Shown one piece after another: positions 1 through 64,000 of a DNA stretch of 64,000 nt. Made by a program: the position numbers and the translations under genes. Each line of letters begins with the position of its first letter. The stretch's first letter is position 1. The notes under the pieces are model-generated. The model did not search any database and was not told the DNA's origin. It worked only from the letters and a program-made list of their open reading frames with translations. This DNA is from a virus. Where the stretch lies: positions 1-64,000 of the IMG/VR virus record IMGVR_UViG_3300037189_018651; one strand, 5' to 3'.

Positions 1-1
1 A

Positions 2-1222
2 GCTGAAAAAGTTGCTGAAAAAGAAGGAGCAAAAGCTCTTGAAAAAGAAGGTGCAAAAACAGCTGAAAAAGTTGCTGAAAAAGAAGGTGTTAAAGTAGCT
101 GAAAAAGAAGGTATCAAAGTAGCTGAAAAAGAAGGTATCAAAGTAGCTGAAAAAGCAGGTGCAAAAGCTTTAGGTAAAAGTGTACTTAAAAAAATACCTG
201 GTATAGGTTTAGTAGCGGGATTAGGTTTCGGTGCACAAAGAGCTCTTGAAGGGGATTGGACCGGGGCAGGTCTTGAAGTTGCTTCAGGTGCTGCAAGTAC
301 GTTACCAGGTGCAGGTACTGCTGCTAGTATAGGTATTGACGCAGCTTTAGCAGGTAGAGATATATATAAAGCAACACATCCCGAACCTGGTAAACAAGGG
401 GAAGAGGCTAAAACAGAAACTACCGATAAGAAAACACCTGAGACAGTAAAACCTGCTGAAGCACCAAAAGGCATTAATCCAGAAAATTGGAAACAACTTA
501 ACCCTGAACAACAAAAAGAAATAACTAAAAATCTAGAAACAGCTCCTTTGGGTAAAGCTACAGCTCTTTTAACTGCACAGCAAAAAGTAAAATCAATGTC
601 TGCTGAAAATCAGTTAAAAAATAATAATCAGACAGAAGGTACATTAAAGGAGGGTAAAATTGAACCGGTTTCTACCCCCGAGACAGCTAAAGCTGAAAGT
701 ATCAAACCCGAGACAGCTAAAGCTGAAAGTATCAAACCCGAGACAGCTAAAGCTGAACCATCTAAACCGGTTTTAACTGATGAGCAGCAATTAGCTAAAA
801 CAACAGCAGAGCTACACGACAAAACATCATCTCTTAAATCTCAGATTGAAAAAGCGTCTGAGAATGTAAATTCACCTGATTATATAAAGAATGAATTTAA
901 ATCAAAGAAACCTGAACCTATAGTTGAACCCTCTATTAAAGAAAAAACGCAAACTGCAGCAAATAGTGACGACAAATCTAGTGAAATAGCTGAGAATACT
1001 AAAAATACTTACGGTGCTGTTAAAGAACTTAGCATGAATATGCAATCATTAGCTAAAGCGATTGCTAATAGTCAAGGAATGCCATCTCCGCCTGACGACC
1101 AAACTATTAATATTAATGCTTCTCCTGACTCAGGTCCTTCTCCTGTAGATTTTGCACGTAATTTTAACAGCGCCGTAGCTCAAAAAAGAACAGAATTTCT
1201 AAACGCCTTTTACGAAGGATAA
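2..1222 (+). CDS. Tail tape-measure-like protein, C-terminal part (5' end outside window)
   Basis: The reading frame is open from base 2 to the stop at 1222 (406 residues), so this is the C-terminal part of a longer protein. An internal TTG at 548 is not a credible start because coding continues upstream. The visible N-terminal part is a run of eight-residue AEKEGxKx repeats. A Gly/Ala-rich hydrophobic stretch follows at about residues 60-120, of the kind common near the C-termini of large phage tape-measure proteins. Then come three copies of a PETAKAESIK decapeptide and a polar helical tail. It lies directly before tail-tube and hub genes, where T4 has gp29. The tape-measure role is inferred from composition and position. 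Confidence 0.55.
   Translation, partial: AEKVAEKEGAKALEKEGAKTAEKVAEKEGVKVAEKEGIKVAEKEGIKVAEKAGAKALGKSVLKKIPGIGLVAGLGFGAQRALEGDWTGAGLEVASGAASTLPGAGTAASIGIDAALAGRDIYKATHPEPGKQGEEAKTETTDKKTPETVKPAEAPKGINPENWKQLNPEQQKEITKNLETAPLGKATALLTAQQKVKSMSAENQLKNNNQTEGTLKEGKIEPVSTPETAKAESIKPETAKAESIKPETAKAEPSKPVLTDEQQLAKTTAELHDKTSSLKSQIEKASENVNSPDYIKNEFKSKKPEPIVEPSIKEKTQTAANSDDKSSEIAENTKNTYGAVKELSMNMQSLAKAIANSQGMPSPPDDQTININASPDSGPSPVDFARNFNSAVAQKRTEFLNAFYEG
677..757 (+). repeat. Tandem 30-bp repeat inside the tape-measure-like gene
   Basis: A 30-bp unit encoding PETAKAESIK occurs twice perfectly and a third time in part (677-706, 707-736, 737-757). The copies are almost identical in DNA, which suggests recent slippage or duplication and possible length variation between relatives. 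Confidence 0.85.
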
Positions 1223-1225
1223 ATA
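1218..1225 (+). promoter_or_regulatory. Late-type promoter octamer GATAAATA
   Basis: GATAAATA lies 13 bases before the ATG at 1239 and spans the stop codon of the preceding gene. It matches the T4 late -10 element except at the first base. Confidence 0.5.
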
Positions 1226-1238
1226 CTATATACGATAA

Positions 1239-2423
1239 ATGGCTACTAAACTCTTTACATACAACGCAAAAGGAACACGCGATAACCCTGGCAGTACAAC
1301 TAGCGGTCATGATAAATTAGGCGCTGGTGGTCAGTTAGAGCCAGGATCCTATGGAGGCGATATTAATGTTGTAACAGGGTGGCCCTGGACACTTACACCA
1401 CCTTCATCTCCTGCTCTAGACGAAGTACCTTATGTATGGATGAAAGAATATCTTTATCTTGAAAGTCAAATGAGAGCAGAAGCTACCACGTCTTTAGCAC
1501 TACCTAAAGGTTTAGCTGCAGCAGCTACTGATGGTGTAAGTAGTTCACCGTACGATAAATTATATGATCACGATAATCCTACAAATTTTTCATATACATT
1601 TCCGTATTTTGATAATACTGCGTACTCTACAACAAATACTTGGCAAGAAGTAAGCGATGAAGGTTTAGTAGGAGGGCTTATTAAAGAAGGTGCTGGAGCA
1701 TTAGAAGGATTAGGTTCTAGAAGAGGAGGTAAGTTAGGCAGATTGATGAACCTTGGAGGAAAAGCTATCGGTCAAGCTTCAGATAAAATGGGGCTTGTAA
1801 AAGATCTTGCTTTTAAGGCAACATCCCCGTCTGCAAAAGCTATAGACAAACCTAAGCTGTGGGTTAACGGTGAAGCAAGATCGTTATCTATTTCTTTCCC
1901 ATTATACAACACTATAGTAACCGGTAAAGAACAAAATTATAGTGATATAATACAAAAGAACTGGGAGTTATGTTACCTACTAACCTATCAAAATCTCTTT
2001 AATAAGAGAACATATTTTACAAACACACCTCCAGTATTTTATGAGGTAGTTGTTCCGGGTGTACATTATAGTAAAGCCTCCTACGTAAGTAATTTAAAAA
2101 TTACACATGCAGGCAATATACGTTCAATGAAATTTGATTGGCTAGGTAACGGTAGTGCAGATTACAATATACCTGATGCTTATATTGTTAATATAACCCT
2201 ACAAGATATGTTAGTCAATAGTAAAAATTTATTTAACGTTGTAGGTAACCCCCAAGTCACAGCTTCTAAAAAACCTGGCTCAACATCAGGTACAGGCTCC
2301 GGATCTGGTTCAAATCCTGGTACAGTTCCGAGTAGCCCTAACGTACAGAATATTAATAGTCCCGGAGGAGTTCAAGGCGGTGGAGGCGAATTCGGAGGTG
2401 GTGGAGGAGGCTCTTCTTTTTAA
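1239..2423 (+). CDS. Baseplate/tail-tube junction protein, gp48/gp54-like
   Basis: This 394-residue protein begins 16 bases after the tape-measure stop. Residues about 205-335 form a structured domain with a PPVFYEVVVPGV segment and a closing IPDAYIVNITLQ stretch. I associate this pattern with tail-tube initiator or cap proteins of T4-like phages. The middle (about 140-200) is Gly/Ala/Lys-rich. The last 60 residues are a Gly/Ser-rich low-complexity tail. T4 places gp48 and gp54 immediately after gp29, and this order is repeated here. The assignment rests on order and a loose motif match. It could be another tube-proximal baseplate protein. Confidence 0.45.
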   Translation: MATKLFTYNAKGTRDNPGSTTSGHDKLGAGGQLEPGSYGGDINVVTGWPWTLTPPSSPALDEVPYVWMKEYLYLESQMRAEATTSLALPKGLAAAATDGVSSSPYDKLYDHDNPTNFSYTFPYFDNTAYSTTNTWQEVSDEGLVGGLIKEGAGALEGLGSRRGGKLGRLMNLGGKAIGQASDKMGLVKDLAFKATSPSAKAIDKPKLWVNGEARSLSISFPLYNTIVTGKEQNYSDIIQKNWELCYLLTYQNLFNKRTYFTNTPPVFYEVVVPGVHYSKASYVSNLKITHAGNIRSMKFDWLGNGSADYNIPDAYIVNITLQDMLVNSKNLFNVVGNPQVTASKKPGSTSGTGSGSGSNPGTVPSSPNVQNINSPGGVQGGGGEFGGGGGGSSF

Positions 2424-2431
2424 TATAACAT

Positions 2432-2770
2432 ATGGATCAGAATCAAATTACAGATTTACCTCTTCTTAATCAGGAGAACTATGAAAATATCTTTAACGTC
2501 TATAAAGACGAAAATAATAGATATTATTACAATCTATTACAAAGTGTAGTAATACCTAGTAATTTACCTGAATCCTTTTTTACAAAATATACTGTAGTTT
2601 ACGGTGATACATTACCGTACGTTTCGTATAAAACATTAGGAGATATACATCTCTGGTGGGTAATAGCAAACATAAACAAAATTATTGACCCGACAAAGCA
2701 ACTAATGCCGAATGATGTATTAAAAATACCAACACCCAGCGTATTAAGAAGTATTCTTAATCAGATATAA
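2432..2770 (+). CDS. 53: Baseplate wedge protein gp53-like (LysM-like fold)
   Basis: This 112-residue protein has a LysM/tail-protein-X-like segment: FTKYTVVYGDTLPYVSY, then LGDIHLWWVIANIN, then a DP...L.NDVLKIP ending. The order gDt, lWwvI, NkI and lkIP is typical of gp53-type wedge subunits that clamp baseplate wedges together. It lies between the gp48/54-like and hub genes with 8- and 3-base gaps, consistent with one late operon. No Shine-Dalgarno site precedes it. Confidence 0.65.
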   Translation: MDQNQITDLPLLNQENYENIFNVYKDENNRYYYNLLQSVVIPSNLPESFFTKYTVVYGDTLPYVSYKTLGDIHLWWVIANINKIIDPTKQLMPNDVLKIPTPSVLRSILNQI

Positions 2771-2773
2771 TAA

Positions 2774-4492
2774 ATGGCTACACCTAATTTATATAACGTA
2801 TTACATCCTGCTCAAGCTGCTTTGAGTAATACACCTGATGTTCGAAAGCCGTACGACTACAATCAATCGTCAACGGATAACGGTCTACCAGCTAATTCAC
2901 CAGGCGGCCCACTTGCTAATACCGAAACACCAAAACAGAATTATAGTTATAATACAAAATTATATTCCGTACAAATATCAATTAGTAATTTTATAGCGTC
3001 TCAAACTTTTAGTTTAGCGCCTAATTCAATTATAGACTTTACAATTGAAGAGTCTCTTGCTGATTGGGTTACAAAAGGTACGCTAACTTTTACTTACAAG
3101 CATGATGTTCTAGATAAAATCTTTACATTTAGAAACGACGGGTACGATACAATAAACGTACAGATATATCCAGTATCTGTTGTCGGTGACCGTTCAGTCG
3201 ATCCTACAACAGGTCAACCACTCCCTGATTTAAAACAAAAAGATTGGGAATTAAACTATTTGTTTTCAATTTATAATATTGAAGATTTACCTAAACCACC
3301 GGGTGCAACAGGTGCAGCAAGTGCTTCTTTAAAGTGTAAAAAATTATATTTTAGAGATTTTCGTTATCATGAACTTTCAACAAATACGATTCAGTATTCA
3401 ACTGCTACATCAAAAAGTAACCCTGACGTAAATGCAGATACTCCTGATTATGCAAGAAGTTTATCTACTGGTAAAATAATAAAAGAAGTTATTCAACAAA
3501 CTTTAACAGACGAAAGCATAAACAAAATAACAACTAATCAGGACGATTGGGACGATGGAGCTTCCTCATTGTTTTTAACCGCTCCTACTGCTACTACAGC
3601 ATATGATCTGTTAATGTATGCTTATAAGAGACATGTAAGTGCTATAAAATCAAAAGATGTTAATGATTTTTGTATTTTAAGTATTGAACGCGGACCTAAA
3701 TTCGGTGACAAAGGTGTCTTTACATTAAGACCGATGTCAAAGTACTTTAGTCAAGCCGGTAAAGACCCTGAGAACCCTGGTGAGTTTCAAATTGAGCACT
3801 TTTTTATACAGGACTTTAACGACAATATAGAAGCTAAAGGTAAAAAACCTAAGACAGGTAAGTTTAGAGCTCCAAGAAAAGATTCAGGTAAGATTGTAGG
3901 TAAAGATAAAACACTTGTAGATTATAGTTATATTCGTTCATACGAATATGTTGAGGTATCCCCTATGATAAACGCTAACACATTTGTTAGTAGACCGGTT
4001 TATTCCTATGATTTATCAAAAAGAGAATTTAATATTGAGTTTAAAACTAATACTGTTACAGATGCAAAAACTTTTATAGGTGAGCAATATGTTAAGCAAG
4101 TACTAACAAAAGACGGTTCACCTAATAATTTTCAAATAACGATTGCGGAGAATAAAAAAGATAAAAATATTAATCCTATTTTCTCACTCTACGGTCAAAA
4201 CAAAATATTAAGAGAAGCTGACGGTGTACAAAAACTACTACAGTTAGGTATATTTCAAAATGCTTGTATCGTCTTTACTGTACCTGGTCTTACGTCTCGA
4301 GTAACAGGTCGCTTTATAGGTATTGATAGAGTACAAGGCAGTCTAAATGACGCTTTCGACGATAAGTTTTGCGGTCAATGGTTTATTATAAATATAAGAC
4401 ATATATTTCAAGGTACACAATACTTAAATGAAATAACAGCAATCAAGTTGCATCGCTACTTTACAACGATTAAATTTCCTAAAACACTATGA
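2774..4492 (+). CDS. Baseplate hub protein, gp27-like
   Basis: This 572-residue protein fits the hub subunit that joins the tail tube to the spike. It has a beta-rich N-terminal domain (about 60-170, with YSVQISISNFIAS and FTFRNDG segments) and a middle domain around IIKEVIQQTL. The C-terminus has GRFIGID, then DKFCGQWFIINIRHIFQG and a closing NEITAIKLHR strand. This ending resembles gp27/tail-protein-D hub proteins, where a G-x-W-x-I/V-x-x-x-x-H strand precedes the last beta hairpin. It follows gp53 by three bases and overlaps the next gene by ATGA. The hub role is inferred from architecture and order. Confidence 0.55.
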   Translation: MATPNLYNVLHPAQAALSNTPDVRKPYDYNQSSTDNGLPANSPGGPLANTETPKQNYSYNTKLYSVQISISNFIASQTFSLAPNSIIDFTIEESLADWVTKGTLTFTYKHDVLDKIFTFRNDGYDTINVQIYPVSVVGDRSVDPTTGQPLPDLKQKDWELNYLFSIYNIEDLPKPPGATGAASASLKCKKLYFRDFRYHELSTNTIQYSTATSKSNPDVNADTPDYARSLSTGKIIKEVIQQTLTDESINKITTNQDDWDDGASSLFLTAPTATTAYDLLMYAYKRHVSAIKSKDVNDFCILSIERGPKFGDKGVFTLRPMSKYFSQAGKDPENPGEFQIEHFFIQDFNDNIEAKGKKPKTGKFRAPRKDSGKIVGKDKTLVDYSYIRSYEYVEVSPMINANTFVSRPVYSYDLSKREFNIEFKTNTVTDAKTFIGEQYVKQVLTKDGSPNNFQITIAENKKDKNINPIFSLYGQNKILREADGVQKLLQLGIFQNACIVFTVPGLTSRVTGRFIGIDRVQGSLNDAFDDKFCGQWFIINIRHIFQGTQYLNEITAIKLHRYFTTIKFPKTL

Positions 4493-4731
4493 ACTTCTTT
4501 ACATCACTAGAATACGTAAACGGGCAATATCAGGGCGTTGTATATCGTTCAGGTAATAACGCTTTATTATATCGTTCTCAGTCTTACCCCACACAGCAGG
4601 AAGCAATGTCTGACGTTAGTACATATCTATTAAAGAATAATCAGCAGATATCCCAGCCTCAAGCTGCTACACCTAATATAAGTGTATCCCAAATTCCTGC
4701 TGCTCCACCTAGAAAGTGTTGTGGTCGTTAA
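4489..4731 (+). CDS. Small conserved-looking phage protein ending in CCGR
   Basis: An 80-residue protein of unknown function. Its start overlaps the hub-gene stop (ATGA), indicating translational coupling. The N-terminal half looks like a compact beta-beta-alpha unit (QYQGVVYRSGNNALLYRS, then a helix). The C-terminal half is Gln/Pro-rich and ends RKCCGR, whose paired cysteines could bind metal or form disulfides. Its last four bases overlap the end of the convergent clamp-loader gene. Confidence 0.6.
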   Translation: MNFFTSLEYVNGQYQGVVYRSGNNALLYRSQSYPTQQEAMSDVSTYLLKNNQQISQPQAATPNISVSQIPAAPPRKCCGR

Positions 4732-5645
4732 GATCTAATCTTTAAACAGCTGCTAAACCAGTTTATCTCTTTATCTACTACAATAGAATCTCTATACATA
4801 GCTTCTGATATATTCAGAAGTATAGAAGATTTATCGTTGATTGTAGTATGATTATAAACTGCTTCAAACATCTCTTTTAGTAGTTGAAGATAATCACCAG
4901 AAAAATCCTGTTCGTGTTCGATAGTATATTTTCTAATATCTGTTAGATCAACTTTCTTAATCAATAAGTCATCAACAATCTTTTCAGCTACATTCTTAGA
5001 GCTATTTGTTTTAATGTATAATGTACCTGAGTAAGAAAACTTCTGTACGTCATTGATAATACGACGAAGATCAGGAGCATTACGACGCACATACTCAATA
5101 AGCTTTGGCTTCTCCTCTTCAGGTACTGTTATGTCCTGATCTTTTAAAACGTGTACAACTCTACCGAGAATACCGTTAAATGGAGGTATAAGATTAAAAA
5201 TCTGACAACGGGATTGAAGTGCAGGTATAATCTTAAACAGATAGTTACACGTAAAAATAAAACGAGTATTATCTGGATACTCTTCAATTACATTACGAAG
5301 AGCTTTCTGTGAATCAAGAGTTAAAGCATCACACTCGTCAAATAGAATAACCTTAAGCTTACCGTCGAGGGACTTAGTTTGTGCAAAGCTAATTACTTTT
5401 GTACGAATTGTATCAATACCGTTTTCGTCAGAAGCGTTAATATACAAATACTGACAATCAAGTATATCATTAACAATGATCTTCGATAGAGAGGTCTTAC
5501 CTGTACCCGGAGAACCTGCAAAGAGCAAATTAGGTATCTCTTCTCTTTCTTTTAAAGACTTAAAAAAGTCGTGCTCGTCCTTTGACAGGACAAGCTCTTC
5601 TAAAGTCTTAGGACGATATTTCTCTACAAATAGACCTTGAAACAT
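4728..5645 (-). CDS. 44: Sliding clamp loader ATPase, gp44-type
   Basis: A 305-residue AAA+ ATPase of the T4 gp44/RFC-small/DnaX family that opens and loads the sliding clamp onto DNA. It starts with the clamp-loader signature VEKYRPKTLEEL. Walker A is GSPGTGKT (residues 44-51), Walker B is VILFDECDA (about 99-107), and the SRC arginine-finger motif is at 145-147. The length is close to T4 gp44. In T4-like phages the clamp also activates late transcription, which fits the many late-type octamers here. The gp62 and gp45 partners are not seen in the window. A sigma70-like promoter lies just upstream. Confidence 0.93.
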   Translation of the reverse strand: MFQGLFVEKYRPKTLEELVLSKDEHDFFKSLKEREEIPNLLFAGSPGTGKTSLSKIIVNDILDCQYLYINASDENGIDTIRTKVISFAQTKSLDGKLKVILFDECDALTLDSQKALRNVIEEYPDNTRFIFTCNYLFKIIPALQSRCQIFNLIPPFNGILGRVVHVLKDQDITVPEEEKPKLIEYVRRNAPDLRRIINDVQKFSYSGTLYIKTNSSKNVAEKIVDDLLIKKVDLTDIRKYTIEHEQDFSGDYLQLLKEMFEAVYNHTTINDKSSILLNISEAMYRDSIVVDKEINWFSSCLKIRS

Positions 5646-5651
5646 AAAGCG

Positions 5652-5680
5652 ATTATACGCTTAATTTCCAGAAGATCCAA
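5652..5680 (-). promoter_or_regulatory. Sigma70-like promoter for the clamp-loader gene
   Basis: On the minus strand TTGGAT (5680-5675), a 17-base spacer and TATAAT (5657-5652) end six bases before the clamp-loader ATG. The -35 is a partial match and lies inside the dUTPase coding end. Confidence 0.45.
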
Positions 5681-6164
5681 AGCCATTTTCGCCTCTTGTA
5701 GAATCAGTAGCTTCTGTTACAAACTGAACATTTTCTTCAGTTACTACAATAAGAGGGTAGAGAACAAGCTGGGCAATACGATCACCTTTCTTAACCTGGT
5801 AATCAGTATTAGAGCTATTAATAAGCCTTACACCCATATCCCCACGATAGCCGTTATCAATAATACCGTTAAAAGCAGAGATGTTATGCTTAAACTGAAG
5901 ACCGGAACGGCTCTCAATACGAATCCAGAAACCAGGAGGAACCTGGGCAAGTTTTAAACCTACAGGAACAATATTAGCACCTCTTGCAGGAATTAGTGTA
6001 TCTTCTACTGCAGTAACATCATAACCTGAATCACCAAAAACAGGATCCTTATGGTTACGTACAGGTAGTACTGCATCAGGATGAGTTTTAACGAATAGAA
6101 GTCTATAGAGTTCCTGAAGTTCTTCCTTAGACTTACCTTGTAGTTCTTGTACTGTGTTACTCAT
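5661..6164 (-). CDS. dut: dUTPase (deoxyuridine 5'-triphosphate nucleotidohydrolase)
   Basis: This 167-residue trimeric-type dUTPase hydrolyses dUTP to dUMP and pyrophosphate, keeping uracil out of phage DNA and feeding dTMP synthesis. All five family motifs are present: DSGYDVTA (45-52), SRSGL (85-89), NGIIDNGYRGDMGV (99-112, with the catalytic Asp and the uracil-contacting Tyr), KGDRIAQLV (126-134) and RGENGFGSSG (157-166). About 30 helical residues precede motif 1. The start overlaps the stop of an upstream 54-residue gene (ATGAGTAA), indicating translational coupling. The clamp loader follows 15 bases downstream. Confidence 0.96.
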   Translation of the reverse strand: MSNTVQELQGKSKEELQELYRLLFVKTHPDAVLPVRNHKDPVFGDSGYDVTAVEDTLIPARGANIVPVGLKLAQVPPGFWIRIESRSGLQFKHNISAFNGIIDNGYRGDMGVRLINSSNTDYQVKKGDRIAQLVLYPLIVVTEENVQFVTEATDSTRGENGFGSSGN

Positions 6165-6321
6165 TGATTAATTGTCTCCCGGTATAGTTATCTTCTTTGA
6201 TTTCACCGATTGGTTCCTGACCTGCTTTTACAGCATTAGTCTGGAGCCATTGAATTAATTGATCTTGCTTCTCATCAGGTACAATAAAAGTACCGTAGAG
6301 AGTGTTGACTGTAATACTCAT
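6157..6321 (-). CDS. Small protein (54 aa) coupled to dUTPase
   Basis: The reading frame starts at ATG 6321 and ends with TAA inside the first codons of dUTPase (8-base overlap). The protein begins MSITVNTLYGTFIVPDEKQ and looks like one beta hairpin followed by a short helix (QDQLIQWLQTNAVKAG). It fills an otherwise empty gap, has a sigma70-like promoter just upstream, and is probably the first gene of the dUTPase/clamp-loader operon. Function unknown. Confidence 0.65.
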   Translation of the reverse strand: MSITVNTLYGTFIVPDEKQDQLIQWLQTNAVKAGQEPIGEIKEDNYTGRQLINE

Positions 6322-6341
6322 ATCTATTAAATTAATATACT

Positions 6342-6369
6342 ATTATAAATAATCAACAATGTCGGACAA
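6342..6369 (-). promoter_or_regulatory. Sigma70-like promoter for the dUTPase operon
   Basis: On the minus strand TTGTCC (6369-6364), a 16-base spacer and a perfect TATAAT (6347-6342) lie about 20 bases before the 54-aa gene. The element physically overlaps the plus-strand late octamer at 6344-6351 and the first codons of the gene at 6359. Confidence 0.55.
6344..6351 (+). promoter_or_regulatory. Late-type promoter octamer TATAAATA
   Basis: Perfect T4-late octamer, 7 bases before the ATG at 6359. It overlaps the opposing early-type -10 element. Confidence 0.65.
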
Positions 6370-6925
6370 TTTAAATACATTACTTGACGAGCTTTCTAGT
6401 TTTAGTTTTGAACCTACAACAGCTTTAGTACCTGCACCGGTAACAGATCTATCTGAAGATAAGGTTACTGAATTCGTTCTTAAAAAATCAGGAGAGCTTA
6501 TTGATGCAAGTATTCATTCTATTAACAGTGTAAAAGATCTTATTATACAAGGTCAAGATCCAGAAGAAATAGCTTCTCTTGCTTCATTAATAAATTCAGC
6601 AACAGGTGCGATTGAAATTCTCAATAAAACGATGCTTCAAAAGAAAAAAATTGAAGCAACAAAAGAAATTGAACAATTAAAAATAGAAGGTAAAAAACAA
6701 ATAGCAGCTTCTACTGTACAAACACCTACCCAAAACATAACAGGTAACACTATTACAAATAATAATACACAAGTTGTCTTAGCTTCTAGAGAAGAAATTA
6801 TGAAGCATATTTTAAGCGGTAAAACATTACCTGATCCAAATGTTATTGAAGCAGAGCTTGTACAAGGTAAAGAACCTGTACCTGTTAAAATAAAGGCAAG
6901 CGATATTTTAGCTCGAAATAGTTAA
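6359..6925 (+). CDS. Helical phage protein, possible small terminase subunit
   Basis: A 188-residue acidic protein. Residues about 35-115 are strongly helical (LIDASIHSINSVKDLI, then a Lys/Glu-rich coiled coil). A Thr/Asn-rich linker (118-140) and a C-terminal region with EEIMKHILSGKTLPDP follow. Length and the central helical hairpin are compatible with gp16-type small terminases of T4-like phages, which recognise DNA for packaging. However, no large terminase is adjacent, so this is only a suggestion. A scaffold or virion role is equally possible. A perfect late octamer sits 7 bases before the start. Confidence 0.3.
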   Translation: MSDNLNTLLDELSSFSFEPTTALVPAPVTDLSEDKVTEFVLKKSGELIDASIHSINSVKDLIIQGQDPEEIASLASLINSATGAIEILNKTMLQKKKIEATKEIEQLKIEGKKQIAASTVQTPTQNITGNTITNNNTQVVLASREEIMKHILSGKTLPDPNVIEAELVQGKEPVPVKIKASDILARNS

Positions 6926-6932
6926 AAACAGT

Positions 6933-6940
6933 AATAAATA
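6933..6940 (+). promoter_or_regulatory. Late-type promoter octamer AATAAATA
   Basis: Lies in the 29-base gap before the gene at 6955, 14 bases before its ATG. Confidence 0.5.
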
Positions 6941-6954
6941 TTTTACAATAGTAT

Positions 6955-7725
6955 ATGGCTACACTTTTTAATCCTCCAGGTGGTTCCCCGCCAGTTATAA
7001 CCTGCCCAGGAACAGGTCCTTGGTCAATTAGTCTAGATGATTGTATGGGCGATTCTCTGCAGTATATAAATGCCAATACAAATTATCTTACATGTCAAAT
7101 AAGTGCTGCTAAAATACAAGAACAAATAGATTATAACTATTTACTTTCTTTGATACACGGATTAAGTAGTAATGTGAACAATATTGGAAATTACCCTTAC
7201 ACAAGACTTGTTGAAGTTGCTAGTTCAGTTGAAGCACCAAGATTACTAAAAACAGTTACTAGTTCAACTGGTGCTGTAAACGGCTCAGCTGTTAATTTAT
7301 TTGCAGGTAGTACTCCAACAAGAACACTCAAAATTAGTAGTACACCTGTAAATCAACTTAATAATATCGGTATAACTATAAACAGCGACAATACATTTCA
7401 ATTTCCTTCAGTTGGAATATATAGGGTTGAATTAGACGGTCCAGGAATTGCTGTACCGTATGCTGACTTAAACGTTGCTTTAGATGCTTATCTTGTAGAT
7501 GATAGCAATAATGTTATACTGCAAGGGCCCGTAACTGTTGCTATTGATGCATGGGGAAGTAATTCGCCGCAAATAAGTATTAAAGGTCAATTTCAAGTTA
7601 CTTCTTTAACAACAAAGTATAAGTTCGTCGTTAGACGAGATGCTTCGACTGCGTTCGTAGTAGCGGCTCCAGTTGCAGTACCGTCTGCAATATTATTTGA
7701 TATTAATATCTGGAAAGTAGGTTAA
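6955..7725 (+). CDS. Virion fibre/decoration-like protein, GD-IN-N paralogue family
   Basis: This 256-residue protein belongs to a family of five in this window (others at 32807, 33583, 34286 and 35090). The family N-terminus is a C-x-GD-S-L-x-x-IN-x-N motif (here residues about 30-42), then a helix. This copy shares an IGNYPY motif (about residues 78-83) and the terminal WKVG with the copy at 35090. The C-terminal two thirds is beta-rich and probably forms a trimeric jelly-roll like many phage receptor-binding or head-fibre tips. Isolated between replication genes, it looks like a dispersed duplicate. The virion role is inferred from repeats, the late promoter and neighbours. Confidence 0.5.
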   Translation: MATLFNPPGGSPPVITCPGTGPWSISLDDCMGDSLQYINANTNYLTCQISAAKIQEQIDYNYLLSLIHGLSSNVNNIGNYPYTRLVEVASSVEAPRLLKTVTSSTGAVNGSAVNLFAGSTPTRTLKISSTPVNQLNNIGITINSDNTFQFPSVGIYRVELDGPGIAVPYADLNVALDAYLVDDSNNVILQGPVTVAIDAWGSNSPQISIKGQFQVTSLTTKYKFVVRRDASTAFVVAAPVAVPSAILFDINIWKVG

Positions 7726-8252
7726 AACCAATTAGGTTTATTACGCTTTGTCCAAGCAGCAAAAAGTTTATCGTACTTAATATAAAGTCTGTATTGCTCG
7801 ATAACAGATAGTTTATCAAAGTCTTTAATTTTACGACAGTTACTATCTTGACTGATAGCTACGGTAAAAGGTGTTAATGTATTAGTCGTATGAATAGTTT
7901 TATTCATATTGTCTTTGCACCAGAGAATAAATTCCTTAGTAAAATGCTCTGAGGAATCAGGCCAACGGTAATTACGTTCATTAAACATTTCTAGAGCATG
8001 TTCAACGAGCCATTCAAAATTAGCTCTAGATTCTTTAACCCAGATAGTACATTGATGTTTTGAATAACCTTTACCTGATGAACGAACCTTACCTGTTTTA
8101 GTTCTAGGACAATCAGATGAACTTAATTGCTCATTGGTAAACGCGTTTTGAAGCATAATAGCAGACTCTATCTGCATCTTAGAACGAACGTGTTTATCAC
8201 AAAGCTCCCTAGCAGAAACAATAGGATCGCTGTCGGTTACAAATATATTCAT
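7722..8252 (-). CDS. Conserved phage protein, MNIFVTDxDP family (unknown function)
   Basis: A 176-residue protein beginning MNIFVTDSDPIVSARELC, then DKHVRSKMQIESAIML. I recognise this N-terminal pattern from proteins widespread in large phages and loosely linked to the pyrimidine-dimer glycosylase (Pyr_excise) superfamily. No catalytic residue can be assigned safely. A Lys/Arg/His-rich segment around residue 60 could contact nucleic acid. It is the gene after NrdA on the minus strand with its own sigma70-like promoter, so an early nucleotide or DNA-metabolism role is plausible but unproven. Confidence 0.6.
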   Translation of the reverse strand: MNIFVTDSDPIVSARELCDKHVRSKMQIESAIMLQNAFTNEQLSSSDCPRTKTGKVRSSGKGYSKHQCTIWVKESRANFEWLVEHALEMFNERNYRWPDSSEHFTKEFILWCKDNMNKTIHTTNTLTPFTVAISQDSNCRKIKDFDKLSVIEQYRLYIKYDKLFAAWTKRNKPNWF

Positions 8253-8258
8253 GCCACC

Positions 8259-8287
8259 ATAATAGATGGCATTTTATAAACAGGCAA
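8259..8287 (-). promoter_or_regulatory. Sigma70-like promoter
   Basis: On the minus strand TTGCCT (8287-8282), a 17-base spacer and TATTAT (8264-8259) end six bases before the ATG at 8252. Confidence 0.5.
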
Positions 8288-8296
8288 GCTTAAAGC

Positions 8297-9946
8297 TTAA
8301 GCCTCACACGATGCACAAGTAAGAATTGAACGAGCAAGCTCTTGCGCAGGATTTGCTGAACGCTGATAATAAAGTGATTTAATACCTTGTTCCCAGGCAA
8401 AGATAAGAAGCTCATTAACATCCTTCGGTTTTGTATTAGGTGGAATCATTACGTTTAATGATTGACCTTGATCGATATACTTCTGTCTAGCAGCAGCTTG
8501 AATAATAATCTCTTTTTGTGAAATCTCACCAAATGTCTTGAATACGTCCTTCTCTTCCTGAGTTAGAAAATCAAGATGCTGCACTGAACCGCCCTTAATA
8601 AGAATTGACTTCCAAGTATCATCATCATCTTTACCCTTCTCTTTAAGAAGCTTTTTAAGATAAGGATTTCTAAATGTAAACTTACCCTTAGCTAAATCCT
8701 TAACAAAGTAATTACTATTAAGAGGTTCGATAGAAGGACTGACCTGTCCGAGAATAAAAGAAGAAGATGTTGTAGGAGCAACTGCTAATGTAGTTGTATT
8801 ACGACGACCGTACCCTTTAAGAAGAGGTGCTTCGCCGTATTCTTTAGCTAATGCTTCAGAAGCAAGATCTGCTTTTTCTCTAATAAATTTCCAAATCTGA
8901 TTGTTAAGCATTTTAGCGCCCATTGATTCAAACCCAATCATCTTAAGCTGAAGAAGAGAATGCCAACCAAGAATACCAACACCTAGAGCTCGCTGATTAA
9001 TAGCAAAGTTTCTAGGATGCTCCATAAACTTCATACCTTCTGTCTTATTAATAAATTCAGTCATTACTGAATCTAAGAAATATACTAAAGTTTCTACAGC
9101 ATCTGTATCCTTCCATTCATCCCAACGCTCAAGATTAAGAGAAGAAAGATCACAGACAAATGACTCTTCAATACCGTTTGAAAGCATAATCTCAGTACAA
9201 AGATTACTATGATTAATCTTCAGACCTTTATCTTTATAAACTTTAGGTGCCTGGTTATTAGCATTATCTGTAAAGAAGATATAAGGATAACCGGACTCAA
9301 AACGCTTCTTAATAACTAATCCCCAAATAGCACGCTTATCTTTATCACCTGCAATCATGGATTTCATCCATTCGTCAGATACGCATACACCTATTGATAA
9401 GTTCTGAATATCATCGCCTTCTCCGCGAATCTTTAAGAACTCTTCAATATCTGGATGATCAATAGGAAGATAAGCAGCAAATGAACCACGACGAACATTA
9501 CCTTGGGAGATATAATTTGTAAGAGATTCAAAAACTGATAACTGATGATGTACACCAGTTGCCTCACCGCCAGAAGAGATAGGAGCACCACGATGGCGAA
9601 TAGCCCCAAAGTACCCAGATGTACCTCCACCAACTTTAGACATAACACCTACTTCAGCAACTTTATATAGAATATCATCCATGTCGTCATTGACATACGA
9701 ACCAAAACAGGAGATAGGAAGACCACGAACACGGCCAAAGTTAGACCAGATAGGAGATGCTAGAGAATAGAAACCTCTGTGCATATAATCTTCAAACTTA
9801 TCTGCAAAACCAGGAAGATTAAGATAATGCTCAGCTTTTTCAGCAATATCTCTTATACGTTGTTCGGCGGTTTCTCCTTCTACAAGGTAACCTCGACTGA
9901 GAAATTTTCTCGAGTCTTTATTAAGCCAATAGATGTCTTTGTTCAT
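8297..9946 (-). CDS. nrdA: Ribonucleotide reductase large (alpha) subunit
   Basis: The class I alpha subunit reduces ribonucleotides to deoxyribonucleotides for phage DNA synthesis. Catalytic elements are all visible: Cys80 in PISCFGS, Asn248/Cys250/Glu252 in NLCTEI (radical-bearing Cys and proton-relay residues), Cys265 in FVCDLSSLNL as the redox partner of Cys80, and C-terminal Cys544/Cys547 for reactivation by glutaredoxin or thioredoxin. At 549 residues it is much shorter than E. coli NrdA (about 760) and lacks the N-terminal ATP-cone, so it may escape dATP inhibition. It is encoded 40 bases after nrdB in the same minus-strand operon. No intein or intron is seen. Confidence 0.95.
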   Translation of the reverse strand: MNKDIYWLNKDSRKFLSRGYLVEGETAEQRIRDIAEKAEHYLNLPGFADKFEDYMHRGFYSLASPIWSNFGRVRGLPISCFGSYVNDDMDDILYKVAEVGVMSKVGGGTSGYFGAIRHRGAPISSGGEATGVHHQLSVFESLTNYISQGNVRRGSFAAYLPIDHPDIEEFLKIRGEGDDIQNLSIGVCVSDEWMKSMIAGDKDKRAIWGLVIKKRFESGYPYIFFTDNANNQAPKVYKDKGLKINHSNLCTEIMLSNGIEESFVCDLSSLNLERWDEWKDTDAVETLVYFLDSVMTEFINKTEGMKFMEHPRNFAINQRALGVGILGWHSLLQLKMIGFESMGAKMLNNQIWKFIREKADLASEALAKEYGEAPLLKGYGRRNTTTLAVAPTTSSSFILGQVSPSIEPLNSNYFVKDLAKGKFTFRNPYLKKLLKEKGKDDDDTWKSILIKGGSVQHLDFLTQEEKDVFKTFGEISQKEIIIQAAARQKYIDQGQSLNVMIPPNTKPKDVNELLIFAWEQGIKSLYYQRSANPAQELARSILTCASCEA

Positions 9947-9986
9947 GTTGTATCTATTATTTTAATCTAAAAATCTTAGACAACAA

Positions 9987-10958
9987 CTAGAATAAATCAT
10001 CTTCAGAGAAAGATTGTGATTTCTTGGAGTACTCTACCGGACGACTATGAAAAAAGTCAGTCATGTTGTTACCCAATAACTCTTCGTTAAACCACATTGT
10101 CTTTTTAACAAGCTCTTTATCAGTCTCAAAGGTTTCAGGGAAACCAATACCCTTTAAAGATTCGTTAATTCGATCTTTAATAAACTCTTTGAGAACAGGC
10201 GCAGTGAGTCCATCTTCTTGAATACCGTTAACCATCCAGTCAACAATCTTAGCCTCGGACTTATAAGCTTCTTGAGCTTCATGAAGAATACGCTCTGTAA
10301 GCTCTTCATCAAACAATTCAGGGTATTCTTCTCTGATGGTATTAATAATCTTTGTACCAACAAGTCCATGAATATTCTCTTCGTTACGAGTGTACTTTAC
10401 TTGTTGATCAGTATCCTTGAGAACGTTTTTATGACGAGCAAACCAATTGATAACATAGAATTGACTCATTAGAGAAACATTCTCAACGAGAAGCGTAAAC
10501 AAAATAATAGCATATAGATACTGCTTCTTTGAGTCCTTGTAAAACTTGTGAGTATACTTGCGAAGATACTTCACACGACCTTCAATCCAGTCGAGCTTTA
10601 GATTCTCTTCAAATACATCCTCTAAACCAAGAACGGAAAGAAGTCTTTCATAAGCATTGTTATGAATAACTTCTGTATTAGCCATAACATAACCAAGATC
10701 CTGAAAACAAGGCTGAGGAAGATTCTCTCCTAACTTAGCCCAAAAAGTTTTAACAGCAATTTCAATCTGCCCGATAGCTGAAAGTGTACGAATAATAATC
10801 TCTCTTTCTTGTTCAGTTAGATTTACTTTGAATTGTTGAACATCAGACTTAAAAGAGAATTCTTTATCAGTCCAGAATCCATTATGCATCGACTCAATGA
10901 ATTCGTCGGTCCATTTATAATTGTTGGGTTTACGGGAGATTTGTTCGTCGAATATCAT
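9987..10958 (-). CDS. nrdB: Ribonucleotide reductase small (beta) subunit
   Basis: This 323-residue ferritin-like protein generates the tyrosyl radical used by NrdA. Metal ligands and the radical site follow the class I pattern: Glu66 (in place of the usual Asp), Glu96 and His99 with Tyr103 (spacing E-x2-H-x3-Y as in E. coli), Glu159, and Glu194 with His197. The C-terminal FSEDDLF tail fits the peptide that docks into the alpha subunit. It is promoter-proximal in the nrdB-nrdA operon. The 88 bases upstream contain a possible sigma70-like element and no late octamer, as expected for an early or middle gene. Confidence 0.95.
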   Translation of the reverse strand: MIFDEQISRKPNNYKWTDEFIESMHNGFWTDKEFSFKSDVQQFKVNLTEQEREIIIRTLSAIGQIEIAVKTFWAKLGENLPQPCFQDLGYVMANTEVIHNNAYERLLSVLGLEDVFEENLKLDWIEGRVKYLRKYTHKFYKDSKKQYLYAIILFTLLVENVSLMSQFYVINWFARHKNVLKDTDQQVKYTRNEENIHGLVGTKIINTIREEYPELFDEELTERILHEAQEAYKSEAKIVDWMVNGIQEDGLTAPVLKEFIKDRINESLKGIGFPETFETDKELVKKTMWFNEELLGNNMTDFFHSRPVEYSKKSQSFSEDDLF

Positions 10959-11004
10959 AAAATTTTAAAAGTACTTATAGGTTGCAAGACATAGTCCGAG
11001 TGTG

Positions 11005-11032
11005 TTTATACATTGTATTTTCATTTTGCTAA
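11005..11032 (-). promoter_or_regulatory. Possible sigma70-like promoter for nrdBA
   Basis: On the minus strand TTAGCA (11032-11027), a 16-base spacer and TATAAA (11010-11005) lie about 47 bases before the nrdB ATG. Weaker match than the other early-type promoters. Confidence 0.35.
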
Positions 11033-11046
11033 GTTTCTACTTAGAC

Positions 11047-11595
11047 TTAGCGTTTCTTCTTAGGTTTATTACCTCCACCTGGTTTACTGTCATCCCATTT
11101 ATTACCACCAGGTAGCTTTACGTTTGTATTCTTAAGATTAACTTCAGCCTTAAGATCGTTCGTTTCTTTGGTTTTTATTTCCTTAGGACCGTGAATATCA
11201 CTCTTTCTCTTTAAACTATTAGGTACTGGTCCGCGGTTGATACCGTCTTCCATAAGTTCAAGTACTTCAATAGGTACTGTCATAGGTGTACGATAGAGAC
11301 CAGGAGCGTATTCAACAATAATATCAGCAAAAATCTTATCAGGTGATTCAGTACCTCCACGATAATTTTGTGTAGTTGTTGGATATACACTCTTTAACGA
11401 AGAAATTCTTAAATTTAAATCAAAATTTTCATTCGAACAGGATTTTACAAGCTCAACAAAGCTAGCTGCCTTATCTTTAAAGAATTCATGACGAAGAGCA
11501 TCGTTACGAAATCTAACTCTATCGCCAATTAGGTAACCACCTTGCTGATATCTCTCTAGAAGATTTTCAAATAAAATATTAAATTTAGGATCCAT
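11047..11595 (-). CDS. Conserved phage protein of unknown function
   Basis: A 182-residue protein. I chose the start at 11595 (MDPKFNILFENLLERY) rather than an upstream ATG at 11685, which would overlap the divergent gp25 gene and the late octamers. The N-terminal 130 residues look folded (YLIGDRVRFRNDALRHEFFK, LNLRISSLKS). The last 50 residues are Lys/Gly/Asn-rich, disordered and basic, ending KPKKKR. Similar proteins seem to occur beside baseplate genes in marine T4-like phages, but I cannot name a function. A late octamer lies 17 bases upstream on this strand. Confidence 0.65.
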   Translation of the reverse strand: MDPKFNILFENLLERYQQGGYLIGDRVRFRNDALRHEFFKDKAASFVELVKSCSNENFDLNLRISSLKSVYPTTTQNYRGGTESPDKIFADIIVEYAPGLYRTPMTVPIEVLELMEDGINRGPVPNSLKRKSDIHGPKEIKTKETNDLKAEVNLKNTNVKLPGGNKWDDSKPGGGNKPKKKR

Positions 11596-11612
11596 AATTG
11601 CTGTTGTTATAT

Positions 11613-11620
11613 TATTTATG
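11613..11620 (-). promoter_or_regulatory. Late-type promoter octamer CATAAATA (minus strand)
   Basis: Upstream of the minus-strand gene at 11595 (17 bases), back-to-back with the plus-strand element for gp25. Confidence 0.5.
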
Positions 11621-11629
11621 GTCTTCTTA

Positions 11630-11637
11630 ACTAAATA
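11630..11637 (+). promoter_or_regulatory. Late-type promoter octamer ACTAAATA
   Basis: Lies 11 bases before the gp25 ATG. It is a weaker match than TATAAATA. Confidence 0.4.
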
Positions 11638-11648
11638 ATAGTGTAGAA

Positions 11649-12161
11649 ATGGCCATAAAGATAAAAACTTTAGAACAAGTCGCAAGTACTTATACCGATC
11701 AGCAAGGCTATAATGGTGGTTCGTATGTGTACAGCGATTTAGCGCTAGATATGGAACAACACATATCTTTAAGTAACGGTTACCCGTATAAAACAGGCTC
11801 TGATATAAAAGTTGACTACGATACCCTAGCTATTCGTAATTCTATAACAAATCTCTTCAATACCCTGCCAGGACAGAGATTTTTATTCCCTGATTATGGT
11901 TTAGATTTAAGACAACATCTTTTTACACAAATCACACAATCTAACGCTTTAGCTATTGGCAGCCAAATACTAAATGTAATTACAAAATACGAACCTAGAG
12001 TTAGTGTCGTTAACGTTAATGTTGAAGCTGATCCTGATCACAATCGTTATAATATTAGTATAATCTTAAATTTCCCAACATTAAATACTACTGATACAGT
12101 AAATTACATTCTTAATACTAAGAATCAAAACTTTACAATCATACCATCTAAAAACTTATAA
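11649..12161 (+). CDS. 25: Baseplate wedge subunit gp25
   Basis: This 170-residue protein carries the gp25/IraD-type fold found in contractile tails and type VI secretion baseplates. The diagnostic EPR motif is at residues 115-117 (KYEPRV). It is preceded by AIRNSITNLFNTLPGQRFLFPDYGLDLRQHL, split here as AIRNSITNLF and LPGQRFLFPDYGLDL, and followed by the paired beta strands of the family. It nucleates sheath assembly on the baseplate wedge with gp6. The gp6 gene follows three bases downstream, the standard T4-like order. Confidence 0.92.
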   Translation: MAIKIKTLEQVASTYTDQQGYNGGSYVYSDLALDMEQHISLSNGYPYKTGSDIKVDYDTLAIRNSITNLFNTLPGQRFLFPDYGLDLRQHLFTQITQSNALAIGSQILNVITKYEPRVSVVNVNVEADPDHNRYNISIILNFPTLNTTDTVNYILNTKNQNFTIIPSKNL

Positions 12162-12164
12162 TAA

Positions 12165-13967
12165 ATGGCAACTACACCGCAAAACCCTTACGATATACCA
12201 GCTGGAGGCTATATGGCCTTCGACGCAATGTCTCTAAGACAGCTTATTATCGATCGATTAAACGAACAAGGAACATTTACTGATCAAAACTTTGTCGGTA
12301 GTAATCTTGCATCAATTATAGATATAGTAGCATACTCGTACAATACTCTAATTTACTATCTCAATAAGACAAGTACTGAATCTATGTTTAGTGAAGCACA
12401 GCTTTACGAAAACATGAACCGCATTGTTAAGCTTATTGATTACAAACCTATCGGTTATCAAACATCAACATTAACGTTTAATGCATCAGCAAATTCCTCA
12501 AACGGGCTCGATATAGGTCTATACACTATACCAAGATATTCATCAATTAAAACAAGTAATATTGCTTTTTCATTTACACAGGATGTAACATTTGCCAAAA
12601 CAAACAATTCAAATGAATTGCTTACCCAGCTCTCTCAAGACGTATTTTTATATCAAGGTAGTTATCAAGAATATCCTACATACACAGCTGCAGGGGACGA
12701 TAACGAAATTGTATTATTAGATACAGCAGGTGTATTAGTAGATCACTTTAACATTGACGTATACGTTTATTCTAATCTAAACGGTACATGGAGTCAATAT
12801 ACACCTACAAATAGTTTATATCTCGAAACAGGTACTGCTAAAAAATACGAAATTAGATTAAATGAAAATCAACGATATGAAATTAAATTTGGTAATGATA
12901 TTAACGGATTAAAACTTCGTAGCGGTGATTTAGTTGCAGTATACTACCTACAGAGCGATGGAACTAGCGGTATAGTAGGTCCGTTATCATTTAACGGTAG
13001 CAACGGTATCGTAAAACTTAATACACCTCAATTCAAAAATATATTAAGCGATATTGTAGGTAACCAGTACAATTTTTTAACAGATACACAAATTAGTCAA
13101 AATATCTTTATAACAAATAATTCAAGCTCGACTAATATACGCGCATCCCAAACAACAGATAACATCCGTGATATTGCACCTTCGAATTTTAGAAGTCAGT
13201 ATCGCCTTGTAACTACCAAAGATTTTCAAACGTTTATACAAACAAACTTTGCAAATCTTATTACCGACGTTAGAGTTGTAAACAATACCGATTACGTATC
13301 TCAATATTTACAATATTTTTATAAGCTTGGTGTTAATAACCCTAACCTAACAGATAGAGCTTTAATAAATCAGGTATTATACGCTGATAGTTGTAACTTT
13401 AACAATATATATCTAGTTGTTGCACCTCGCGCTACCAACACAACATTTAACTATTTAGCACCTGCACAAAAACAGTTAATAAAATCATCATTATCTGATA
13501 CTGCTTTAACAACAGCTGAGATTGTCTTTATTGACCCTGTTTACAAAGCTGTTAGTATCGGTATAGCAAATCCCGGTAAGCTGTTATACCCTGCAGGAGA
13601 TCAATCCTGTATTCAATTACAAGTTAAGCAGTTACCTAATTCTTTACGTAATAAGCAAGCCATTGCAAACGACATTCTAAATATTTTTACAAATTATTTT
13701 AGCAATCTAAGATTATCATTAGGTATGACACTCGATGTTAGAGGCTTAACACAAGAAATTTTAGCTGTAGATGGTGTACAAACATTTTACACGGCCCGTA
13801 CAGACGTTCCTGATGTTAAAGTTGAAGGACTATCTATATATGTCTGGAACCCTAACTATCCTTATCAGGATGCCATATCAACATCAAACAACGTCTCGTT
13901 AAATTATTTTGAATTTCCTTACTATAATAATCTCAATAATATAACTAATTACATTGTTATAAATTAA
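12165..13967 (+). CDS. 6: Baseplate wedge subunit gp6-like (J-type)
   Basis: A 600-residue gp6/baseplate-J-type protein that forms the ring linking baseplate wedges. The N-terminal region has the typical sequence DRLNEQGTF, then GSNLASIIDIVAYSYN and a helical LYENMNRIVKLIDYKPIGYQT stretch (quoted in parts), used by gp6 proteins to dimerise. A beta-rich middle contains NQRYEIKFGNDINGLKLRSGD, typical of J proteins (FGDgv.G..p..G). The C-terminus is LysM-like mixed alpha/beta. It follows gp25 by three bases and is read in the same late operon. Confidence 0.88.
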   Translation: MATTPQNPYDIPAGGYMAFDAMSLRQLIIDRLNEQGTFTDQNFVGSNLASIIDIVAYSYNTLIYYLNKTSTESMFSEAQLYENMNRIVKLIDYKPIGYQTSTLTFNASANSSNGLDIGLYTIPRYSSIKTSNIAFSFTQDVTFAKTNNSNELLTQLSQDVFLYQGSYQEYPTYTAAGDDNEIVLLDTAGVLVDHFNIDVYVYSNLNGTWSQYTPTNSLYLETGTAKKYEIRLNENQRYEIKFGNDINGLKLRSGDLVAVYYLQSDGTSGIVGPLSFNGSNGIVKLNTPQFKNILSDIVGNQYNFLTDTQISQNIFITNNSSSTNIRASQTTDNIRDIAPSNFRSQYRLVTTKDFQTFIQTNFANLITDVRVVNNTDYVSQYLQYFYKLGVNNPNLTDRALINQVLYADSCNFNNIYLVVAPRATNTTFNYLAPAQKQLIKSSLSDTALTTAEIVFIDPVYKAVSIGIANPGKLLYPAGDQSCIQLQVKQLPNSLRNKQAIANDILNIFTNYFSNLRLSLGMTLDVRGLTQEILAVDGVQTFYTARTDVPDVKVEGLSIYVWNPNYPYQDAISTSNNVSLNYFEFPYYNNLNNITNYIVIN

Positions 13968-13975
13968 TACTTTAT

Positions 13976-16900
13976 ATGGTTACGCCTCCTATTAGTATAT
14001 ACTCAACATCACTTACAGGTGTTCCTCAATTATCAGGAGACGTATATGGTACTGTTTTTTATTTTAACGGTCCTACATATACGAGTATTTCCGCGTATGA
14101 CCCTAATGTAAAACAAGTTATATGGAATTTCGGTGACGGTAATATTGCATACGATACATTGTTCCCGTCTCATGTATATAAATTTCCAGGTATATATACG
14201 GTTACATTATCTGCTTTTGGGTATGATAATACCTATAGTACTAATACTGCGAGTATTTCTGTTGACTACGTTTATAGAGATTATATATCGTTTGCAAATT
14301 ACCCGAAACAGTTCGGTACACCCGGAGAAATTTCTCCTGAACCGTTTACTGTTAACATAATATCTGCTCAAATAAATGAACCCATTAAAGTAAAATTATT
14401 TGCGGCAAACTCTCCTTCTATACCGCTTGATTTTGCTACTGGTAAATGGAAATTCTTAACACCTACTTGGAGTTTTTACGATTTAAGTGGTAACGCCATT
14501 GATACTCTAAATATTGAAACTGTTAATCTGTATAATAAAGACGGTAACGTTGTAGCTGTTTCAGGTTCCGGTCAATTCAAATTTAGAGATGATCAAAGTA
14601 TAGGTAACCCTACAGAAAATTGCCCGTTAGTTATTATCGCTACATTGCAGACATCAGCACTACCTGTACCGCTTGAAACCAATACATACAAATATTTTAG
14701 TTATAGTAATACAACAGTAACCCGTGCTACTATTGCCTGGCAGTTCTATGATTATAAGCCTGATTATTTTAAAGTAACAGGTAATTATATTGACGGTATA
14801 TCAACAAGTAAATGGGCTGGTTACCCCATACCGGTATTAATAACCGGTCATTCAAATCTTGCAAATCGTTTTTGTTATACTGGTGTACCGACAACAAGTA
14901 GTGGTATAATTTACAATTTCCCTGTAGATAATCCTACAGGGTTATCAACAGTCTTAAATTTAGATATAATAGATCAAGATGGTAATATAGTACCTTCTGT
15001 GATTAATGTTTCTGCTACAACACCCTACACTACTGATCCTGACGCTATACATTTTCAACGTACCGATGTCAACGGGTTTGATACAGGCGGTTACGTATTT
15101 ACAACAATTACACCTGCAGCTACCGCTACTGCTGAAAACGCTACTATAGTTGCGTATACTGTTCCGAACGAAAATCCTTATTTAGCTGAATGGGATTTTC
15201 CCTACGCGGGTGGTTACGGTCCAACACCAATAGCTTGGATTTCAAATGCTGAAAATAAAAACTTATATCAAATATTATCAATGCCTTATCCTGAAGGATG
15301 TACAACTATTGATATTTACAAGAGCAACGGAACGTTAATTGATACAACAATAACTATTACAGATACTCCTTGGGTAGATACACCAGGTAATACGTTTAAC
15401 TACGGAATGTCTGGTTATTCGGGTATCTATAGTATATCGTTATTTCCGGGTGATCATACCGTTGTTGCTGCTGATGCTGAATTAGACAGATTATATCGTA
15501 TAGACACAACCGGTACAATTTTATGCTCAGTTTCACTTTCAAGTATAACAGGTATTAATAATCTCACAGCAGGTTGTACCCCAGCTTATACAAGTATTGA
15601 TAGATGCGGTAATACATGGATTACATTATTTGATACAGCATCTGTAATTAAGCTTGACTATCATTTCAATTTATCTGCTATTGCTGCTCCCTCAGGTATA
15701 CCTATAAACTATACATTTGATGCCCCTTATAATAACTTTACCGGTGACGAATTATTAAGACCGTCTATTGTTGAAACAGATTCAAATAGTAACGCTTGGG
15801 TTACATACACTCACCCTGTTTGTAGTTTACTAGTACAATATAGTCCAACAGGGGATGTACTCAACCAAATTAATCTCGGTAATACAAGTACAACACTAGG
15901 TATAGCTATTAACAAAAAAAATCAGGTATGGGTAATGGACGAAATGCATGACACGGATTTCGGTGGTTGTTTTAGACTATACGGTGACCCTAATGTTTAT
16001 TACAGTAAAGGTAGTGTTAAAGGATACGTTAATACAAAGTACACACTCTTAAGCACAGTAAGTAGCGGTCCGCCTCTAACACCTACTTGGTTTTCAAGAC
16101 CTAATAATATGTGCCTTGACAAACACAATAATATTTGGTTTACACATGGTATACGAAATATAGGTTTTATTGATAGAGCAACAGCAGCTGTATCCTCCTG
16201 GTATATACCGCCTAAAGAAACATACCCCACAGTTTACAATAATGATTTAAAATTGAGTTACCTTGACGTTAGTAAGGCGTTTTTATCATTTAATAATATA
16301 GACTCTAGTAATAATATTTTCTATTATGATAATGCTGGTGATGATGATTTTACAAATAAAGAATTAAATCCTGATTTTGCAAAAGGTTATGATGAAGAAT
16401 TAGGCGGTATAGCTGTTGACCCTTATAATCGTCTTTGGGTTATTGATTCGAAGATGAATAATGTATTTTTATTATCAGCTACACCATCTTTAGAAAAGTC
16501 AATTCGCCCTCGTTATTTTAAAATACAACCATGGACAAGTATCGGGTATCTTAATAACCTCGAAAACACTTTTACATACACCCAGACAGCCCCTCCTTAC
16601 AAATCTGCTCAAGCTACTGGAGACTGGACAGGTAATAAATGGTTTCAGAAATATGCTAATTTTACAGATACAATAAGCGGTGCATCTAACAACTTTAACA
16701 TCTATAACTTTAATAAATCGTTTGGTTTAAGAAGACTTAATGAAAGTTTTAGTACAGCAGATTATTATAAATCTCTTGCTTTACCGGATATTTTATCTCA
16801 AAATGACAAACTTTTTGATAGCTATTTAGGCGCTATGGTAGGTACTGCAGCCCCTAGCGGTTACGAAGATATAGGTCAAAAGACATACGAACGAATTGCG

Positions 16901-17578
16901 AATTTCGTACCCAATCACAGCGATGTTGATACATGTAATATAACACAATTAATGTCTCTAGCACGCTCAATGGATGTTTCAGCTATTAATTTTAGCAATG
17001 TATATCCTGCTGAAGTACAAAACATGATTGATATTGCTTCAATACCTCGTACAAAATTATGGGGTATATTAGATAGTACTCCTTTATCATCTGAAAGTAT
17101 AAACGAAAGTATGAAATATCCGTTAGATGTTAATACTGCTTTTGTAACAGCGGGTCAAAGAATATACATACAAAGTATTTACGATTCTAGACCTGTTTTA
17201 AATGTAGTACCTGTTAATACATTCTTACCCGAAGAACATCAACAACACTACCCGTTAAACCTATACCCTTCCTTTGGTTTATTGCAAAATATATCAGACC
17301 CTACAAAATACCGTTTTTATGAGTATCATCCTGTCTATTACCCTAACCCGTTACTAACGCTTAATACATTATATCCTAATTTAACAGGTGCAGCGCTATA
17401 TGCTAAATTATCTGATGTAAGCTTTAATGAACGTTTTATTGAAAGTGTTATAGATTGGAATAGTCCTTTTACAACTATTAATAGAACGCTATCTACAGCT
17501 GATGATTTATATGCTGATGGAGGTATTATAGAAAGTATGTTTAGTTACTATCTAACTAAGAATCTTATCATTAATTAA
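13976..17578 (+). CDS. Giant baseplate/tail protein with PKD and beta-propeller-like domains (gp7 position)
   Basis: A 1200-residue protein directly after gp6, where T4 encodes gp7. Residues about 40-95 form a PKD-like Ig domain (VIWNFGDGNI, then FPGIYTVTLSA). Residues about 490-835 contain at least five repeats of the pattern D-x-x-x-N-x-W-(V/I)-x-x (GNTWITLFD, SNAWVTYTH, NQVWVMDE, NNIWFTHG, NRLWVIDS), typical of NHL/SMP-30-like beta propellers. The last 250 residues are a different helical/beta region with FVPNHSDVDTCNITQL. T4 gp7 has no such propeller that I know of. It may combine a wedge anchor with a carbohydrate-binding module. Exact role is inferred. Confidence 0.55.
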   Translation: MVTPPISIYSTSLTGVPQLSGDVYGTVFYFNGPTYTSISAYDPNVKQVIWNFGDGNIAYDTLFPSHVYKFPGIYTVTLSAFGYDNTYSTNTASISVDYVYRDYISFANYPKQFGTPGEISPEPFTVNIISAQINEPIKVKLFAANSPSIPLDFATGKWKFLTPTWSFYDLSGNAIDTLNIETVNLYNKDGNVVAVSGSGQFKFRDDQSIGNPTENCPLVIIATLQTSALPVPLETNTYKYFSYSNTTVTRATIAWQFYDYKPDYFKVTGNYIDGISTSKWAGYPIPVLITGHSNLANRFCYTGVPTTSSGIIYNFPVDNPTGLSTVLNLDIIDQDGNIVPSVINVSATTPYTTDPDAIHFQRTDVNGFDTGGYVFTTITPAATATAENATIVAYTVPNENPYLAEWDFPYAGGYGPTPIAWISNAENKNLYQILSMPYPEGCTTIDIYKSNGTLIDTTITITDTPWVDTPGNTFNYGMSGYSGIYSISLFPGDHTVVAADAELDRLYRIDTTGTILCSVSLSSITGINNLTAGCTPAYTSIDRCGNTWITLFDTASVIKLDYHFNLSAIAAPSGIPINYTFDAPYNNFTGDELLRPSIVETDSNSNAWVTYTHPVCSLLVQYSPTGDVLNQINLGNTSTTLGIAINKKNQVWVMDEMHDTDFGGCFRLYGDPNVYYSKGSVKGYVNTKYTLLSTVSSGPPLTPTWFSRPNNMCLDKHNNIWFTHGIRNIGFIDRATAAVSSWYIPPKETYPTVYNNDLKLSYLDVSKAFLSFNNIDSSNNIFYYDNAGDDDFTNKELNPDFAKGYDEELGGIAVDPYNRLWVIDSKMNNVFLLSATPSLEKSIRPRYFKIQPWTSIGYLNNLENTFTYTQTAPPYKSAQATGDWTGNKWFQKYANFTDTISGASNNFNIYNFNKSFGLRRLNESFSTADYYKSLALPDILSQNDKLFDSYLGAMVGTAAPSGYEDIGQKTYERIANFVPNHSDVDTCNITQLMSLARSMDVSAINFSNVYPAEVQNMIDIASIPRTKLWGILDSTPLSSESINESMKYPLDVNTAFVTAGQRIYIQSIYDSRPVLNVVPVNTFLPEEHQQHYPLNLYPSFGLLQNISDPTKYRFYEYHPVYYPNPLLTLNTLYPNLTGAALYAKLSDVSFNERFIESVIDWNSPFTTINRTLSTADDLYADGGIIESMFSYYLTKNLIIN

Positions 17579-17590
17579 TAATAGACAACC

Positions 17591-20500
17591 GTGGAAACTA
17601 GTAGTACCCAGCAGCTAAACCGTTACTCAGCCCCTACAAGTATAGCAGGGTATACTTCTGATTTAGCTAGTCCGTTATCGTATCAAGATTGGTATGCAGC
17701 GTATCGTAATTTAATACCAGGTCAAGAATACAGACAGTATAATGACTATCTAACTAATTGGTATAAAAATAAAACAACTGATCGTGTTACTACAGCTGAT
17801 CAAATACGTCAAAATTATTTACTGTTACTAAAGCAATTACATCTTTTTATACCTAATCAAGAACTAGAAGAATGGTATAACCAGGTTAATATATATGATG
17901 AAAAAGAATTGCTGTTAGCAATTCCGTATTACGCAAAAAAATTACGCGATATTGCACTTTATTACTGTCAGTTAAGAGACAAACTCCAAAAAACAAAACT
18001 ACAGTACAACCTTGTTGGTTCAAATATAGGCTTATATCAAAATATCATCACAGATATTTTAACAAACTACACACAAAGACCAAATAGCTCAATTACAGTA
18101 CCTGCTTCAGTGTGGAATGCTATACCTCAGCTAAGTGCTATTAAAGATACAATATCTTTAACTATTGAAGATTTATATGATTTTCAAACTTATCTCGGAC
18201 AAAGCCCGACAGTATCTGTAAGTAGTTACTTTAATCTGACTGATGAAGCAACTACTAACTATTTTGCTGATTTAGGTTTATCTTTAAGCTCTAGTGAATG
18301 GATTTATAGTGCAGGTAATCTTGACTTAAGCGCTGATCCAATATACATTGATACGTTAGGTCTGAATATAGCACAAGTACAAAATTTCATTACATCAAAA
18401 TATTTAGGTGAAAATAAATATTCATCTTCTGTACCTCCAGTTTCTACGAATACCGATTATTATAGTTTATCGGTTTTAAAAGGTAATAATTTCTTCTACT
18501 GGCCAGGTAGCACATATTACGATCAAGCGTTAAACACGCCGTATTACAACCCGATACCTCTATCAAGCGCAGGACTACAAGACGCTACTGCAGGTAGTGA
18601 TATTACGACAGCAGATACAATTTTTATAAAACATGCATTAGGTATTGAAGGTGCTTGGTATAAACGCACAGACTATACAACAGGTCAAGGTACAATGAAT
18701 GCTGTGTTCAACTCTAACAGTCAAACCGTTTTTAGATATCCTTTTCCGGGTTACGGGCTGTCAGGAGAAGACGTCGAATGGACTGGTTATAGTACATCAA
18801 CAACACAAGGTTATAACTATCTTGAAGAAGTATATAAAAACGCTGTACAGCGTGCGTATTGGAGTAATACAACTTTACTCTCTTATGTAAATCCGGTTAA
18901 TATAAATGACACACAGCTTATTTACAATAACGGTAACGGTGCAGCGTATGCTAGTAAAGATTATAACGCAGCAGATAAAATAAAAGTACAAACAAAAGTA
19001 CCGGCATACACGGATAATATTTTTTCAGGAGATGTACAAGAAGCATGGCTGTACAGTATGTATAATACTGATATACCTATTGCAGGTAATAATACAGTTA
19101 GTACTGTTTTATGGCCATATCAACGAATAGTACCTACAAGTACATTTCCTACAAATATACCTAGCGATATAACTAAATCATGCTCACCAGTTAGGTTATC
19201 AGATATTAATATACGTCATGCAACTGCTTCGAATGATATAAAAACAGCTGATAAAATTTTTAAATTAGCTAACTACACAAGCGATTCTACACAGGCTACT
19301 GAGTGTGCTTGGTTATCAGGTGCTCCTTTCGACACAGGAGATGTTACAGGTTGCTATCAACCAGGTTTAAATTGCTATTTTCAAGCAGGTTTTAATACAC
19401 AGTTTATTTGGCAGGACACAACATATCCATCTGCTAATAAAGTTTTTCCATCTATAAATCATCAATCGAATTGTAGTTATATTACTTCAAACTTGACATA
19501 TCTTAGCGGTAATGCATGTACTTGCAGATCAGTTTTATTTACACCGTTCGGTCATCCTGGAGATAATTTAACTGATAATAATCAGTTAGCTGATTTTATA
19601 GCGCTTGCAAACACCGATCAGCATAATAGTTTCGATTTAAACACATGGGTAGACGACGACGGTAATGACTATACAACCAGTCCAGATTTTACTTGGTTTA
19701 GAACAAACAATACAATAGGTTGGGGAGACGGATATTGGGTAAACCCGTACTTCGGTTTTAAGCCAAACAGAGTCTATGTCTATGGCCGTGCAAATGTTTT
19801 CAATGTCGATCCTAGTAAGATAACTTTACCTGCTTTAGTCACACGCTACCCATACAGTAATAATAAAACTGTTTGGTTAAAAGGTACTAAACAGCCTGAC
19901 GGTACTTGGATTAATTCTAATTTACCGTCTGATATGATCATCAGAGCTGGAGATGTTCTACGATTTGAACGACCCGGTCTTTCTACATTTACAAAATATA
20001 CTTATCATATCGTACCATCTCAAATAACTAACAATATTAACGGTACGTCATGGATGACATATGACTATGTCGATGCAAAGCAAACCGTATATGTATCTTA
20101 CCCGTACGATAGTAATATTATTGTAAATCAGTTTATACAATGGACTGTTACAAATAACGAAACATCTGAAACAACAACATATAATAATGTCCCGAGCTTT
20201 TCATTTAGCCCTACCGTTACAGGGCATTATACAATAACATTACACGCCCTTACAGGTACGACTTATAATGCAAATGTTTCCGCTGTAACAACAACAACAA
20301 AAACTGTTAATAACGGTGTTACATCTTACAACACAACAACAGATATTGTAAATACAGTACCAAACGCACTGTTTACAAACATACCTGTATTGTCTGTTGT
20401 TTCACCATACACTAATACAACAACTCTCACGACGTATCTCGTACCAACACCAGGGTATGTTTTAAATGTACCTCTCAATGGTTGGAATTACAATACAAGT

Positions 20501-22360
20501 AACTACGATACTAATGGAAGCATAAATCAAGGTGCACGTCCTTTCTGGGCTATAGGTAACAACTCTAAAGATGCAAAAACCCAATATAAAGGTTTTATTA
20601 GTTACGGTACACCACAAAAATTCGTCGATGGCCATAACCTTATAACTCAGCCAGATATAAGCACAATAGTGCTCAGTGCAGGTAATTATATTAGGTATGA
20701 GAGAAATTATAATCAACCATTTACTTGGTCAGAGCCTTTACCGTTATCTTACTATGTAAACAGCAAAGCTTGGTGTACATTATTGTTTAATACAACTGCT
20801 ATTCCGACATTATCGGGATTATCAAAAAATATTAATACAACATTAATAACAACACCGCTAACAACACCATCAACAATGTTGTTACGCAACCATATTAATA
20901 ATCAACCCGTTGAGGTTTATTATAACTCTGTTAATAATTTTATATGGAATATTACTGCAGTACCTGAATTACTAATAAATGAGTATGCAACACCTGCTGT
21001 TAAAACCGAAATTACCGTAGCGAATCCTTGGACTAATTTAACCAATACCTTTTATCCTACTTTTGCAGTACTACCTTTTGTAGGTTCATTATCTAGTATT
21101 TCCCAATTCGGTGGCTTCTTTTGCCCTTCTAATCTAGGAGCGTCATATTACATAAACAAAGACTACACCGCTTCAATTGTAACATCATCTACAAGCTTAA
21201 CAGGCCTGTTTAATAACCCTTATATCCATATTGGAGGCAGAGGGTTAACAATGCAGGACCAGATTTCACCGTACATTATAACAGAAGAAAATAACGCTTG
21301 GTTAAAGGAACCTGTAACATCAGGCTCTGCAGCAGGTAATATTAAAAAAAGTATTACTAAAAAATATCAAAAGTTTATACCGTATCAGTCTAGTAACGAA
21401 ACAACATCATATTACGAATTAGGATTAATAACCCCTACAAGTAGAATGTCTCCCTGGGGAGGCGTAAACGACGCCGAGTGGACAGATTACTACAATAAAC
21501 CTGTAAGCTTTACAGGTCAGGTAAACGTCGATAACTGGACAAATACACAAATTTTAAAAGAAACAAATAAGCAATTAGATTGCTGGGCATCAGATATTTT
21601 TGGCAACCAGTACGGTTTATATAAAAAACTAGATGGTGTTTACCCTAGTGACCGTAATAAAGTAACTGGTGATATTTGGATAAAGAAAAATTCACGTTTT
21701 GTTTCACCGGCCTATATTGCTTTATCAAGCACCTTTAAATCGTATGAAAGTACATTTTTATATAACTACCTCACAGGTGGTATAACAAAAATTGATATAT
21801 TCTTTGATACGTTGTTAATACAAACACCAGGTGTTGTTTATCTCGAGAAACTACAATACGATTATAATAATGATATTATAACAAGTATTGCAGATAATTC
21901 TCGCCACATATCTCTCGCAACACCTATTACACCATCTATAACAAGAGAGTTAGCAACCGTACCAATTAATAACGAAAATAACTTTAAACAGCTCTACCCA
22001 TTTAGGGGTAATGCAGGTGAGACTTGGTTCCTACCTCAGGAAAAAATCATCGTGTTGTCATTTAATGACGTTAAAGATTATATTATTGCACCTGAATTAT
22101 ATCAGTATAATATTAATACTATCTCCTTAACAAAAACATTTCCAACACTACAGCAGGATTTTGATATTCTTCAAAGCTTATCATTCTTACAGATTATTTC
22201 TGTTGATCCGCCTATTATTAGTCACAATTCTGTTGCTAGAGAGTATGTACTTGCGTTCTTAGGAACGAGCATTACACACGTAAAGTACTTGTTTGAGTTA
22301 AAAATTAGCGATACCTCAACACCTACAATAATTAACTTTAACGTCTATCAGCCTACATAA
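17591..22360 (+). CDS. Giant baseplate/tail structural protein with PKD-like domain (GTG start)
   Basis: The largest protein in the window (1589 residues). It starts at GTG 17591, 12 bases after the preceding stop, with no alternative in-frame ATG nearby. The N-terminal 150 residues are helical and Tyr-rich (QEYRQYNDYLTNWYKNK, then YYAKKLRDIALYYCQLRDKLQK), suggesting an assembly or anchoring region. Residues about 840-900 look like a PKD/Ig domain (FIQWTVTNNET, then TVTGHYTITLHAL). The rest is Thr/Ser/Asn/Tyr-rich beta structure typical of baseplate peripheral or fibre proteins. By order it occupies the gp8-gp10 region of T4. No enzymatic motif was found. Confidence 0.55.
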   Translation: METSSTQQLNRYSAPTSIAGYTSDLASPLSYQDWYAAYRNLIPGQEYRQYNDYLTNWYKNKTTDRVTTADQIRQNYLLLLKQLHLFIPNQELEEWYNQVNIYDEKELLLAIPYYAKKLRDIALYYCQLRDKLQKTKLQYNLVGSNIGLYQNIITDILTNYTQRPNSSITVPASVWNAIPQLSAIKDTISLTIEDLYDFQTYLGQSPTVSVSSYFNLTDEATTNYFADLGLSLSSSEWIYSAGNLDLSADPIYIDTLGLNIAQVQNFITSKYLGENKYSSSVPPVSTNTDYYSLSVLKGNNFFYWPGSTYYDQALNTPYYNPIPLSSAGLQDATAGSDITTADTIFIKHALGIEGAWYKRTDYTTGQGTMNAVFNSNSQTVFRYPFPGYGLSGEDVEWTGYSTSTTQGYNYLEEVYKNAVQRAYWSNTTLLSYVNPVNINDTQLIYNNGNGAAYASKDYNAADKIKVQTKVPAYTDNIFSGDVQEAWLYSMYNTDIPIAGNNTVSTVLWPYQRIVPTSTFPTNIPSDITKSCSPVRLSDINIRHATASNDIKTADKIFKLANYTSDSTQATECAWLSGAPFDTGDVTGCYQPGLNCYFQAGFNTQFIWQDTTYPSANKVFPSINHQSNCSYITSNLTYLSGNACTCRSVLFTPFGHPGDNLTDNNQLADFIALANTDQHNSFDLNTWVDDDGNDYTTSPDFTWFRTNNTIGWGDGYWVNPYFGFKPNRVYVYGRANVFNVDPSKITLPALVTRYPYSNNKTVWLKGTKQPDGTWINSNLPSDMIIRAGDVLRFERPGLSTFTKYTYHIVPSQITNNINGTSWMTYDYVDAKQTVYVSYPYDSNIIVNQFIQWTVTNNETSETTTYNNVPSFSFSPTVTGHYTITLHALTGTTYNANVSAVTTTTKTVNNGVTSYNTTTDIVNTVPNALFTNIPVLSVVSPYTNTTTLTTYLVPTPGYVLNVPLNGWNYNTSNYDTNGSINQGARPFWAIGNNSKDAKTQYKGFISYGTPQKFVDGHNLITQPDISTIVLSAGNYIRYERNYNQPFTWSEPLPLSYYVNSKAWCTLLFNTTAIPTLSGLSKNINTTLITTPLTTPSTMLLRNHINNQPVEVYYNSVNNFIWNITAVPELLINEYATPAVKTEITVANPWTNLTNTFYPTFAVLPFVGSLSSISQFGGFFCPSNLGASYYINKDYTASIVTSSTSLTGLFNNPYIHIGGRGLTMQDQISPYIITEENNAWLKEPVTSGSAAGNIKKSITKKYQKFIPYQSSNETTSYYELGLITPTSRMSPWGGVNDAEWTDYYNKPVSFTGQVNVDNWTNTQILKETNKQLDCWASDIFGNQYGLYKKLDGVYPSDRNKVTGDIWIKKNSRFVSPAYIALSSTFKSYESTFLYNYLTGGITKIDIFFDTLLIQTPGVVYLEKLQYDYNNDIITSIADNSRHISLATPITPSITRELATVPINNENNFKQLYPFRGNAGETWFLPQEKIIVLSFNDVKDYIIAPELYQYNINTISLTKTFPTLQQDFDILQSLSFLQIISVDPPIISHNSVAREYVLAFLGTSITHVKYLFELKISDTSTPTIINFNVYQPT

Positions 22361-22386
22361 AACTATTTGTTTTATCAAAACTTCAA

Positions 22387-22394
22387 ATTAAATA
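22387..22394 (+). promoter_or_regulatory. Late-type promoter octamer ATTAAATA
   Basis: Lies 6 bases before the GTG start of the portal gene, in a 40-base gap. Confidence 0.5.
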
Positions 22395-22400
22395 TCTTAA

Positions 22401-24323
22401 GTGATTTACAATCAGCAAACATATAACAACGCTATCCCGGGAAGTTCTACAGGTCCTGTTCAGGATCAGGCCTATCCGTCAACATCTCTCCTAGGCGCGT
22501 TTATATCGAGACTCCCTTACGCATACCAGATCATTGATTCGATGATTCAGCGTAATCCTAAGTTTTATGACTTTAAGGGTGTAGCTCCTAAGAGAGAAGA
22601 GTTTATACAAGCACAGTCCGTCTTTTTACAAGACCCTGCAGGTGCAGGTATCGGTGATAGTTCTGCTCCAGGTAACATCTTAATTAACAAAGATTATCAG
22701 GCCTTTATCTATGCAAGTGTTGATAAAGACAAAACACGCCGCTTGCAAGATTATAGACGTATGGCTGCATACGCTGAACTTGCAGATTGTTTAGATGAAA
22801 TTTGCGATGAATGTGTTGTAAAAGACGAAAATGATATTATTGTCAACTTCCAATTAAGAGGTGAATATACAAAAGAAGTTAAAGATTTAATCGAAAAAGA
22901 ATTCCAAAAACACGTAGTTATCTATGATCTAGAAGACTCTGGTTGGGAGTATTTTAGACAGTTCTTAATTGACGGTGAACTGTTCTGGGAAAATATTATA
23001 GATAACGATAAACCTGAACTAGGTATAATTGGTTTAGTTAGCATACCATCTGAAATTATTAACCCTGTTTATTCTAACGTACAGAACGAACTTGTAAAGG
23101 GGTTCTTATTAAGAAAGACAGTCAAAGCACCCGCTTCATCAATTAATAAGAAAGACCAGGAAGAGCTTTTCTTTATGCAGAAAGCTCAGGTAACATATGT
23201 TCACTCTGGTATTTGGAATGAGTTTAAGACAATTCGTTTACCTTATATTGAGAACTCAAAACGTGCTTATCGTCAGTTATCATTACTTGAGGATTCTATT
23301 ATTATCTATCGTTTAGTTAGAGCACCTGAACGTCTTAAGTTTAAAGTATATACAGGTACAATGCCTGCACCTAAAGCAGAAGCATACGTTAAGAGATTAA
23401 TGCAGCAGTACTGGTCAAAGAAAAACTTTGACACATCTCACGGAGAAAAAGGCTCAATGACTAACGTTTACGATCCACAGTCGATGTTAGATTCATATTG
23501 GTTCCCTGTAGACGCCCAAGGAAAAGGTACAGATGTTGAAATGATGCAAGGTGGTGCTAATTTAGGTCAGTTAGATGATTTAAATTATTTCTTAAAGAAG
23601 CTTTATAACTCTCTAAAGATACCTGTAAGTAGATTCCTTGTAGCTGATTCACCATTTAAAGACGGTACTGAAATAACAAGAGATGAATTAAGATTTGCTA
23701 GATTCGTTATTCGTCTTCAGCGCCAGTTTGCCACTAGCATTAGAGATACATTTATAGCGCATCTCAAGTTAAAAGGTCTTTGGAAGCAATTTAAGTTACG
23801 TGAACGTTCAATGCATGTAGAGTTTAATATACCTACATCGTTCATGGCGATGAGAGAGCAACAGCTGCTTGATCTCAAGTTTGATAATTTCCTTAAGATT
23901 ACAGGCAACGAGTCTATATCTAAGTCATATGCTCAAAAATATTATCTAGGTTTATCTGACGATTTAATGAAAGAAAATAGAGAGTGGCAGAAGAAAGATG
24001 CCGCACTCTTATGGGAATTAACACAAATACAAACTTCAGGACCTAACTTCAGAGAGCAATTAGCAGCTCAAGCCGGTCTCGGTACAGGGGAAGAAGGAGC
24101 TGGTGGTCTACCACCTCTAACCTCTGGAGGTGGTGGTGGCGGTGGAGGTTCCGCAATACCTGAATTTGGAGGATCGTCGCCATCTCCAGGCGGTGAAGAA
24201 GGTAGTGCTAACGTAGGTACAGCTAGTCCTCCTCCTCCAGGCGCAGGAGCACCATCTGAGACTCCAGGTTTAGCACCTACACAAGGTTCTTCTCCAGCAG
24301 TAGGTTCTCCAGGAGCAGCATAA
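22401..24323 (+). CDS. 20: Portal vertex protein gp20
   Basis: A 640-residue T4-type portal that forms the dodecameric ring for DNA entry, packaging and tail attachment. Recognisable blocks include YRRMAAYAELADCLDEICDE split as YRRMAAYAEL and DCLDEICDE, the DLEDSGWEYFRQFLIDGELF region, and VPVSRF-type text near KIPVSRFLVADSPF. It also has FARFVIRLQRQFA followed by FIAHLKLKGLW. Start is GTG at 22401. The last about 100 residues are a Gly/Pro/Ser-rich disordered tail (a run of glycines near residue 575). Length is longer than T4 gp20 (524) mainly because of this tail. The gene is followed by a small virion gene. Confidence 0.93.
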   Translation: MIYNQQTYNNAIPGSSTGPVQDQAYPSTSLLGAFISRLPYAYQIIDSMIQRNPKFYDFKGVAPKREEFIQAQSVFLQDPAGAGIGDSSAPGNILINKDYQAFIYASVDKDKTRRLQDYRRMAAYAELADCLDEICDECVVKDENDIIVNFQLRGEYTKEVKDLIEKEFQKHVVIYDLEDSGWEYFRQFLIDGELFWENIIDNDKPELGIIGLVSIPSEIINPVYSNVQNELVKGFLLRKTVKAPASSINKKDQEELFFMQKAQVTYVHSGIWNEFKTIRLPYIENSKRAYRQLSLLEDSIIIYRLVRAPERLKFKVYTGTMPAPKAEAYVKRLMQQYWSKKNFDTSHGEKGSMTNVYDPQSMLDSYWFPVDAQGKGTDVEMMQGGANLGQLDDLNYFLKKLYNSLKIPVSRFLVADSPFKDGTEITRDELRFARFVIRLQRQFATSIRDTFIAHLKLKGLWKQFKLRERSMHVEFNIPTSFMAMREQQLLDLKFDNFLKITGNESISKSYAQKYYLGLSDDLMKENREWQKKDAALLWELTQIQTSGPNFREQLAAQAGLGTGEEGAGGLPPLTSGGGGGGGGSAIPEFGGSSPSPGGEEGSANVGTASPPPPGAGAPSETPGLAPTQGSSPAVGSPGAA

Positions 24324-24328
24324 TTTAG

Positions 24329-24336
24329 CTTAAATA
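24329..24336 (+). promoter_or_regulatory. Late-type promoter octamer CTTAAATA
   Basis: Six bases before the ATG at 24343. Confidence 0.45.
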
Positions 24337-24342
24337 AGCTAT

Positions 24343-24684
24343 ATGGCTTTATATAATATACCTACACACCGTCGAGGTGATACATGGGATGGTATATCTT
24401 CTATCTCTATCAGTAGAAACGATTTACCTTTTAATCTTGCTGATAAAACAGCAAAAATGCAATTAAGAGAAGATATTGACTCTCCTGTTGTATTAGAACT
24501 CTCGATTGAGAATGGTAAAATATTATACAACGATAATAATAATTCCTTACAAATACCACCACAAATTATAAACATACTACCTGGTACATACAAATATGAT
24601 TTACAAGTAACCTCTTTTGACGGTACGTTTAATAAAACATATATTGAAGGTAGTTGGACAATTATAGCTGATATTACTGAATAA
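24343..24684 (+). CDS. Small beta-sandwich virion protein
   Basis: This 113-residue protein has the pattern RRGDTWDGISSISISRN, then AKMQLRED, and ends GTYKYDLQVTS...YIEGSWTIIADIT. It resembles small beta-sandwich proteins found at the N-termini of phage receptor-binding or baseplate upper proteins (BppU/LtfC-like). It overlaps the next fibre-like gene by one base (TAATG), so the two may act together as an adaptor and a fibre. Function inferred from pattern only. Confidence 0.45.
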   Translation: MALYNIPTHRRGDTWDGISSISISRNDLPFNLADKTAKMQLREDIDSPVVLELSIENGKILYNDNNNSLQIPPQIINILPGTYKYDLQVTSFDGTFNKTYIEGSWTIIADITE

Positions 24685-25325
24685 TGAGCGACTCAATTAC
24701 AGTTGTAACAAGCGCAGTTAATGAAACTGTCACAATCGCAACAAGTGCAATTAATGAAACAATCACACTAACAGTAAGCACTGATAACGTTAATATTACA
24801 ATTAATGAAGCAGGTACCCCTACTCTTTGGGGTAATATTATTGGTAACATAAACTTACAAACCGATTTAAAAAACGCTCTAACAGCTAAAGCGCAACAAA
24901 CTGATTTATTATCTGTCTCATCTACTACAAACAGACATAATACATTATTAAATAGCAATTCAGGTAATTGGAATAGTGCTTACACTAATTTATTAACAAA
25001 CAGCGCCGCTTACCTATCATCAGTCGATCTTAGTTTTTTAAGTGTTAGTGGTAATTGGAATAGTGCTTATTCAACTGTTCGGTCTAATTCTGCTACAGCG
25101 TGGAACTATCAAGGTACAGATTTAAAATCTTTAACTTCAGGATGGGTTGGTGGTCATACAGCTTATACAAACCTAGTAACTAATAGTGCTGCTTACTTAT
25201 CTTCAGTAGATCTTAGCTTTTTAAGTGTTAGTGGTAATTGGAATACTGCTTATAGTAATTTAATTAGTAATTCAGCAGCGTTCGTATCAAGCGAATTTCT
25301 TATCATCACACCAGCTCTTGTATAG
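24684..25325 (+). CDS. Fibre-like repeat protein, apparently truncated at its 3' end
   Basis: A 213-residue Asn/Ser/Thr-rich protein. The N-terminus (1-50) is made of short beta repeats (VTSAVNETVTIATSAINETITL). From about residue 93 it carries a repeat whose core is SGNWNSAYTNLLTNSAAYLSS followed by VDLSFLSV, present in full twice and in a degraded third copy that ends FVSSEFLIITPALV. The last about 75 bases lie on the opposite strand of the alginate-lyase 3' end, and the third repeat breaks off there. No C-terminal receptor or trimerisation domain remains. It reads as a fibre shaft cut by recombination with the lyase segment. Confidence 0.5.
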   Translation: MSDSITVVTSAVNETVTIATSAINETITLTVSTDNVNITINEAGTPTLWGNIIGNINLQTDLKNALTAKAQQTDLLSVSSTTNRHNTLLNSNSGNWNSAYTNLLTNSAAYLSSVDLSFLSVSGNWNSAYSTVRSNSATAWNYQGTDLKSLTSGWVGGHTAYTNLVTNSAAYLSSVDLSFLSVSGNWNTAYSNLISNSAAFVSSEFLIITPALV

Positions 25326-26674
25326 TTTGTATCGTTTAGATAAAGTGAATTTAATTTTGCTATAACTGTACAATCTCCTTTTATAGGAAGATAGAAGAAA
25401 CTAAAGTTTTGAGTTTGCCAAATATTTGTACCACCAGCTGATAGAGTCCAAGTTTGGGAAGTGTTATTGTATGTAGCAACACCAGCTGGTGCAGATCCAC
25501 CAATATTTGCAACTGATAAACTTTTTGTAACAGATGATGTAGACGGATAAGGAACAGGTTTTCGAGTTTTAGCTGTTCTACCATCATTAGCTGACAACCT
25601 GTACATAAAGCTTGATCGTCCTTCAGGTCGTGTATCTCTATAAAGGCTTGTCCAAGGTGCAGGTAATCCTTTTCTTGTAACATAGTGACTATAAACCATG
25701 TTTAACATATCAGGAGGTTGGGGAGAACTATTTGGTGCACCTCCCCAACCAGAATAATACCCCATCTGTTGACCGTAACCAGAAAAGGGCCAGATTGTAT
25801 TTTGCCCGTAATTGTATCTACTAAACATTTCACATGTTGCAAGAATTCTATTATCAAGTTCAGAATAAACATCAACCCCTTGAGTATATAAAACTTCAGC
25901 AATCCATGCCATCAATAGTACGTGATCATAGTGGTGACCTTGATCTCTTCCTGCTTCGCCATCAAAACCAACTGACGAGTTCTCACCTATCCCGGCATTA
26001 AGATCCATTCTAAATTGCTGAACGCATTGATCAAATTTATTTCTATCATTACAAAAGATTGCTATGCCTAATGCAGCTGCAAGACAAGCTAAACCTTGAT
26101 TACCGCCACGAAGCGGGCTTGTTGAATCAATTATACCATTACCTCCTTTACCCCAAAATACAGTAAGAAAATAATTCTCCACGATTTTAGAATCCGCATC
26201 AGTCCATCCAGGCCATGTATATCTAAGAATTTCAGCTCCTCCAAATATATTCCATGATGTAAAACCAATTGCAAGATATGGTTCAGCACCGCCCATAGAA
26301 GTATTAGTAGTCGCCCATCTTATAAGAGCGTCTCGAGCGGCTTGAGCCCATGTATCATTACCTGTAAAGTACCACTGTAAAGCATACAAGTAAATAGCTA
26401 ACATTTCAGAATAAAACTGATTCAAATACGAATCAGGGTTTCTACTCCATGTAGTAGGTACTGTTTTAAATAGATAAGTTGGTGAAGCTTCATACGTAGC
26501 TGTTAATGCAGCATACCCGGTTCTCCAAGGTTCGGCTGTTAAATTAACTTTAAGCGTATTAAGCTGTTGTATGGTATGAGGAATACCTGGATGAACAAAT
26601 GAAAAATTAGAAGGCTGGGTAACAGGAGTCTGTGCTAATACGATACCGTTTTTACCTGTTAAAACGCTTGACAT
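25250..26674 (-). CDS. Alginate-lyase-type polysaccharide depolymerase
   Basis: A 474-residue protein with an Alginate_lyase (PF05426-type, PL5-like) domain at about 27-340. It has FVHPGIPHTIQQLNTLK then EPWRTGY, a helical barrel with GGNQGLACLAAALGIAIF, the RDQGHHYDH motif (probable catalytic His) and QGVDVYSELDNRIL. These enzymes cleave uronate-rich polysaccharide by beta-elimination. Residues about 415-474 start a concanavalin-like carbohydrate-binding domain (GDCTVIAKL, RAGVMIRNSL) that stops after about 60 residues, so it looks C-terminally truncated. There is no signal peptide. A late octamer precedes it, so it is probably a virion or late-expressed depolymerase for a capsule or exopolysaccharide. 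Confidence 0.82.
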   Translation of the reverse strand: MSSVLTGKNGIVLAQTPVTQPSNFSFVHPGIPHTIQQLNTLKVNLTAEPWRTGYAALTATYEASPTYLFKTVPTTWSRNPDSYLNQFYSEMLAIYLYALQWYFTGNDTWAQAARDALIRWATTNTSMGGAEPYLAIGFTSWNIFGGAEILRYTWPGWTDADSKIVENYFLTVFWGKGGNGIIDSTSPLRGGNQGLACLAAALGIAIFCNDRNKFDQCVQQFRMDLNAGIGENSSVGFDGEAGRDQGHHYDHVLLMAWIAEVLYTQGVDVYSELDNRILATCEMFSRYNYGQNTIWPFSGYGQQMGYYSGWGGAPNSSPQPPDMLNMVYSHYVTRKGLPAPWTSLYRDTRPEGRSSFMYRLSANDGRTAKTRKPVPYPSTSSVTKSLSVANIGGSAPAGVATYNNTSQTWTLSAGGTNIWQTQNFSFFYLPIKGDCTVIAKLNSLYLNDTNYTRAGVMIRNSLDTNAAELLIKLL

Positions 26675-26680
26675 GTATAA

Positions 26681-26688
26681 TATTTATC
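26681..26688 (-). promoter_or_regulatory. Late-type promoter octamer GATAAATA (minus strand)
   Basis: Six bases before the alginate-lyase ATG, back-to-back with the plus-strand octamer at 26699. Confidence 0.6.
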
Positions 26689-26698
26689 AGTGTACTGT

Positions 26699-26706
26699 AT
26701 TAAATA
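26699..26706 (+). promoter_or_regulatory. Late-type promoter octamer ATTAAATA
   Basis: Seven bases before the ATG at 26714. Confidence 0.55.
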
Positions 26707-26713
26707 ATACGTA

Positions 26714-27574
26714 ATGAGCACACTCCCTAGAAACGTAAGAGGTTCAACAAGCCTTAATAGTACTATTGATAGTTATGATGCTTTAGCTCAGCGCATTCGT
26801 AGACAGTTAGGTGAACCACTCATCAATGTTGAAATAGCTAACGAACAAATTTATGACAACATTAATACTGCTATAGAAATTTTTACAAAGTGGGCAGGAT
26901 TCTCAGAAGAATATCTTGTATTTCAATCTAGTTTATATAAACCTAATTACGGTTTAGATGTATCTTTACTAGTTAACCAAACACCAGAACTTAATACAAC
27001 TAACTCAGCAGGTCTATCAGCTGATTTTGATTATGATTTAAATGATTACAGAAGAGTAATAGATTGCTTTGAATTTAATTACGGTGAGTCAACCGGTATT
27101 AATACACTCTTTACACTTGAACAGTCAATGGCTCAGCAAATTTACTCATCGTATATGATCGGTAATTTTGGTTTCGATTTAACATCCTGGGAAGTATTAA
27201 AAGAGTTTATTAAAGTTAGAGATGTTGTTCTTGCAATGAGACCTCGTTTTAGATTTGATCCTAAGACTCAAGTCTTAAAGATTATACCTGAACCAATTCC
27301 TGAAAATCAATACGTAGGTGTTGTAGGTTGTTACATTGAAAGACCTATTAGAGAGCTAATCGACGAACGTTGGATTTACAAATATACACTTGCGTTATGT
27401 AAGATAACCGTAGCAAATGTTCGTGGTAAATATTCAGGTACTTCTCTCTTTGGAGGTGGTAATGTTAACTATTCTGATTTAATGGGACAGGGTATAAAAG
27501 AAAGAGATGATCTTGAAGTAGAACTTGAAACAAGTTATATTGATGCACAGCCTCCTATGTTCTTTAGAGGTTAA
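26714..27574 (+). CDS. Neck protein, gp13-like
   Basis: A 286-residue protein with the N-terminal block RIRRQLGEPLINVEIANEQI followed by YDNINTAIEIFTKW, which matches the head-to-tail connector/neck proteins of T4-like phages (r-LG-P-i-ve-t/n-EQi-D-i-d-Ai). The C-terminal part has WIYKYTLALCKITVANVRGKYSG and a GGGNVNYSDLMGQG turn, also typical of the family. T4 gp13 is of similar size (309). It would sit on the portal and seal the filled head. It is coupled by a one-base overlap to the head completion gene. Confidence 0.65.
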   Translation: MSTLPRNVRGSTSLNSTIDSYDALAQRIRRQLGEPLINVEIANEQIYDNINTAIEIFTKWAGFSEEYLVFQSSLYKPNYGLDVSLLVNQTPELNTTNSAGLSADFDYDLNDYRRVIDCFEFNYGESTGINTLFTLEQSMAQQIYSSYMIGNFGFDLTSWEVLKEFIKVRDVVLAMRPRFRFDPKTQVLKIIPEPIPENQYVGVVGCYIERPIRELIDERWIYKYTLALCKITVANVRGKYSGTSLFGGGNVNYSDLMGQGIKERDDLEVELETSYIDAQPPMFFRG

Positions 27575-28032
27575 TGAACCCCGCGGGTATAACTAAGTCT
27601 AGAAAGTTTAAACAGGGGCTCTTCACACCTACAAACCCTGACAAGTATAAAGGTACTCATCCTATCATCTATCGTTCATCGTACGAGTTAAAATTATTTC
27701 GTTGGTGTGATCATAACCCGAGTGTAGTTACATGGGGTTCAGAATCGATTATAATACCGTATCAAAACCCTTTAACAGGTAACCTTAGTAGATATTTTGT
27801 CGATAATAATATTACTATAAAAAACAAAGAAGGTAAACTACAAAAATTTTTAATAGAGGTGAAACCGTCTATACAAACAAGACCGCCTGTAGCAAAAAGA
27901 CATACAAAAGGTTTGCTACGAAAGCAGGCAGAGTATATTAAGAATCAGGCAAAATGGAAAGCAGCTAATGAGTGGGCTAAAAAGCACAACTACACATTCA
28001 CTATACTAACCGAAAAAGAACTCGGTATATAG
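27574..28032 (+). CDS. 4: Head completion protein gp4 (TnsA-like nuclease fold)
   Basis: This 152-residue protein matches T4 gp4/gp50 head completion protein (150 residues). Residues 33-49 (YRSSYELKLFRWCDHNP) and 74-79 (RYFVDN), with EVK at 95-97, form the E...D...ExK arrangement of TnsA/PD-(D/E)XK-type nucleases (Glu38, Asp77, Glu95, Lys97). In T4 the protein finishes the packaged head before tail joining. It ends exactly where the convergent membrane-protein gene ends (28032/28033). Confidence 0.85.
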   Translation: MNPAGITKSRKFKQGLFTPTNPDKYKGTHPIIYRSSYELKLFRWCDHNPSVVTWGSESIIIPYQNPLTGNLSRYFVDNNITIKNKEGKLQKFLIEVKPSIQTRPPVAKRHTKGLLRKQAEYIKNQAKWKAANEWAKKHNYTFTILTEKELGI

Positions 28033-28839
28033 TTACTTACTTTTAATTTTACCTATACCTACAAAACCTTTATTGTTAGGTTCTTCTGTTTTAGGTTCTT
28101 TTAACATACCACCAGTTAATGCTATATTAAGTGCTAAAACTAAACTAACCGATAACGGATCAAATACCGATACAAGTATTAAGATAAAAATCTTAACAAC
28201 GCTATCAAGAGGTGCATTAAAAGATTTAGCAATAAACTTAAATGTACCGATATCATTAGCTTTACCAGAATCAGTTTTAATGGTTATAAGTTCATTATCT
28301 TTTTCAAACTTAGTTGTTTGAAGTGTTTGTAGGCGTTCAGTAAGTGTTTTTATTTCACTGCTTGATTGTTTAATATCCTCATAAACAATTCTAGCATTAC
28401 GGGATGTCATACTAGGTAGTCTTGCTTCTTGTGCTTTACGAGCTTCATTAAGGGTATTAATACGTCCTTGTATTTGTTGTATCTCGCTATCAACAGATGC
28501 TTTTTGAGATTCAATTAAAGTAATTTTATTATCCCCTAACGTGCTTAATGAAGCATTCTTTTCGTATGCTGCAGACAAGTAACCGAAAATACCTGCAGAT
28601 GTAATTACCATAAGAACGGCAACAGCTATTAATAGATATGTTCTTAATAATACATTTGTTTTATTCCAATAACGATAAAGAAAAGATGTTGCTATTAGTT
28701 TACCAAATTCAAGAGCACCAGCCATTACCATTACTTGATAGTAACTACCAGAAAAGAGAGTAGCTATACCTAATACTGAAAACAGCGCAGCAGTACCTGC
28801 AACCAGTAAAGATGATAGTGATAATAAAAATATAAACAT
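28033..28839 (-). CDS. Multi-pass membrane protein with central coiled coil
   Basis: 268 residues from the ATG at 28839, chosen because a late octamer ends 8 bases upstream and the longer frame would run through it. Hydrophobic segments lie at about 2-30, 34-55, 66-88 and 222-250. Between the third and fourth is a long charged coiled coil (about 100-200, with IESQKASVDSEIQQIQGRI). The architecture of three helices, a coil and one helix resembles DUF4407-like membrane proteins but I cannot identify it. It sits between head completion and prohead protease genes on the opposite strand. A role at the inner membrane in lysis timing, superinfection exclusion or head assembly is possible. Confidence 0.65.
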   Translation of the reverse strand: MFIFLLSLSSLLVAGTAALFSVLGIATLFSGSYYQVMVMAGALEFGKLIATSFLYRYWNKTNVLLRTYLLIAVAVLMVITSAGIFGYLSAAYEKNASLSTLGDNKITLIESQKASVDSEIQQIQGRINTLNEARKAQEARLPSMTSRNARIVYEDIKQSSSEIKTLTERLQTLQTTKFEKDNELITIKTDSGKANDIGTFKFIAKSFNAPLDSVVKIFILILVSVFDPLSVSLVLALNIALTGGMLKEPKTEEPNNKGFVGIGKIKSK

Positions 28840-28847
28840 AACATAAG

Positions 28848-28855
28848 TATTTATT
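28848..28855 (-). promoter_or_regulatory. Late-type promoter octamer AATAAATA (minus strand)
   Basis: Eight bases before the membrane-protein ATG at 28839. It supports the internal start choice. Confidence 0.55.
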
Positions 28856-28884
28856 AATCTACAGGTGAAATTGTGACTAACCGG

Positions 28885-28892
28885 TATAAATA
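28885..28892 (+). promoter_or_regulatory. Late-type promoter octamer TATAAATA
   Basis: Perfect T4-late octamer, 13 bases before the prohead protease ATG. Confidence 0.65.
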
Positions 28893-28905
28893 ATGTTATC
28901 AATCT

Positions 28906-29580
28906 ATGGGACTTAAATTCTTAGTAGAAGACTATCACGAAGGCCTCGACTTTTTAGTTGAGGAGCAGAAGCGCGGCGCCGATCGTAATGTTTACATTAC
29001 AGGCCCTTTCATGATGGCTGAACAAAAAAATCAAAACGGTCGTATCTACAAACTTGACGAAATGGTTAAGGAAGTAGAACGTTACACAAAGGACATGGTT
29101 GTAACAAACCGTGCTATCGGTGAGATGAATCACCCTCAGTCAACAGAAGTTAATCCAATTAACGCCTGTCATATTGTTACTGAATTAAAACAAAACGGTA
29201 ACTACTTCGTAGGTAAGTCTAAAGTATTAGATACACCCATGGGTAAACTTCTCAAGTCTCTCATCACCGATGGTGTAAGAATGGGTATCTCTTCTCGTGC
29301 TCTTGGTAACGTTACAGAGTCATCTGATGCTAAGCACGTATCTAATTTCCATCTTATCTGTCTTGACGTTGTTCATCAACCTTCTGTTCAGAATGCAATG
29401 CTTGAATCCGTCATGGAGTCAAAAGAATGGATGATCGGTAACGACGGTAGAATTGTTGAGTACATTAAGAATGCATACAATAAATTAGAAAAGAGTTTAT
29501 CACATTTACCTAAGCACGAAACAGATGCTTTCTTAAAAGAGTCATTACTCAACTTTATTAATCTAATAAAAAGAGCTTAA
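28906..29580 (+). CDS. 21: Prohead protease gp21
   Basis: This 224-residue protein is a herpes-assemblin-like serine protease of the T4 gp21 (U9/S80) type that matures the prohead by cleaving scaffold and capsid proteins. Visible signatures are IGEMNHPQS with catalytic His76, and the MGISSRALG block with catalytic Ser129 or Ser130. Downstream FHLICLDVVHQPSVQNAML (quoted in one piece because it is the family hallmark) holds the third catalytic-region strand. It heads a short head-gene run: small core protein, scaffold, then capsid. Confidence 0.93.
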   Translation: MGLKFLVEDYHEGLDFLVEEQKRGADRNVYITGPFMMAEQKNQNGRIYKLDEMVKEVERYTKDMVVTNRAIGEMNHPQSTEVNPINACHIVTELKQNGNYFVGKSKVLDTPMGKLLKSLITDGVRMGISSRALGNVTESSDAKHVSNFHLICLDVVHQPSVQNAMLESVMESKEWMIGNDGRIVEYIKNAYNKLEKSLSHLPKHETDAFLKESLLNFINLIKRA

Positions 29581-29583
29581 TTT

Positions 29584-29736
29584 ATGTCAAACGAAAAACA
29601 AGCAATCCAAACATTTATTAACAGTTTAGTTAGTAAAGATTACTCCCAGGCTCGTACTAACTTAGAAAGTGCAGTAGCTGAAAAATTAAAATCAAGAATT
29701 CGTTCAAGTATTAGTAACGAACAGGTGAAAAAGTAA
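29584..29736 (+). CDS. Small prohead-core-like protein (50 aa)
   Basis: A 50-residue frame from ATG 29584, three bases after the protease stop. It encodes an all-helical protein (MSNEKQAIQTFINSLVSKDY, then ARTNLESAVAEKLKSRIRSS). Size, charge and location between gp21 and gp22 fit the small prohead core proteins (gp67/gp68 class) of T4-like phages, which are scaffold components degraded by gp21. T4 has its copies between genes 20 and 21. The role is inferred from position. Confidence 0.6.
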   Translation: MSNEKQAIQTFINSLVSKDYSQARTNLESAVAEKLKSRIRSSISNEQVKK

Positions 29737-29748
29737 CCAATTAGATTA

Positions 29749-29756
29749 AATAAATA
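29749..29756 (+). promoter_or_regulatory. Late-type promoter octamer AATAAATA
   Basis: Ten bases before the scaffold ATG at 29767. Confidence 0.55.
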
Positions 29757-29766
29757 TACAACACTT

Positions 29767-30741
29767 ATGAACTTTAAGGAAATTCTAAAAGATCAATTTA
29801 AAGATCTTATTACCGAAGAAACACTCTCAGCCGTTCACGAAGCTTTCGAAACAGCTGTTAAAGAAAAAGCCAATCTTCAAACCGAAGCAGCCATCGCTAA
29901 AATTGACGATGATCATGCTGAGAAACTTAAAGCCTTAGTTGAAGCTATTGATGAGGATCACACCGCCAAGCTCCAGAAGCTCGTCGAGACAATTGATTTT
30001 GATCACTCCAATAAGCTTCAAAAAGTACTTGCTAAAATTGACGAAAACCACACAGGCATGCTTCAGCAGATCATCGAGTCTTATGAAGCCAAGCTTGCCG
30101 ATGCTAAGGTTGAATTATCTGAAAGTGCTGAAGCTTTCAGTAACCGTATCGTTGATGAGGTTTCCAATTACCTAGATCTTTACCTTGATAAGACAGTACC
30201 TGTCGATCAAGTCAATGAAGCTGTTGAAAACATCAAGGCTCGTAAGACTCTTGACGCCATTCGTCAGCTTGTTGCAGTTAATGAAGAGTACATTGATAAT
30301 GAAATCAAAGAAGCTCTTCTTGACGGCAAGAGAACAATCGATTCCTTAAAGAAGGAGTTAAACGAAGCAATAGAAGCTAACACCGATCTTAACCACAAGT
30401 TAAGCCGTACAGAAGCTTCCTTATTGCTTGAAAGCAAGACAAAGGATTTACCTGGGTCTGCTAAAGCTTATGTAACTAAGCTTCTCAAGGGTAAGACCCC
30501 TGAGTATATTAATGAGAACTATCAGTACGTAGTTGAGATGTTCGAGAAAGAAGTTTCCGAACTGGAAGAAACCGCCAAAGAAGGTCTGACCGCTCGCATT
30601 GTTGAATCAATCGACCGTCCAGAAACCGAGGTTCTTTCAGAAGAAATTTCTGCTCCAAGACCTGTATCAAGTACAGGAGTAGGCGGATATCTGAATGAGA
30701 TGAAAAAGATTGACGGATCTAGTATCCGTTTCAATCACTAA
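29767..30741 (+). CDS. 22: Prohead scaffolding core protein gp22
   Basis: A 324-residue, highly charged, almost entirely helical protein between protease and capsid genes, as gp22 is in T4. Residues about 44-105 contain four 15-residue repeats starting ID-x-DH/ID-x-NH and followed by a Lys-Leu-rich helix. Residues about 215-270 (EASLLLESKTKDL, KAYVTKLLKGKTPEYINENY) match the conserved gp22 region. The C-terminus resembles other gp22 tails (STGVGGYLNEM). It forms the internal core around which the capsid assembles and is then proteolysed by gp21. Codon use is shifted to GC-richer, high-expression choices. Confidence 0.88.
   Translation: MNFKEILKDQFKDLITEETLSAVHEAFETAVKEKANLQTEAAIAKIDDDHAEKLKALVEAIDEDHTAKLQKLVETIDFDHSNKLQKVLAKIDENHTGMLQQIIESYEAKLADAKVELSESAEAFSNRIVDEVSNYLDLYLDKTVPVDQVNEAVENIKARKTLDAIRQLVAVNEEYIDNEIKEALLDGKRTIDSLKKELNEAIEANTDLNHKLSRTEASLLLESKTKDLPGSAKAYVTKLLKGKTPEYINENYQYVVEMFEKEVSELEETAKEGLTARIVESIDRPETEVLSEEISAPRPVSSTGVGGYLNEMKKIDGSSIRFNH
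29905..30090 (+). repeat. Four in-frame 45-bp repeats in the scaffold gene
   Basis: Each unit encodes about 15 residues beginning ID(D/E/F)(D/N)H and continuing with a KLxxLVE-type helix. DNA copies have diverged at synonymous and other sites, so the pattern is maintained at protein level. Confidence 0.7.
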
Positions 30742-30798
30742 AATTTTTCATACTCAACAAGGTCGAAAATCTTTTAACAAAAAGGAAAATTTATAACT

Positions 30799-32268
30799 AT
30801 GGAACTTCTGCATATCGATAAATCCAAGGCTACATCTTTAGTTGAAAAGTGGGCTCCAGTTCTGGACTACTCTTCTGACAAGGTAGCTGCTATCGAAAAT
30901 GATAACACACGTCTCAATACCGCCATCCTTCTGGAAAACCAGGAGAAGTGGTGCTTTGAGTCTTCCAACACTGCTAGTGGTGGTGTCTTTGGTGGTAATG
31001 CCTATCAGGTTAACCCTGGTACCATTCCTAACAGCGACACATACGCAAACGGTGATGCTCGTCTTCCTAAGGTTCTGATCCCCATGATCCGCCGTACATT
31101 CCCCGAACTCATCACAAATGAGATCGTTGGTGTACAGCCCATGACAGGACCCGTTGGTCTGGCATTCGCCATGCGTTACCGCTACGAGGCATCTTCCCTC
31201 GGTAATAGCACATACGGTGATGGCCGTAATGATCTCACCCTCGGTGGGGCTCAGGCAACATCAATGTATGGACCTGCTAGTGCTAGCAAGGGTAAGGAAA
31301 TCGGTTACAACTATCTGAATACCGCCTTCACAGGCGTTACCAGTGGTAACTTAACCGGTAACGATGATTGGGCCATTCTGCCTGAAGACGCCGGCGTAGC
31401 CGCGATCCTCAGCCAGTTTGAACTCAGCTCCAACATCCCTCAGGTAACAGTATCATTTGAGAAGACCGCTGTCGAGGCCGGCACACGCCGTCTCGCCGCT
31501 AAGTGGTCTGTCGAATTAGAGCAGGATCTTAAGAATATGAATGGTATCGACATCGATGCCGAGCTCACAAACGCCATGTCCTACGAAATTCAGGCTGAAA
31601 TTGACCGTGAAATGATTTCACGTATGATTCAGACCTGCTTAACCGCAGGCGCCGGTGTTGGTTACAGCACATGGTCAGCAATTTCTGCTGACGGTCGCTG
31701 GTCCGGTGAGCGCGCTCGTGACTTCTACAACAGAATTGTTGTTGAGGCCAATCGTGTCGCTATCCGCAACCGCCGTGGTGCAGCCAATTTCATTATTGCT
31801 ACACCTCGTATTTGCGCTATTCTTGAGTCACTGCCCACATTCACATGGCAGCCCGTTACTGGCTCAGTAAATACCACACCCGTTGGTATTGCTAAAGTTG
31901 GTGCCGTTGGTGGTCGTTTCCAGATCTATCGTGATACTCGTACAGAGGCACAAGTCAACGCTGGGTACAATCCCGCAGGCGCTGGCTACAGTGCTGGTGG
32001 TAACAAGCGTCCCGTCGGACAGGTCGATTACGCCCTGCTCGGCTATAAGGGCCCTGAGTATTATGATACCGGTATCGTATACTGCCCTTACATCCCTGTA
32101 ATGGTTCAGCGTACAATCGGTCCGAATGACTTCAGTCCTCGTGTTGGTCTCTTAACCCGTTACGGTGTTGTTGACCACATTTTCGGTGCTAACCTTTACT
32201 ATCACTTAGTAATCTGCACCGGTCTGGGCCAGTCCTTCACACCTGGATCCGCCGCTGTCTATCTCTAA
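30799..32268 (+). CDS. 23: Major capsid protein gp23
   Basis: A 489-residue T4-type capsid protein (HK97 fold) forming the hexamers of the head shell. Recognisable blocks include LPKVLIPMIRRTFPELITNE, VGVQPMTGPVGLAFAMRYRY, KWSVELEQDLKNMNGID and the C-terminal LTRYGVVDHIFGANLYYHLV. The N-terminal 60 or so residues should be removed by gp21. The cleavage site cannot be fixed by eye. Codon use is the most GC-rich in the window, as expected for the most abundant protein. A rho-independent terminator follows. Confidence 0.95.
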   Translation: MELLHIDKSKATSLVEKWAPVLDYSSDKVAAIENDNTRLNTAILLENQEKWCFESSNTASGGVFGGNAYQVNPGTIPNSDTYANGDARLPKVLIPMIRRTFPELITNEIVGVQPMTGPVGLAFAMRYRYEASSLGNSTYGDGRNDLTLGGAQATSMYGPASASKGKEIGYNYLNTAFTGVTSGNLTGNDDWAILPEDAGVAAILSQFELSSNIPQVTVSFEKTAVEAGTRRLAAKWSVELEQDLKNMNGIDIDAELTNAMSYEIQAEIDREMISRMIQTCLTAGAGVGYSTWSAISADGRWSGERARDFYNRIVVEANRVAIRNRRGAANFIIATPRICAILESLPTFTWQPVTGSVNTTPVGIAKVGAVGGRFQIYRDTRTEAQVNAGYNPAGAGYSAGGNKRPVGQVDYALLGYKGPEYYDTGIVYCPYIPVMVQRTIGPNDFSPRVGLLTRYGVVDHIFGANLYYHLVICTGLGQSFTPGSAAVYL

Positions 32269-32295
32269 TACTGAGATCGCAAACAATCAAAAGAG

Positions 32296-32326
32296 ACCCC
32301 ATTCGAAAGAATGGGGTTTTCTTTTT
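32296..32326 (+). terminator. Rho-independent terminator after the capsid gene
   Basis: A perfect 9-bp stem ACCCCATTC/GAATGGGGT with a GAAA tetraloop (32296-32317) is followed by TTTCTTTTTG. It lies 27 bases after the gp23 stop. Confidence 0.93.
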
Positions 32327-32356
32327 GTATTAAACACTAAAAATACTACTGAGTAG

Positions 32357-32364
32357 AATAAATA
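32357..32364 (+). promoter_or_regulatory. Late-type promoter octamer AATAAATA
   Basis: Nine bases before the ATG at 32374, immediately after the capsid terminator. Confidence 0.6.
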
Positions 32365-32373
32365 TATGTACAT

Positions 32374-32727
32374 ATGGCAATTGTATATCAATACGAAGAC
32401 GCAGTAGGTAGCCCTGCAACAAACGGTGTTAACTTACTTTCCGCAACTAACGCAACAAGAGTTCTCTTCAATGACTCTGGTACACTTAACAATGTTGCTT
32501 TAACATCAACATTCGTTAATACAGCTGGTGCAACTCTCTCCTCTGGAGCTGGTAAACTTGTTTATGATACTGCTTACGCAGGCGACGTTGTATATTTTAT
32601 TTTAAATGACCGTACATCCTTTGCTGGTACATTACCTGGTACCAGTAGTACAATTACATTAACTGCTAACGGGTTTAATGCATGGGGTCCTACAGAGCGT
32701 AGACTTCGCCACTTAGAGCAGTTCTAA
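32374..32727 (+). CDS. Small monocistronic late protein after the capsid gene, possible capsid accessory
   Basis: A 117-residue Thr/Ser/Ala-rich beta protein (NATRVLFNDSGTLNNVAL, then GTSSTITLTANGFNAWG) ending in a charged RRLRHLEQF helix. It is expressed alone, with a late octamer 9 bases before the start and a strong terminator 27 bases after the stop. This suggests high-level independent expression, as for capsid decoration proteins. No family recognised. Confidence 0.5.
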   Translation: MAIVYQYEDAVGSPATNGVNLLSATNATRVLFNDSGTLNNVALTSTFVNTAGATLSSGAGKLVYDTAYAGDVVYFILNDRTSFAGTLPGTSSTITLTANGFNAWGPTERRLRHLEQF

Positions 32728-32753
32728 AATATACTAATAAATTAATACTGATT

Positions 32754-32788
32754 AGAGCCAACCTCAAAAGTTGGCTCTTTTCTTTTTT
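32754..32788 (+). terminator. Rho-independent terminator
   Basis: A perfect 9-bp stem AGAGCCAAC/GTTGGCTCT with a 7-base loop (32754-32778) is followed by a TTTCTTTTTT tract. Confidence 0.92.
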
Positions 32789-32791
32789 ATG

Positions 32792-32799
32792 TATAAATA
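32792..32799 (+). promoter_or_regulatory. Late-type promoter octamer TATAAATA
   Basis: Perfect T4-late octamer 7 bases before the ATG at 32807, just after the terminator. It starts the four-gene fibre-paralogue operon. Confidence 0.7.
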
Positions 32800-32806
32800 A
32801 CTTACA

Positions 32807-33586
32807 ATGATTGATTGTAATTTTGTTAACACCTTTGATATTAGAACATGTTTAGGTGATTCTCTAACAACACTTAACAATAATTTTTCAGCATTGGATG
32901 CTGGTATTGCACTAGCTCAAGATATGTTTAATAAACTTCAAAGAGATTTTGGAGCATTTACACCCGGTTTAGTAAGTATCGATAAAAGTATATTATATTA
33001 TGCGCGTTTTACAGAAGCTTACGACCCATTTGATAATTCAAAGTTAGGTTTAACAGGAGGTGCAACAAACAACCGCATTTTAAATCATGTTGATTATAAC
33101 TGCGATACAGACGGTAATCAAATACTTACAGGTGACGCTTCACAAGGATATTATAAGCTTAATACAACTACAGGTGTTATAACAGTGCCTCCAGGTATTT
33201 ATGATATCGATGCAGAAGCTTCTGCAATGAGAACAGAATCCCATTGTGCAAATCTTGTTTATAACCGTGTACAAAATTCACCTGATGATGTTATATTACA
33301 AGGTTCATCAGAATATACTGAGCAAGGTGTATTACCAAGGCACACAGGAGAATGGGCACCTATTTGGTGTAAAATGAGAGGTAGAGTAAAATTTACAGAT
33401 TACACTGATATGCATATAGTACATTATATTAATGCAGGTGTTAATCTAGCTGCAAAAGGTAGATGTTTTACAGCAGGTACATCATATACAAGAGATAATA
33501 TTAATAACTCTCTACCAGGATTTACAGATGATATACCGTTAATGTATTATGCTTTTTTCAACATACAAAAAATTAAAGACGTATGA
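32807..33586 (+). CDS. Fibre/decoration-like protein, GD-IN-NF paralogue 1 of a cluster
   Basis: A 259-residue protein with the family N-terminus CLGDSLTTLNNNFSALD, a helical neck, and a C-terminal beta domain starting near VPPGIYDIDAEASAMRTESH. The G-x-Y-D/R-v/i-x-A-x-x-s pattern recalls C1q/TNF-like trimeric jelly rolls seen at phage fibre tips. It ends with an FFNIQKIK strand shared with the next two paralogues. The four genes are nearly contiguous (here a 4-base ATGA overlap). Virion fibre role inferred. Confidence 0.55.
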   Translation: MIDCNFVNTFDIRTCLGDSLTTLNNNFSALDAGIALAQDMFNKLQRDFGAFTPGLVSIDKSILYYARFTEAYDPFDNSKLGLTGGATNNRILNHVDYNCDTDGNQILTGDASQGYYKLNTTTGVITVPPGIYDIDAEASAMRTESHCANLVYNRVQNSPDDVILQGSSEYTEQGVLPRHTGEWAPIWCKMRGRVKFTDYTDMHIVHYINAGVNLAAKGRCFTAGTSYTRDNINNSLPGFTDDIPLMYYAFFNIQKIKDV

Positions 33587-34284
33587 GTGTTACTAATATT
33601 AACCCGCAACAGTATATAGGGGATACGCTACCGATTATTAATGGTAATTTTAATAATCTTTATAGTAGTCTTCAATTTCTCGAAACAGCTGCTGCTGCAT
33701 TAAGTGCTGCATTCAGTACCCGTATAGTCGGTATTACAAGCATTGATAACTGCGGTCCTTATGGAGCTTTTTTTACAGAGACATACCCGGCTACTATTTC
33801 CCAAAGTAGTCTCGCGATTGATACTTTATATGGTACTAATCCTATTATAAGAAATCTTAATACTGTAAATTACAATGTAGATATAAACGGTCAAGCAACT
33901 ACAAATAATAATACTTCATATTACAAACTTAATAACAGTAAAATCTTTATACCTAAAGGTATTTACGATATTAATGCAGGATGTTCAGGGTATTATTGTT
34001 TTGCTCATACTGCAAATATAATGTATACAACTGCATCTATCACAACACCTTTACCACTTTTATATGGTTCATCTGAGTATTCTTCAACAGGTGATTCATT
34101 CGGTTCATCCAATAATGTTAAAATAAGAGGTAGAGTTGTATTTAACCAAGACACAACTGTATTTATTAAGCATTATTTTGCGCAAAAAGGATATGTAGGT
34201 GTTTCACCTAACACAACACCTCCAACTAATTTTGATAAATTTTATCTCGCGTATTTAGGTATACAAAAAATTAAGAGTATATAA
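33583..34284 (+). CDS. Fibre/decoration-like protein, GD-IN-NF paralogue 2
   Basis: 233 residues with N-terminal QYIGDTLPIINGNFNNLYSS, a helix with LSAAFSTRIVGITSIDN, and a C-terminal jelly-roll-like domain (IPKGIYDINAGCSGYYCFAH). The end is LAYLGIQKIKSI, matching neighbours. The conserved frame with diverged loops suggests tandem duplication and diversification, with loops probably contacting receptors or partner proteins. Confidence 0.55.
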   Translation: MSVTNINPQQYIGDTLPIINGNFNNLYSSLQFLETAAAALSAAFSTRIVGITSIDNCGPYGAFFTETYPATISQSSLAIDTLYGTNPIIRNLNTVNYNVDINGQATTNNNTSYYKLNNSKIFIPKGIYDINAGCSGYYCFAHTANIMYTTASITTPLPLLYGSSEYSSTGDSFGSSNNVKIRGRVVFNQDTTVFIKHYFAQKGYVGVSPNTTPPTNFDKFYLAYLGIQKIKSI

Positions 34285-34285
34285 T

Positions 34286-35074
34286 ATGACAACTATACAA
34301 ACTATTTCAGCTACTGAATATATAGGAGATTCTTATTCAAAAATTTTTAATAATTTTGGAAACATAAGCGGAGAATTATGTAATATATTAACGTTTTTAG
34401 ATACATTAAGTAGTGCGTTTGGTTCACGCGCTATTGGTATTACTAGTCTTGATCATAGTGTATACTTTTCAGCAAGATTTGTTGAAAATCGATCTGCGTT
34501 AGCTAGTGATTATGGTATATCGTTTGCTAACATATACCCACCTACAGGATCAAACCCTCTTAGACCTACCACGAATCTTATATATAGACAGCTTAATGCT
34601 GCCGATTATAATTGTAAAGCAGACGGTACTCTCACAACAGGTAATAACGGTTTTTATACACTCGACCCGTCCACGGGTATTGTAACTGTACCAGCAGGTA
34701 TCTATAGAGTAGATAGTGAAGTATCAGCATACTATACAGATACTCATATTTCTAATTTAGTTAATGCAGTAACCGATGATGTATTATTATATGGTACCGC
34801 TGAGTATTCTGACACAGCTTATTATCCTACTACAACGACGTATTCAAAAATGCATGGTAGGTTAGTGTTTCCGACAGAAACGAAAATACGTATTAAACAA
34901 TACATAAAAACTGTTGTTAATAATAAAGATGCGAGTCTTTACACCGGGTTAGGTTATACATTCTCCCATGCTTCAGCAAACGGTATGAGTAGCGTTTTAA
35001 CTAAGACAACCCCTAATTTATATTTTGCTTTTATTAATATACAAAAAATACAGGACTACACTCCACCCTCCTAA
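34286..35074 (+). CDS. Fibre/decoration-like protein, GD-IN-NF paralogue 3
   Basis: 262 residues starting with TISATEYIGDSYSKIFNNF. It shares LSSAFGSRAIGITSLDHS with paralogue 2, VPAGIYRVDSEVSAYYTDTH in the C-terminal domain, and a FAFINIQKIQDY ending. The middle contains an extra proline-rich loop (YPPTGSNPLRPTT). It begins two bases after the previous stop. Confidence 0.55.
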   Translation: MTTIQTISATEYIGDSYSKIFNNFGNISGELCNILTFLDTLSSAFGSRAIGITSLDHSVYFSARFVENRSALASDYGISFANIYPPTGSNPLRPTTNLIYRQLNAADYNCKADGTLTTGNNGFYTLDPSTGIVTVPAGIYRVDSEVSAYYTDTHISNLVNAVTDDVLLYGTAEYSDTAYYPTTTTYSKMHGRLVFPTETKIRIKQYIKTVVNNKDASLYTGLGYTFSHASANGMSSVLTKTTPNLYFAFINIQKIQDYTPPS

Positions 35075-35080
35075 TAAATA
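35073..35080 (+). promoter_or_regulatory. Late-type promoter octamer AATAAATA
   Basis: Nine bases before the ATG at 35090, overlapping the stop of the previous gene. Confidence 0.5.
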
Positions 35081-35089
35081 ATAAACAAT

Positions 35090-35851
35090 ATGTCAACGCT
35101 TTGTAATTTAACAACTGCCATTTCAGGTAATCAATGTATAGGTGATACATTACCGGTTATTAATGCTAACTTTAATAATTTAGACGTAGCTGTTTGTAAT
35201 TTATCGACACACCCTTTTACGTTACAGGTTATTGATTCACCTACAATTAATTTAACATTATCACAAACTGCAAATGTAGCTAAATTATCTGCTGATTATA
35301 TTGGAGGTGATATAAGTAATTTATACTCTTTAGTACGAAAATTAACAAGCGATATGCAAAACATTGGAAATTATCCTTATCTTGAGTACGGCTGGGTTAC
35401 TGCACTGAACGCAGCACCTCAAAACATCCGTAACACAGTAACCACTCTAAGCTGTACAACAAAAATTGTTGATACGCAAGGTATAGGATATGACCCCGTT
35501 AATAGCACAATAACTGTTGATCCAGGTACTTATTCTTATGAAGCAGGTGCGGAGACCGGATCATTACACAACTACGATGCAAAATTATTACTTTATAATG
35601 GTAGTACGTTGATAGGTAATCAAGACGGTACTGTAGCCGGTTCAACTTTTAATTCAGGAACCTGTTCAATGAAGGGCGTAGTAACATTCAATACTCAGGC
35701 GTCATTGACTTTGAGAATGGTAGGTCAAGATTTTGCAGACCCCGCAGGATATGTCTTTATTAAATCTGGTGATCAGTACGGCAACCAAATAAACAATAGC
35801 ACAACCACACTCGATAAGCGTGTTTGGATAAAACTCTGGAAAGTAGGTTAA
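35090..35851 (+). CDS. Fibre/decoration-like protein, GD-IN-NF paralogue 4 (closest to the copy at 6955)
   Basis: 253 residues with NQCIGDTLPVINANFNNLD at the N-terminus, a central IGNYPYLE motif, and a WIKLWKVG C-terminus. The copy at 6955 has IGNYPY and WKVG in the same places, so these two are sister proteins about 28 kb apart. The C-terminal domain (DPGTYSYEAGAETGSLHNYD) keeps the jelly-roll-like pattern. No enzymatic residues seen. Confidence 0.55.
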   Translation: MSTLCNLTTAISGNQCIGDTLPVINANFNNLDVAVCNLSTHPFTLQVIDSPTINLTLSQTANVAKLSADYIGGDISNLYSLVRKLTSDMQNIGNYPYLEYGWVTALNAAPQNIRNTVTTLSCTTKIVDTQGIGYDPVNSTITVDPGTYSYEAGAETGSLHNYDAKLLLYNGSTLIGNQDGTVAGSTFNSGTCSMKGVVTFNTQASLTLRMVGQDFADPAGYVFIKSGDQYGNQINNSTTTLDKRVWIKLWKVG

Positions 35852-35852
35852 T

Positions 35853-35960
35853 ATGGCTAATTATAGTCAAAGAAAGTACAGAACTGTTCATGTACAAACA
35901 GCCAGTAAAAAGAAAACTTTCCTACAGAAAGTAACAGCTTATATAAAGCGTTTTATTTAA
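35853..35960 (+). CDS. Small basic protein (35 aa)
   Basis: The frame starts at ATG 35853, two bases after the preceding stop. It encodes a Lys/Arg-rich peptide (MANYSQRKYRTVHVQ, then KKKTFLQKVTAYIKRF). Its last eight bases overlap the convergent sulfotransferase gene end. It could be a real small late protein or a chance frame. Spacing and start favour a gene. Confidence 0.4.
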   Translation: MANYSQRKYRTVHVQTASKKKTFLQKVTAYIKRFI

Positions 35961-36777
35961 GGTATCCAAAGCCTTTCTGGTACCATTGAAAGGTATTATC
36001 AATCCAAGTACAAACTGGTTCTCCCAGGATCTCCCTTGAATCATCCTTAAGTGCTTTTACCTCTCTGCGTATTGTGTGAAGAGTATCTGTTAAACCATAA
36101 ACAGAGTCATCTTCCTTAATAGACTGCTCGACGTTTTTAAAGTCGTGTTCGAAATTAGGTAGATCAAGATAACTATAAATTCGTTCCATTTGCTCGGAAG
36201 GATTAGAAGAAAGATCTTCTGCTCGTACATAAAGTATATTCTTATTAATACCTTCGTGTACGCATTGCTGTAAACGTTCTAATGCTAAACCAACAGGTGG
36301 GGAGGCAAACCAAGCATCTACTCTCTTTGCTGTAGATGTACCTTTCATATCTCTATGATTTTGTATCTCCTGATGATGTTCTTGATTTGCTCTATAGAGC
36401 TTTTCCATAGAAGCAATTATACCTTTAAGGTCTCTTACCATACAGATCATTTTAGGCTGATAGGGCATAAAAGCATTAAACCAAGAATAATGAATTGAAG
36501 CGCCTCTCGTCTTAATACAAAGATTAGGTTTATCGGTATAAGCATCAGCATATCCTTGAAGACCACCCCAACAGAACCCACGCCAGGTATTCAAAGCTAG
36601 ATCTTTATCCATAGCTTTAACCTCTGGTGTACTCGTATAATTCATCCTAGCACCATAAAGATATTCAAGTACAGGGTCGGTTTGTGTAGCTTGAATCTCC
36701 GGATGCTGATTAAAAATGCACTGAAGAAGGGTAGAACAACTTCTAGGCATTGATGAATTAAAGAATATATTTTTCAT
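35953..36777 (-). CDS. PAPS-dependent sulfotransferase-like protein
   Basis: This 274-residue protein fits the P-loop-like sulfotransferase fold, which transfers sulfate from PAPS to a hydroxyl or amine. The 5'-phosphosulfate loop is PRSCSTLL (residues 11-18, near the N-terminus as usual). The 3'-phosphate-binding motif is MVRDLKGIIAS (113-123, Arg115 and Ser123). A downstream RAEDLSSNPSEQMERIYSYL segment matches the family's y-EDL-x-x-x-P motif. There is no signal peptide, so it acts in the cytoplasm. It overlaps the glycosyltransferase stop by one base, and an APS kinase is encoded at 50283, giving a possible donor supply. The acceptor is unknown. Confidence 0.85.
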   Translation of the reverse strand: MKNIFFNSSMPRSCSTLLQCIFNQHPEIQATQTDPVLEYLYGARMNYTSTPEVKAMDKDLALNTWRGFCWGGLQGYADAYTDKPNLCIKTRGASIHYSWFNAFMPYQPKMICMVRDLKGIIASMEKLYRANQEHHQEIQNHRDMKGTSTAKRVDAWFASPPVGLALERLQQCVHEGINKNILYVRAEDLSSNPSEQMERIYSYLDLPNFEHDFKNVEQSIKEDDSVYGLTDTLHTIRREVKALKDDSREILGEPVCTWIDNTFQWYQKGFGYLK

Positions 36778-37709
36778 TAGTTTAAAAGCAGACCATTATT
36801 ATCTACTAACTTTGTACCAGGTTCAAGCAAAGAATTAGCTAATTCTTTAATATCAAAAATACTATTTACATCAGTATAAGGACATTCATGGAATCGACTA
36901 CCTACCCAGTCATACTCTTCTAAATACGATTCAACGTAATGCTTAAACTCAGTACTACCTTTTGCAATTATATTATTATGCAACTTATAACCAAACACAG
37001 TTGGCGAATTAGCAATCCATCCTACGGTAGCAGGCTTATTAAGAGCAGCACAAGCATGCTGCATAAGTGAATCAATACCTAAAAACTTATCAGATAATGC
37101 AATAACACTAATAATGTCTCGAAGATTACCTGTTAATTGTTCCGTACCATCGATTACAATCTGATTATCTCGTCTTATTTGATATACCTTACTAAATTGT
37201 GATTTAACAAGATTTACGGTTTCTTGAGCTACCTGAGGTGGTAGGTCTCTAGCCCATGAATAGGGGTATCCTTGACCATCTGCACCACCTGAGGACTGAA
37301 CAACAAGTATAGGTCCTTGCTTTTTAACCAGAGCGTTTGCAGCCATTAATTCCCTGTTACTTAGATAAATTCTAGGCTGTACGCTATCACAGGGAATATC
37401 ATAAAGATCACACCAAACCTCTGCAAGATGCTTTCTCTTTAGAAGAAGATCTTCAGAATGATAAGGCTCAAGACGCATTATTTTAGTCTTTTTATCCTTA
37501 ATGTAATCCTCGTAAAAATATAGCAAAGTACCAAACTTATAAACCCTATGTACGTCTGGATTATGTATCCATACTTCAGGCCATGCTGTAACAATAATTA
37601 ACTTACTTACAAAATGTTGTTTTTTAATTGCATGCGCAACAGCAGTTGCAGCAACGTTTTTACCCATACCTCCATCAATATGTAGTATAATATATTCATA
37701 TTCGTTCAC
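36777..37709 (-). CDS. Glycosyltransferase family 9-like (heptosyltransferase-type)
   Basis: A 310-residue protein starting at GTG 37709. The N-terminal Rossmann-like half has HIDGGMGKNVAATAVAHAIK followed by KLIIVTAWPEVWIHNPDVHR, the GT9 pattern (G-x-G-k-n/d, then t-x-p-x-v-x-x-n-p). The C-terminal half has ISVIALSDKFLGIDSLMQHACAAL, split as ALSDKFLGIDSLMQH and ACAALNKP. This matches the GT-B acceptor/donor region 'D-S-x-x-x-H-x-A-a-A-l-x-k-P'. GT9 enzymes build LPS cores. This one could modify host surface sugars or a phage glycan. Coupled to the sulfotransferase, it suggests a sulfated-sugar product (inference). Confidence 0.75.
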   Translation of the reverse strand: MNEYEYIILHIDGGMGKNVAATAVAHAIKKQHFVSKLIIVTAWPEVWIHNPDVHRVYKFGTLLYFYEDYIKDKKTKIMRLEPYHSEDLLLKRKHLAEVWCDLYDIPCDSVQPRIYLSNRELMAANALVKKQGPILVVQSSGGADGQGYPYSWARDLPPQVAQETVNLVKSQFSKVYQIRRDNQIVIDGTEQLTGNLRDIISVIALSDKFLGIDSLMQHACAALNKPATVGWIANSPTVFGYKLHNNIIAKGSTEFKHYVESYLEEYDWVGSRFHECPYTDVNSIFDIKELANSLLEPGTKLVDNNGLLLN

Positions 37710-37764
37710 GTATTAATTTTATATTAGAACAGTATATATTCAACTTTAATTTTTAAAATTAACG

Positions 37765-37772
37765 GTTAAATA
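37765..37772 (+). promoter_or_regulatory. Late-type promoter octamer GTTAAATA
   Basis: Eleven bases before the ATG at 37784. A minus-strand AATAAATA (37778-37771) overlaps it and could serve the GT9 operon about 60 bases away. Confidence 0.45.
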
Positions 37773-37783
37773 TTTATTAACCA

Positions 37784-40156
37784 ATGTCTGTACAAAAACT
37801 AACTGGAGATGCTGCTAGAGCGCAGTTTGATCAACTTGCTGCTCGGAACGCTGCTTCAAGTGCTGGAGCAAACCAATTTCTTGGCAATAGCAGCGCACCA
37901 TCAAGTACAGGAGCGAACCAATTTCTTGGCAATAGTAGCGCTCCTTCGAGTGCTGGAGCAGATCAGTTCTTAGGAGAAAGTAGTACACCATCATCTGCTA
38001 GCGGTAAAGGTACTACTTACTTAAACGGGCCTGATACTTGGTTAACCGGTATACTAGACCCTGCTAAAAAGGATAAAGTTATACCTCATTTAGGTCTTTT
38101 TGATAATGCATTTAACATGCTAAATCAAGCACAAGCAACAAATTCCGGTATGGAAGCTGCGTTGATGCAATCAAATGCAATGTTAAACGGTGCTGGTATT
38201 CAAGCCGCACCTGGTGCTTTAACCCAGGATGTACACGCTATTGTACGTAATCAATACGCTAATCTATTTGTTAATACCGCTAATAATTCTATAAATTGTG
38301 CAGTAGGTAGTATTGCTAACGGGTTAGCTGGTGCTGAAGCAGGTATTGCATCATCACTTGGTCAAGCAGTACAGATAATGCATGACAAGTTTAAACCTGT
38401 TAATAAGTTTATCGGTTCAACTTTATACGGTTTAACTGGTATGCTAAGAGATCCTTTAGGTGCCCATGGTATTATACCTACAATAGGCGGGGTTATTAAC
38501 AAGGTAAATCCAAAATTTGCTCAATCCCATGAAGCTTCTTTTCTAGCTATTAAGATGGAGGAGATATCCCATCTACCAGGTAATATATACGGTAGTATTC
38601 AACACTTACAAAGCGCTATGGCAGGAGGTAAGTTATTCGGACCTGTACAGTTTATTAAGGACATGTATCTAGGTGCTATGAATATTATCAAAAGCATCGG
38701 TAAATTTATTAATGATTTATTTTACATGTTACAAAAATTTGTATTCATGATTATAAATGAATTGATACCTCTTAATATGGTATTAGGCTTTTTACAAGCT
38801 GTTACCCAGATCGCAGGTAGTGTAGGTTCTATAGCAAGCGCATTTGGAGGTTTAAACCAAATAACACAATTTACAAGCCAATTAACAAATGTTACAGGAC
38901 AGCTAGGGTCTATTATTTCCAACCCTGCTGCATTAGCTGCTCGTTTCCTACCACCGCAAGTTCAACAAGGAATGGCGTTTTTAAATAATCCTGAAGCTTT
39001 GGTAAGCGCATTACCACCGCCGTTTAGTACGATACTATGTATTCTTAATAAGATATCCGGATACGGTTATAACTACAATATGGGGTATGGTCTCACTACT
39101 GCTTTAGACCAAATTAAAGGTGGTGTACTTGCAGGCATAATAGGCGCTTTTAGTAGTCAATTTCAAATTTTAAATTCTATTTTTAAACCTACTGCTCCTC
39201 CTGTTCCACCGGCTTTTAGCTACAAATACAATAACGTATCTGCCCCTGGTCGTCCTAATTATAACACAGATAGAAGTGGACAGGTTGTTAAGGATCCCTG
39301 TCTCGGTGCACCTAAAGCACCTTACTCACTTGATCCTGCTACATCTACAGCAAATGCTCCGAGTAATGCAGCTGATGCTCAAAAAACATACGGAGATGCT
39401 TCCGCAGCTGCAACTGCTGCAGCAGACAAACCTTTCAATCTAGATTACAGCAATGTAACAAGCCCGATTGAAGCTGCAACATTATCACCTGTTGAGTTAG
39501 CTATGGCTGATAACGGTCAAGAAACATTCAACAATCAAGAAAGAATTTATAATAATATGTCTGATGCTGCATTCAATATGACAGATCTTGCTTCTCCCGG
39601 TAGTATGGATGTAGCTCAACCCGAACCCACATCTGCTGCTAATGATTTAGCGGGTGAAGAATCACCTATAACATATGCTGACACTGAAGAATCGTTAGGT
39701 ACAGGAGCAAGTGCAACAAGTTCAGGCATTTACAATGATGATAATGCTGATACTACCCCTACACCGAGTACACAATCCGCAGATCAATTTTTAGGTAATG
39801 AGAGCGCTCCTTCGAGTGCAGGAGCAGATCAGTTCCTCGGTAACAGTAGTGCACCGTCAAGTGCAGGAGCAGATCAGTTCTTAGGAAATAGTAGTACACC
39901 TTCTAGTGCGGCAGCAGAACAATTCTTAGGTAACAGTAATAGTACACCAACACCAACAAATCCTGCTACAGATGAGTTCTTAGGTAATAGTACTGCATCG
40001 TCAAATGCAGCAGCTGATCAGTTCTTAGGTAATAGTAGCGCACAAGCCCCTCAACCAGCAGGTAGCGCTAGCCAAGAACCTGCAACATTCGATAAAGCAA
40101 CCGCTGCTCAGTACCAACAAAAAATGAATGCACGTAAACAATTCCTTGGAGAATAA
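37784..40156 (+). CDS. Virion-associated protein with QFLG repeats at both termini
   Basis: A 790-residue protein of unknown function. Residues about 30-75 contain three copies, and residues about 665-770 six copies, of a roughly 15-residue unit with core (A/G)(A/N/D)(Q/E)FLG(N/E) and SSxPSS linkers. The protein ends in another QFLGE. Between them is a conserved-looking body with hydrophobic helices (about 285-340) and a Gly/Ala-rich segment. DNA copies differ at many third positions, so the peptide is under selection. It is the first gene of a late operon with the hub hydrolase and spike. This suggests a baseplate-hub or tail-interior component whose QFLG peptides bind a partner. Confidence 0.5.
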   Translation: MSVQKLTGDAARAQFDQLAARNAASSAGANQFLGNSSAPSSTGANQFLGNSSAPSSAGADQFLGESSTPSSASGKGTTYLNGPDTWLTGILDPAKKDKVIPHLGLFDNAFNMLNQAQATNSGMEAALMQSNAMLNGAGIQAAPGALTQDVHAIVRNQYANLFVNTANNSINCAVGSIANGLAGAEAGIASSLGQAVQIMHDKFKPVNKFIGSTLYGLTGMLRDPLGAHGIIPTIGGVINKVNPKFAQSHEASFLAIKMEEISHLPGNIYGSIQHLQSAMAGGKLFGPVQFIKDMYLGAMNIIKSIGKFINDLFYMLQKFVFMIINELIPLNMVLGFLQAVTQIAGSVGSIASAFGGLNQITQFTSQLTNVTGQLGSIISNPAALAARFLPPQVQQGMAFLNNPEALVSALPPPFSTILCILNKISGYGYNYNMGYGLTTALDQIKGGVLAGIIGAFSSQFQILNSIFKPTAPPVPPAFSYKYNNVSAPGRPNYNTDRSGQVVKDPCLGAPKAPYSLDPATSTANAPSNAADAQKTYGDASAAATAAADKPFNLDYSNVTSPIEAATLSPVELAMADNGQETFNNQERIYNNMSDAAFNMTDLASPGSMDVAQPEPTSAANDLAGEESPITYADTEESLGTGASATSSGIYNDDNADTTPTPSTQSADQFLGNESAPSSAGADQFLGNSSAPSSAGADQFLGNSSTPSSAAAEQFLGNSNSTPTPTNPATDEFLGNSTASSNAAADQFLGNSSAQAPQPAGSASQEPATFDKATAAQYQQKMNARKQFLGE
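37850..37992 (+). repeat. N-terminal QFLG repeat block (coding)
   Basis: Three imperfect 45-bp units encoding SSAGANQFLGN-type peptides. They are related to the block at 39770-40050. Confidence 0.8.
39770..40050 (+). repeat. C-terminal QFLG repeat block (coding)
   Basis: Six imperfect units of about 42-54 bp encoding (A/G)xx(Q/E)FLGNxS peptides. The first three are nearly identical and the later ones diverged. Confidence 0.8.
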
Positions 40157-40181
40157 TTGATAACAAAATTAAGTAACTAAC

Positions 40182-42377
40182 ATGATGAAAGAATATTACG
40201 GTAATTATTTGGGAGTTTGTGTTTATAACAAAGACCCTGAATTTAGAGGTCGTGTTAAGGTATTCATTCCTCATATCATGCCTGCTCTATATGAAAAATG
40301 GAATCAAGCAGGTACTGATATTAATATAAAATCATTAGGTGCAAATTTAAACGGAGCATTAGATGACAATGTTTTAAAAACATTACAGAAAATTCTTCCC
40401 TGGTGCGAAGCAGCTTCACCGATTATTGGTTCATGTACTGCAGGGCACAGAGATTCCAGTACAGGTAATTGGCTACAAAGTGCAAAAGATGTACTAGGTA
40501 GAGCAGTAGCAGGTGCAACAAATCTTGCTTCTGGTGCTCTTGCAGCAGGTAAATCATTACTAGATTCTTCGTCAGCTTCTTCGTTAGGTCAAAAAATTAT
40601 AGCTGCAACCAACTACCCAAAGCATTATAACCCTAAAACAGGTACAACAGGTGCTAGTACGTATTGTGCAGCTATTAGTACAAACGCTCTTAATAAGACA
40701 TTCGGTGTTAATATTGCACCAACAGCATCTGCTAAAGATTTTGGTCCAAATTTAGTCAAAGCAGGTTTTCAGCCTGTAGCATATGATCCTAATGCAACAT
40801 ATCCTCCTGGTGCTGTAAAGGTTTCTAATGGCGGTGAAAACGGCCATATGGAATTATCAGATGGTACCGGTAAATGGGTTTGGAGTGAAGCAGGGCCAGG
40901 TAATGCGTATAACGGTAATGCTTCAAACATTCAGGTATACCTACCTTCACAGGAAATGTATCAACGAGCTGAACCTGGTGCTCAAATTGATCCTACAGCT
41001 GTTACGAATAACTCAACTGCAACAGATCAAGCCCCTACAACAGCTAATGCTACAACTGCTGCTCCAGATGGTAGTGCCCAAGGGCTAAGACCTGCTGCAA
41101 TGCCTTTTAAAAACCCTGAGGGTGCACCTGCTTTACAAGGTCAAGAAGGACAAGACGCTAAACCAGATACAAAAGGTGTTACACCTCAATTTCCTAATTC
41201 ATCTCTTGAACCTTGTAGCGGTACAACCTACGGAGGACCAGAAACCGATCTTACCACTCTTCTTGATATTAAACCGTCTCAGCGACCTCCTGAAATTTTA
41301 GCAAAATATTCACCTGAATTTATTGCAAGACAGGAAGCTAGTATGAACGCCCGAGGTATGAGAACAGGTACCCTGAACCTTGCAGACGCTTACAACGGTT
41401 GTTACGGACCATTAAATGCAGATCACACTGTAGGCTCAACTCACTACCCCGGAGGTACTGTTTTAAGTATATTCAATAACGATAAATCACCGTTTAATCC
41501 TTCAGGTAATAATCCTGCAGGTACATACACTGTTACTGATACCGGTAACGCTGAGCGTTGTTATTTCCATTTTGACTTCTTTACTAATACACCTGCAGCG
41601 TATGAAGGTAAATTGAGTAATCTATTTTGTGCTGTTCAGAGTTTAGGGTCTAAAACAAATAGTCAGTATAGAAAAGCGCAAGCCGCTTATGGCGGACAGC
41701 CAATGTCTGATAAGACCGTTGGTGACGGCGGAGGCGGTTCAAAGGGCACAGGTGGTAAAGCACCGAGTTCAAATGTAATTCAAACAACAACAGGTAAAGG
41801 ACCTTCTCCGACAGATACTAACGGTATGGCACAAGGTATGTTTGCAGTACCCAATGAAGGAGCGTTTTTATGGGTATTCTTCCAAGAAGGTAATCCGTTA
41901 TTCCCAGTTTATTTTGCAGCAAGCTTCGGGCCTACTGAATGGGCGAGTGCATATCATGGTAGCTCGCCACCACTTTACTACCCTAACGCAAACGATAGTA
42001 GTGATAATAAAGTATATACGCAGTCTTCTGTCTTTAGACCGAACGGTTCAGGAGCTATTTTATTCAATGATTCGTCAGGAGATTCTATTGGTGATCAACG
42101 AGGCATTAAAATTGCTAATCATAATGGTGCCCACTTAGCATTTCAAAATGATCACACCGTATTATATTCACCAGATGATTTTTATAAACAATCTGATGGA
42201 CATTCTTTTGATGCTGCCTTAGGTAATAGAGAACATTACACACAAGGAGATCACAATATGGTAACTATGGGCGATCACTTTGTTAAAGTTGGTAATATAA
42301 CACAAAAAGCGTTTGATGCTGTTAAAGGTATACAAGATATTCTTAATCAAGCAAACGAAATAATGAAACAAAACTAA
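40182..42377 (+). CDS. Baseplate hub/spike gp5-like protein with inserted CHAP-like and 3D-like cell-wall hydrolase modules
   Basis: This 731-residue protein opens with a gp5-type OB fold (YYGNYLGVCVYNKDPEFRGR, then VKVFIP, ILPWCEAASP). The matching second half of the fold (VPNEGAFLWVFFQEGNPLFP, VYFAAS) appears only near residue 560. The about 450-residue insert holds a CHAP/NlpC-like unit (Cys162 in STYCAAISTNAL, His222 in NGHMELSDGTGKWVWSE) and a 3D-like unit (TGTLNLADAYNGCYG, GTVLSI, YTVTDTGNAERC with Asp453, then HFDFF). Both module types act on peptidoglycan. T4 gp5 instead carries one lysozyme domain. It probably punctures and digests the wall during infection. Confidence 0.7.
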   Translation: MMKEYYGNYLGVCVYNKDPEFRGRVKVFIPHIMPALYEKWNQAGTDINIKSLGANLNGALDDNVLKTLQKILPWCEAASPIIGSCTAGHRDSSTGNWLQSAKDVLGRAVAGATNLASGALAAGKSLLDSSSASSLGQKIIAATNYPKHYNPKTGTTGASTYCAAISTNALNKTFGVNIAPTASAKDFGPNLVKAGFQPVAYDPNATYPPGAVKVSNGGENGHMELSDGTGKWVWSEAGPGNAYNGNASNIQVYLPSQEMYQRAEPGAQIDPTAVTNNSTATDQAPTTANATTAAPDGSAQGLRPAAMPFKNPEGAPALQGQEGQDAKPDTKGVTPQFPNSSLEPCSGTTYGGPETDLTTLLDIKPSQRPPEILAKYSPEFIARQEASMNARGMRTGTLNLADAYNGCYGPLNADHTVGSTHYPGGTVLSIFNNDKSPFNPSGNNPAGTYTVTDTGNAERCYFHFDFFTNTPAAYEGKLSNLFCAVQSLGSKTNSQYRKAQAAYGGQPMSDKTVGDGGGGSKGTGGKAPSSNVIQTTTGKGPSPTDTNGMAQGMFAVPNEGAFLWVFFQEGNPLFPVYFAASFGPTEWASAYHGSSPPLYYPNANDSSDNKVYTQSSVFRPNGSGAILFNDSSGDSIGDQRGIKIANHNGAHLAFQNDHTVLYSPDDFYKQSDGHSFDAALGNREHYTQGDHNMVTMGDHFVKVGNITQKAFDAVKGIQDILNQANEIMKQN

Positions 42378-42386
42378 TAATATAAA

Positions 42387-44333
42387 ATGGACATTAGTAA
42401 CAATTATACAGCGTTTGAAGATCAAAATATAAACGCTTCACTTTTAAACTCAACCGATATTACAGGAACGTTTAATGTAGCGTTATCTGTAGAACCGTGT
42501 GCAACAGGTAATACTGCAGCTCCGGTTATACCGGTTACACAAGCTGCATCTAATTTAGCAGGTAACTATAGTAACTTAGGACCTTCAGGTATATCAGTAG
42601 AGAGTGTATCTACTCCTTCTCCGAATGTAGGTAATGACATAATACGTACAAAAATAGCAGATATTTCTCAGACACCTGTACCGGTTTTTGATCAAAATTT
42701 ACATACAACGATACCTAGCCCGTCTTCAACTGTTAGTGTATACGATGTACCTAGAACACAAACAGGTTCAAGATCAGGTACGTACGCTGCTTATTATCGT
42801 TTTGGTCCTCCTATTGATGACCCTAATATACCATCATTTGGTCCTAACGATCCTCTAAACAACCCCAATAGAAAACATAGCGTTAATAGTAACTTATGCG
42901 ATACTTTTCCTTGGGAACTTCTAACAATTCCTTGCCCAACTTGTGATGGCGGTAAGAAGAAAACACTAGAAAATAAAGCAGGTAAAAAGTATATCGATTT
43001 AACAGCTTTCTTTCCTCGTGCGCCTCTTGCAATAAGATCTGTTGTAGGTGGTATTGATGATTTCATTAACGGTACAATACACGCAGTAGATGTTACTTCA
43101 CTATTTAAAAAAGGTAAGTGTCCTACATGCGAAGGTAAAAATAAGGTTAAAGATTCGTCTGGTCAATCAGGTATAAATGCTAAAAAAGCCGCTCAGCATT
43201 TAGATAGTAAAAAAGATGAGATAATGAAACATGAAGCTAATGCTGGTGCTCCATCAGGTTGCGGTAACCGTTATTCTATTATTGCAGGTCATGATTGCTT
43301 GGAAGTAGGACTAGGTATGAATAACGCTACCTCTTATCGTGTTGATCCTGAAGGTACTCAGGCTCCAGGATATCACGGTACTGATGTTGCGCAAGTTACT
43401 GTTAATAAGAAGTCACCAGCTGTTTATGGTACAAATCCTCCTTCAACTCCCGGAGGCCATTACGTTATTAAATGCAGTAATAAATTTACTGCTTTTAGTG
43501 GAGCACAAGGTATTGAACTTGTTACTCACGGTCCTGTTAATATTGCAGGAGGTATAACTAAGATTACAGGGCCAGAAGTAACAATAGGTTCGCAGTCAGG
43601 GCCTGTTACAGTTTCAGGTCATCATTTACAATTAACAGGTAAAACACTTGCATTAAATGCAACTGACGGCGACAGTCAAGTTGTTGTTCAGGGTACGTTA
43701 GGAGTAGCAAGTAATATGGTTGTAGGTGGCGGCGCTCACGTTGAAGGAGACTTGTCGTTTATATCCGCATCAGCTCCTTCAACTATTAAGCGTACAAAAT
43801 TTTCTGGTCCACCTGATATGAATTCAGGTATGGCTGCCTGGGGAGGTATAGCTGTAAAAGCAATATCTAAACATATCGAAAATATGCAGAGAGATGTTGC
43901 TATATGGGCTACAGATCCTTCCTTATCTCTTGCATCTCCTAAGGGTCAACAGAAGTTAAATGATCATATGAAGCATTTATCATATCTGTGTAATCCTTAT
44001 GAACAGGAACCTACAGGCTGGATTATACCGGGTACTACATGGTCAGTATTAATAGATGGTTACCCTGCTACTATTGAAGCAGTTGGACCATGTGATTTAA
44101 ACAACTTCCCTCACCAGCATCAGTTACCTGATATGTTCCATACTCACGAATTTGAAGCACCTAATATTAAGTTATTAGATGACGCTAAATCAGTTCGAGA
44201 AAATTCATCTGCTAAGAAAGAGAAAATACCTGCAACAGCAAACCCAGATCAAGACAGACCAGGGTTCTTAGAGCCTATCTTACAGCCTCTCAAGATAGTT
44301 GTAGCAAAAGCTACAGATACATACGCAGTTTAA
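42387..44333 (+). CDS. Spike/needle-like baseplate protein with paired CPTC motifs and a His cluster
   Basis: A 648-residue protein following the gp5-like hub. Two CPTC motifs, each followed by an acidic residue and Gly (183-186 and 245-248, CPTCDGG and CPTCEGK), resemble half of a DnaJ-type zinc-binding pair. Residues about 370-470 are short beta repeats (VTISGSQ-like, GVASNMVVGGGAHVEGDLSF), consistent with a beta helix or prism. Near residues 575-588 lies FPHQHQLPDMFHTHEF, a histidine cluster that could bind iron or zinc, as at tips of contractile-tail spikes. A spike role is inferred from position and repeats. Confidence 0.5.
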   Translation: MDISNNYTAFEDQNINASLLNSTDITGTFNVALSVEPCATGNTAAPVIPVTQAASNLAGNYSNLGPSGISVESVSTPSPNVGNDIIRTKIADISQTPVPVFDQNLHTTIPSPSSTVSVYDVPRTQTGSRSGTYAAYYRFGPPIDDPNIPSFGPNDPLNNPNRKHSVNSNLCDTFPWELLTIPCPTCDGGKKKTLENKAGKKYIDLTAFFPRAPLAIRSVVGGIDDFINGTIHAVDVTSLFKKGKCPTCEGKNKVKDSSGQSGINAKKAAQHLDSKKDEIMKHEANAGAPSGCGNRYSIIAGHDCLEVGLGMNNATSYRVDPEGTQAPGYHGTDVAQVTVNKKSPAVYGTNPPSTPGGHYVIKCSNKFTAFSGAQGIELVTHGPVNIAGGITKITGPEVTIGSQSGPVTVSGHHLQLTGKTLALNATDGDSQVVVQGTLGVASNMVVGGGAHVEGDLSFISASAPSTIKRTKFSGPPDMNSGMAAWGGIAVKAISKHIENMQRDVAIWATDPSLSLASPKGQQKLNDHMKHLSYLCNPYEQEPTGWIIPGTTWSVLIDGYPATIEAVGPCDLNNFPHQHQLPDMFHTHEFEAPNIKLLDDAKSVRENSSAKKEKIPATANPDQDRPGFLEPILQPLKIVVAKATDTYAV

Positions 44334-44884
44334 ACACTAAACCCGGATGTATAGTGATGTATTAATTTTTTAGCTACCGTGTGAGGATCTGCTTTAATAT
44401 CAGCTGTTTCAATAGAACGTAATGTCTCTATAAACCCGATATAGTTACGATGTACATCAGGATGGTAAACATGTTCATCTGCCGAAAGAACCGTATAATG
44501 TACATTAGATAGTTTATTAGTATCAAGTAACCCTCCTTCAGCATTTTGTATCTCGTCCATTAAGACATTATGATACTTCGTTGAAATATTATTCATTATT
44601 TTAATATGCTCGTGCGGTTTAAAGTCTTCCGGTACTTCAAGACTTGAAAGAGCAGGAGGAGTCCAATCAGGGCCTAGATGTTGATACTTTAACGCTTCCC
44701 ATGGATGTTCAGGTATACCTCTGAAACTCGACAGAAAGGACTGGATAGTTGTTAAATGATCAAAGAAGTTATTAGCAGTAAGTGCAGAATGTAAAGCACT
44801 TGTAAGTTCTGGGGAGTAGGTAAATACTTCCTCCCCAAATACTGTTGATAAATGAGGTACAAACGTCAGGTCATCGTTTAACAT
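44330..44884 (-). CDS. Hypothetical protein (184 aa)
   Basis: No recognised family. The protein is His- and Pro-rich and mainly helical (LTSALHSALTANNFFDHL, then HIKIMNNISTKYHNVLMDE). It ends four bases inside the convergent spike gene and starts 33 bases after the PhoH stop. It is therefore probably co-transcribed with phoH from its late-type promoter. No transmembrane segment or cysteine pair. Confidence 0.55.
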   Translation of the reverse strand: MLNDDLTFVPHLSTVFGEEVFTYSPELTSALHSALTANNFFDHLTTIQSFLSSFRGIPEHPWEALKYQHLGPDWTPPALSSLEVPEDFKPHEHIKIMNNISTKYHNVLMDEIQNAEGGLLDTNKLSNVHYTVLSADEHVYHPDVHRNYIGFIETLRSIETADIKADPHTVAKKLIHHYTSGFSV

Positions 44885-44917
44885 AGTACTACTACTTATG
44901 TTAAAAAATAACAGATG

Positions 44918-45712
44918 CTAGTGGTGTTTAATTACTACCTGAGGAAGCTCTTTAAACTTCTTAACAACAAACTTACATAGTTCAGATCTAACTACATCTA
45001 GTTCTGTTAATTCAATACAATGTATTCCCATTTCTTTTGCTTCTTCGCAATCAAATAAGTTATACACTTCTTTAAAGCCTGATCTACCTGTAGGTAAGTC
45101 AGACTGATCAGGATCCCCACAAATAATTGTTTTTGTAAATAAACCTAAACGTGTTAACACAGTTAATAGTTCTTTACGTGTTAAGTTTTGAGCTTCATCA
45201 CAGCAAACGAACTTAGCTGAGAAGTGCAACCCTCTAGCAAAATTAACCGGGCACATTGTTAATCTATTATCTTTTTCAAGTTTATCGATAATAGGTTTTG
45301 GTAAAAGCTCAGAGAACTTTTCGTTAAAAGGTGTCAAATAGACGTTAAACTTATCTACAAGATCTCCTGGTAAGAAACCAAGTTTTGAATCAGCAGATTC
45401 AACAGCTGAACGAACTAAAACAATATCTGATACCTTTCTAGTATTTAAAAGCTGTAATCCGAGATACATTGATAACAATGTCTTGGAAGAACCAGCCACA
45501 CCTTTTAAAAACAATACTTTACAGGATTTGTCTAAAAACAGGTTTATTATCTCTCTCTGTTTTTCCGTCCAGGGTAGTTCTCTTATAATGAGGTCGAAGT
45601 TTATCTTATCGCGTTGGAACACGTAAGGGGAGTGATCACCACCAGATACTGTTACCATCTGGGTAGACCCGTCTTGCTTATTCGTCTTTCGACGAGAGCT
45701 TTTTTTGCTCAT
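44918..45712 (-). CDS. phoH: PhoH-like ATPase
   Basis: A 264-residue PhoH-family P-loop ATPase, a common gene in marine phages whose exact role (phosphate stress or RNA metabolism) is unsettled. Walker A is GVAGSSKT (71-78, a GSSKT variant of the usual GTGKT). Walker B is FVCCDEAQN (Asp172-Glu173), followed by the sensor region IICGDPDQSD. The length equals that of bacterial PhoH core domains. About 45 basic, disordered residues precede the core. It has a late octamer 7 bases upstream, unusual if the role were early. Confidence 0.9.
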   Translation of the reverse strand: MSKKSSRRKTNKQDGSTQMVTVSGGDHSPYVFQRDKINFDLIIRELPWTEKQREIINLFLDKSCKVLFLKGVAGSSKTLLSMYLGLQLLNTRKVSDIVLVRSAVESADSKLGFLPGDLVDKFNVYLTPFNEKFSELLPKPIIDKLEKDNRLTMCPVNFARGLHFSAKFVCCDEAQNLTRKELLTVLTRLGLFTKTIICGDPDQSDLPTGRSGFKEVYNLFDCEEAKEMGIHCIELTELDVVRSELCKFVVKKFKELPQVVIKHH

Positions 45713-45719
45713 CTATTAA

Positions 45720-45727
45720 TATTTATT
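45720..45727 (-). promoter_or_regulatory. Late-type promoter octamer AATAAATA (minus strand)
   Basis: Seven bases before the phoH ATG, divergent from the element at 45784. Confidence 0.55.
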
Positions 45728-45783
45728 CAAAGTTAGAGTAACTTTTGGACTTGCACATCACAGCATTTTCCTTTATATTCGAC

Positions 45784-45791
45784 CTTAAATA
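45784..45791 (+). promoter_or_regulatory. Late-type promoter octamer CTTAAATA
   Basis: Ten bases before the ATG at 45802. It supports the internal start of that gene. Confidence 0.5.
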
Positions 45792-45801
45792 CTATACACA
45801 A

Positions 45802-47103
45802 ATGTCACAAAATCATTTTTTAACACAGACATACGAAAAAGTTATTGGTGACACCAATTACAAATCTCAATATCGTACCCTCAATGAAGCATATACCTCT
45901 ATACACGAAGAGGCTCAAGAAGGTATTCGTATAGATGTAACAAAACCAATACTAAATGTTGTACCCTGGACACCAGTACAGCAAAATCTGTACAATCTTA
46001 CAGCTAGTAAACAGATAGAAACAACAAGTGATTACCCAGAACTCGAAGAGGAAAAGTCAGGCGCAGGTCCGGGTGAATTAGCTGTTGCATCTGTTATTAC
46101 AGGTATAACAGATCCTAATCAGTGTTTGAAGCTTATTTCAGGACAGAACAAATCTTATGATGTTTCTTGGCCTACAAAAGAACATCCTGAATATACTTTC
46201 GAGGTTAAAATGATTGAAGAAGGGTCTGTACGTATTGCGAAACATGGCGCCAATTTTACAAAGAAATTTTTTAGTGAAGTTAAGCATGTTTTAAACGATA
46301 TTTTAGATGAATATGATCTATTAAGCGAGGAAGATAAGACCTATATCAACAACTATATTGTTTCTCATTTACCAGAAGTTAAAGAACCCGGTAAAAGAGC
46401 AGTTAAAGGACGTGCACAGTACGATAAACTAATGCTTAGAAGAACAAGCTGGTCTATTGAAAAATGGGTTAAAGGTATTTTATCTGACACAAAAGAGTTT
46501 CCTTTTTCACTTATTTACTCTGATAAAGAACCTGCACTTACTAGAGGCGGTATTAGAGTTTTAATGTCTGTTAAAACGTTCGGTACAATTATTAACAATA
46601 TAGAAGAAAATGAACAAGTAGAAGCAGGTGAAGAACCTAGTGATCATAAATCTCAAGAAGATAATCCTAGAGTCGCTGCTCTTAAAAAGACCTTTAAGAG
46701 CTATTACAGTGCACCAAATTCCGAAAAAGCTTCAGCTTTAGATCAAGAAATTGAAAAGACAGCTAAAATAGTTGACAAAAAACTTTCAAAAGCTAAAGTA
46801 CATATTACAGGTGAAGGAGAATCTAGTTGGAGAGAATTTTTTAAATCCGTTTCAAAACTAAACATACTTGATAAAGTAAATGATATTCAGGAAATGATTA
46901 AGAGTCCTGAAAGCATTAAGAGTTTATTTCCTTCTCATCTTACAGGTCTATTCGTTGTATCGCCAGCAGGTTATATTTACGTACCTCATAATGATTTAGA
47001 AAAATATATTACTATCGCAACTATATCACTCGGTGGACCGAAAATAGCTATTAAACATCCAAATGCAAACGTTCAAACAATACCTACTGGAAAAGAATAT
47101 TAA
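45802..47103 (+). CDS. Unknown protein, possible PD-(D/E)XK-like nuclease fold
   Basis: 433 residues from ATG 45802 (MSQNHFLTQTYEKV). A longer TTG-started frame at 45745 crosses the promoter-like octamer and was not used. Residues about 85-145 contain SGAGPGELAVASVITG, then SYDVSWPT and YTFEVKMIE. The order of a Glu in a helix, a D in a strand and E-x-K is reminiscent of restriction-endonuclease-like folds. The rest is charged and helical, with a C-terminal SHLTGLFVVSPAGYIYV. The nuclease idea is weak. Function unknown. Confidence 0.5.
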   Translation: MSQNHFLTQTYEKVIGDTNYKSQYRTLNEAYTSIHEEAQEGIRIDVTKPILNVVPWTPVQQNLYNLTASKQIETTSDYPELEEEKSGAGPGELAVASVITGITDPNQCLKLISGQNKSYDVSWPTKEHPEYTFEVKMIEEGSVRIAKHGANFTKKFFSEVKHVLNDILDEYDLLSEEDKTYINNYIVSHLPEVKEPGKRAVKGRAQYDKLMLRRTSWSIEKWVKGILSDTKEFPFSLIYSDKEPALTRGGIRVLMSVKTFGTIINNIEENEQVEAGEEPSDHKSQEDNPRVAALKKTFKSYYSAPNSEKASALDQEIEKTAKIVDKKLSKAKVHITGEGESSWREFFKSVSKLNILDKVNDIQEMIKSPESIKSLFPSHLTGLFVVSPAGYIYVPHNDLEKYITIATISLGGPKIAIKHPNANVQTIPTGKEY

Positions 47104-47254
47104 TGACCCAGTAAGACCAGGTATACTCAAGCGTAGAGTATCTGGTAAGGTTACTTGTTCAAAAGCTCGTTCTATTAAAGCAGGGCAAAAGAATAAAGGT
47201 AGTAATGTTGCAAAAGCCGCTCAACGCTTTATAAATTATCACTGCAACAAATAA
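47063..47254 (+). CDS. Small basic conserved phage protein
   Basis: A 63-residue protein overlapping the previous gene by 41 bases. MQTFKQYLLEKNINDPVRPG, then ILKRRV and a Lys-rich KGSNVAKAAQRFINYHC end give it the look of small basic proteins seen in large phages. It distantly parallels the protein at 52950 (short leader ending LLE-K, then a basic body). Possibly nucleic-acid binding. Function unknown. Confidence 0.55.
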   Translation: MQTFKQYLLEKNINDPVRPGILKRRVSGKVTCSKARSIKAGQKNKGSNVAKAAQRFINYHCNK

Positions 47255-47424
47255 TGTATGGTGTAAGAATAGCATCAGTATGGGTAGAGGATATCAAACA
47301 ATGGGTACCCTTGACACAAGTTATCTTTATTCAAAGATATACACAAGACGGTAAAGAGTGTCTTCAATTTAAGTTTGAAGACAAGATTTTAGAGAGCTAT
47401 ATAGAGTACAAAGAATTATATTAA
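47254..47424 (+). CDS. Small protein (56 aa)
   Basis: The frame starts inside the previous stop (TAATG overlap) and ends two bases before the next ATG, a tight operon fit. The protein looks like one small beta-sheet domain (MYGVRIASVWVEDIKQWVPL, QVIFIQRYTQDGKECLQFKF). Function unknown. Confidence 0.6.
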   Translation: MYGVRIASVWVEDIKQWVPLTQVIFIQRYTQDGKECLQFKFEDKILESYIEYKELY

Positions 47425-47425
47425 T

Positions 47426-48283
47426 ATGAAAATATTGTACTTCACAAAAGGTGATCATCTTGATTATCAAAACGATTGTCTTTTAATAGGGTTAAAAGAG
47501 TTGTACGGGGCTAATGTTGTAGATATACAAAAGCAACAACACAGCTATCTAAGCTACAGCGAGAACGTTGCTAAACAAATGTACGGTAAAGGTATGACCG
47601 TAACAAGAGTACTAGAGGATTTAGAAGTAGATAGAACGGATATAACAAATAAAATTAAAAACAAATACTTCGATTTAATAGTATACGGCTCTATTTGGAG
47701 ATGTAACGACTATATAGAAAATATTCTAGAGTATTATTCAAAAGATAAAATTATTTGTGTAGACGGTGAAGATGAAGTTAATATACACCCTGTATATGAT
47801 TTAGGAATTTGCTATTTTAAGAGAGAATTAATATACACAAAAGAACGACTACTACCGATTTCGTTTGGATTACCAACTAGTAAAGTAAACTTTAATAAGA
47901 AGAAAATAAAAGATACATCATACATAACACCGCTAGACAAAACAACATACATTTATAATAATGAAACAGATTATTATAAAGACTATAATGATGCTCGGTT
48001 CGGAGTTACATGTAAAAAAGCAGGCTGGGATTGTATGAGGCATTACGAAATTTTAGGTAATGGTTGTATACCGTTGTTTAAAAATATCGAACTATGTCCT
48101 ACTAACACAATGACTTCTTTTCCTAAAGAACTATGTATTAATGTAAATAAAGATATTCTAAACGAGAAATACGAAACAGTATATGAAAAATATATTGAAC
48201 GTTTTGAGAATCATTTCTTAAACAACAATACAACTTCTCAAACAGCTAAAAAGTTTATTTCCGATATATTGAATATTAAATAA
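47426..48283 (+). CDS. Glycosyltransferase-like protein
   Basis: A 285-residue protein with a GT-B-like layout. The N-terminal half has alternating strands and helices (MKILYFTKGDH, FDLIVYGSIWR). The C-terminal block CKKAGWDCMRHYEILGNGCI followed by PLFKNIELCP matches the sugar-nucleotide-binding 'K-x-G-x-D-x-x-R-x-x-E-i-l-a-x-G-x-i-P' region of DUF3880/exostosin-like glycosyltransferases. It could glycosylate a virion protein, DNA base or host sugar. It follows three small genes in one plus-strand operon. It is Lys/Asn/Ile-rich, more AT-rich than the neighbouring virion genes. Confidence 0.6.
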   Translation: MKILYFTKGDHLDYQNDCLLIGLKELYGANVVDIQKQQHSYLSYSENVAKQMYGKGMTVTRVLEDLEVDRTDITNKIKNKYFDLIVYGSIWRCNDYIENILEYYSKDKIICVDGEDEVNIHPVYDLGICYFKRELIYTKERLLPISFGLPTSKVNFNKKKIKDTSYITPLDKTTYIYNNETDYYKDYNDARFGVTCKKAGWDCMRHYEILGNGCIPLFKNIELCPTNTMTSFPKELCINVNKDILNEKYETVYEKYIERFENHFLNNNTTSQTAKKFISDILNIK

Positions 48284-48287
48284 TACT

Positions 48288-48485
48288 ATGACACCTTTTC
48301 AACTCATAGGTCATGTCACTATGGCTCTCTTTGCTCTAGGAATGCTTGGGTTCTTTTGGATGATCTTTAAAGGGGTTAAGAAAGTAAAAAAGAAAGGCAG
48401 AAAAGCTGGAAAGAGATTTAAGAAGTATACTCTATGGAAAAAAAAGTTTGAAGAGTTTAAGAAGAATTGGTTCTATGAAATTTGA
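48288..48485 (+). CDS. Small single-pass membrane protein
   Basis: A 65-residue protein with one hydrophobic helix (about 5-29, FQLIGHVTMALFALGMLGFF) followed by a strongly basic Lys-rich cytoplasmic-type tail. The topology suggests insertion with the basic tail inside. A lysis-accessory or membrane-exclusion role is possible. No family recognised. Confidence 0.55.
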   Translation: MTPFQLIGHVTMALFALGMLGFFWMIFKGVKKVKKKGRKAGKRFKKYTLWKKKFEEFKKNWFYEI

Positions 48486-48502
48486 TTAAGTAATAACACA
48501 CT

Positions 48503-48859
48503 ATGTCTTTTAAGGATTTTTATAAGAGCAACGAAGATTCAGTTAATAAAGTACAAGCAGCTTTAGATCTTGTCGGTGCGGTTCCAGAAGTAGGAGCTCC
48601 TGCTGATATCGCTAACACAGTTATTTCTACATTTCGAGCTGCTGCTGCAGATACTTCTGATGAAAGAAAGAAGCATATTATAAATGCCGGTATTAGTGCT
48701 ATTGCAATAATACCTTTTGCTTCATTAATTAATTTATTAAAATTACGTAAAGTAAAACCTGTTGCTAAAGCTGCAATTTCAGGAGCAAGAGAACTTAAAA
48801 CATTTGGTAAAGGTGTGCAGGCTGCAGGTAGGTTCAACAACGACGATACAACTGCTTAA
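48503..48859 (+). CDS. Small hydrophobic Gly/Ala-rich protein (118 aa)
   Basis: Residues about 18-75 read AALDLVGAVPEVGAPADIAN, then HIINAGISAIAIIPFASL. This pattern of 'PxxGxxxD...AGISAIAxxPF' resembles the membrane-active linker region of polymorphic toxins (pre-toxin-like). It also recalls the Gly/Ala segment in the tape-measure-like protein at the window start. A membrane-interacting role is plausible. Convergent with and overlapping the phosphoesterase gene by four bases. Confidence 0.5.
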   Translation: MSFKDFYKSNEDSVNKVQAALDLVGAVPEVGAPADIANTVISTFRAAAADTSDERKKHIINAGISAIAIIPFASLINLLKLRKVKPVAKAAISGARELKTFGKGVQAAGRFNNDDTTA

Positions 48860-49527
48860 ATCTCTTTCAAAGTAACCTTACCTTCCTTGTCAATTATTAG
48901 ATAGTGACAAGGTTCATCACAAAAAGAGCCTGAGTTGTGATACTCTTTTCCTGATTCTAGGCATACAAAGCTTTCGGCAAAATGGATATGTCCTCCAAAA
49001 ATGGCATCATAGTTTTTGTCTTTGATATAGTTTAGAGCCTTGTCTCTTATATTGGTTTTGATTTTTAAGAACCTTTTAGATGTTCTCTTTAACCATCTAC
49101 TGAATCTCTTTGATCTATCTATGCTCTGGAAAAAATAATAAATCTGTTCTGCTATATCTGTTATCCAAGGGTGTTTAAAGATAAAAGGATCGAACTGATG
49201 AAAATGAATAAACAGCATCTTCTTTCCATTTACTTCTAGTTCTAATCTTTCAACAAACTCCAGGCCTAGAATCTTGATAATGTTCTTTGACTTTATATCG
49301 TGATTACCGAGAATAAAAGTTACCCTTTTCTTCTTTGATATCTTTCTTAACAAACTCAGAATATTCCAGTGTCTTTTCTTATATCTATGAATATGCTTGT
49401 TATCGAATATATCTCCGTTAAGAATTAAATGATTATACTTCTCATTCTTAAGAACTTTAACTAACGATTTAACTTTAGAAATAGGGCTTCCGAGATGAAT
49501 GTCTGAAATGACTAGAATATTGGACAT
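48856..49527 (-). CDS. Calcineurin-like metallophosphoesterase, LpxH-like
   Basis: A 223-residue metallophosphoesterase with all metal-binding motifs: SDIHLG (Asp9, His11), NGDIFD (Asp39), LGNHD (Asn75, His76), IHFHQFD (His108/110) and GGHIHF (His180, His182). The spacing and length match UDP-2,3-diacylglucosamine hydrolases (LpxH, lipid A synthesis, about 240 residues), with a basic amphipathic region (about 128-165) of the kind LpxH uses at membranes. The substrate could instead be another phosphodiester. A late octamer lies 6 bases upstream. Confidence 0.82.
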   Translation of the reverse strand: MSNILVISDIHLGSPISKVKSLVKVLKNEKYNHLILNGDIFDNKHIHRYKKRHWNILSLLRKISKKKRVTFILGNHDIKSKNIIKILGLEFVERLELEVNGKKMLFIHFHQFDPFIFKHPWITDIAEQIYYFFQSIDRSKRFSRWLKRTSKRFLKIKTNIRDKALNYIKDKNYDAIFGGHIHFAESFVCLESGKEYHNSGSFCDEPCHYLIIDKEGKVTLKEI

Positions 49528-49533
49528 CTATAC

Positions 49534-49541
49534 TATTTATT
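49534..49541 (-). promoter_or_regulatory. Late-type promoter octamer AATAAATA (minus strand)
   Basis: Six bases before the phosphoesterase ATG. It abuts the divergent sigma70-like promoter at 49541-49568. Confidence 0.55.
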
Positions 49542-49568
49542 TGACTTACCTTTCTTTTGCTCTATAAT
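49541..49568 (+). promoter_or_regulatory. Strong sigma70-like promoter
   Basis: TTGACT (49541-49546), a 16-base spacer and a perfect TATAAT (49563-49568) end seven bases before the ATG at 49576. It should drive the three-gene operon ending in the APS kinase. Confidence 0.75.
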
Positions 49569-49575
49569 CAAGCTT

Positions 49576-50052
49576 ATGTTCAATCTATTCGGATCTAATA
49601 AAAACGAACAAGAAATTATTGATGATGCTCTAGGTACTAATCCATTTGGTTGGCAATATGTACCTATCGAGACAGCAGAGTACTTTAAAGGAGAGTCTGA
49701 GAAGTTCTATAAAGAGAATCGAGAACTAAAAGATGAAATTCTTGAATATAAAAAGGGCAATAAAAATTGGATGAATCTTTATCAAGAAGTAGTAGACAAA
49801 AACAATGAACTCTTAAAAGAAGTTATTAATTTGAGACATCTTAAAGAAGAGAATGTCAGGCTAATAGAAGAAATTGCAAAGTTAAAGAATCATATTGTTA
49901 ATAACACCGTAGAAAAAGAACCTAAACCTTATCATTCTTCATACCCTATTCATTGGGGAGGATGGACTAGGGAGGAAGAAGAATGGAAGTGCCCTTGTAA
50001 TATTTGTAAAAAGAATAACCTTGAATCTCGTAGAGAATGGGATAATTTGTAA
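49576..50052 (+). CDS. Coiled-coil protein with C-terminal CxC-x2-C motif
   Basis: A 158-residue protein. Residues about 40-118 form a long Glu/Lys/Asn coiled coil. The C-terminus has WKCPCNICKKNN, three cysteines that could bind zinc. It is the first gene after the sigma70-like promoter, so it is expected early, upstream of the 76-aa protein and APS kinase. Function unknown. Confidence 0.6.
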   Translation: MFNLFGSNKNEQEIIDDALGTNPFGWQYVPIETAEYFKGESEKFYKENRELKDEILEYKKGNKNWMNLYQEVVDKNNELLKEVINLRHLKEENVRLIEEIAKLKNHIVNNTVEKEPKPYHSSYPIHWGGWTREEEEWKCPCNICKKNNLESRREWDNL

Positions 50053-50055
50053 TAT

Positions 50056-50286
50056 ATGCCAAAAGCAACCATAACCTACGACCTACCAGAAGAACAAGAC
50101 GACTTTGACTTTGCCAACAATGGCGGAAAGTTCTATTCTGTTCTTTGGGAACTAGATCAATATCTTAGAAACAAAGTCAAGTATCCAGCAGAGGATGCTC
50201 ATGAAGAGTATACTAATGCTATGGAAGCAGCGAGACAAGAACTTTGGAACTTGTTAGAGTCTTACCATCTCGACTTAAATCGATGA
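50056..50286 (+). CDS. Small acidic phage protein (76 aa)
   Basis: MPKATITYDLPEEQDDFDFA followed by KFYSVLWELDQYLRNKVKY is a pattern seen in small proteins of many phages (tYdLPEE, then a helix with LR-x-x-x-K), of unknown function. It overlaps the APS kinase start by ATGA, so it is translationally coupled to it. Confidence 0.6.
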   Translation: MPKATITYDLPEEQDDFDFANNGGKFYSVLWELDQYLRNKVKYPAEDAHEEYTNAMEAARQELWNLLESYHLDLNR

Positions 50287-50843
50287 AACCTACTGTTGTT
50301 TGGATTACAGGTTTATCTGGAGCTGGCAAAACAACCGTTGCAAATGCTTTGTATAACAAGTGTATATTTCAATTCCGGACAGGTCTTATTGATGGTGATG
50401 CTTTGAGAGCTAGTTATGATATACCAAAAGGCTTTGATATGAAGAGTAGACAGAGAATGGTATCTGAAGCTATTTATTGTGCTAAAAATATGCTTACTTT
50501 TCAAAAGGCTAATCTTGTTATTGTAGCTATGATTTCCCCTCTCCGATCAATGCGAGATGAAGCTCGAGATATGCTAGAGAAATACGCTAGCGCTAGATTT
50601 ATTGAAGTGTATATGGATACACCTTTACGTACTTGCGAGTTAAGAGATCCTAAAGGTTTGTATAAAAAAGCACGTGCAGGGGAGATAAAAGACTTTACAG
50701 GTATCGATTCTCCTTACGAGCCACCAGAGTTTCCAGAAGTACGAATACATCCAAGATCTACACTTTTTGGTGAAATGACCGTTGAACGAGCCAGAGATAT
50801 TATCTATAATACCATACTTGATATATCCAAACCTATTTTATAA
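50283..50843 (+). CDS. cysC: Adenylylsulfate (APS) kinase
   Basis: A 186-residue kinase that phosphorylates APS to PAPS, the universal sulfate donor. I used ATG 50283 (MKPTVVWITGLSG), coupled to the upstream stop, rather than a TTG at 50244. Motifs: P-loop GLSGAGKT (10-17), the DGD substrate motif (37-39), the CysC lid and substrate motif KGLYKKAR (124-131), then FTGIDSPYEPP (138-148). Length matches free-standing bacterial CysC. No ATP sulfurylase is present, so the host must supply APS. A PAPS-type sulfotransferase at 35953 gives it a partner. Confidence 0.93.
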   Translation: MKPTVVWITGLSGAGKTTVANALYNKCIFQFRTGLIDGDALRASYDIPKGFDMKSRQRMVSEAIYCAKNMLTFQKANLVIVAMISPLRSMRDEARDMLEKYASARFIEVYMDTPLRTCELRDPKGLYKKARAGEIKDFTGIDSPYEPPEFPEVRIHPRSTLFGEMTVERARDIIYNTILDISKPIL

Positions 50844-50846
50844 ATA
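50839..50846 (+). promoter_or_regulatory. Late-type promoter octamer TATAAATA
   Basis: Perfect T4-late octamer, 5 bases before the spanin ATG. It overlaps the APS kinase stop and separates early metabolism from late lysis genes. Confidence 0.65.
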
Positions 50847-50851
50847 AAAAA

Positions 50852-51433
50852 ATGAAAAAGATTATACTAACAGCAGTGCTATTAATAGCAGGTTGTACAT
50901 TGTACACCGAAAAACAATCTCAAGCAGTTAGCCAGAATGTTTATGCTACTAATGATTCTCTTGCAAAAGCAAGAGTTGATTTAGCGTTCTTCTATTCAAA
51001 CGAAACTACAAAGTTTATTAAGCCTCCTAAACAACCTATTAAAATTAGTGCAATCTACGAAGCAGGTCAAGTCGTTAAGAATTCAAAAAACACTGACAAG
51101 ACAAGAGTAGTTATTGTACCCGATGTTTATAAAAACGACAAGGTAGTTGTAGTAGGTTCTACCGAATATCAAACACTTCTAAAAGATAGAGAGATTAAAA
51201 AGCAGCTGGAGACAGATAATAAAAATATGGCTAATCAGTTGATTGTAAATCAAAACGAATTAGTTAAGCAAAAAGAAATGAGTGATAAGATGGTAGCAGA
51301 TCTCAATCATCTGCAGTCAGAAATTTATAAGAAAGACGCTGCTATCTGGAAGCGTAATGTAATTATCCTTGCTCTATCTGCTCTTATCGGTGGTTATATC
51401 TGGTTGAGAGCCAGTAGGTTCCTGCTTTTATAG
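50852..51433 (+). CDS. Unimolecular spanin (u-spanin) candidate
   Basis: A 193-residue protein with a lipoprotein signal at the N-terminus (MKKIILTAVLLIAGC, lipobox LIAGC with Cys15), a periplasmic middle with a coiled coil (about 120-165), and a C-terminal hydrophobic helix (about 169-193). Outer-membrane lipid anchor plus inner-membrane helix in one chain is the defining layout of u-spanins (as in phage T1 gp11), which fuse inner and outer membranes at the end of lysis. It leads a cassette of small membrane proteins and an endolysin, supporting the call and a Gram-negative host. Confidence 0.8.
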   Translation: MKKIILTAVLLIAGCTLYTEKQSQAVSQNVYATNDSLAKARVDLAFFYSNETTKFIKPPKQPIKISAIYEAGQVVKNSKNTDKTRVVIVPDVYKNDKVVVVGSTEYQTLLKDREIKKQLETDNKNMANQLIVNQNELVKQKEMSDKMVADLNHLQSEIYKKDAAIWKRNVIILALSALIGGYIWLRASRFLLL

Positions 51434-51453
51434 TGGTTTCTGTTTAATTTATC

Positions 51454-51461
51454 CATAAATA
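51454..51461 (+). promoter_or_regulatory. Late-type promoter octamer CATAAATA
   Basis: Five bases before the ATG of the 42-aa membrane protein. Confidence 0.55.
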
Positions 51462-51466
51462 ATAAT

Positions 51467-51595
51467 ATGGATAAATTAAAACAAATAATTTCATCTGCTT
51501 TCAATACTACGTTTTCGTGGATTGAAACCCATCCTAAAGCCGCATTAGTTATTCTTATTTTCGTGCTCGGCTTTATTGCTGGTCTTTTATTCTAA
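51467..51595 (+). CDS. Small single-pass membrane protein (42 aa)
   Basis: The frame from ATG 51467 encodes a short amphipathic N-terminus and a hydrophobic helix (KAALVILIFVLGFIAGLLF) running to the C-terminus. It has its own late octamer and lies between spanin and holin candidates, so it may be a holin, pinholin or antiholin-like lysis regulator. Size alone does not decide. Confidence 0.6.
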   Translation: MDKLKQIISSAFNTTFSWIETHPKAALVILIFVLGFIAGLLF

Positions 51596-51612
51596 TCTTT
51601 AAGTTTAAGATT

Positions 51613-51723
51613 ATGACGGACGAATACCGACCACACTCTTCCTATCCTCCTATCTGGATCTGTATCTATAGCTTATTATTCGGCTATGGTATGGCTCATG
51701 TTATGTATTATTATTTGAGATAA
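51613..51723 (+). CDS. Small single-pass membrane protein (36 aa)
   Basis: The frame from ATG 51613 encodes MTDEYRPHSSYPP followed by one hydrophobic, Tyr-rich helix (IWICIYSLLFGYGMAHVMYY). Position inside the lysis cassette suggests a lysis accessory. The octamer for the next gene overlaps its stop. Confidence 0.5.
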   Translation: MTDEYRPHSSYPPIWICIYSLLFGYGMAHVMYYYLR

Positions 51724-51726
51724 ATA
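51719..51726 (+). promoter_or_regulatory. Late-type promoter octamer GATAAATA
   Basis: Seven bases before the ATG at 51734. Confidence 0.55.
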
Positions 51727-51733
51727 ATTTTAA

Positions 51734-52087
51734 ATGGCGTATCAACAGAGAAGAAAGTTATTTACTAAAGAACGATTTCTTGAAGGCAATCGTCAGAAAT
51801 GGCTTGTTGTTTTTTTGTGTTTTGGTTTATTAGTTCTTATTGTTGATGCCTTAAATGTTCTTAAAGATCCGACACCCTATCTTACGTTCTTAACCTTCTG
51901 TGCTGGTTCGTTTATTCTCGGTTATTCAGGTACAGAAACAATGAAGCTGTTTAGAGCGGATTCTACGACAGAGAATCAAAATACTAATGAACGTAGCTAT
52001 GAAAGAAAAGATATCAATATTAAGGAAGAGAGATTAACAAATAACGCAAAAGAAGAAGATTATCATATATCGGAGATAGAAGTATGA
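51734..52087 (+). CDS. Holin candidate (two transmembrane helices)
   Basis: A 117-residue protein with a basic N-terminus (1-22), two hydrophobic helices (about 23-40 and 48-66) separated by a short polar turn (LKDPTPY), and a long charged hydrophilic C-terminus. Its stop overlaps the endolysin start by ATGA, the classic holin-endolysin arrangement. The hydrophilic tail is longer than in most class II holins. No sequence family recognised. Confidence 0.6.
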   Translation: MAYQQRRKLFTKERFLEGNRQKWLVVFLCFGLLVLIVDALNVLKDPTPYLTFLTFCAGSFILGYSGTETMKLFRADSTTENQNTNERSYERKDINIKEERLTNNAKEEDYHISEIEV

Positions 52088-52695
52088 AACAGCCATCACC
52101 AAAAGCATTAGACTTAATTTTAGAATACGAAGTCGGTGGCGGTAAATCTTATTACGAAAGACATTTAACAAAGCCGGAGTGGCCAGGCGGGGCATCAGGC
52201 TTTACATTAGGTATCGGTGTTGATTGTGGTTACTATACACCAACCGAACTCGAAAAGCTATTTTACTTTCTACCTAAAGAACAATTAGATATTGTTAAAG
52301 GAGCATCTGGTAAGACAGGTCAAGCAGGTAAAGCATATACACAACAACATAAAAACAGCGGTATAGTTGTTACTTGGGATCAAGCAATTGAAATGTTTAA
52401 TAAGCTCATCTGGGCTAAGTTTGCTAAATTAGCAGAAAAAGCATTCCCTGGTTTAGATCAATTATGCGATGATGCTTACGGCGCTATTGTATCGTTGGTA
52501 TTCAATAGAGGATCTAGCTTATCAGGTCCTAGTAGATCAGAAATGAGAGTAATAAGAGAGCTTGTACCTAAGAAAGATTATAAAGGAATTGCTGAAGAAC
52601 TCCGTTCTATGAAACGTATCTGGGAAGGCAAAGGTCTCGATGGTTTACTAGCTAGACGAGAAGCAGAAGCAAAACTAGTAGAAAGCTGTGCTTAA
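52084..52695 (+). CDS. Endolysin (lysozyme-like glycoside hydrolase)
   Basis: A 203-residue muralytic enzyme with the phage lysozyme pattern: LILEYEVGGG (candidate catalytic Glu near 14-16), PEWPGGASGFTLGIGVDCGY (Asp47 and neighbours), DDAYGAIVSLVFNRGSSLSG and LLARREAEAKLV at the C-terminus. It should cleave the glycan strand of peptidoglycan after holin opening. No signal peptide or SAR helix is seen, so it depends on the holin. Translationally coupled to the holin candidate. Confidence 0.83.
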   Translation: MKQPSPKALDLILEYEVGGGKSYYERHLTKPEWPGGASGFTLGIGVDCGYYTPTELEKLFYFLPKEQLDIVKGASGKTGQAGKAYTQQHKNSGIVVTWDQAIEMFNKLIWAKFAKLAEKAFPGLDQLCDDAYGAIVSLVFNRGSSLSGPSRSEMRVIRELVPKKDYKGIAEELRSMKRIWEGKGLDGLLARREAEAKLVESCA

Positions 52696-52696
52696 T

Positions 52697-52945
52697 ATGA
52701 ATTTAGAAGACGTTTATACTAAGTGTGTCCCTAAGGAGACCATTCATCTCCCCAGTTTAAGTCATGGAAGACACTCTCCTACCATAATAAGAGATCCTGA
52801 AGCTAATGCATTTGAAAGAGGTGTATTTGAACGGTTAAGATCTGTTATACCTGTAGAAGAGCAAACTAAACTAGATACTAAAACAAACAATGTTGATGTT
52901 GTTTCATTTGAAGACGCATTAAGAGAATTAGCAGCTATTATATAA
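52697..52945 (+). CDS. Small hypothetical protein (82 aa)
   Basis: ATG 52697, one base after the endolysin stop, was chosen over an upstream in-frame GTG. The N-terminal half is polar with His/Ser/Pro (LPSLSHGRHSPTIIRDPEAN). The C-terminal half is acidic and helical. No family recognised. Co-transcribed with the lysis genes. Confidence 0.55.
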   Translation: MNLEDVYTKCVPKETIHLPSLSHGRHSPTIIRDPEANAFERGVFERLRSVIPVEEQTKLDTKTNNVDVVSFEDALRELAAII

Positions 52946-52949
52946 TGAT

Positions 52950-53255
52950 ATGAATTTTACATTATTAGTAGAACAATTACTGGAAGAAAAAAACGGACCT
53001 AGTCTTTCTGTAAAAAGAGGAGAAAAGCTTTCTGTAAACCGTGGAGGTGGTTTAACTGCAAAAGGTAGAGCAAAATATAACCGTGCTACAGGATCCCATC
53101 TCAAAGCTCCAGTTACCGGTAAAGTTAAAAAAGGCTCTAAAGCTTCTAAACGTAGAAAGAGTTTTTGTGCTAGAAGTAAAGCTTGGATTCCAGCAGGGGG
53201 CTGTGCTGGTAAAAATACAAGAGGGTGTGCTGCTAGAAGACGCTGGAAGTGCTAA
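52950..53255 (+). CDS. Small highly basic Cys-containing phage protein
   Basis: A 101-residue protein. A short helical leader (MNFTLLVEQLLEEKNGPSL) is followed by Lys/Arg/Gly-rich text with GGGLTAKGRAKYNRATGSHL, KASKRRKSFCARSKAW, GGCAGKNTRGCAARRRWKC. This pattern belongs to a small basic protein family I have seen in T4-like marine phages (function unknown). It has four cysteines, and basic charge suggests nucleic-acid or head-interior binding. The leader resembles that of the protein at 47063. Confidence 0.65.
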   Translation: MNFTLLVEQLLEEKNGPSLSVKRGEKLSVNRGGGLTAKGRAKYNRATGSHLKAPVTGKVKKGSKASKRRKSFCARSKAWIPAGGCAGKNTRGCAARRRWKC

Positions 53256-53393
53256 TCTTCAAAAAGGCTCTGAATAAAGAGTAAAATATAAAGATACTCT
53301 CTGTAAATTAATAAACAAATTAACTCTGGAGCTCTCTTAATAAAAAAATATACTAACCAGAAATAATATAAGAAGCCTTTCACTATTTTATTT
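53256..53393. other. Non-coding gap
   Basis: No credible frame. A weak inverted repeat AGAGTA/TACTCT (53278-53283 and 53295-53300) lacks a U tract. The gap ends at the late octamer of the next gene. Confidence 0.4.
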
Positions 53394-53401
53394 AATAAAT
53401 A
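53394..53401 (+). promoter_or_regulatory. Late-type promoter octamer AATAAATA
   Basis: Seven bases before the ATG at 53409. Confidence 0.55.
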
Positions 53402-53408
53402 ATACACA

Positions 53409-53918
53409 ATGAGCCGATTTGATTACTACGTAGAGAAATTCCTTACTGAAGATAATACAGGTGTTATACCGTCTATGGTTAACAGAGCAAGTACAAGTGC
53501 GTATGATTTCACTGTAGAGTTAGTTAAAAAGTTAATTGATACAGGCTTAATGAAGCCTGTTGATGTAAGAGAGCTTATTGCAGGAGACGATATCAATAAG
53601 AACTTTTACTTTATATGGGATAACCCGACATATAAACTTTCCTACCTAGTAAAGGTAATTCCTACAGCTGATGGTAACTTTGAGGTAAGAATTATCAATA
53701 CAAAAGATAAAACAGATATTACTACAATAGATCAGCATGACGAAGAGACATTCGACGCCGTTGTTGATAAGTTTAACGAGGTAGTTAAAAAGGCTAAAGG
53801 TGACAGTGAAAAACCTCTACAAACAAGCCAAGAACCTTCCGCTCTTCCCGGAGGAACAGCTCCAGCCGGTACACCAGGTACTACTAATACAAGTAACTAC
53901 CTGAAAGGTCTTCAGTAA
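53409..53918 (+). CDS. Hypothetical late protein (169 aa)
   Basis: A folded alpha/beta-looking region (1-130, with FYFIWDNPTYKLSYLVKVIP and FEVRIINTKDKTD) is followed by a Pro/Gly/Thr-rich disordered tail. It is preceded by a late octamer and is convergent with a small minus-strand gene, overlapping it by seven bases. No family recognised. Confidence 0.55.
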   Translation: MSRFDYYVEKFLTEDNTGVIPSMVNRASTSAYDFTVELVKKLIDTGLMKPVDVRELIAGDDINKNFYFIWDNPTYKLSYLVKVIPTADGNFEVRIINTKDKTDITTIDQHDEETFDAVVDKFNEVVKKAKGDSEKPLQTSQEPSALPGGTAPAGTPGTTNTSNYLKGLQ

Positions 53919-54094
53919 TCAATTAAGTGATCGAAATCGCTAGCATCAAGATTATCAATCTTATGCTTTAAAATACGTAAACCGTATTCAACTTCTTCTT
54001 CGTTACTTAGGTTACCGTCAAAAATTTCAAAAATTAAAGCTTCAATAGCTTGATCGACAATAACTTCTATTTCTTGTTTTTTACTAGGAGTCAT
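53912..54094 (-). CDS. Small acidic helical protein (60 aa)
   Basis: MTPSKKQEIEVIVDQAIEAL followed by IFEIFDGNLSNEEEVEYGLR is helical and acidic. A CTTAAATA late-type octamer lies 10 bases upstream on this strand. Third in a minus-strand run with the genes at 54108 and 54449. Function unknown. Confidence 0.55.
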   Translation of the reverse strand: MTPSKKQEIEVIVDQAIEALIFEIFDGNLSNEEEVEYGLRILKHKIDNLDASDFDHLIDY

Positions 54095-54104
54095 AATATT
54101 TTTT

Positions 54105-54112
54105 TATTTAAG
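54105..54112 (-). promoter_or_regulatory. Late-type promoter octamer CTTAAATA (minus strand)
   Basis: Ten bases before the ATG at 54094. Weak variant of the octamer. Confidence 0.35.
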
Positions 54113-54443
54113 GTAATTTACCAACAAAATTAATCTCTGAGTTAAAAGGTTTATCGTTTAAGAATATAGCATATGCTATTCTAAAATCTCCTTTATTACC
54201 TTCTAATAAAGGATCAGTAAATTCGTACTCTTCGTCGAAGATAAATTTATACCCTAAAACCAATTGTACTATTTTAGTTATTTCATTATTCGATAATGAA
54301 CTAGGTATATCAATTATAGTTTCGTAAAACGTTTCCGGTATTATAGGTACACCTTTTTTATAAAAAGTAGTAACAGCTTTACTAGCACCTAACTTTACAC
54401 AACGCTCTTTTAGTTCTTCGTTTAGTTCAAAAGCTGTCACCAA
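54108..54443 (-). CDS. Hypothetical protein (111 aa)
   Basis: An alpha/beta-looking protein (FELNEELKERCVKLGASK, then LVLGYKFIFDEEYEFTDPLL). It begins five bases after the stop of the membrane GAF-like gene, so the two are probably co-transcribed and may work together. No family recognised. Confidence 0.55.
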   Translation of the reverse strand: MVTAFELNEELKERCVKLGASKAVTTFYKKGVPIIPETFYETIIDIPSSLSNNEITKIVQLVLGYKFIFDEEYEFTDPLLEGNKGDFRIAYAIFLNDKPFNSEINFVGKLP

Positions 54444-54448
54444 ACTAT

Positions 54449-55108
54449 TTAGCTCTTATCTACAGAAATTGCAGCTACGTAACCGCTTAAAAGTTTAGCT
54501 TCATCTGCTACTTCTCTGTACACGTCAGGAGATAACTCACCATCTCTTTTAACAAACTCGACACCTAGTACTGCAATAAACAAACCATCTAAGCTTTTTA
54601 TAGGGAATAGATAAACTGTATTTGCACCTTTTGTTTCCCAATAACTCTTTAAAGCGTAATCTTCTTCCTTATATACATCCACCATTATACCGCTACCTGT
54701 ATTATCTGTATTAAGTTTTTGTAAGTAACTACTAAAAAATGAAATAGGTAAATTTTGCATTTTTAGTATGTCTGCTGCTACACCTGGTGCTGTAGATTCA
54801 AAAGCTACAGACATCTTTTTCATAGATTTATTACCTGGGTAATAATTACCTCCATTGTGAAAGAGTGATATCCATAATCTATCTAAATCAAAACGTGCTT
54901 GTAGTTTATTAAATGAATCGTTAATACTTTGCTGGATAACAAGAGCATGATCGAAGTCTTCCTTTTTACGTCTAATAGCAGATGTTTTACGATATAGCCA
55001 ATGTTTATAATATACAACACCAACAGGCCCTAGTATACCTATTAGTACGGCAGAAATTAAAGGAAGGAGCTTTATTATTTCACTCTCTATAGTAAACCAC
55101 AAACTCAT
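54449..55108 (-). CDS. Membrane-anchored GAF-like sensor protein
   Basis: A 219-residue protein with one N-terminal transmembrane helix (about 13-33), a basic juxtamembrane stretch, and a domain with LDRLWISLFHNGGNYYPGNK, then MSVAFEST, TVYLFPIKSLDGLFIAVLGV. The 'r-l-x-i-x-x-f-HNGG' motif and alternating strands look like a GAF-type ligand-binding domain found in uncharacterised membrane proteins of phages and bacteria. The ligand is unknown. It might sense a host small molecule at the inner membrane. Late octamer 14 bases upstream. Confidence 0.6.
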   Translation of the reverse strand: MSLWFTIESEIIKLLPLISAVLIGILGPVGVVYYKHWLYRKTSAIRRKKEDFDHALVIQQSINDSFNKLQARFDLDRLWISLFHNGGNYYPGNKSMKKMSVAFESTAPGVAADILKMQNLPISFFSSYLQKLNTDNTGSGIMVDVYKEEDYALKSYWETKGANTVYLFPIKSLDGLFIAVLGVEFVKRDGELSPDVYREVADEAKLLSGYVAAISVDKS

Positions 55109-55122
55109 ATATTATGTAATGT

Positions 55123-55130
55123 TATTTATT
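55123..55130 (-). promoter_or_regulatory. Late-type promoter octamer AATAAATA (minus strand)
   Basis: Fourteen bases before the ATG at 55108, back-to-back with the octamer at 55141. Confidence 0.5.
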
Positions 55131-55140
55131 CTCTTTGAGG

Positions 55141-55148
55141 CATAAATA
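55141..55148 (+). promoter_or_regulatory. Late-type promoter octamer CATAAATA
   Basis: Eight bases before the ATG at 55157. Confidence 0.55.
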
Positions 55149-55156
55149 TATTAAAG

Positions 55157-57214
55157 ATGTCCTCAAGATTACATAATAAATTCCACAGACATAATCACCA
55201 CACTTATGGAAGTTTAGATCCTAGATATCCTGATAGTAGTCACGATCCAATTGCTTCAAAGGAATCTCCCTTCTTTGGTGATTTTGTGTTACTAGGGCCC
55301 TTATCTTGCTTCTCACCGTTAAGTTCTTACGCTGCATACTTTTTCAACCTATCTACAGCTGTAATAATCAGCAATCCGAATTTTGACTTACAAAATATGA
55401 ATCTGTCTTCCTTTGCTGTATCATCAGTAGGGAATATAGTCAGTGTAGGTAGTATTTCATCAACAGGTAATTTTTACGGAGCAGGTGATATTTTAAATTA
55501 CGGTAGTGTATTCCTACAAGGTCCTCCTAACTACCTAGGACATATTCTCGGTAACACTACTACTCTCACTATATACGGTGATGTAAGCTCAGATGGCAAT
55601 TTTCTTCAAGAAGGCACGTTTACTGCGCACGGTACAAACGCTTTAACGGGTATCAATACTATATACGGTAACAACACAATTACTGGTTGGGGTGAATTAT
55701 CATCCTATGGTACAAACACCCTTAGAGGTACAAACACTATTAACGGTAACAACACAATTACCGGTTGGGGTACACTATCTGCTTATGGTACTAACACTCT
55801 TAACGGTACAAATACCATAACAGGTACAAACGTAATTGTAGGTACTAATACTATTAGTGGCGGGTTTACCGATTACGGTGATGTCACCATTTACGGTAAT
55901 CTAAACGTTATAGGTTCCGCAACAAGATTACAATCATTCGAAAAGGTATTAAGTTCAGTAAGTATTGACGTAACAAATTACGGTTGGGGTGTCGCATTAG
56001 CTGTTAATCAAGCAGGAGACGCTGATGTAATTAATTTCAAAGATGACGGTGTAACTAAACTGTTTATCGCAGGTGATTCAACAAAAACAAACGACGGTTA
56101 TGTTGGTATCAATACAAACAACCCTACCAATCAGTTAACTGTTATAGGACAGGTCACAAGCGGTAATGATGCTGTTGTTTACGTTAAAAGTAACACTACA
56201 CAATCAGGGTATGTAAAAGTGCAATCTACAAATAACGGTGTTTCAGCTTCTGCTGATTTCACCGCAACAAACAATTTAGGAGACTTTTTTGATATAGGTA
56301 TTAACAGCTCTGGCTGGGTTGGTGCCAGTTACGGACCAGCTTTTACAATAGCAGGTCCTAGAGATGCTTATGCATATAGCAGTTCAACAGCTAATGATTT
56401 AGCTTTAGGTACTTCAAGTAGTTCAGGTGACTTAATACTTTTCGCAGGAGGTACGTTAAGCGGTACGTCTATTAACAGCGGCAATGAACGTATTAGAGTT
56501 AAGTCAACAGGTAATGTAGGGGTTAATACAGCATATCCTAATAAGCAATTAACAGTTTACGGTGATATTAGTGCTTCTAATACAGGTACAATTTACAGTA
56601 GATACGGAGTTATAGATAGCTCATATGGTAAGAGTGTCAATATAAACGGTAACGATAAAACACTTAACATACAAAGTAGTAGTACAGCTTCTGGATATGT
56701 AAGTATACAAAATCAATATACAGGTATATCCGCTTCAACAGATCTTTCTATATACAATAGTGCTAATGCCTATATTGATGTAGGTATTAATAGTGATGCG
56801 TATAACGGAAATTCGTATAGCCCTACATTTAATATTACAAATGCTAATGACGGGTACATCTATACAAATTCAACAGCAAATAACTTTGTTTTAGGTACAC
56901 AATCTACAACAGGTGATTTAGTATTATTCACAGGAGGTGCGTTGAGCGGTACAACAACAGGGTCTCCTGCTGCAACACCTAATGAACGCTTAAGAATTAA
57001 ATCAGGTGGTAATGTCGGTATTAATACATCTAATCCGAACAACACATTAACAGTTGTAGGTACAATTAGTTCAACAAATACTGCTACACTAAGTAATGTA
57101 GTATTTACAGGAGCTCAAGTACAAACATTTGCTGATCCGATTACAGCAACAGGAGATTTCTTAGTACTGACGATCAACGGTAAGCAAAGAGCTATTCAAC
57201 TCTGGAACTTCTAA
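55157..57214 (+). CDS. Large tail/head fibre protein with beta-helical repeats
   Basis: A 685-residue fibre. The His-rich N-terminus (HNKFHRHNHHTYGSLDPRYP) may be the virion anchor. Residues about 155-255 are GTNTLxGTNTIxGNNTITGW repeats typical of a beta-helical shaft. From about 300, two tandem copies of a roughly 175-residue module start with (V)GxNTxxPxxQLTVxG, a motif common in phage long tail fibres, and a third partial copy closes the protein. It ends TINGKQRAIQLWNF without a recognisable chaperone domain. A receptor-binding role is likely. Neighbouring genes do not include a dedicated fibre chaperone. Confidence 0.7.
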   Translation: MSSRLHNKFHRHNHHTYGSLDPRYPDSSHDPIASKESPFFGDFVLLGPLSCFSPLSSYAAYFFNLSTAVIISNPNFDLQNMNLSSFAVSSVGNIVSVGSISSTGNFYGAGDILNYGSVFLQGPPNYLGHILGNTTTLTIYGDVSSDGNFLQEGTFTAHGTNALTGINTIYGNNTITGWGELSSYGTNTLRGTNTINGNNTITGWGTLSAYGTNTLNGTNTITGTNVIVGTNTISGGFTDYGDVTIYGNLNVIGSATRLQSFEKVLSSVSIDVTNYGWGVALAVNQAGDADVINFKDDGVTKLFIAGDSTKTNDGYVGINTNNPTNQLTVIGQVTSGNDAVVYVKSNTTQSGYVKVQSTNNGVSASADFTATNNLGDFFDIGINSSGWVGASYGPAFTIAGPRDAYAYSSSTANDLALGTSSSSGDLILFAGGTLSGTSINSGNERIRVKSTGNVGVNTAYPNKQLTVYGDISASNTGTIYSRYGVIDSSYGKSVNINGNDKTLNIQSSSTASGYVSIQNQYTGISASTDLSIYNSANAYIDVGINSDAYNGNSYSPTFNITNANDGYIYTNSTANNFVLGTQSTTGDLVLFTGGALSGTTTGSPAATPNERLRIKSGGNVGINTSNPNNTLTVVGTISSTNTATLSNVVFTGAQVQTFADPITATGDFLVLTINGKQRAIQLWNF
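55640..55860 (+). repeat. GTNT/GNNT repeat shaft (coding)
   Basis: About ten imperfect six-residue turns of the GTNTIxG type, including a longer duplicated unit (TINGNNTITGWGxLSxYGTN). Degenerate at DNA level. Confidence 0.75.
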
Positions 57215-57236
57215 TAAAAGAATCTAAATTTATTAG

Positions 57237-57521
57237 ATGTTCAACTTCTTTAAAAAGAAGATAAAAGTACCTATTGTTCTACCTCAGGAAAGAGGTATGT
57301 ACGCTTTTACTAAGCATAGAAGAGGAGAGTTTCTTTTATTTCTAAAACGGGATAATGATGTTTTAGAGTTTATGCAGATACCGGATAGATATAAATTATC
57401 TCTTTCTAAAGAAGAATATACAGCAGCTATATCTACAAAGTTACTCGATTTTGTGGAACAGGTACCGGTAGATGTTTTCTCTGTTTGTGCTGCAAATATC
57501 AATGAACTAGAAAAAATTTAA
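57237..57521 (+). CDS. Hypothetical protein (94 aa)
   Basis: MFNFFKKKIKVPIVLPQERG opens a small mixed alpha/beta protein (GEFLLFLKRDNDVLEFMQIP). It follows the fibre gene by 22 bases and may be in the same late transcript. No family recognised. Confidence 0.55.
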   Translation: MFNFFKKKIKVPIVLPQERGMYAFTKHRRGEFLLFLKRDNDVLEFMQIPDRYKLSLSKEEYTAAISTKLLDFVEQVPVDVFSVCAANINELEKI

Positions 57522-57529
57522 TTTTTTTC

Positions 57530-57558
57530 TTGACTGTAAAAGTAGTTTTTTGTATATT
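57530..57558 (+). promoter_or_regulatory. Sigma70-like promoter
   Basis: TTGACT (57530-57535), a 17-base spacer and TATATT (57553-57558) lie eight bases before the ATG at 57567. Close to the sigma70 consensus. No late octamer is present here. Confidence 0.7.
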
Positions 57559-57566
57559 GGTGTTGT

Positions 57567-57800
57567 ATGAAAACACATAACAATAAACGATTGCCAAAAG
57601 TCTCCGATGTTGATATCACAAAGTTGTCTCTTTATGAGCTATGTCGATGGACAGCGCTTGAAGAAGCAGTTAATCTAATCGGTGAAAAATGCGAGGAAAG
57701 AAATATCGATTTCGAAACAGTTGAACTTAAACCTCTTGATATCCTAAAGTACGTAGACAATGCAACCGATATTATCTACGAGAAAATTTCTACAACCTAA
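57567..57800 (+). CDS. Small early-type protein (77 aa)
   Basis: An acidic helical protein (SLYELCRWTALEEAVNLIGE, then KPLDILKYVDNATDIIYEK) read from a near-consensus sigma70-like promoter, unlike its late neighbours. This suggests an early function such as host takeover, but no family is recognised. Confidence 0.55.
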   Translation: MKTHNNKRLPKVSDVDITKLSLYELCRWTALEEAVNLIGEKCEERNIDFETVELKPLDILKYVDNATDIIYEKISTT

Positions 57801-57812
57801 TATAATTACTAT

Positions 57813-58274
57813 ATGTTTAATAAACTCAAAGCAATTCTAGAAAACCCTCTCATTAGAGTTATTGCTATATCATTGCTAATAACCTGCACTGTATCGTTAG
57901 TTTTTGGATTAGCATTCTACCTTTACAACAACCACTTCTGGACAGGGTTTGTTTCAGGTTTTGGAATACAGTTTATTATCTTTGCAATAGTTAATACGTT
58001 TCTTCTAAGAAAAGACGCTATTACGAGTTCTCAGATTGTACAACAGCAACTAGAAGCTATCTCGAAGTTTACAATAAGCTTAACGTGCGCGTATTGTAAA
58101 CAAACAAACCCTGTACCGATTCAATTGAATCAGGAAAATAGATTTACCTGCGAACATTGTAAACAAGTAAATGGCGTCAAGATGCAGTTTATTTCAACAC
58201 AAATAACTACCCCTCTTGAAAGACTAACGTTTCCTATTGACGAGAGCGTACCTCTTAAGTCTACTTTGGATTAA
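57813..58274 (+). CDS. Membrane protein with cytoplasmic zinc ribbon
   Basis: A 153-residue protein with two transmembrane helices (about 13-35 and 42-64) and a zinc-ribbon-like domain with CAYC (92-95) and CEHC (113-116), each followed by KQ. The layout (two helices plus zinc ribbon) resembles small membrane regulators of unknown role. It overlaps the end of the convergent gene by four bases. Confidence 0.6.
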   Translation: MFNKLKAILENPLIRVIAISLLITCTVSLVFGLAFYLYNNHFWTGFVSGFGIQFIIFAIVNTFLLRKDAITSSQIVQQQLEAISKFTISLTCAYCKQTNPVPIQLNQENRFTCEHCKQVNGVKMQFISTQITTPLERLTFPIDESVPLKSTLD

Positions 58275-58561
58275 ATCCAAAAATCATCAAGATCTCTCGT
58301 TAATGTCTTAATAACAGACATTGCAGTATTAATCTTATACTGCATCTTACGTAAACGCTTAATACGTTCTTTTGTAAGATTGGTAACGTTGTTACGTTTA
58401 GTAACTTCAATGCGTTTACGTATTAAGTCGAGATCAAAGTATACATCTGCAAGTTGTTCCTCTATGTTTTCAAGAGGAAACGGTAAACGCTTCTTTTGCT
58501 GCGGTGTTAACCCAGCTTGGCTTAACATTTGATGATCAAAACCGATACCTTCTATTGACAT
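58271..58561 (-). CDS. Small helical protein (96 aa)
   Basis: Mostly helical and basic (LENIEEQLADVYFDLDLIRK, then RIKRLRKMQYKINTAMSVIK), suggesting a helical-bundle or coiled-coil protein. A perfect late octamer is 11 bases upstream. The N-terminus (FDHQMLSQAGLTPQQKKRLP) looks like a structured loop. No family recognised. Confidence 0.55.
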   Translation of the reverse strand: MSIEGIGFDHQMLSQAGLTPQQKKRLPFPLENIEEQLADVYFDLDLIRKRIEVTKRNNVTNLTKERIKRLRKMQYKINTAMSVIKTLTRDLDDFWI

Positions 58562-58572
58562 ATATTATCTAT

Positions 58573-58580
58573 TATTTATA
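58573..58580 (-). promoter_or_regulatory. Late-type promoter octamer TATAAATA (minus strand)
   Basis: Perfect octamer, 11 bases before the ATG at 58561. Confidence 0.6.
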
Positions 58581-58600
58581 CGTTCTATACCTGTTAAACA

Positions 58601-58608
58601 AATAAATA
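58601..58608 (+). promoter_or_regulatory. Late-type promoter octamer AATAAATA
   Basis: Eleven bases before the ATG at 58620, divergent from 58573-58580. Confidence 0.55.
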
Positions 58609-58619
58609 TTAGTATAGAT

Positions 58620-58991
58620 ATGCAAAAGCTAACAAAAAAACAGACAGCTGTTGTATATCAGCAATGCTTTAAGCTTGTTAAACGTAAACCTCCAGAGTTC
58701 TTTACGTTTAAAAAGATGCGTAGAAGTCAAGGTATATGCGACTACGAAAACGACATTCTAGAATTTGATCCTAGAAGAGAATTTGTTAGAACTGCGTTTC
58801 ATGAATGTGTGCATTACATATACCCAGACTGGTCTGAAACAAAAGTTCTCTACGTAGAATCAAGAATTATTAACGTATGTACTTCTTTTGAGATAGCACG
58901 ATTCTTAAAGGAGTTTACCTCGAAGCTTTATAAAGCAGAGCTTATACGTAACTCCCTCAAGAAATCAAAGAAGCGAAAGAAGATCAACTAA
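58620..58991 (+). CDS. Small HExxH protein, putative SprT-like metallopeptidase
   Basis: A 123-residue basic protein with AFHECVHYIYPDWSE, giving a zinc-protease motif His61-Glu62-x-x-His65 and a possible third ligand at Glu73 or Glu80. Before it, ILEFDPRREFVRTA fits the strand-helix layout of SprT/minimal gluzincin proteases. The rest is helical and Lys-rich at the end. It could process a virion or host protein. The peptidase call rests on one motif. Confidence 0.55.
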   Translation: MQKLTKKQTAVVYQQCFKLVKRKPPEFFTFKKMRRSQGICDYENDILEFDPRREFVRTAFHECVHYIYPDWSETKVLYVESRIINVCTSFEIARFLKEFTSKLYKAELIRNSLKKSKKRKKIN

Positions 58992-59864
58992 AGCATTCGT
59001 ACGAGTAAAACTTTGCTTCCATTTATCAATATCTCTAGCGAAGGAATTTAATTCATATTCCTCACATAGTGCTTCAAACGCTTTAATATCTGACTTTAGT
59101 GTAGAAAGTTCATTATATTGTTTATCGTAACATTCTACCTCTCCCTGTTCTTTATTATACGAACCAAATAAGTTCATCATAGTAATGTTATGATTAAACA
59201 CTGCTTGTTCCTCTTCTGTTAAAGTCTCGATAATTTTATCGTGACCTTGTTCAGCAAGCTTCTTACTCTTCTGTACACCGTAACCGGGTATACCGTCTAG
59301 GTTATCGGATTTATCACCGAGTAGCGCTTTATAATAAACAAAGTGTTCTACCTTAATATTTGTTTCAGTCTCAAAATTATTAACATCAATAATCTTCTTC
59401 TTTATAGGGTTAAAGAATTTTGTACTCTCATCAACCAATTGAAGCAAATCTTTATCAACAGATACGATAACAGAGTTAGAAAGCTTCTCACGTACAAGCC
59501 AGCTAATAATATCATCAGCTTCAAGTACCCAAGGGTAAATTTGCTTTACACCAAGTACGGTAAGAAACTTAGATATGATATCGTGCTGTTCGTGCACTCG
59601 TAAGATCTTTTCTTGATCTCTATTCTGTTTGTAGTTATCAGGTGACAACTGTTTACGGAAATTAGTTGAAGGGTAATTAAGTCTCTTGTCCCAAGTTACC
59701 CAGATATTGTCAGGTTTAAACTGATCAACATTTGACTTCAATGACTTAAGAAAGATAAACAAAGGACCTGTCCATACATTCTTAGTATTAACAAGCGGTG
59801 ATCGAGTTTCTGCAACCCAAAATGCTCGATGAAGAGCGTTGCTGCCGTCTATAATTAAATTCAT
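58965..59864 (-). CDS. 5'-3' exonuclease / flap endonuclease (RNase H-like FEN)
   Basis: A 299-residue FEN-family nuclease, equivalent to T4 RNase H, which removes RNA primers and flaps at the replication fork. Metal-binding acidic residues appear in order: Asp6 (IIDGSNALHR), Asp59 (VTWDKR), Glu115/Asp117/Asp118 (LEADDIISW), Asp137/Asp139 (SVDKDLLQL) and Asp184/Asp187 (LGDKSDNLDGIPGYG, the helix-hairpin-helix start). Length is close to T4 RNase H (305). Its end overlaps the convergent HExxH gene by 27 bases. It has a sigma70-like promoter and no late octamer, as expected for a replication gene. Confidence 0.92.
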   Translation of the reverse strand: MNLIIDGSNALHRAFWVAETRSPLVNTKNVWTGPLFIFLKSLKSNVDQFKPDNIWVTWDKRLNYPSTNFRKQLSPDNYKQNRDQEKILRVHEQHDIISKFLTVLGVKQIYPWVLEADDIISWLVREKLSNSVIVSVDKDLLQLVDESTKFFNPIKKKIIDVNNFETETNIKVEHFVYYKALLGDKSDNLDGIPGYGVQKSKKLAEQGHDKIIETLTEEEQAVFNHNITMMNLFGSYNKEQGEVECYDKQYNELSTLKSDIKAFEALCEEYELNSFARDIDKWKQSFTRTNALVDLLSLL

Positions 59865-59870
59865 AAAAGC

Positions 59871-59898
59871 ATTATACCTGCAAAAAAATAAAAAACAA
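59871..59898 (-). promoter_or_regulatory. Sigma70-like promoter for the FEN nuclease gene
   Basis: On the minus strand TTGTTT (59898-59893), a 16-base spacer and a perfect TATAAT (59876-59871) end six bases before the ATG at 59864. Confidence 0.6.
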
Positions 59899-59942
59899 GC
59901 TTGATATATCTATCTTTTATTTTAATATCTAATTCTAATCTT

Positions 59943-60128
59943 ATGCATATCTGGCCATCTAAACAAATGTTAAAAACAAGCAAGATCTGGAATCTACAGC
60001 CTCCAAAGGGTCTCGGAGGTAAGGATCTTGAGAACTGGTACAATGAAACACGTGACTTTAAGCATACTATGCTCGGTCTTATTAAGAAGGAAAAGAAAGA
60101 GGTTGCTAATAAAAACAAGAAGAACTAA
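59943..60128 (+). CDS. Small protein (61 aa)
   Basis: Start at ATG 59943 (MHIWPSKQMLKTSKIWNLQP). A TTG-started longer form would add a hydrophobic run from non-coding DNA. PPKGLGGKDLENWYNETRDF and a Lys-rich tail follow. No family recognised. Followed closely by two more small plus-strand genes. Confidence 0.5.
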   Translation: MHIWPSKQMLKTSKIWNLQPPKGLGGKDLENWYNETRDFKHTMLGLIKKEKKEVANKNKKN

Positions 60129-60136
60129 ATAGAATC

Positions 60137-60406
60137 ATGACTACACCTACTATCTTTCAAGTAAAGCCACATCAAGTACAAGGTACTGATATTAATCAGT
60201 TCTTAAATGCAGCTATTGCAGCTGAGTTCGGTACTAATTACAACATTGTAAGTGAATCTACTTTAGACAGAGTAGTACCTTATTCTAAGACTCCACGTAA
60301 GATTAAAGCTTACGCAGTGGAGGCAGGAGGCACCACTCATAGTCTATATTTTGACATTACTGAAGTAACATCCGCTAATACTATCGACTGGCTCGGTAAC
60401 CGATAA
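60137..60406 (+). CDS. Small hypothetical protein (89 aa)
   Basis: An alpha/beta-looking protein (DINQFLNAAIAAEFGTNYNI, then KIKAYAVEAGGTTHSLYFDI). It overlaps the next gene by one base (TAATG). No family recognised. Confidence 0.5.
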   Translation: MTTPTIFQVKPHQVQGTDINQFLNAAIAAEFGTNYNIVSESTLDRVVPYSKTPRKIKAYAVEAGGTTHSLYFDITEVTSANTIDWLGNR

Positions 60407-60699
60407 TGGCTAACGAATTTATTTCTTCTGCAACCAATACTCTTAAAGAGGTTGCAAAGACAATGCAAGAACGAGGCGATCAATACGCTGATACCTGGGG
60501 CAAGGATGGCTGTTGGCATCTTACAAAGTCATTATTGAAGCAATATCAAAATGCTGAAATTACTGATGACGTGTGTAAAGTGATAGCGCTTGCTACCTTT
60601 ATCGATCAAAAGTATTCACGGTTTGCAGGCGGGTATCGTAAAGATACAGCTATTGATCTAGTAAACTATATTGCTGCGCTTGCAGATAAAGTTGATTAA
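60406..60699 (+). CDS. Small conserved phage protein, DUF6378-like
   Basis: A 97-residue helical protein with MQERGDQYADTWGKDG, IALATFIDQKYSRFAGGYRK and TAIDLVNYIAALADK. The pattern 'R-x-x-x-Y-x-D...K-x-x-R...D-x-x-x-D-l-x-x-Y' resembles small phage proteins of the DUF6378 type. Function unknown. Its end overlaps the convergent gp14-like gene by four bases. Confidence 0.55.
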   Translation: MANEFISSATNTLKEVAKTMQERGDQYADTWGKDGCWHLTKSLLKQYQNAEITDDVCKVIALATFIDQKYSRFAGGYRKDTAIDLVNYIAALADKVD

Positions 60700-61373
60700 T
60701 AGTTACCGTAAGGGTTACTAAGATCACCATACTCAAATATCTTTCCGGCTTCAGCATCAGCGCTATCAGGTTCTGATACTGTAAGCTCGGCAGGGTTAAC
60801 ACCTTCTGGTAATCTGCCATATCCGCCACTATCATCAGGTTGGGTATTAACAGGTTCAGCGTGAACGCCAGGCTCTGATGAGTACTCGAAGCGCTTGCAC
60901 TTGATATACCAAACATAATGACCCATAAGGTGATTAGTTAAAGGTAAGTATTGATCATCACGCTCGGTTATTTGATAGATAGGAGCTCCTCTCCCGCCTG
61001 GTCTATCACCAAAACCTCCGTATTCTTTTAATTCAATAAGATCACCAGATTTAGGTTCAGCCCCGAAACCAAACGTTTCATAGAAAGAAGATATATGTAT
61101 AACGGCTGTCATATCACAATCAGCCATAATACCAAACTTAGATAATAAAATAGAATCGTTAGTAATATCTGTAACCATAATTACAGGTCCAGAACTAAGA
61201 TATGTTGATGTAGGATCTTCTCCGTAAATTAAATCTTGGGAGGTTAAACCAAAACCGTTTGTATAGTAGGTCGTAGAAACACCGTAGTGTTCAATCTGCT
61301 CTTTCCACCATTTAGAGTAATTTTCTCTTTCGTTGGCGTTAAGACTTTTATTTAAATAACGAACTTTGTTCAT
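60696..61373 (-). CDS. Neck protein, gp14-like
   Basis: A 225-residue protein. KWWKEQIEHYGVSTTYYTNG, LTSQDLIYGEDPTSTY, then ILLSKFGIMADCDMTAVIHI match the gp14 neck proteins of T4-like phages ('i-x-x-YG-x-x-x-x-Y...lYGED...lskFGi...d...i'). The C-terminal third is polar and disordered and ends NPYGNY. gp14 works with gp13 to close the portal and connect the tail. Encoded far from gp13 (26.7 kb) and on the other strand, coupled by a one-base overlap to the upstream gene. Confidence 0.75.
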   Translation of the reverse strand: MNKVRYLNKSLNANERENYSKWWKEQIEHYGVSTTYYTNGFGLTSQDLIYGEDPTSTYLSSGPVIMVTDITNDSILLSKFGIMADCDMTAVIHISSFYETFGFGAEPKSGDLIELKEYGGFGDRPGGRGAPIYQITERDDQYLPLTNHLMGHYVWYIKCKRFEYSSEPGVHAEPVNTQPDDSGGYGRLPEGVNPAELTVSEPDSADAEAGKIFEYGDLSNPYGNY

Positions 61374-61960
61374 TAGTGTTTAGTTTGATGTAGATGTTTA
61401 CGTAATTGACCACGAACTAAAGCGTGCTTCTTTTTCTTTTTAGCAGGGTCTTTTGCTAACCCTTCAAGTGAGCTAACACCTTCACCTAATGATCTAACTT
61501 TCTTAACCCATTTATCTGTATAAGGGTGATAGGCAGAATCATAATCATCTGGGTTTAAAGGTCTAACTGTCGGTATATACATAACAGGATGTTGGGTACC
61601 GGTAGCTAATCTACCGTCAATATCCTTCATACAATTTAAAATCTTTTCTTTTAGTACATCTGTTAGATTATTCTCTTCAAGCTGTACTTTAATAAAAATA
61701 GGACAGCGATCAGAAGCACCGGGTTTAAGTATAGGTCCTATTAGATAATACTCTTTAACTCTTGTTGTCCCAAAGTCTCCCTCAAGAGTATTGAATCTAG
61801 CGATATCTGTTAATACTTGTAATTTAATTTCAGGGTGTAATACAGGGTCTCCGCCTTCAGGAGGATAATAGAATGTTCTAGGATCTAAACTATTAGGCAC
61901 AATATAATTGTTATGGTATTTTAAATAGCCGTCTTTATAAGAGTTTTCGAACAAATTCAT
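61373..61960 (-). CDS. Conserved phage protein, possibly a degenerate nucleotidyltransferase-like fold
   Basis: A 195-residue protein. EIKLQVLTDIARFNTLEGDF, VKEYYLIGPILKPGASDRCP followed by IFIKVQLE, and GTQHPVMYIP correspond to the layout of a phage family in which 'LTGS...SDiDlHv' marks a nucleotidyltransferase fold. Here the catalytic carboxylates of that motif are not conserved (SDRCPIFI). The C-terminal 25 residues are basic and end HLHQTKH. It has a late octamer 5 bases upstream and is read before gp14. The fold idea is tentative. Confidence 0.5.
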   Translation of the reverse strand: MNLFENSYKDGYLKYHNNYIVPNSLDPRTFYYPPEGGDPVLHPEIKLQVLTDIARFNTLEGDFGTTRVKEYYLIGPILKPGASDRCPIFIKVQLEENNLTDVLKEKILNCMKDIDGRLATGTQHPVMYIPTVRPLNPDDYDSAYHPYTDKWVKKVRSLGEGVSSLEGLAKDPAKKKKKHALVRGQLRKHLHQTKH

Positions 61961-61965
61961 AATAG

Positions 61966-61973
61966 TATTTATG
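61966..61973 (-). promoter_or_regulatory. Late-type promoter octamer CATAAATA (minus strand)
   Basis: Five bases before the ATG at 61960, just downstream of the terminator at 61984-62017. Confidence 0.55.
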
Positions 61974-61983
61974 CCGTTTAGGT

Positions 61984-62017
61984 ATACAAAAATAGCTCCT
62001 ATTTCTAGGAGCTATTT
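61984..62017 (-). terminator. Rho-independent terminator (minus strand)
   Basis: An 11-bp stem AAATAGCTCCT/AGGAGCTATTT with a 6-base loop (61990-62017) is followed on the minus strand by a short U tract. It ends the transcript of the gene at 62040-62768. Confidence 0.85.
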
Positions 62018-62039
62018 CTATTTTAACTTTTATTAAGTC

Positions 62040-62768
62040 TTATTTGAAGAAATCGCCAACCTTAACGGAGGAGTTAGCAGCAAACTTCTTTGTGCTTCTT
62101 AGAGCAGCAGACTTGTCAGCGAGAGGCTTGAGTTCAGGCTCTTCGGAGATATCTCCATGAGAGGCCTTACCACCATGAGGCTTGACATTGGAAGTTGTGA
62201 ACTTCTTGGTGCTCTTTAAAGAGGCTGTCTTATCACCGAGAGGCTTTAATTCAGGCTCAGAAACGGCTTCACCGAGTTCGGTTTCCATGTCTTCATCGTG
62301 TTCACCTTCTGTGTGATCAACACCACCGACCTTGTCAAGAATTGCTTCTAGCTTGTCAATGATATCGCGAAGATCACTAGCAAGATCACCGACCTCATCA
62401 TGAGTGTCTTCGATCTCTTCGTGAGAATCTTCAGGGGTTGTTGGTACTTCAGGCTCAACAGCGGAAGCAGCGTCTTCGGCTACGTCTTCTGTGAGCGTGG
62501 CTTTGAAGAGCTTTTCGAACGTACCTTCGAAGGCGCTCTTTGTTGTTGGGGTGTTCATAGAATCTTTAAGTTCCTCGAGTTCGCCATCCTCAACCTTGCC
62601 TTCTTCAGGCTTGTTGAGGTTCTTCTTGGCCTTCTCATCTCCGCCGTCCTTGATAAGAGGTTCTTTACCTCCCTTGGCGATTTCTAATTTGCCAGCAGGT
62701 ACTACGACATTGGATTCGGTTTCGTTTAAAAGGATTTTGGAGTAGATGTCCGATAGAGGATTGCTCAT
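62040..62768 (-). CDS. Acidic, probably abundant virion or core protein
   Basis: A 242-residue protein, very acidic in the middle (about 110-165, with a helix DLASDLRDIIDKLEAILDK). The C-terminal half contains two copies of EPELKPL(G/A)DK(T/S)A followed by a Lys-rich STKKF segment (about 170-190 and 210-230), ending VKVGDFFK. Its GC-rich codon choice resembles gp22 and gp23 and differs from its neighbours, a sign of high expression. Double late octamers and a strong terminator make it a stand-alone unit. No family recognised. An internal head or core protein is the best guess. Confidence 0.55.
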   Translation of the reverse strand: MSNPLSDIYSKILLNETESNVVVPAGKLEIAKGGKEPLIKDGGDEKAKKNLNKPEEGKVEDGELEELKDSMNTPTTKSAFEGTFEKLFKATLTEDVAEDAASAVEPEVPTTPEDSHEEIEDTHDEVGDLASDLRDIIDKLEAILDKVGGVDHTEGEHDEDMETELGEAVSEPELKPLGDKTASLKSTKKFTTSNVKPHGGKASHGDISEEPELKPLADKSAALRSTKKFAANSSVKVGDFFK

Positions 62769-62773
62769 ATATG

Positions 62774-62787
62774 TATTTATATTTATG
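62774..62787 (-). promoter_or_regulatory. Double late-type octamer TATAAATA/CATAAATA (minus strand)
   Basis: Two overlapping octamers (62781-62774 TATAAATA and 62787-62780 CATAAATA) lie 5 and 11 bases before the ATG at 62768. Confidence 0.6.
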
Positions 62788-62803
62788 CTAATTTGTTAGA
62801 ATT

Positions 62804-63223
62804 TTAACTATTTAATACGTCAGGCCAGGTATTTTTTATACCTTCAAGATCATCAGGTAGTGGCGTGTCAGTAACACCTCTTAGTGCTATTTTCTTAGCT
62901 ACAACACGCTGTAACGCTGCTGTTTCACCTGACTCTTGTGCTCTTTGAAATTCTATATCGAGTTGTTGTAGAAGCGGTGTTCTAGCAGCTCTCCATCTAT
63001 TACGCTGTATTTCTTTAGCTTTTTCAAAATTAACTACAGCTCCTAGTTCTTCGTCATATTCGTAAGCATCAAAAAAGTAATGATCAACATTAAGTGTATC
63101 AACAACTTTATAGGATGTATCAGGAGGAACAGTTTGTACAATAACTTCTTCAATAGAAAGAATGCCTGTAGGTGTTACTACTGCTAATTGTTTATTAACT
63201 TGTGGATATAATATAAATGACAT
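62804..63223 (-). CDS. Tail fibre assembly chaperone-like protein
   Basis: A 139-residue protein. The C-terminal part has RAARTPLLQQLDIEFQRAQE, KIALRGVTDTPLPDDLEGIK and NTWPDVL. This matches the phage tail assembly chaperone (APC-type) pattern 'R-x-x-L-L-x-x-l-D-x-x-f-x-r-A...K-x-x-L-R-d-v-t...W-P'. It lies eight bases after the collar-type fibre gene, the usual place for fibre chaperones, and so probably helps fold that fibre. Confidence 0.7.
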   Translation of the reverse strand: MSFILYPQVNKQLAVVTPTGILSIEEVIVQTVPPDTSYKVVDTLNVDHYFFDAYEYDEELGAVVNFEKAKEIQRNRWRAARTPLLQQLDIEFQRAQESGETAALQRVVAKKIALRGVTDTPLPDDLEGIKNTWPDVLNS

Positions 63224-63231
63224 AACATTAA

Positions 63232-64000
63232 TTAACTACCAAAAACCTGTATACAAAAAACTGCAGGGTTATACATAGAACCAGAAGTTTGAGAAAATAT
63301 TTCAAATCCACTAGCTGATAAAGATCCCAAACTAACATATATACCGGTATCACTTGTATGAGTCGCGTTGCCCCATTGAGCTGTTACGGTATAATTTGCA
63401 TCAGCTAAATTATTTGCAAAATGTACTGTCCAGTCTCCGGACCCGTTTTTTGTAATGCCTGAAACGTTATATGGTGTACCTCTATACACACCTGTTGTAC
63501 CGTCAAAATTCACCCAAGCTTTAGCAACCCCTGGGCTTAAATTATTAACTACATTTAAAACATTTTGAGCACTTAAGCCAACTTGTGTTAACGCTTGAAC
63601 TTGAGCGTATTTGATACAAGGAAGAAGTGCTACGTTTTTGGGGCGAGTCTCGGTATCACCTTCAGCGCCTGTTGTTCTACCGTAATCGTTTATTCTAGTA
63701 TATGTGCTTGCATAAGCGTCACCACCACCAACGGTTCCATCTGGAAGCGAAAATCCGTGAGCGTGAGATTTAAACGCATCATCTTGCGAACTACCAAAAG
63801 CTCTTCCACTATCAACACCAGCTCCATGGTCCCAGCCTCTTACGAATTGACCTCTTAAATCAGGAAGATTAAAATTGTTTCCAGAACCACCATATGTATA
63901 ACCGATAACATCAAAGAGTGGTTTATAAAGTGTTTTATCTAAAGATTGTCCGTAACACTCAAACCAACCGACAGGAGCAGCAGAAGCAGCAAAATAAACG
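63232..64000 (-). CDS. Collar-domain tail fibre protein, C-terminal part (5' end outside window)
   Basis: The frame is open from the stop at 63232 to the window edge (256 residues). An internal GTG at 63513 is not the start. In order: a phage collar domain (FAASAAPVGWFECYGQSLDK, NFNLPDLRGQFVRGWDHG), the SHAHGF turn, then GDTETRPKNVALLPCIKYAQ, which is the standard end of the collar module. A linker and a C-terminal beta domain follow (VNFDGTTGVYRGTPYNVSGI, ADANYTV), of the type at tips of short tail fibres and Mu-like fibres. Likely receptor binding. The chaperone gene follows. Confidence 0.85.
   Translation of the reverse strand, partial: VYFAASAAPVGWFECYGQSLDKTLYKPLFDVIGYTYGGSGNNFNLPDLRGQFVRGWDHGAGVDSGRAFGSSQDDAFKSHAHGFSLPDGTVGGGDAYASTYTRINDYGRTTGAEGDTETRPKNVALLPCIKYAQVQALTQVGLSAQNVLNVVNNLSPGVAKAWVNFDGTTGVYRGTPYNVSGITKNGSGDWTVHFANNLADANYTVTAQWGNATHTSDTGIYVSLGSLSASGFEIFSQTSGSMYNPAVFCIQVFGS

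Follow-up and report, generated by a model that had tools for sequence, protein, structure and literature searches.

A dedicated supply of PAPS tied to a sulfotransferase is known from RaxST with RaxP/RaxQ and from Nod-factor sulfation (NodH and NoeE with NodPQ), bacterial systems that build a signal or surface molecule and include an ATP sulfurylase. Phage "sulfur genes" are usually taken to aid cysteine synthesis by the host, and decoration with sulfate would be a differing use of them.

In the parts available to us of four papers (PMC10914622, PMC9611531, PMC8066274, PMC12713726), phage cysC, the gene for APS kinase, is filed under assimilatory sulfate reduction. The accessible text of PMC10914622 describes 62 cysC genes from freshwater phages, reports that cysC-bearing phages have larger genomes and that transcription of phage cysC exceeds that of bacterial cysC in some samples, and its main text does not contain the word start "sulfo". 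No report joining phage cysC and a sulfotransferase in one pathway was found in the literature searched, which was mostly non-subscription and partly in excerpt. Phage proteins of the Sulfotransfer_3 family have been noted on OM43-phage contigs, their function being called unclear in the part of PMC10580990 available to us.

The DNA analysed here is a stretch of 64,000 nucleotides from a large phage (the window), of which positions 28000–52000 gave no match in a nucleotide search against known phages. An earlier note had placed genes for CysC, a sulfotransferase (ST) and a glycosyltransferase (GT) in it, and all three were found where it had put them. The window gene belongs to the same family as the freshwater phage cysC genes; those have been read, in the available part of PMC10914622, as serving assimilatory sulfate reduction, whereas the cysC genes described below are linked to sulfotransferase and glycan genes. 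As the distance between cysC and the GT-ST pair is 12.6 kb, the 15-kb span comprises more than one locus.

The APS kinase

The cysC gene (50283..50843, plus strand) encodes a protein of 186 aa that matches Pfam PF01583 (4e-45, 154 bits; cut-off 21.1) and the NCBIfam model TIGR00455 apsK (161.1 bits; cut-off 138.7), whereas none of the other NCBIfam APS-kinase models reached the cut-off set for it (NF003013, for example, scored 149 vs 163 bits). A mechanical ORF list begins the gene at TTG 50244; the likely start is the ATG at 50283, because MKPTVVW opens most of the relatives. Like M. tuberculosis CysC and the kinase domain of human PAPSS, which match in family models, the protein has the P-loop, the lid cysteine and the APS- and ATP-binding side chains. 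Equivalents of M. tuberculosis CysC D478, D480, R483, F492, R497, C556, R559, K562 and F576, transferred by hand via the alignment and with ligand roles taken from the part of PMC4373884 available, are all kept, and they are invariant across 18 phage CysC rows save for R42 (17 of 18) and F138 (13 of 18, with Met in the other 5). The phage proteins thus differ from M. tuberculosis CysC and human PAPSS in that Met replaces the second adenine-stacking Phe in 5 of 18 rows, and also in that the phage gene stands alone, no ATP sulfurylase having been found alongside. The absence of that enzyme, remarked on earlier for this DNA, holds more widely, as PF01747 was found in 0 of 21 records, including that of the window and its 218-kb near-twin. 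The identity of CysC as an APS kinase is well supported by these comparisons, and it presumably converts APS to PAPS, as the earlier note had supposed.

N83 of the fungal enzyme is an Asn in the APS site. The Met that window CysC has at this position was considered as a lost APS contact, an idea that was dropped since the accessible text of PMC4373884 names no such side chain.

The glycosyltransferase-sulfotransferase pair

GT (36777..37709, minus strand; 310 aa, GTG start) and ST (35953..36777, minus strand; 274 aa) are the first and second genes of a pair in which the stop codon of GT and the start codon of ST share one base (TAATG). The suggested translational coupling of the two is consistent with this overlap, which recurs in the distant phages L334, L301 and L336. 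Of 63 ST loci, 57 have GT next to ST and in the same orientation; three of the six others are cut by a contig end, and two loci with no GT (L241 and L242) and one with a distant ST (L259) were scored as misses. As the pair was found again in dozens of contigs, it is not a chance arrangement.

ST matches PF13469 (Sulfotransfer_3; 1.1e-11, 45.9 bits, cut-off 27) and PF00685 (Sulfotransfer_1; 2.4e-9, 37.4 bits, cut-off 22). Its 5' and 3' phosphate loops, P11-R12-S13-x-S15-T16 and R115..S123 (PRSxST and R-x7-S), are invariant in all 15 close relatives, and in 12 of 12 more diverse relatives, down to 27% identity, P11, R12, S15, T16, R115 and S123 are likewise invariant and S13 nearly so. Four loci were excluded when ST was aligned (L082, L086, L087 and L092; stops occur in L082, and the coordinates of all four had been set alike). 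The PAPS motifs described as intact in the earlier note therefore proved to be so. An AlphaFold model of ST built from the 15 close relatives had a pLDDT of 40.1, too low for use. Among 228 pattern matches in genome contigs no bacterial relative of ST was confirmed. The Sulfotransfer_3 proteins of cyanophages S-SKS1, S-SRM01 and S-SCSM1 are 26–29% identical to it, but these phages differ in having no match to window CysC or GT (E 1e-5). The likeness of the phage genes to RaxST and NodH/NoeE is one of working principle rather than of sequence-level membership; two sulfotransferases of other phages matched the NCBIfam NoeE model weakly, with scores well short of its cut-off.

GT was described earlier as GT9-like, a view which the predicted structure upholds. 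It has no Pfam match, PF01075 included (a relative from L040 reaches 16 bits, below the cut-off of 22), scores merely 16 bits against an NCBIfam heptosyltransferase (cut-off 170), and its sequence profiles found no GT9 match among solved structures. The predicted model (pLDDT 83.9) nevertheless has the GT9 fold: its best solved match is the GT9 enzyme 3tov (Z 22.3, rmsd 3.4, 267 aligned), and 8 of the eleven top fold matches (Z 18.2–22.3, the next being 11.9) are GT9 enzymes. WaaC, WaaF and TibC share the predicted fold (Z 18.5–22.3); they differ from GT, which has no profile-level sequence match to them and carries GGxGKN where they have the Asp motif. D110 is the catalytic Asp of TibC (PMC4358343, available part). 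Lys17 of GT, within GGxGKN, is invariant and sits, by motif comparison only, where GT9 enzymes carry Asp, and therefore catalysis may differ or be lost. WaaC has an equivalent of TibC D110.

The same substitution is what one would expect if the pair had decayed or been repurposed, with a GT that lacks its catalytic base and no role in sulfation. We regard this as highly improbable: GT residues D213, S214, Q217 and H218 are invariant in 9 diverse rows, the ST loops are invariant in 12, and the matched frames in the listed loci are free of stops, except for a split ST frame in G037.

Two other substrates for the pair have to be weighed. If ST sulfated tyrosines of tail proteins or of other proteins in the virion, which GT would modify separately, its resemblance to TPST would be explained, since a profile from the 12 diverse phage sulfotransferases has TPST1 (3e-11) and TPST2 (1.5e-7) as its best solved matches; the neighbourhood would also fit, as 3 of the 8 large ORFs close to the pair in relatives could be assigned to virion families. 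The match to TPST, however, comes mainly from the part of the protein that holds both PAPS loops. TPST has its catalytic Glu in a GEETR motif, and opposite the GEET stretch the phage profile has different residues, at an identity too low for certainty. The partners of the pair in cassettes are moreover glycan enzymes, and we consider protein sulfation of this kind improbable. The neighbourhood of the pair argues against a modification of phage DNA bases into glycosylated, sulfated hypermodified DNA. Nucleotide modification systems based on glycosyltransferases and sulfotransferases are mentioned for phages in the available part of PMC10829341, citing Iyer 2013, but in relatives the large neighbours of the pair are virion genes wherever their families were recognised, and the predicted GT9 fold is that of LPS and protein heptosyltransferases, so that DNA as the substrate seems very unlikely indeed.

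Linkage of cysC and sulfotransferase genes in other phages

The earlier proposal that CysC, GT and ST act in one route gains from three other phages, in which cysC lies within about 4 kb of relatives of both GT and ST, as a single cassette in each. In L334 and L301 the three genes are co-directional within 4.2 kb, and in L336 the GT-ST pair is reversed relative to this arrangement; the L334 proteins are 40% (GT) and 31% (ST) identical to those of the window. Extra cassette genes in some relatives code for GT25, GT2/GT92-type, FkbM methyltransferase or radical-SAM/SPASM proteins.

A more general linkage was seen in cysC records outside the clade of the window. The cysC loci considered were the best 80 of 113 confirmed, 51 of them outside the clade by best match, and of these the records of 35 were searched with PF13469 and 33 with PF03567. 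Sulfotransfer_3 or Sulfotransfer_2 exceeds its cut-off in 20 of 33 records, and neither does so in 13. The sulfotransferase lies at most 5 kb from cysC in 14 of the 20, a set which includes near-duplicates, vs 2.2 expected from random placement, and 14 was reached in none of 20,000 trials. With the set thinned to 17 records (by eye, not by clustering), 11 were linked vs 1.8 expected. Many other phages also have an adenylyltransferase-like protein after cysC or fused to it, which might make APS; L334 carries such a protein, and L338 has the fused form.

These cassettes and this linkage are the best support for a role of phage cysC in sulfation, and they argue against CysC being an auxiliary of assimilatory sulfate reduction, where its PAPS would pass via the PAPS reductase of the host to cysteine and the GT-ST pair would be unrelated. 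The latter reading is the published one for phage cysC, in the parts of the four papers cited above. The PAPS reductase family (PF01507) exceeds its cut-off in 0 of 21 phage records, with sub-cut-off matches in G055 and G054 only, a count that concerns phage genes and does not address the host enzyme.

Co-occurrence within the clade of the window

Within the clade the picture is more favourable to assimilation. ST is present in the flanks (up to 5 kb) of 0 of the 29 cysC loci, and the co-occurrence of the two genes that would follow from the earlier proposal stands in one direction only: in records of at least 160 kb, all 5 with cysC also have ST, but only 5 of 8 with ST have cysC. The 3 long ST records without it are of 203 and 199 kb, together with a 170-kb record that has just a sub-cut-off match of 16.5 bits. 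In 6 of 16 cysC-clade records of at least 60 kb no ST was found, though these are fragments. The sets probably contain near-duplicates, such as ST records of 203 and 143 kb with similar-looking matches, and L286 and L287 were counted within the clade though merely 51% identical. Capsid loci numbered 80, and the records of 15 of them, chiefly longer ones, were searched. Because 3 of the 8 long ST records lack the gene, CysC looks like a booster and not a requirement. Both the empty flanks and the long ST records without cysC would suit an assimilatory role; set against the linkage in other phages, we consider that role rather unlikely.

A probable split sulfation pathway

Of the readings of these genes, we favour a split sulfation pathway, which we think fairly likely, where the GT-ST pair would use the PAPS made by CysC to sulfate a glycan; the phage probably decorates a sugar with sulfate. 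APS made by the host would be converted to PAPS by CysC, the coupled GT9-fold transferase would place a sugar on an acceptor, and ST would transfer sulfate from PAPS to the added sugar. We infer the GT and ST steps because the two genes are coupled and because glycan-modifying genes occur in the cassettes of relatives. Where cysC is missing in the clade, the phage would draw on host PAPS, so that CysC would raise the supply of donor but could be dispensed with. The likeliest acceptor is a glycan, either on a surface or attached to a virion protein, and since the pair sits among genes for head and tail, a virion part is slightly favoured as the sulfated target.

Phage cysC recurs in lakes, where it is counted as a gene of sulfur assimilation (PMC10914622, available part). 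If the product of phage CysC feeds sulfotransferases, they are wrongly counted in this way, and the published reading in terms of cysteine synthesis may be wrong for many of them. Phage sulfotransferases, whose function is called unclear in the part of PMC10580990 available, would gain one based on context, and virus-driven surface sulfation would become directly testable with three small genes. A bolder and doubtful extension is that several phage lineages have dedicated sulfation, with CysC making PAPS and linked sulfotransferases of two families acting on glycans to the phage's own advantage, that in many of them the small adenylyltransferase-like protein, of the HIGH superfamily, is a minimal ATP sulfurylase and so yields a new type of PAPS synthase, and that much phage cysC is a decoration gene.

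Neighbourhood of cysC

The genes around cysC are partly conserved. Upstream, the clusters of an ORF whose length varies in relatives (49576..50052, plus strand) and of a 76-aa ORF (50056..50286, plus strand), which overlaps the CysC start by 4 bases, both occur in 17 of 18 cysC loci, the exception being L008, a sequence that starts 489 bases 5' of cysC. A 193-aa ORF follows cysC (50852..51433, plus strand), lipoprotein-like in its start as judged by eye; among the seven genes displayed, 13 of the 18 loci have its cluster downstream of cysC. The next is a 117-aa ORF (51734..52087, plus strand) with hydrophobic stretches, again judged by eye, and zero NCBIfam matches; its cluster lies downstream of cysC in several loci. 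A phage lysozyme gene (52084..52695, plus strand; PF00959, 4.7e-9) comes after it, and its cluster is present in 9 of the 18 loci, also within the seven genes displayed.

A putative sulfation pathway in a T4-like phage

The window derives from a 93 kb IMG/VR virus record of a T4-like phage, for which portal, major head protein, baseplate wedge, clamp loader and ribonucleotide reductase families were recognised. ORF positions and family searches confirm the three genes claimed in an earlier note, an APS kinase (CysC, 50283-50843, plus strand), a sulfotransferase (ST, 35953-36777, minus strand) and a glycosyltransferase (GT, 36777-37709, minus strand), and all three recur in G001, a 218-kb contig near-identical to that of the window. 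The predicted identities of CysC and ST, like the pairing of ST with a protein of GT9 fold, draw on sequence and one structural model; linkage in other phages suggests that the three act in one pathway, for which we infer a sugar acceptor and its place. What is new is that known enzyme families would be joined in a phage pathway undescribed in the literature searched.

CysC passes the NCBIfam model TIGR00455 and has every one of nine residues with roles in the M. tuberculosis enzyme, where D478, D480, R483, F492, R497, R559, K562 and F576 bind APS, Mg or nucleotide and C556 has a lid role (PMC4373884). Across 18 phage CysC sequences these are invariant except R42 (17/18) and F138 (13/18, Met in five), and an active APS kinase would be the natural reading. 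The cysC neighbourhood is conserved, with a variable-length ORF and a 76-aa ORF upstream in 17 of 18 loci (the other ends at a contig edge) and, among seven downstream genes inspected, a lipoprotein-like ORF in 13 and a lysozyme in nine. The variable ORF (49576-50052 in the window) and its homologues range from 94 to 546 aa across relatives, some lying close to contig ends.

ST exceeds the cut-off for two Pfam families. The intact 5'- and 3'-phosphate motifs claimed for it are borne out by P11, R12, S15, T16, R115 and S123, invariant across 12 diverse phage proteins (that of the window and 11 others 27–74% identical to it). A profile of these 12 matched 53 solved sequences at E 0.5 or below, led by TPST1 (3e-11), then StaL and CurM, and extending to SULT and heparan sulfate 3-O-sulfotransferases; a few are otherwise named (4gox, polyketide synthase; 2z6v, uncharacterized). 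A profile from 15 close relatives alone gave a best solved match of only E 0.085. In some relatives a radical-SAM/SPASM ORF lies directly 3' of ST (L029:10767-11825, L026:10792-11820).

The description of GT as GT9-like holds for the fold but not at the level of Pfam, where no family exceeded the cut-off. Its predicted model (pLDDT 83.9) matches the GT9 structure 3tov (Z 22.3, rmsd 3.4, 267 aligned), WaaF (Z 20.4), TibC (19.2) and WaaC (19.0), and also three NDH-PSI complex chains (Z 18.2–18.8), after which entries drop to 11.9. Unlike GT9 enzymes, GT has, by motif comparison, an invariant GGxGKN that places Lys at the GT9 Asp position, so GT may catalyse differently or be inactive. Since TibC is a protein heptosyltransferase (PMC4358343), the GT9 fold does not choose between LPS and protein acceptors.

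The proposed coupling of ST to GT is upheld, as the genes overlap at TAATG and GT lies on the same strand in 57 of 63 ST loci, the six others being three contig-end truncations, two loci without GT and one distant ST. Among 39 records examined, ST occurs in 27, 25 of which have GT. An extra gene (FkbM methyltransferase or GT25) separates the two in 4/57 loci, and the order is reversed in 2/57. In relatives, large ORFs close to the pair matched virion families in three of eight cases (a tail spike in L022, and in L034 a portal and a virion structural protein), the other five matching nothing; because the window's own large neighbours likewise match no family, a location among virion genes is partly inferred.

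Linkage of cysC to sulfotransferases

Among cysC records outside the window clade, PF13469 (Sulfotransfer_3) exceeded the cut-off in 9 of 35 searched, PF03567 (Sulfotransfer_2) in 13 of 33, and one or the other in 20 of the 33 for which both searches were run. The nearest sulfotransferase lay at most 5 kb from cysC in 14 of these 20; random placement gave a mean of 2.2 and reached 14 in none of 20,000 trials. After thinning by eye to 17 records, 11 lay within 5 kb against 1.8 expected. The remaining 13 of 33 have neither family, which counts against a universal link. The controls are few: PF13469 was absent from seven cysC-negative capsid relatives and PF03567 from the four of these searched. 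A motif scan for ST-like ORFs, based on the best 80 of 113 cysC loci, found them in 7 of 51 flanks outside the window clade, 0/29 within it, and 0/42 (shorter) capsid-gene flanks.

The arrangements vary. L334 (G114) has, in one direction, cysC, an adenylyltransferase-like ORF (5521-5982), a DUF2061-containing ORF, GT and ST, the last two 40% and 31% identical to their window counterparts; L301 (G094) has cysC, adenylyltransferase-like ORF, GT and ST at wider spacing, and in L336 (G116) the GT-ST pair is reversed. In L338, ST precedes a 349-aa CysC-adenylyltransferase fusion (4920-5969; another is at L333:4935-6011). L295 reads GT25, Sulfotransfer_2, GT10, FkbM methyltransferase, cysC, adenylyltransferase-like ORF. 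Its Sulfotransfer_2 spans 2837-3436. Several such phages have a Sulfotransfer_2 match near cysC: the gap between matched spans is 82–102 bases in G095, G104 and G097 and about 500 in G101, widening to 1.6 kb in both G089 and G088, the record that holds L295. The DUF2061 membrane domain accompanies phage cysC at L334:5969-6406 (Pfam) and, by eye, L336:5969-6175 and L307:4726-4935.

Within the window clade, co-occurrence, proposed as a check, is one-sided: ST is present in 5/5 records of at least 160 kb with cysC, but cysC in only 5/8 with ST. The values are 7/9 and 7/16 at 100 kb or more, and 10/16 and 10/26 at 60 kb or more. These sets give no base rate, because they were gathered through the two genes themselves, probably contain near-duplicates and include many fragments; of 15 records reached through the major capsid protein, two have cysC and one ST. 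The asymmetry fits a booster role for CysC, though it is no proof.

Source and fate of the sulfur

The claimed absence of ATP sulfurylase agrees with PF01747 matching 0/21 records, which suggests, as was also proposed, that APS is host-derived in this phage. Outside the window clade, an adenylyltransferase-like ORF of the HIGH superfamily (PF01467, NMNAT-like) follows cysC in 37 of 51 loci, against 0/29 within it (from the best 80 of 113), and is a candidate minimal ATP sulfurylase.

Published accounts assign phage cysC to assimilatory sulfate reduction or to sulfur/energy metabolism (PMC10914622, PMC9611531, PMC8066274, PMC12713726). A reduction route run by the phage is countered by PAPS reductase (PF01507) exceeding the cut-off in 0/21 records; the host's own enzyme lies outside this evidence. 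Two long relatives have matches below the 22.5-bit cut-off (G055:121982-122092, 21.4 bits; G054:74251-74373, 20.1). Phage Sulfotransfer_3 proteins are already known, their function being called unclear in PMC10580990, and a literature search of partial coverage found no paper linking phage cysC to a phage sulfotransferase.

Other features of the window

Just upstream of ST, 32807-35851 holds a run of related ORFs, perhaps virion fibre proteins; three fall in one cluster and a fourth, judged by eye, shares their CIGDTLP-type start. Between the GT-ST pair and cysC, a 285-aa ORF (47426-48283) matches nothing in Pfam, PHROG or NCBIfam.

The motif TATAAATA, the T4 late promoter consensus, is rarer than expected (seven copies against 13.2), with copies at 6344, 28885, 32792 and 50839 on the plus strand and 58573 and 62774 on the minus strand. 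Six of the seven precede a same-strand ORF start by 5–13 bases, as if the messages were nearly leaderless.
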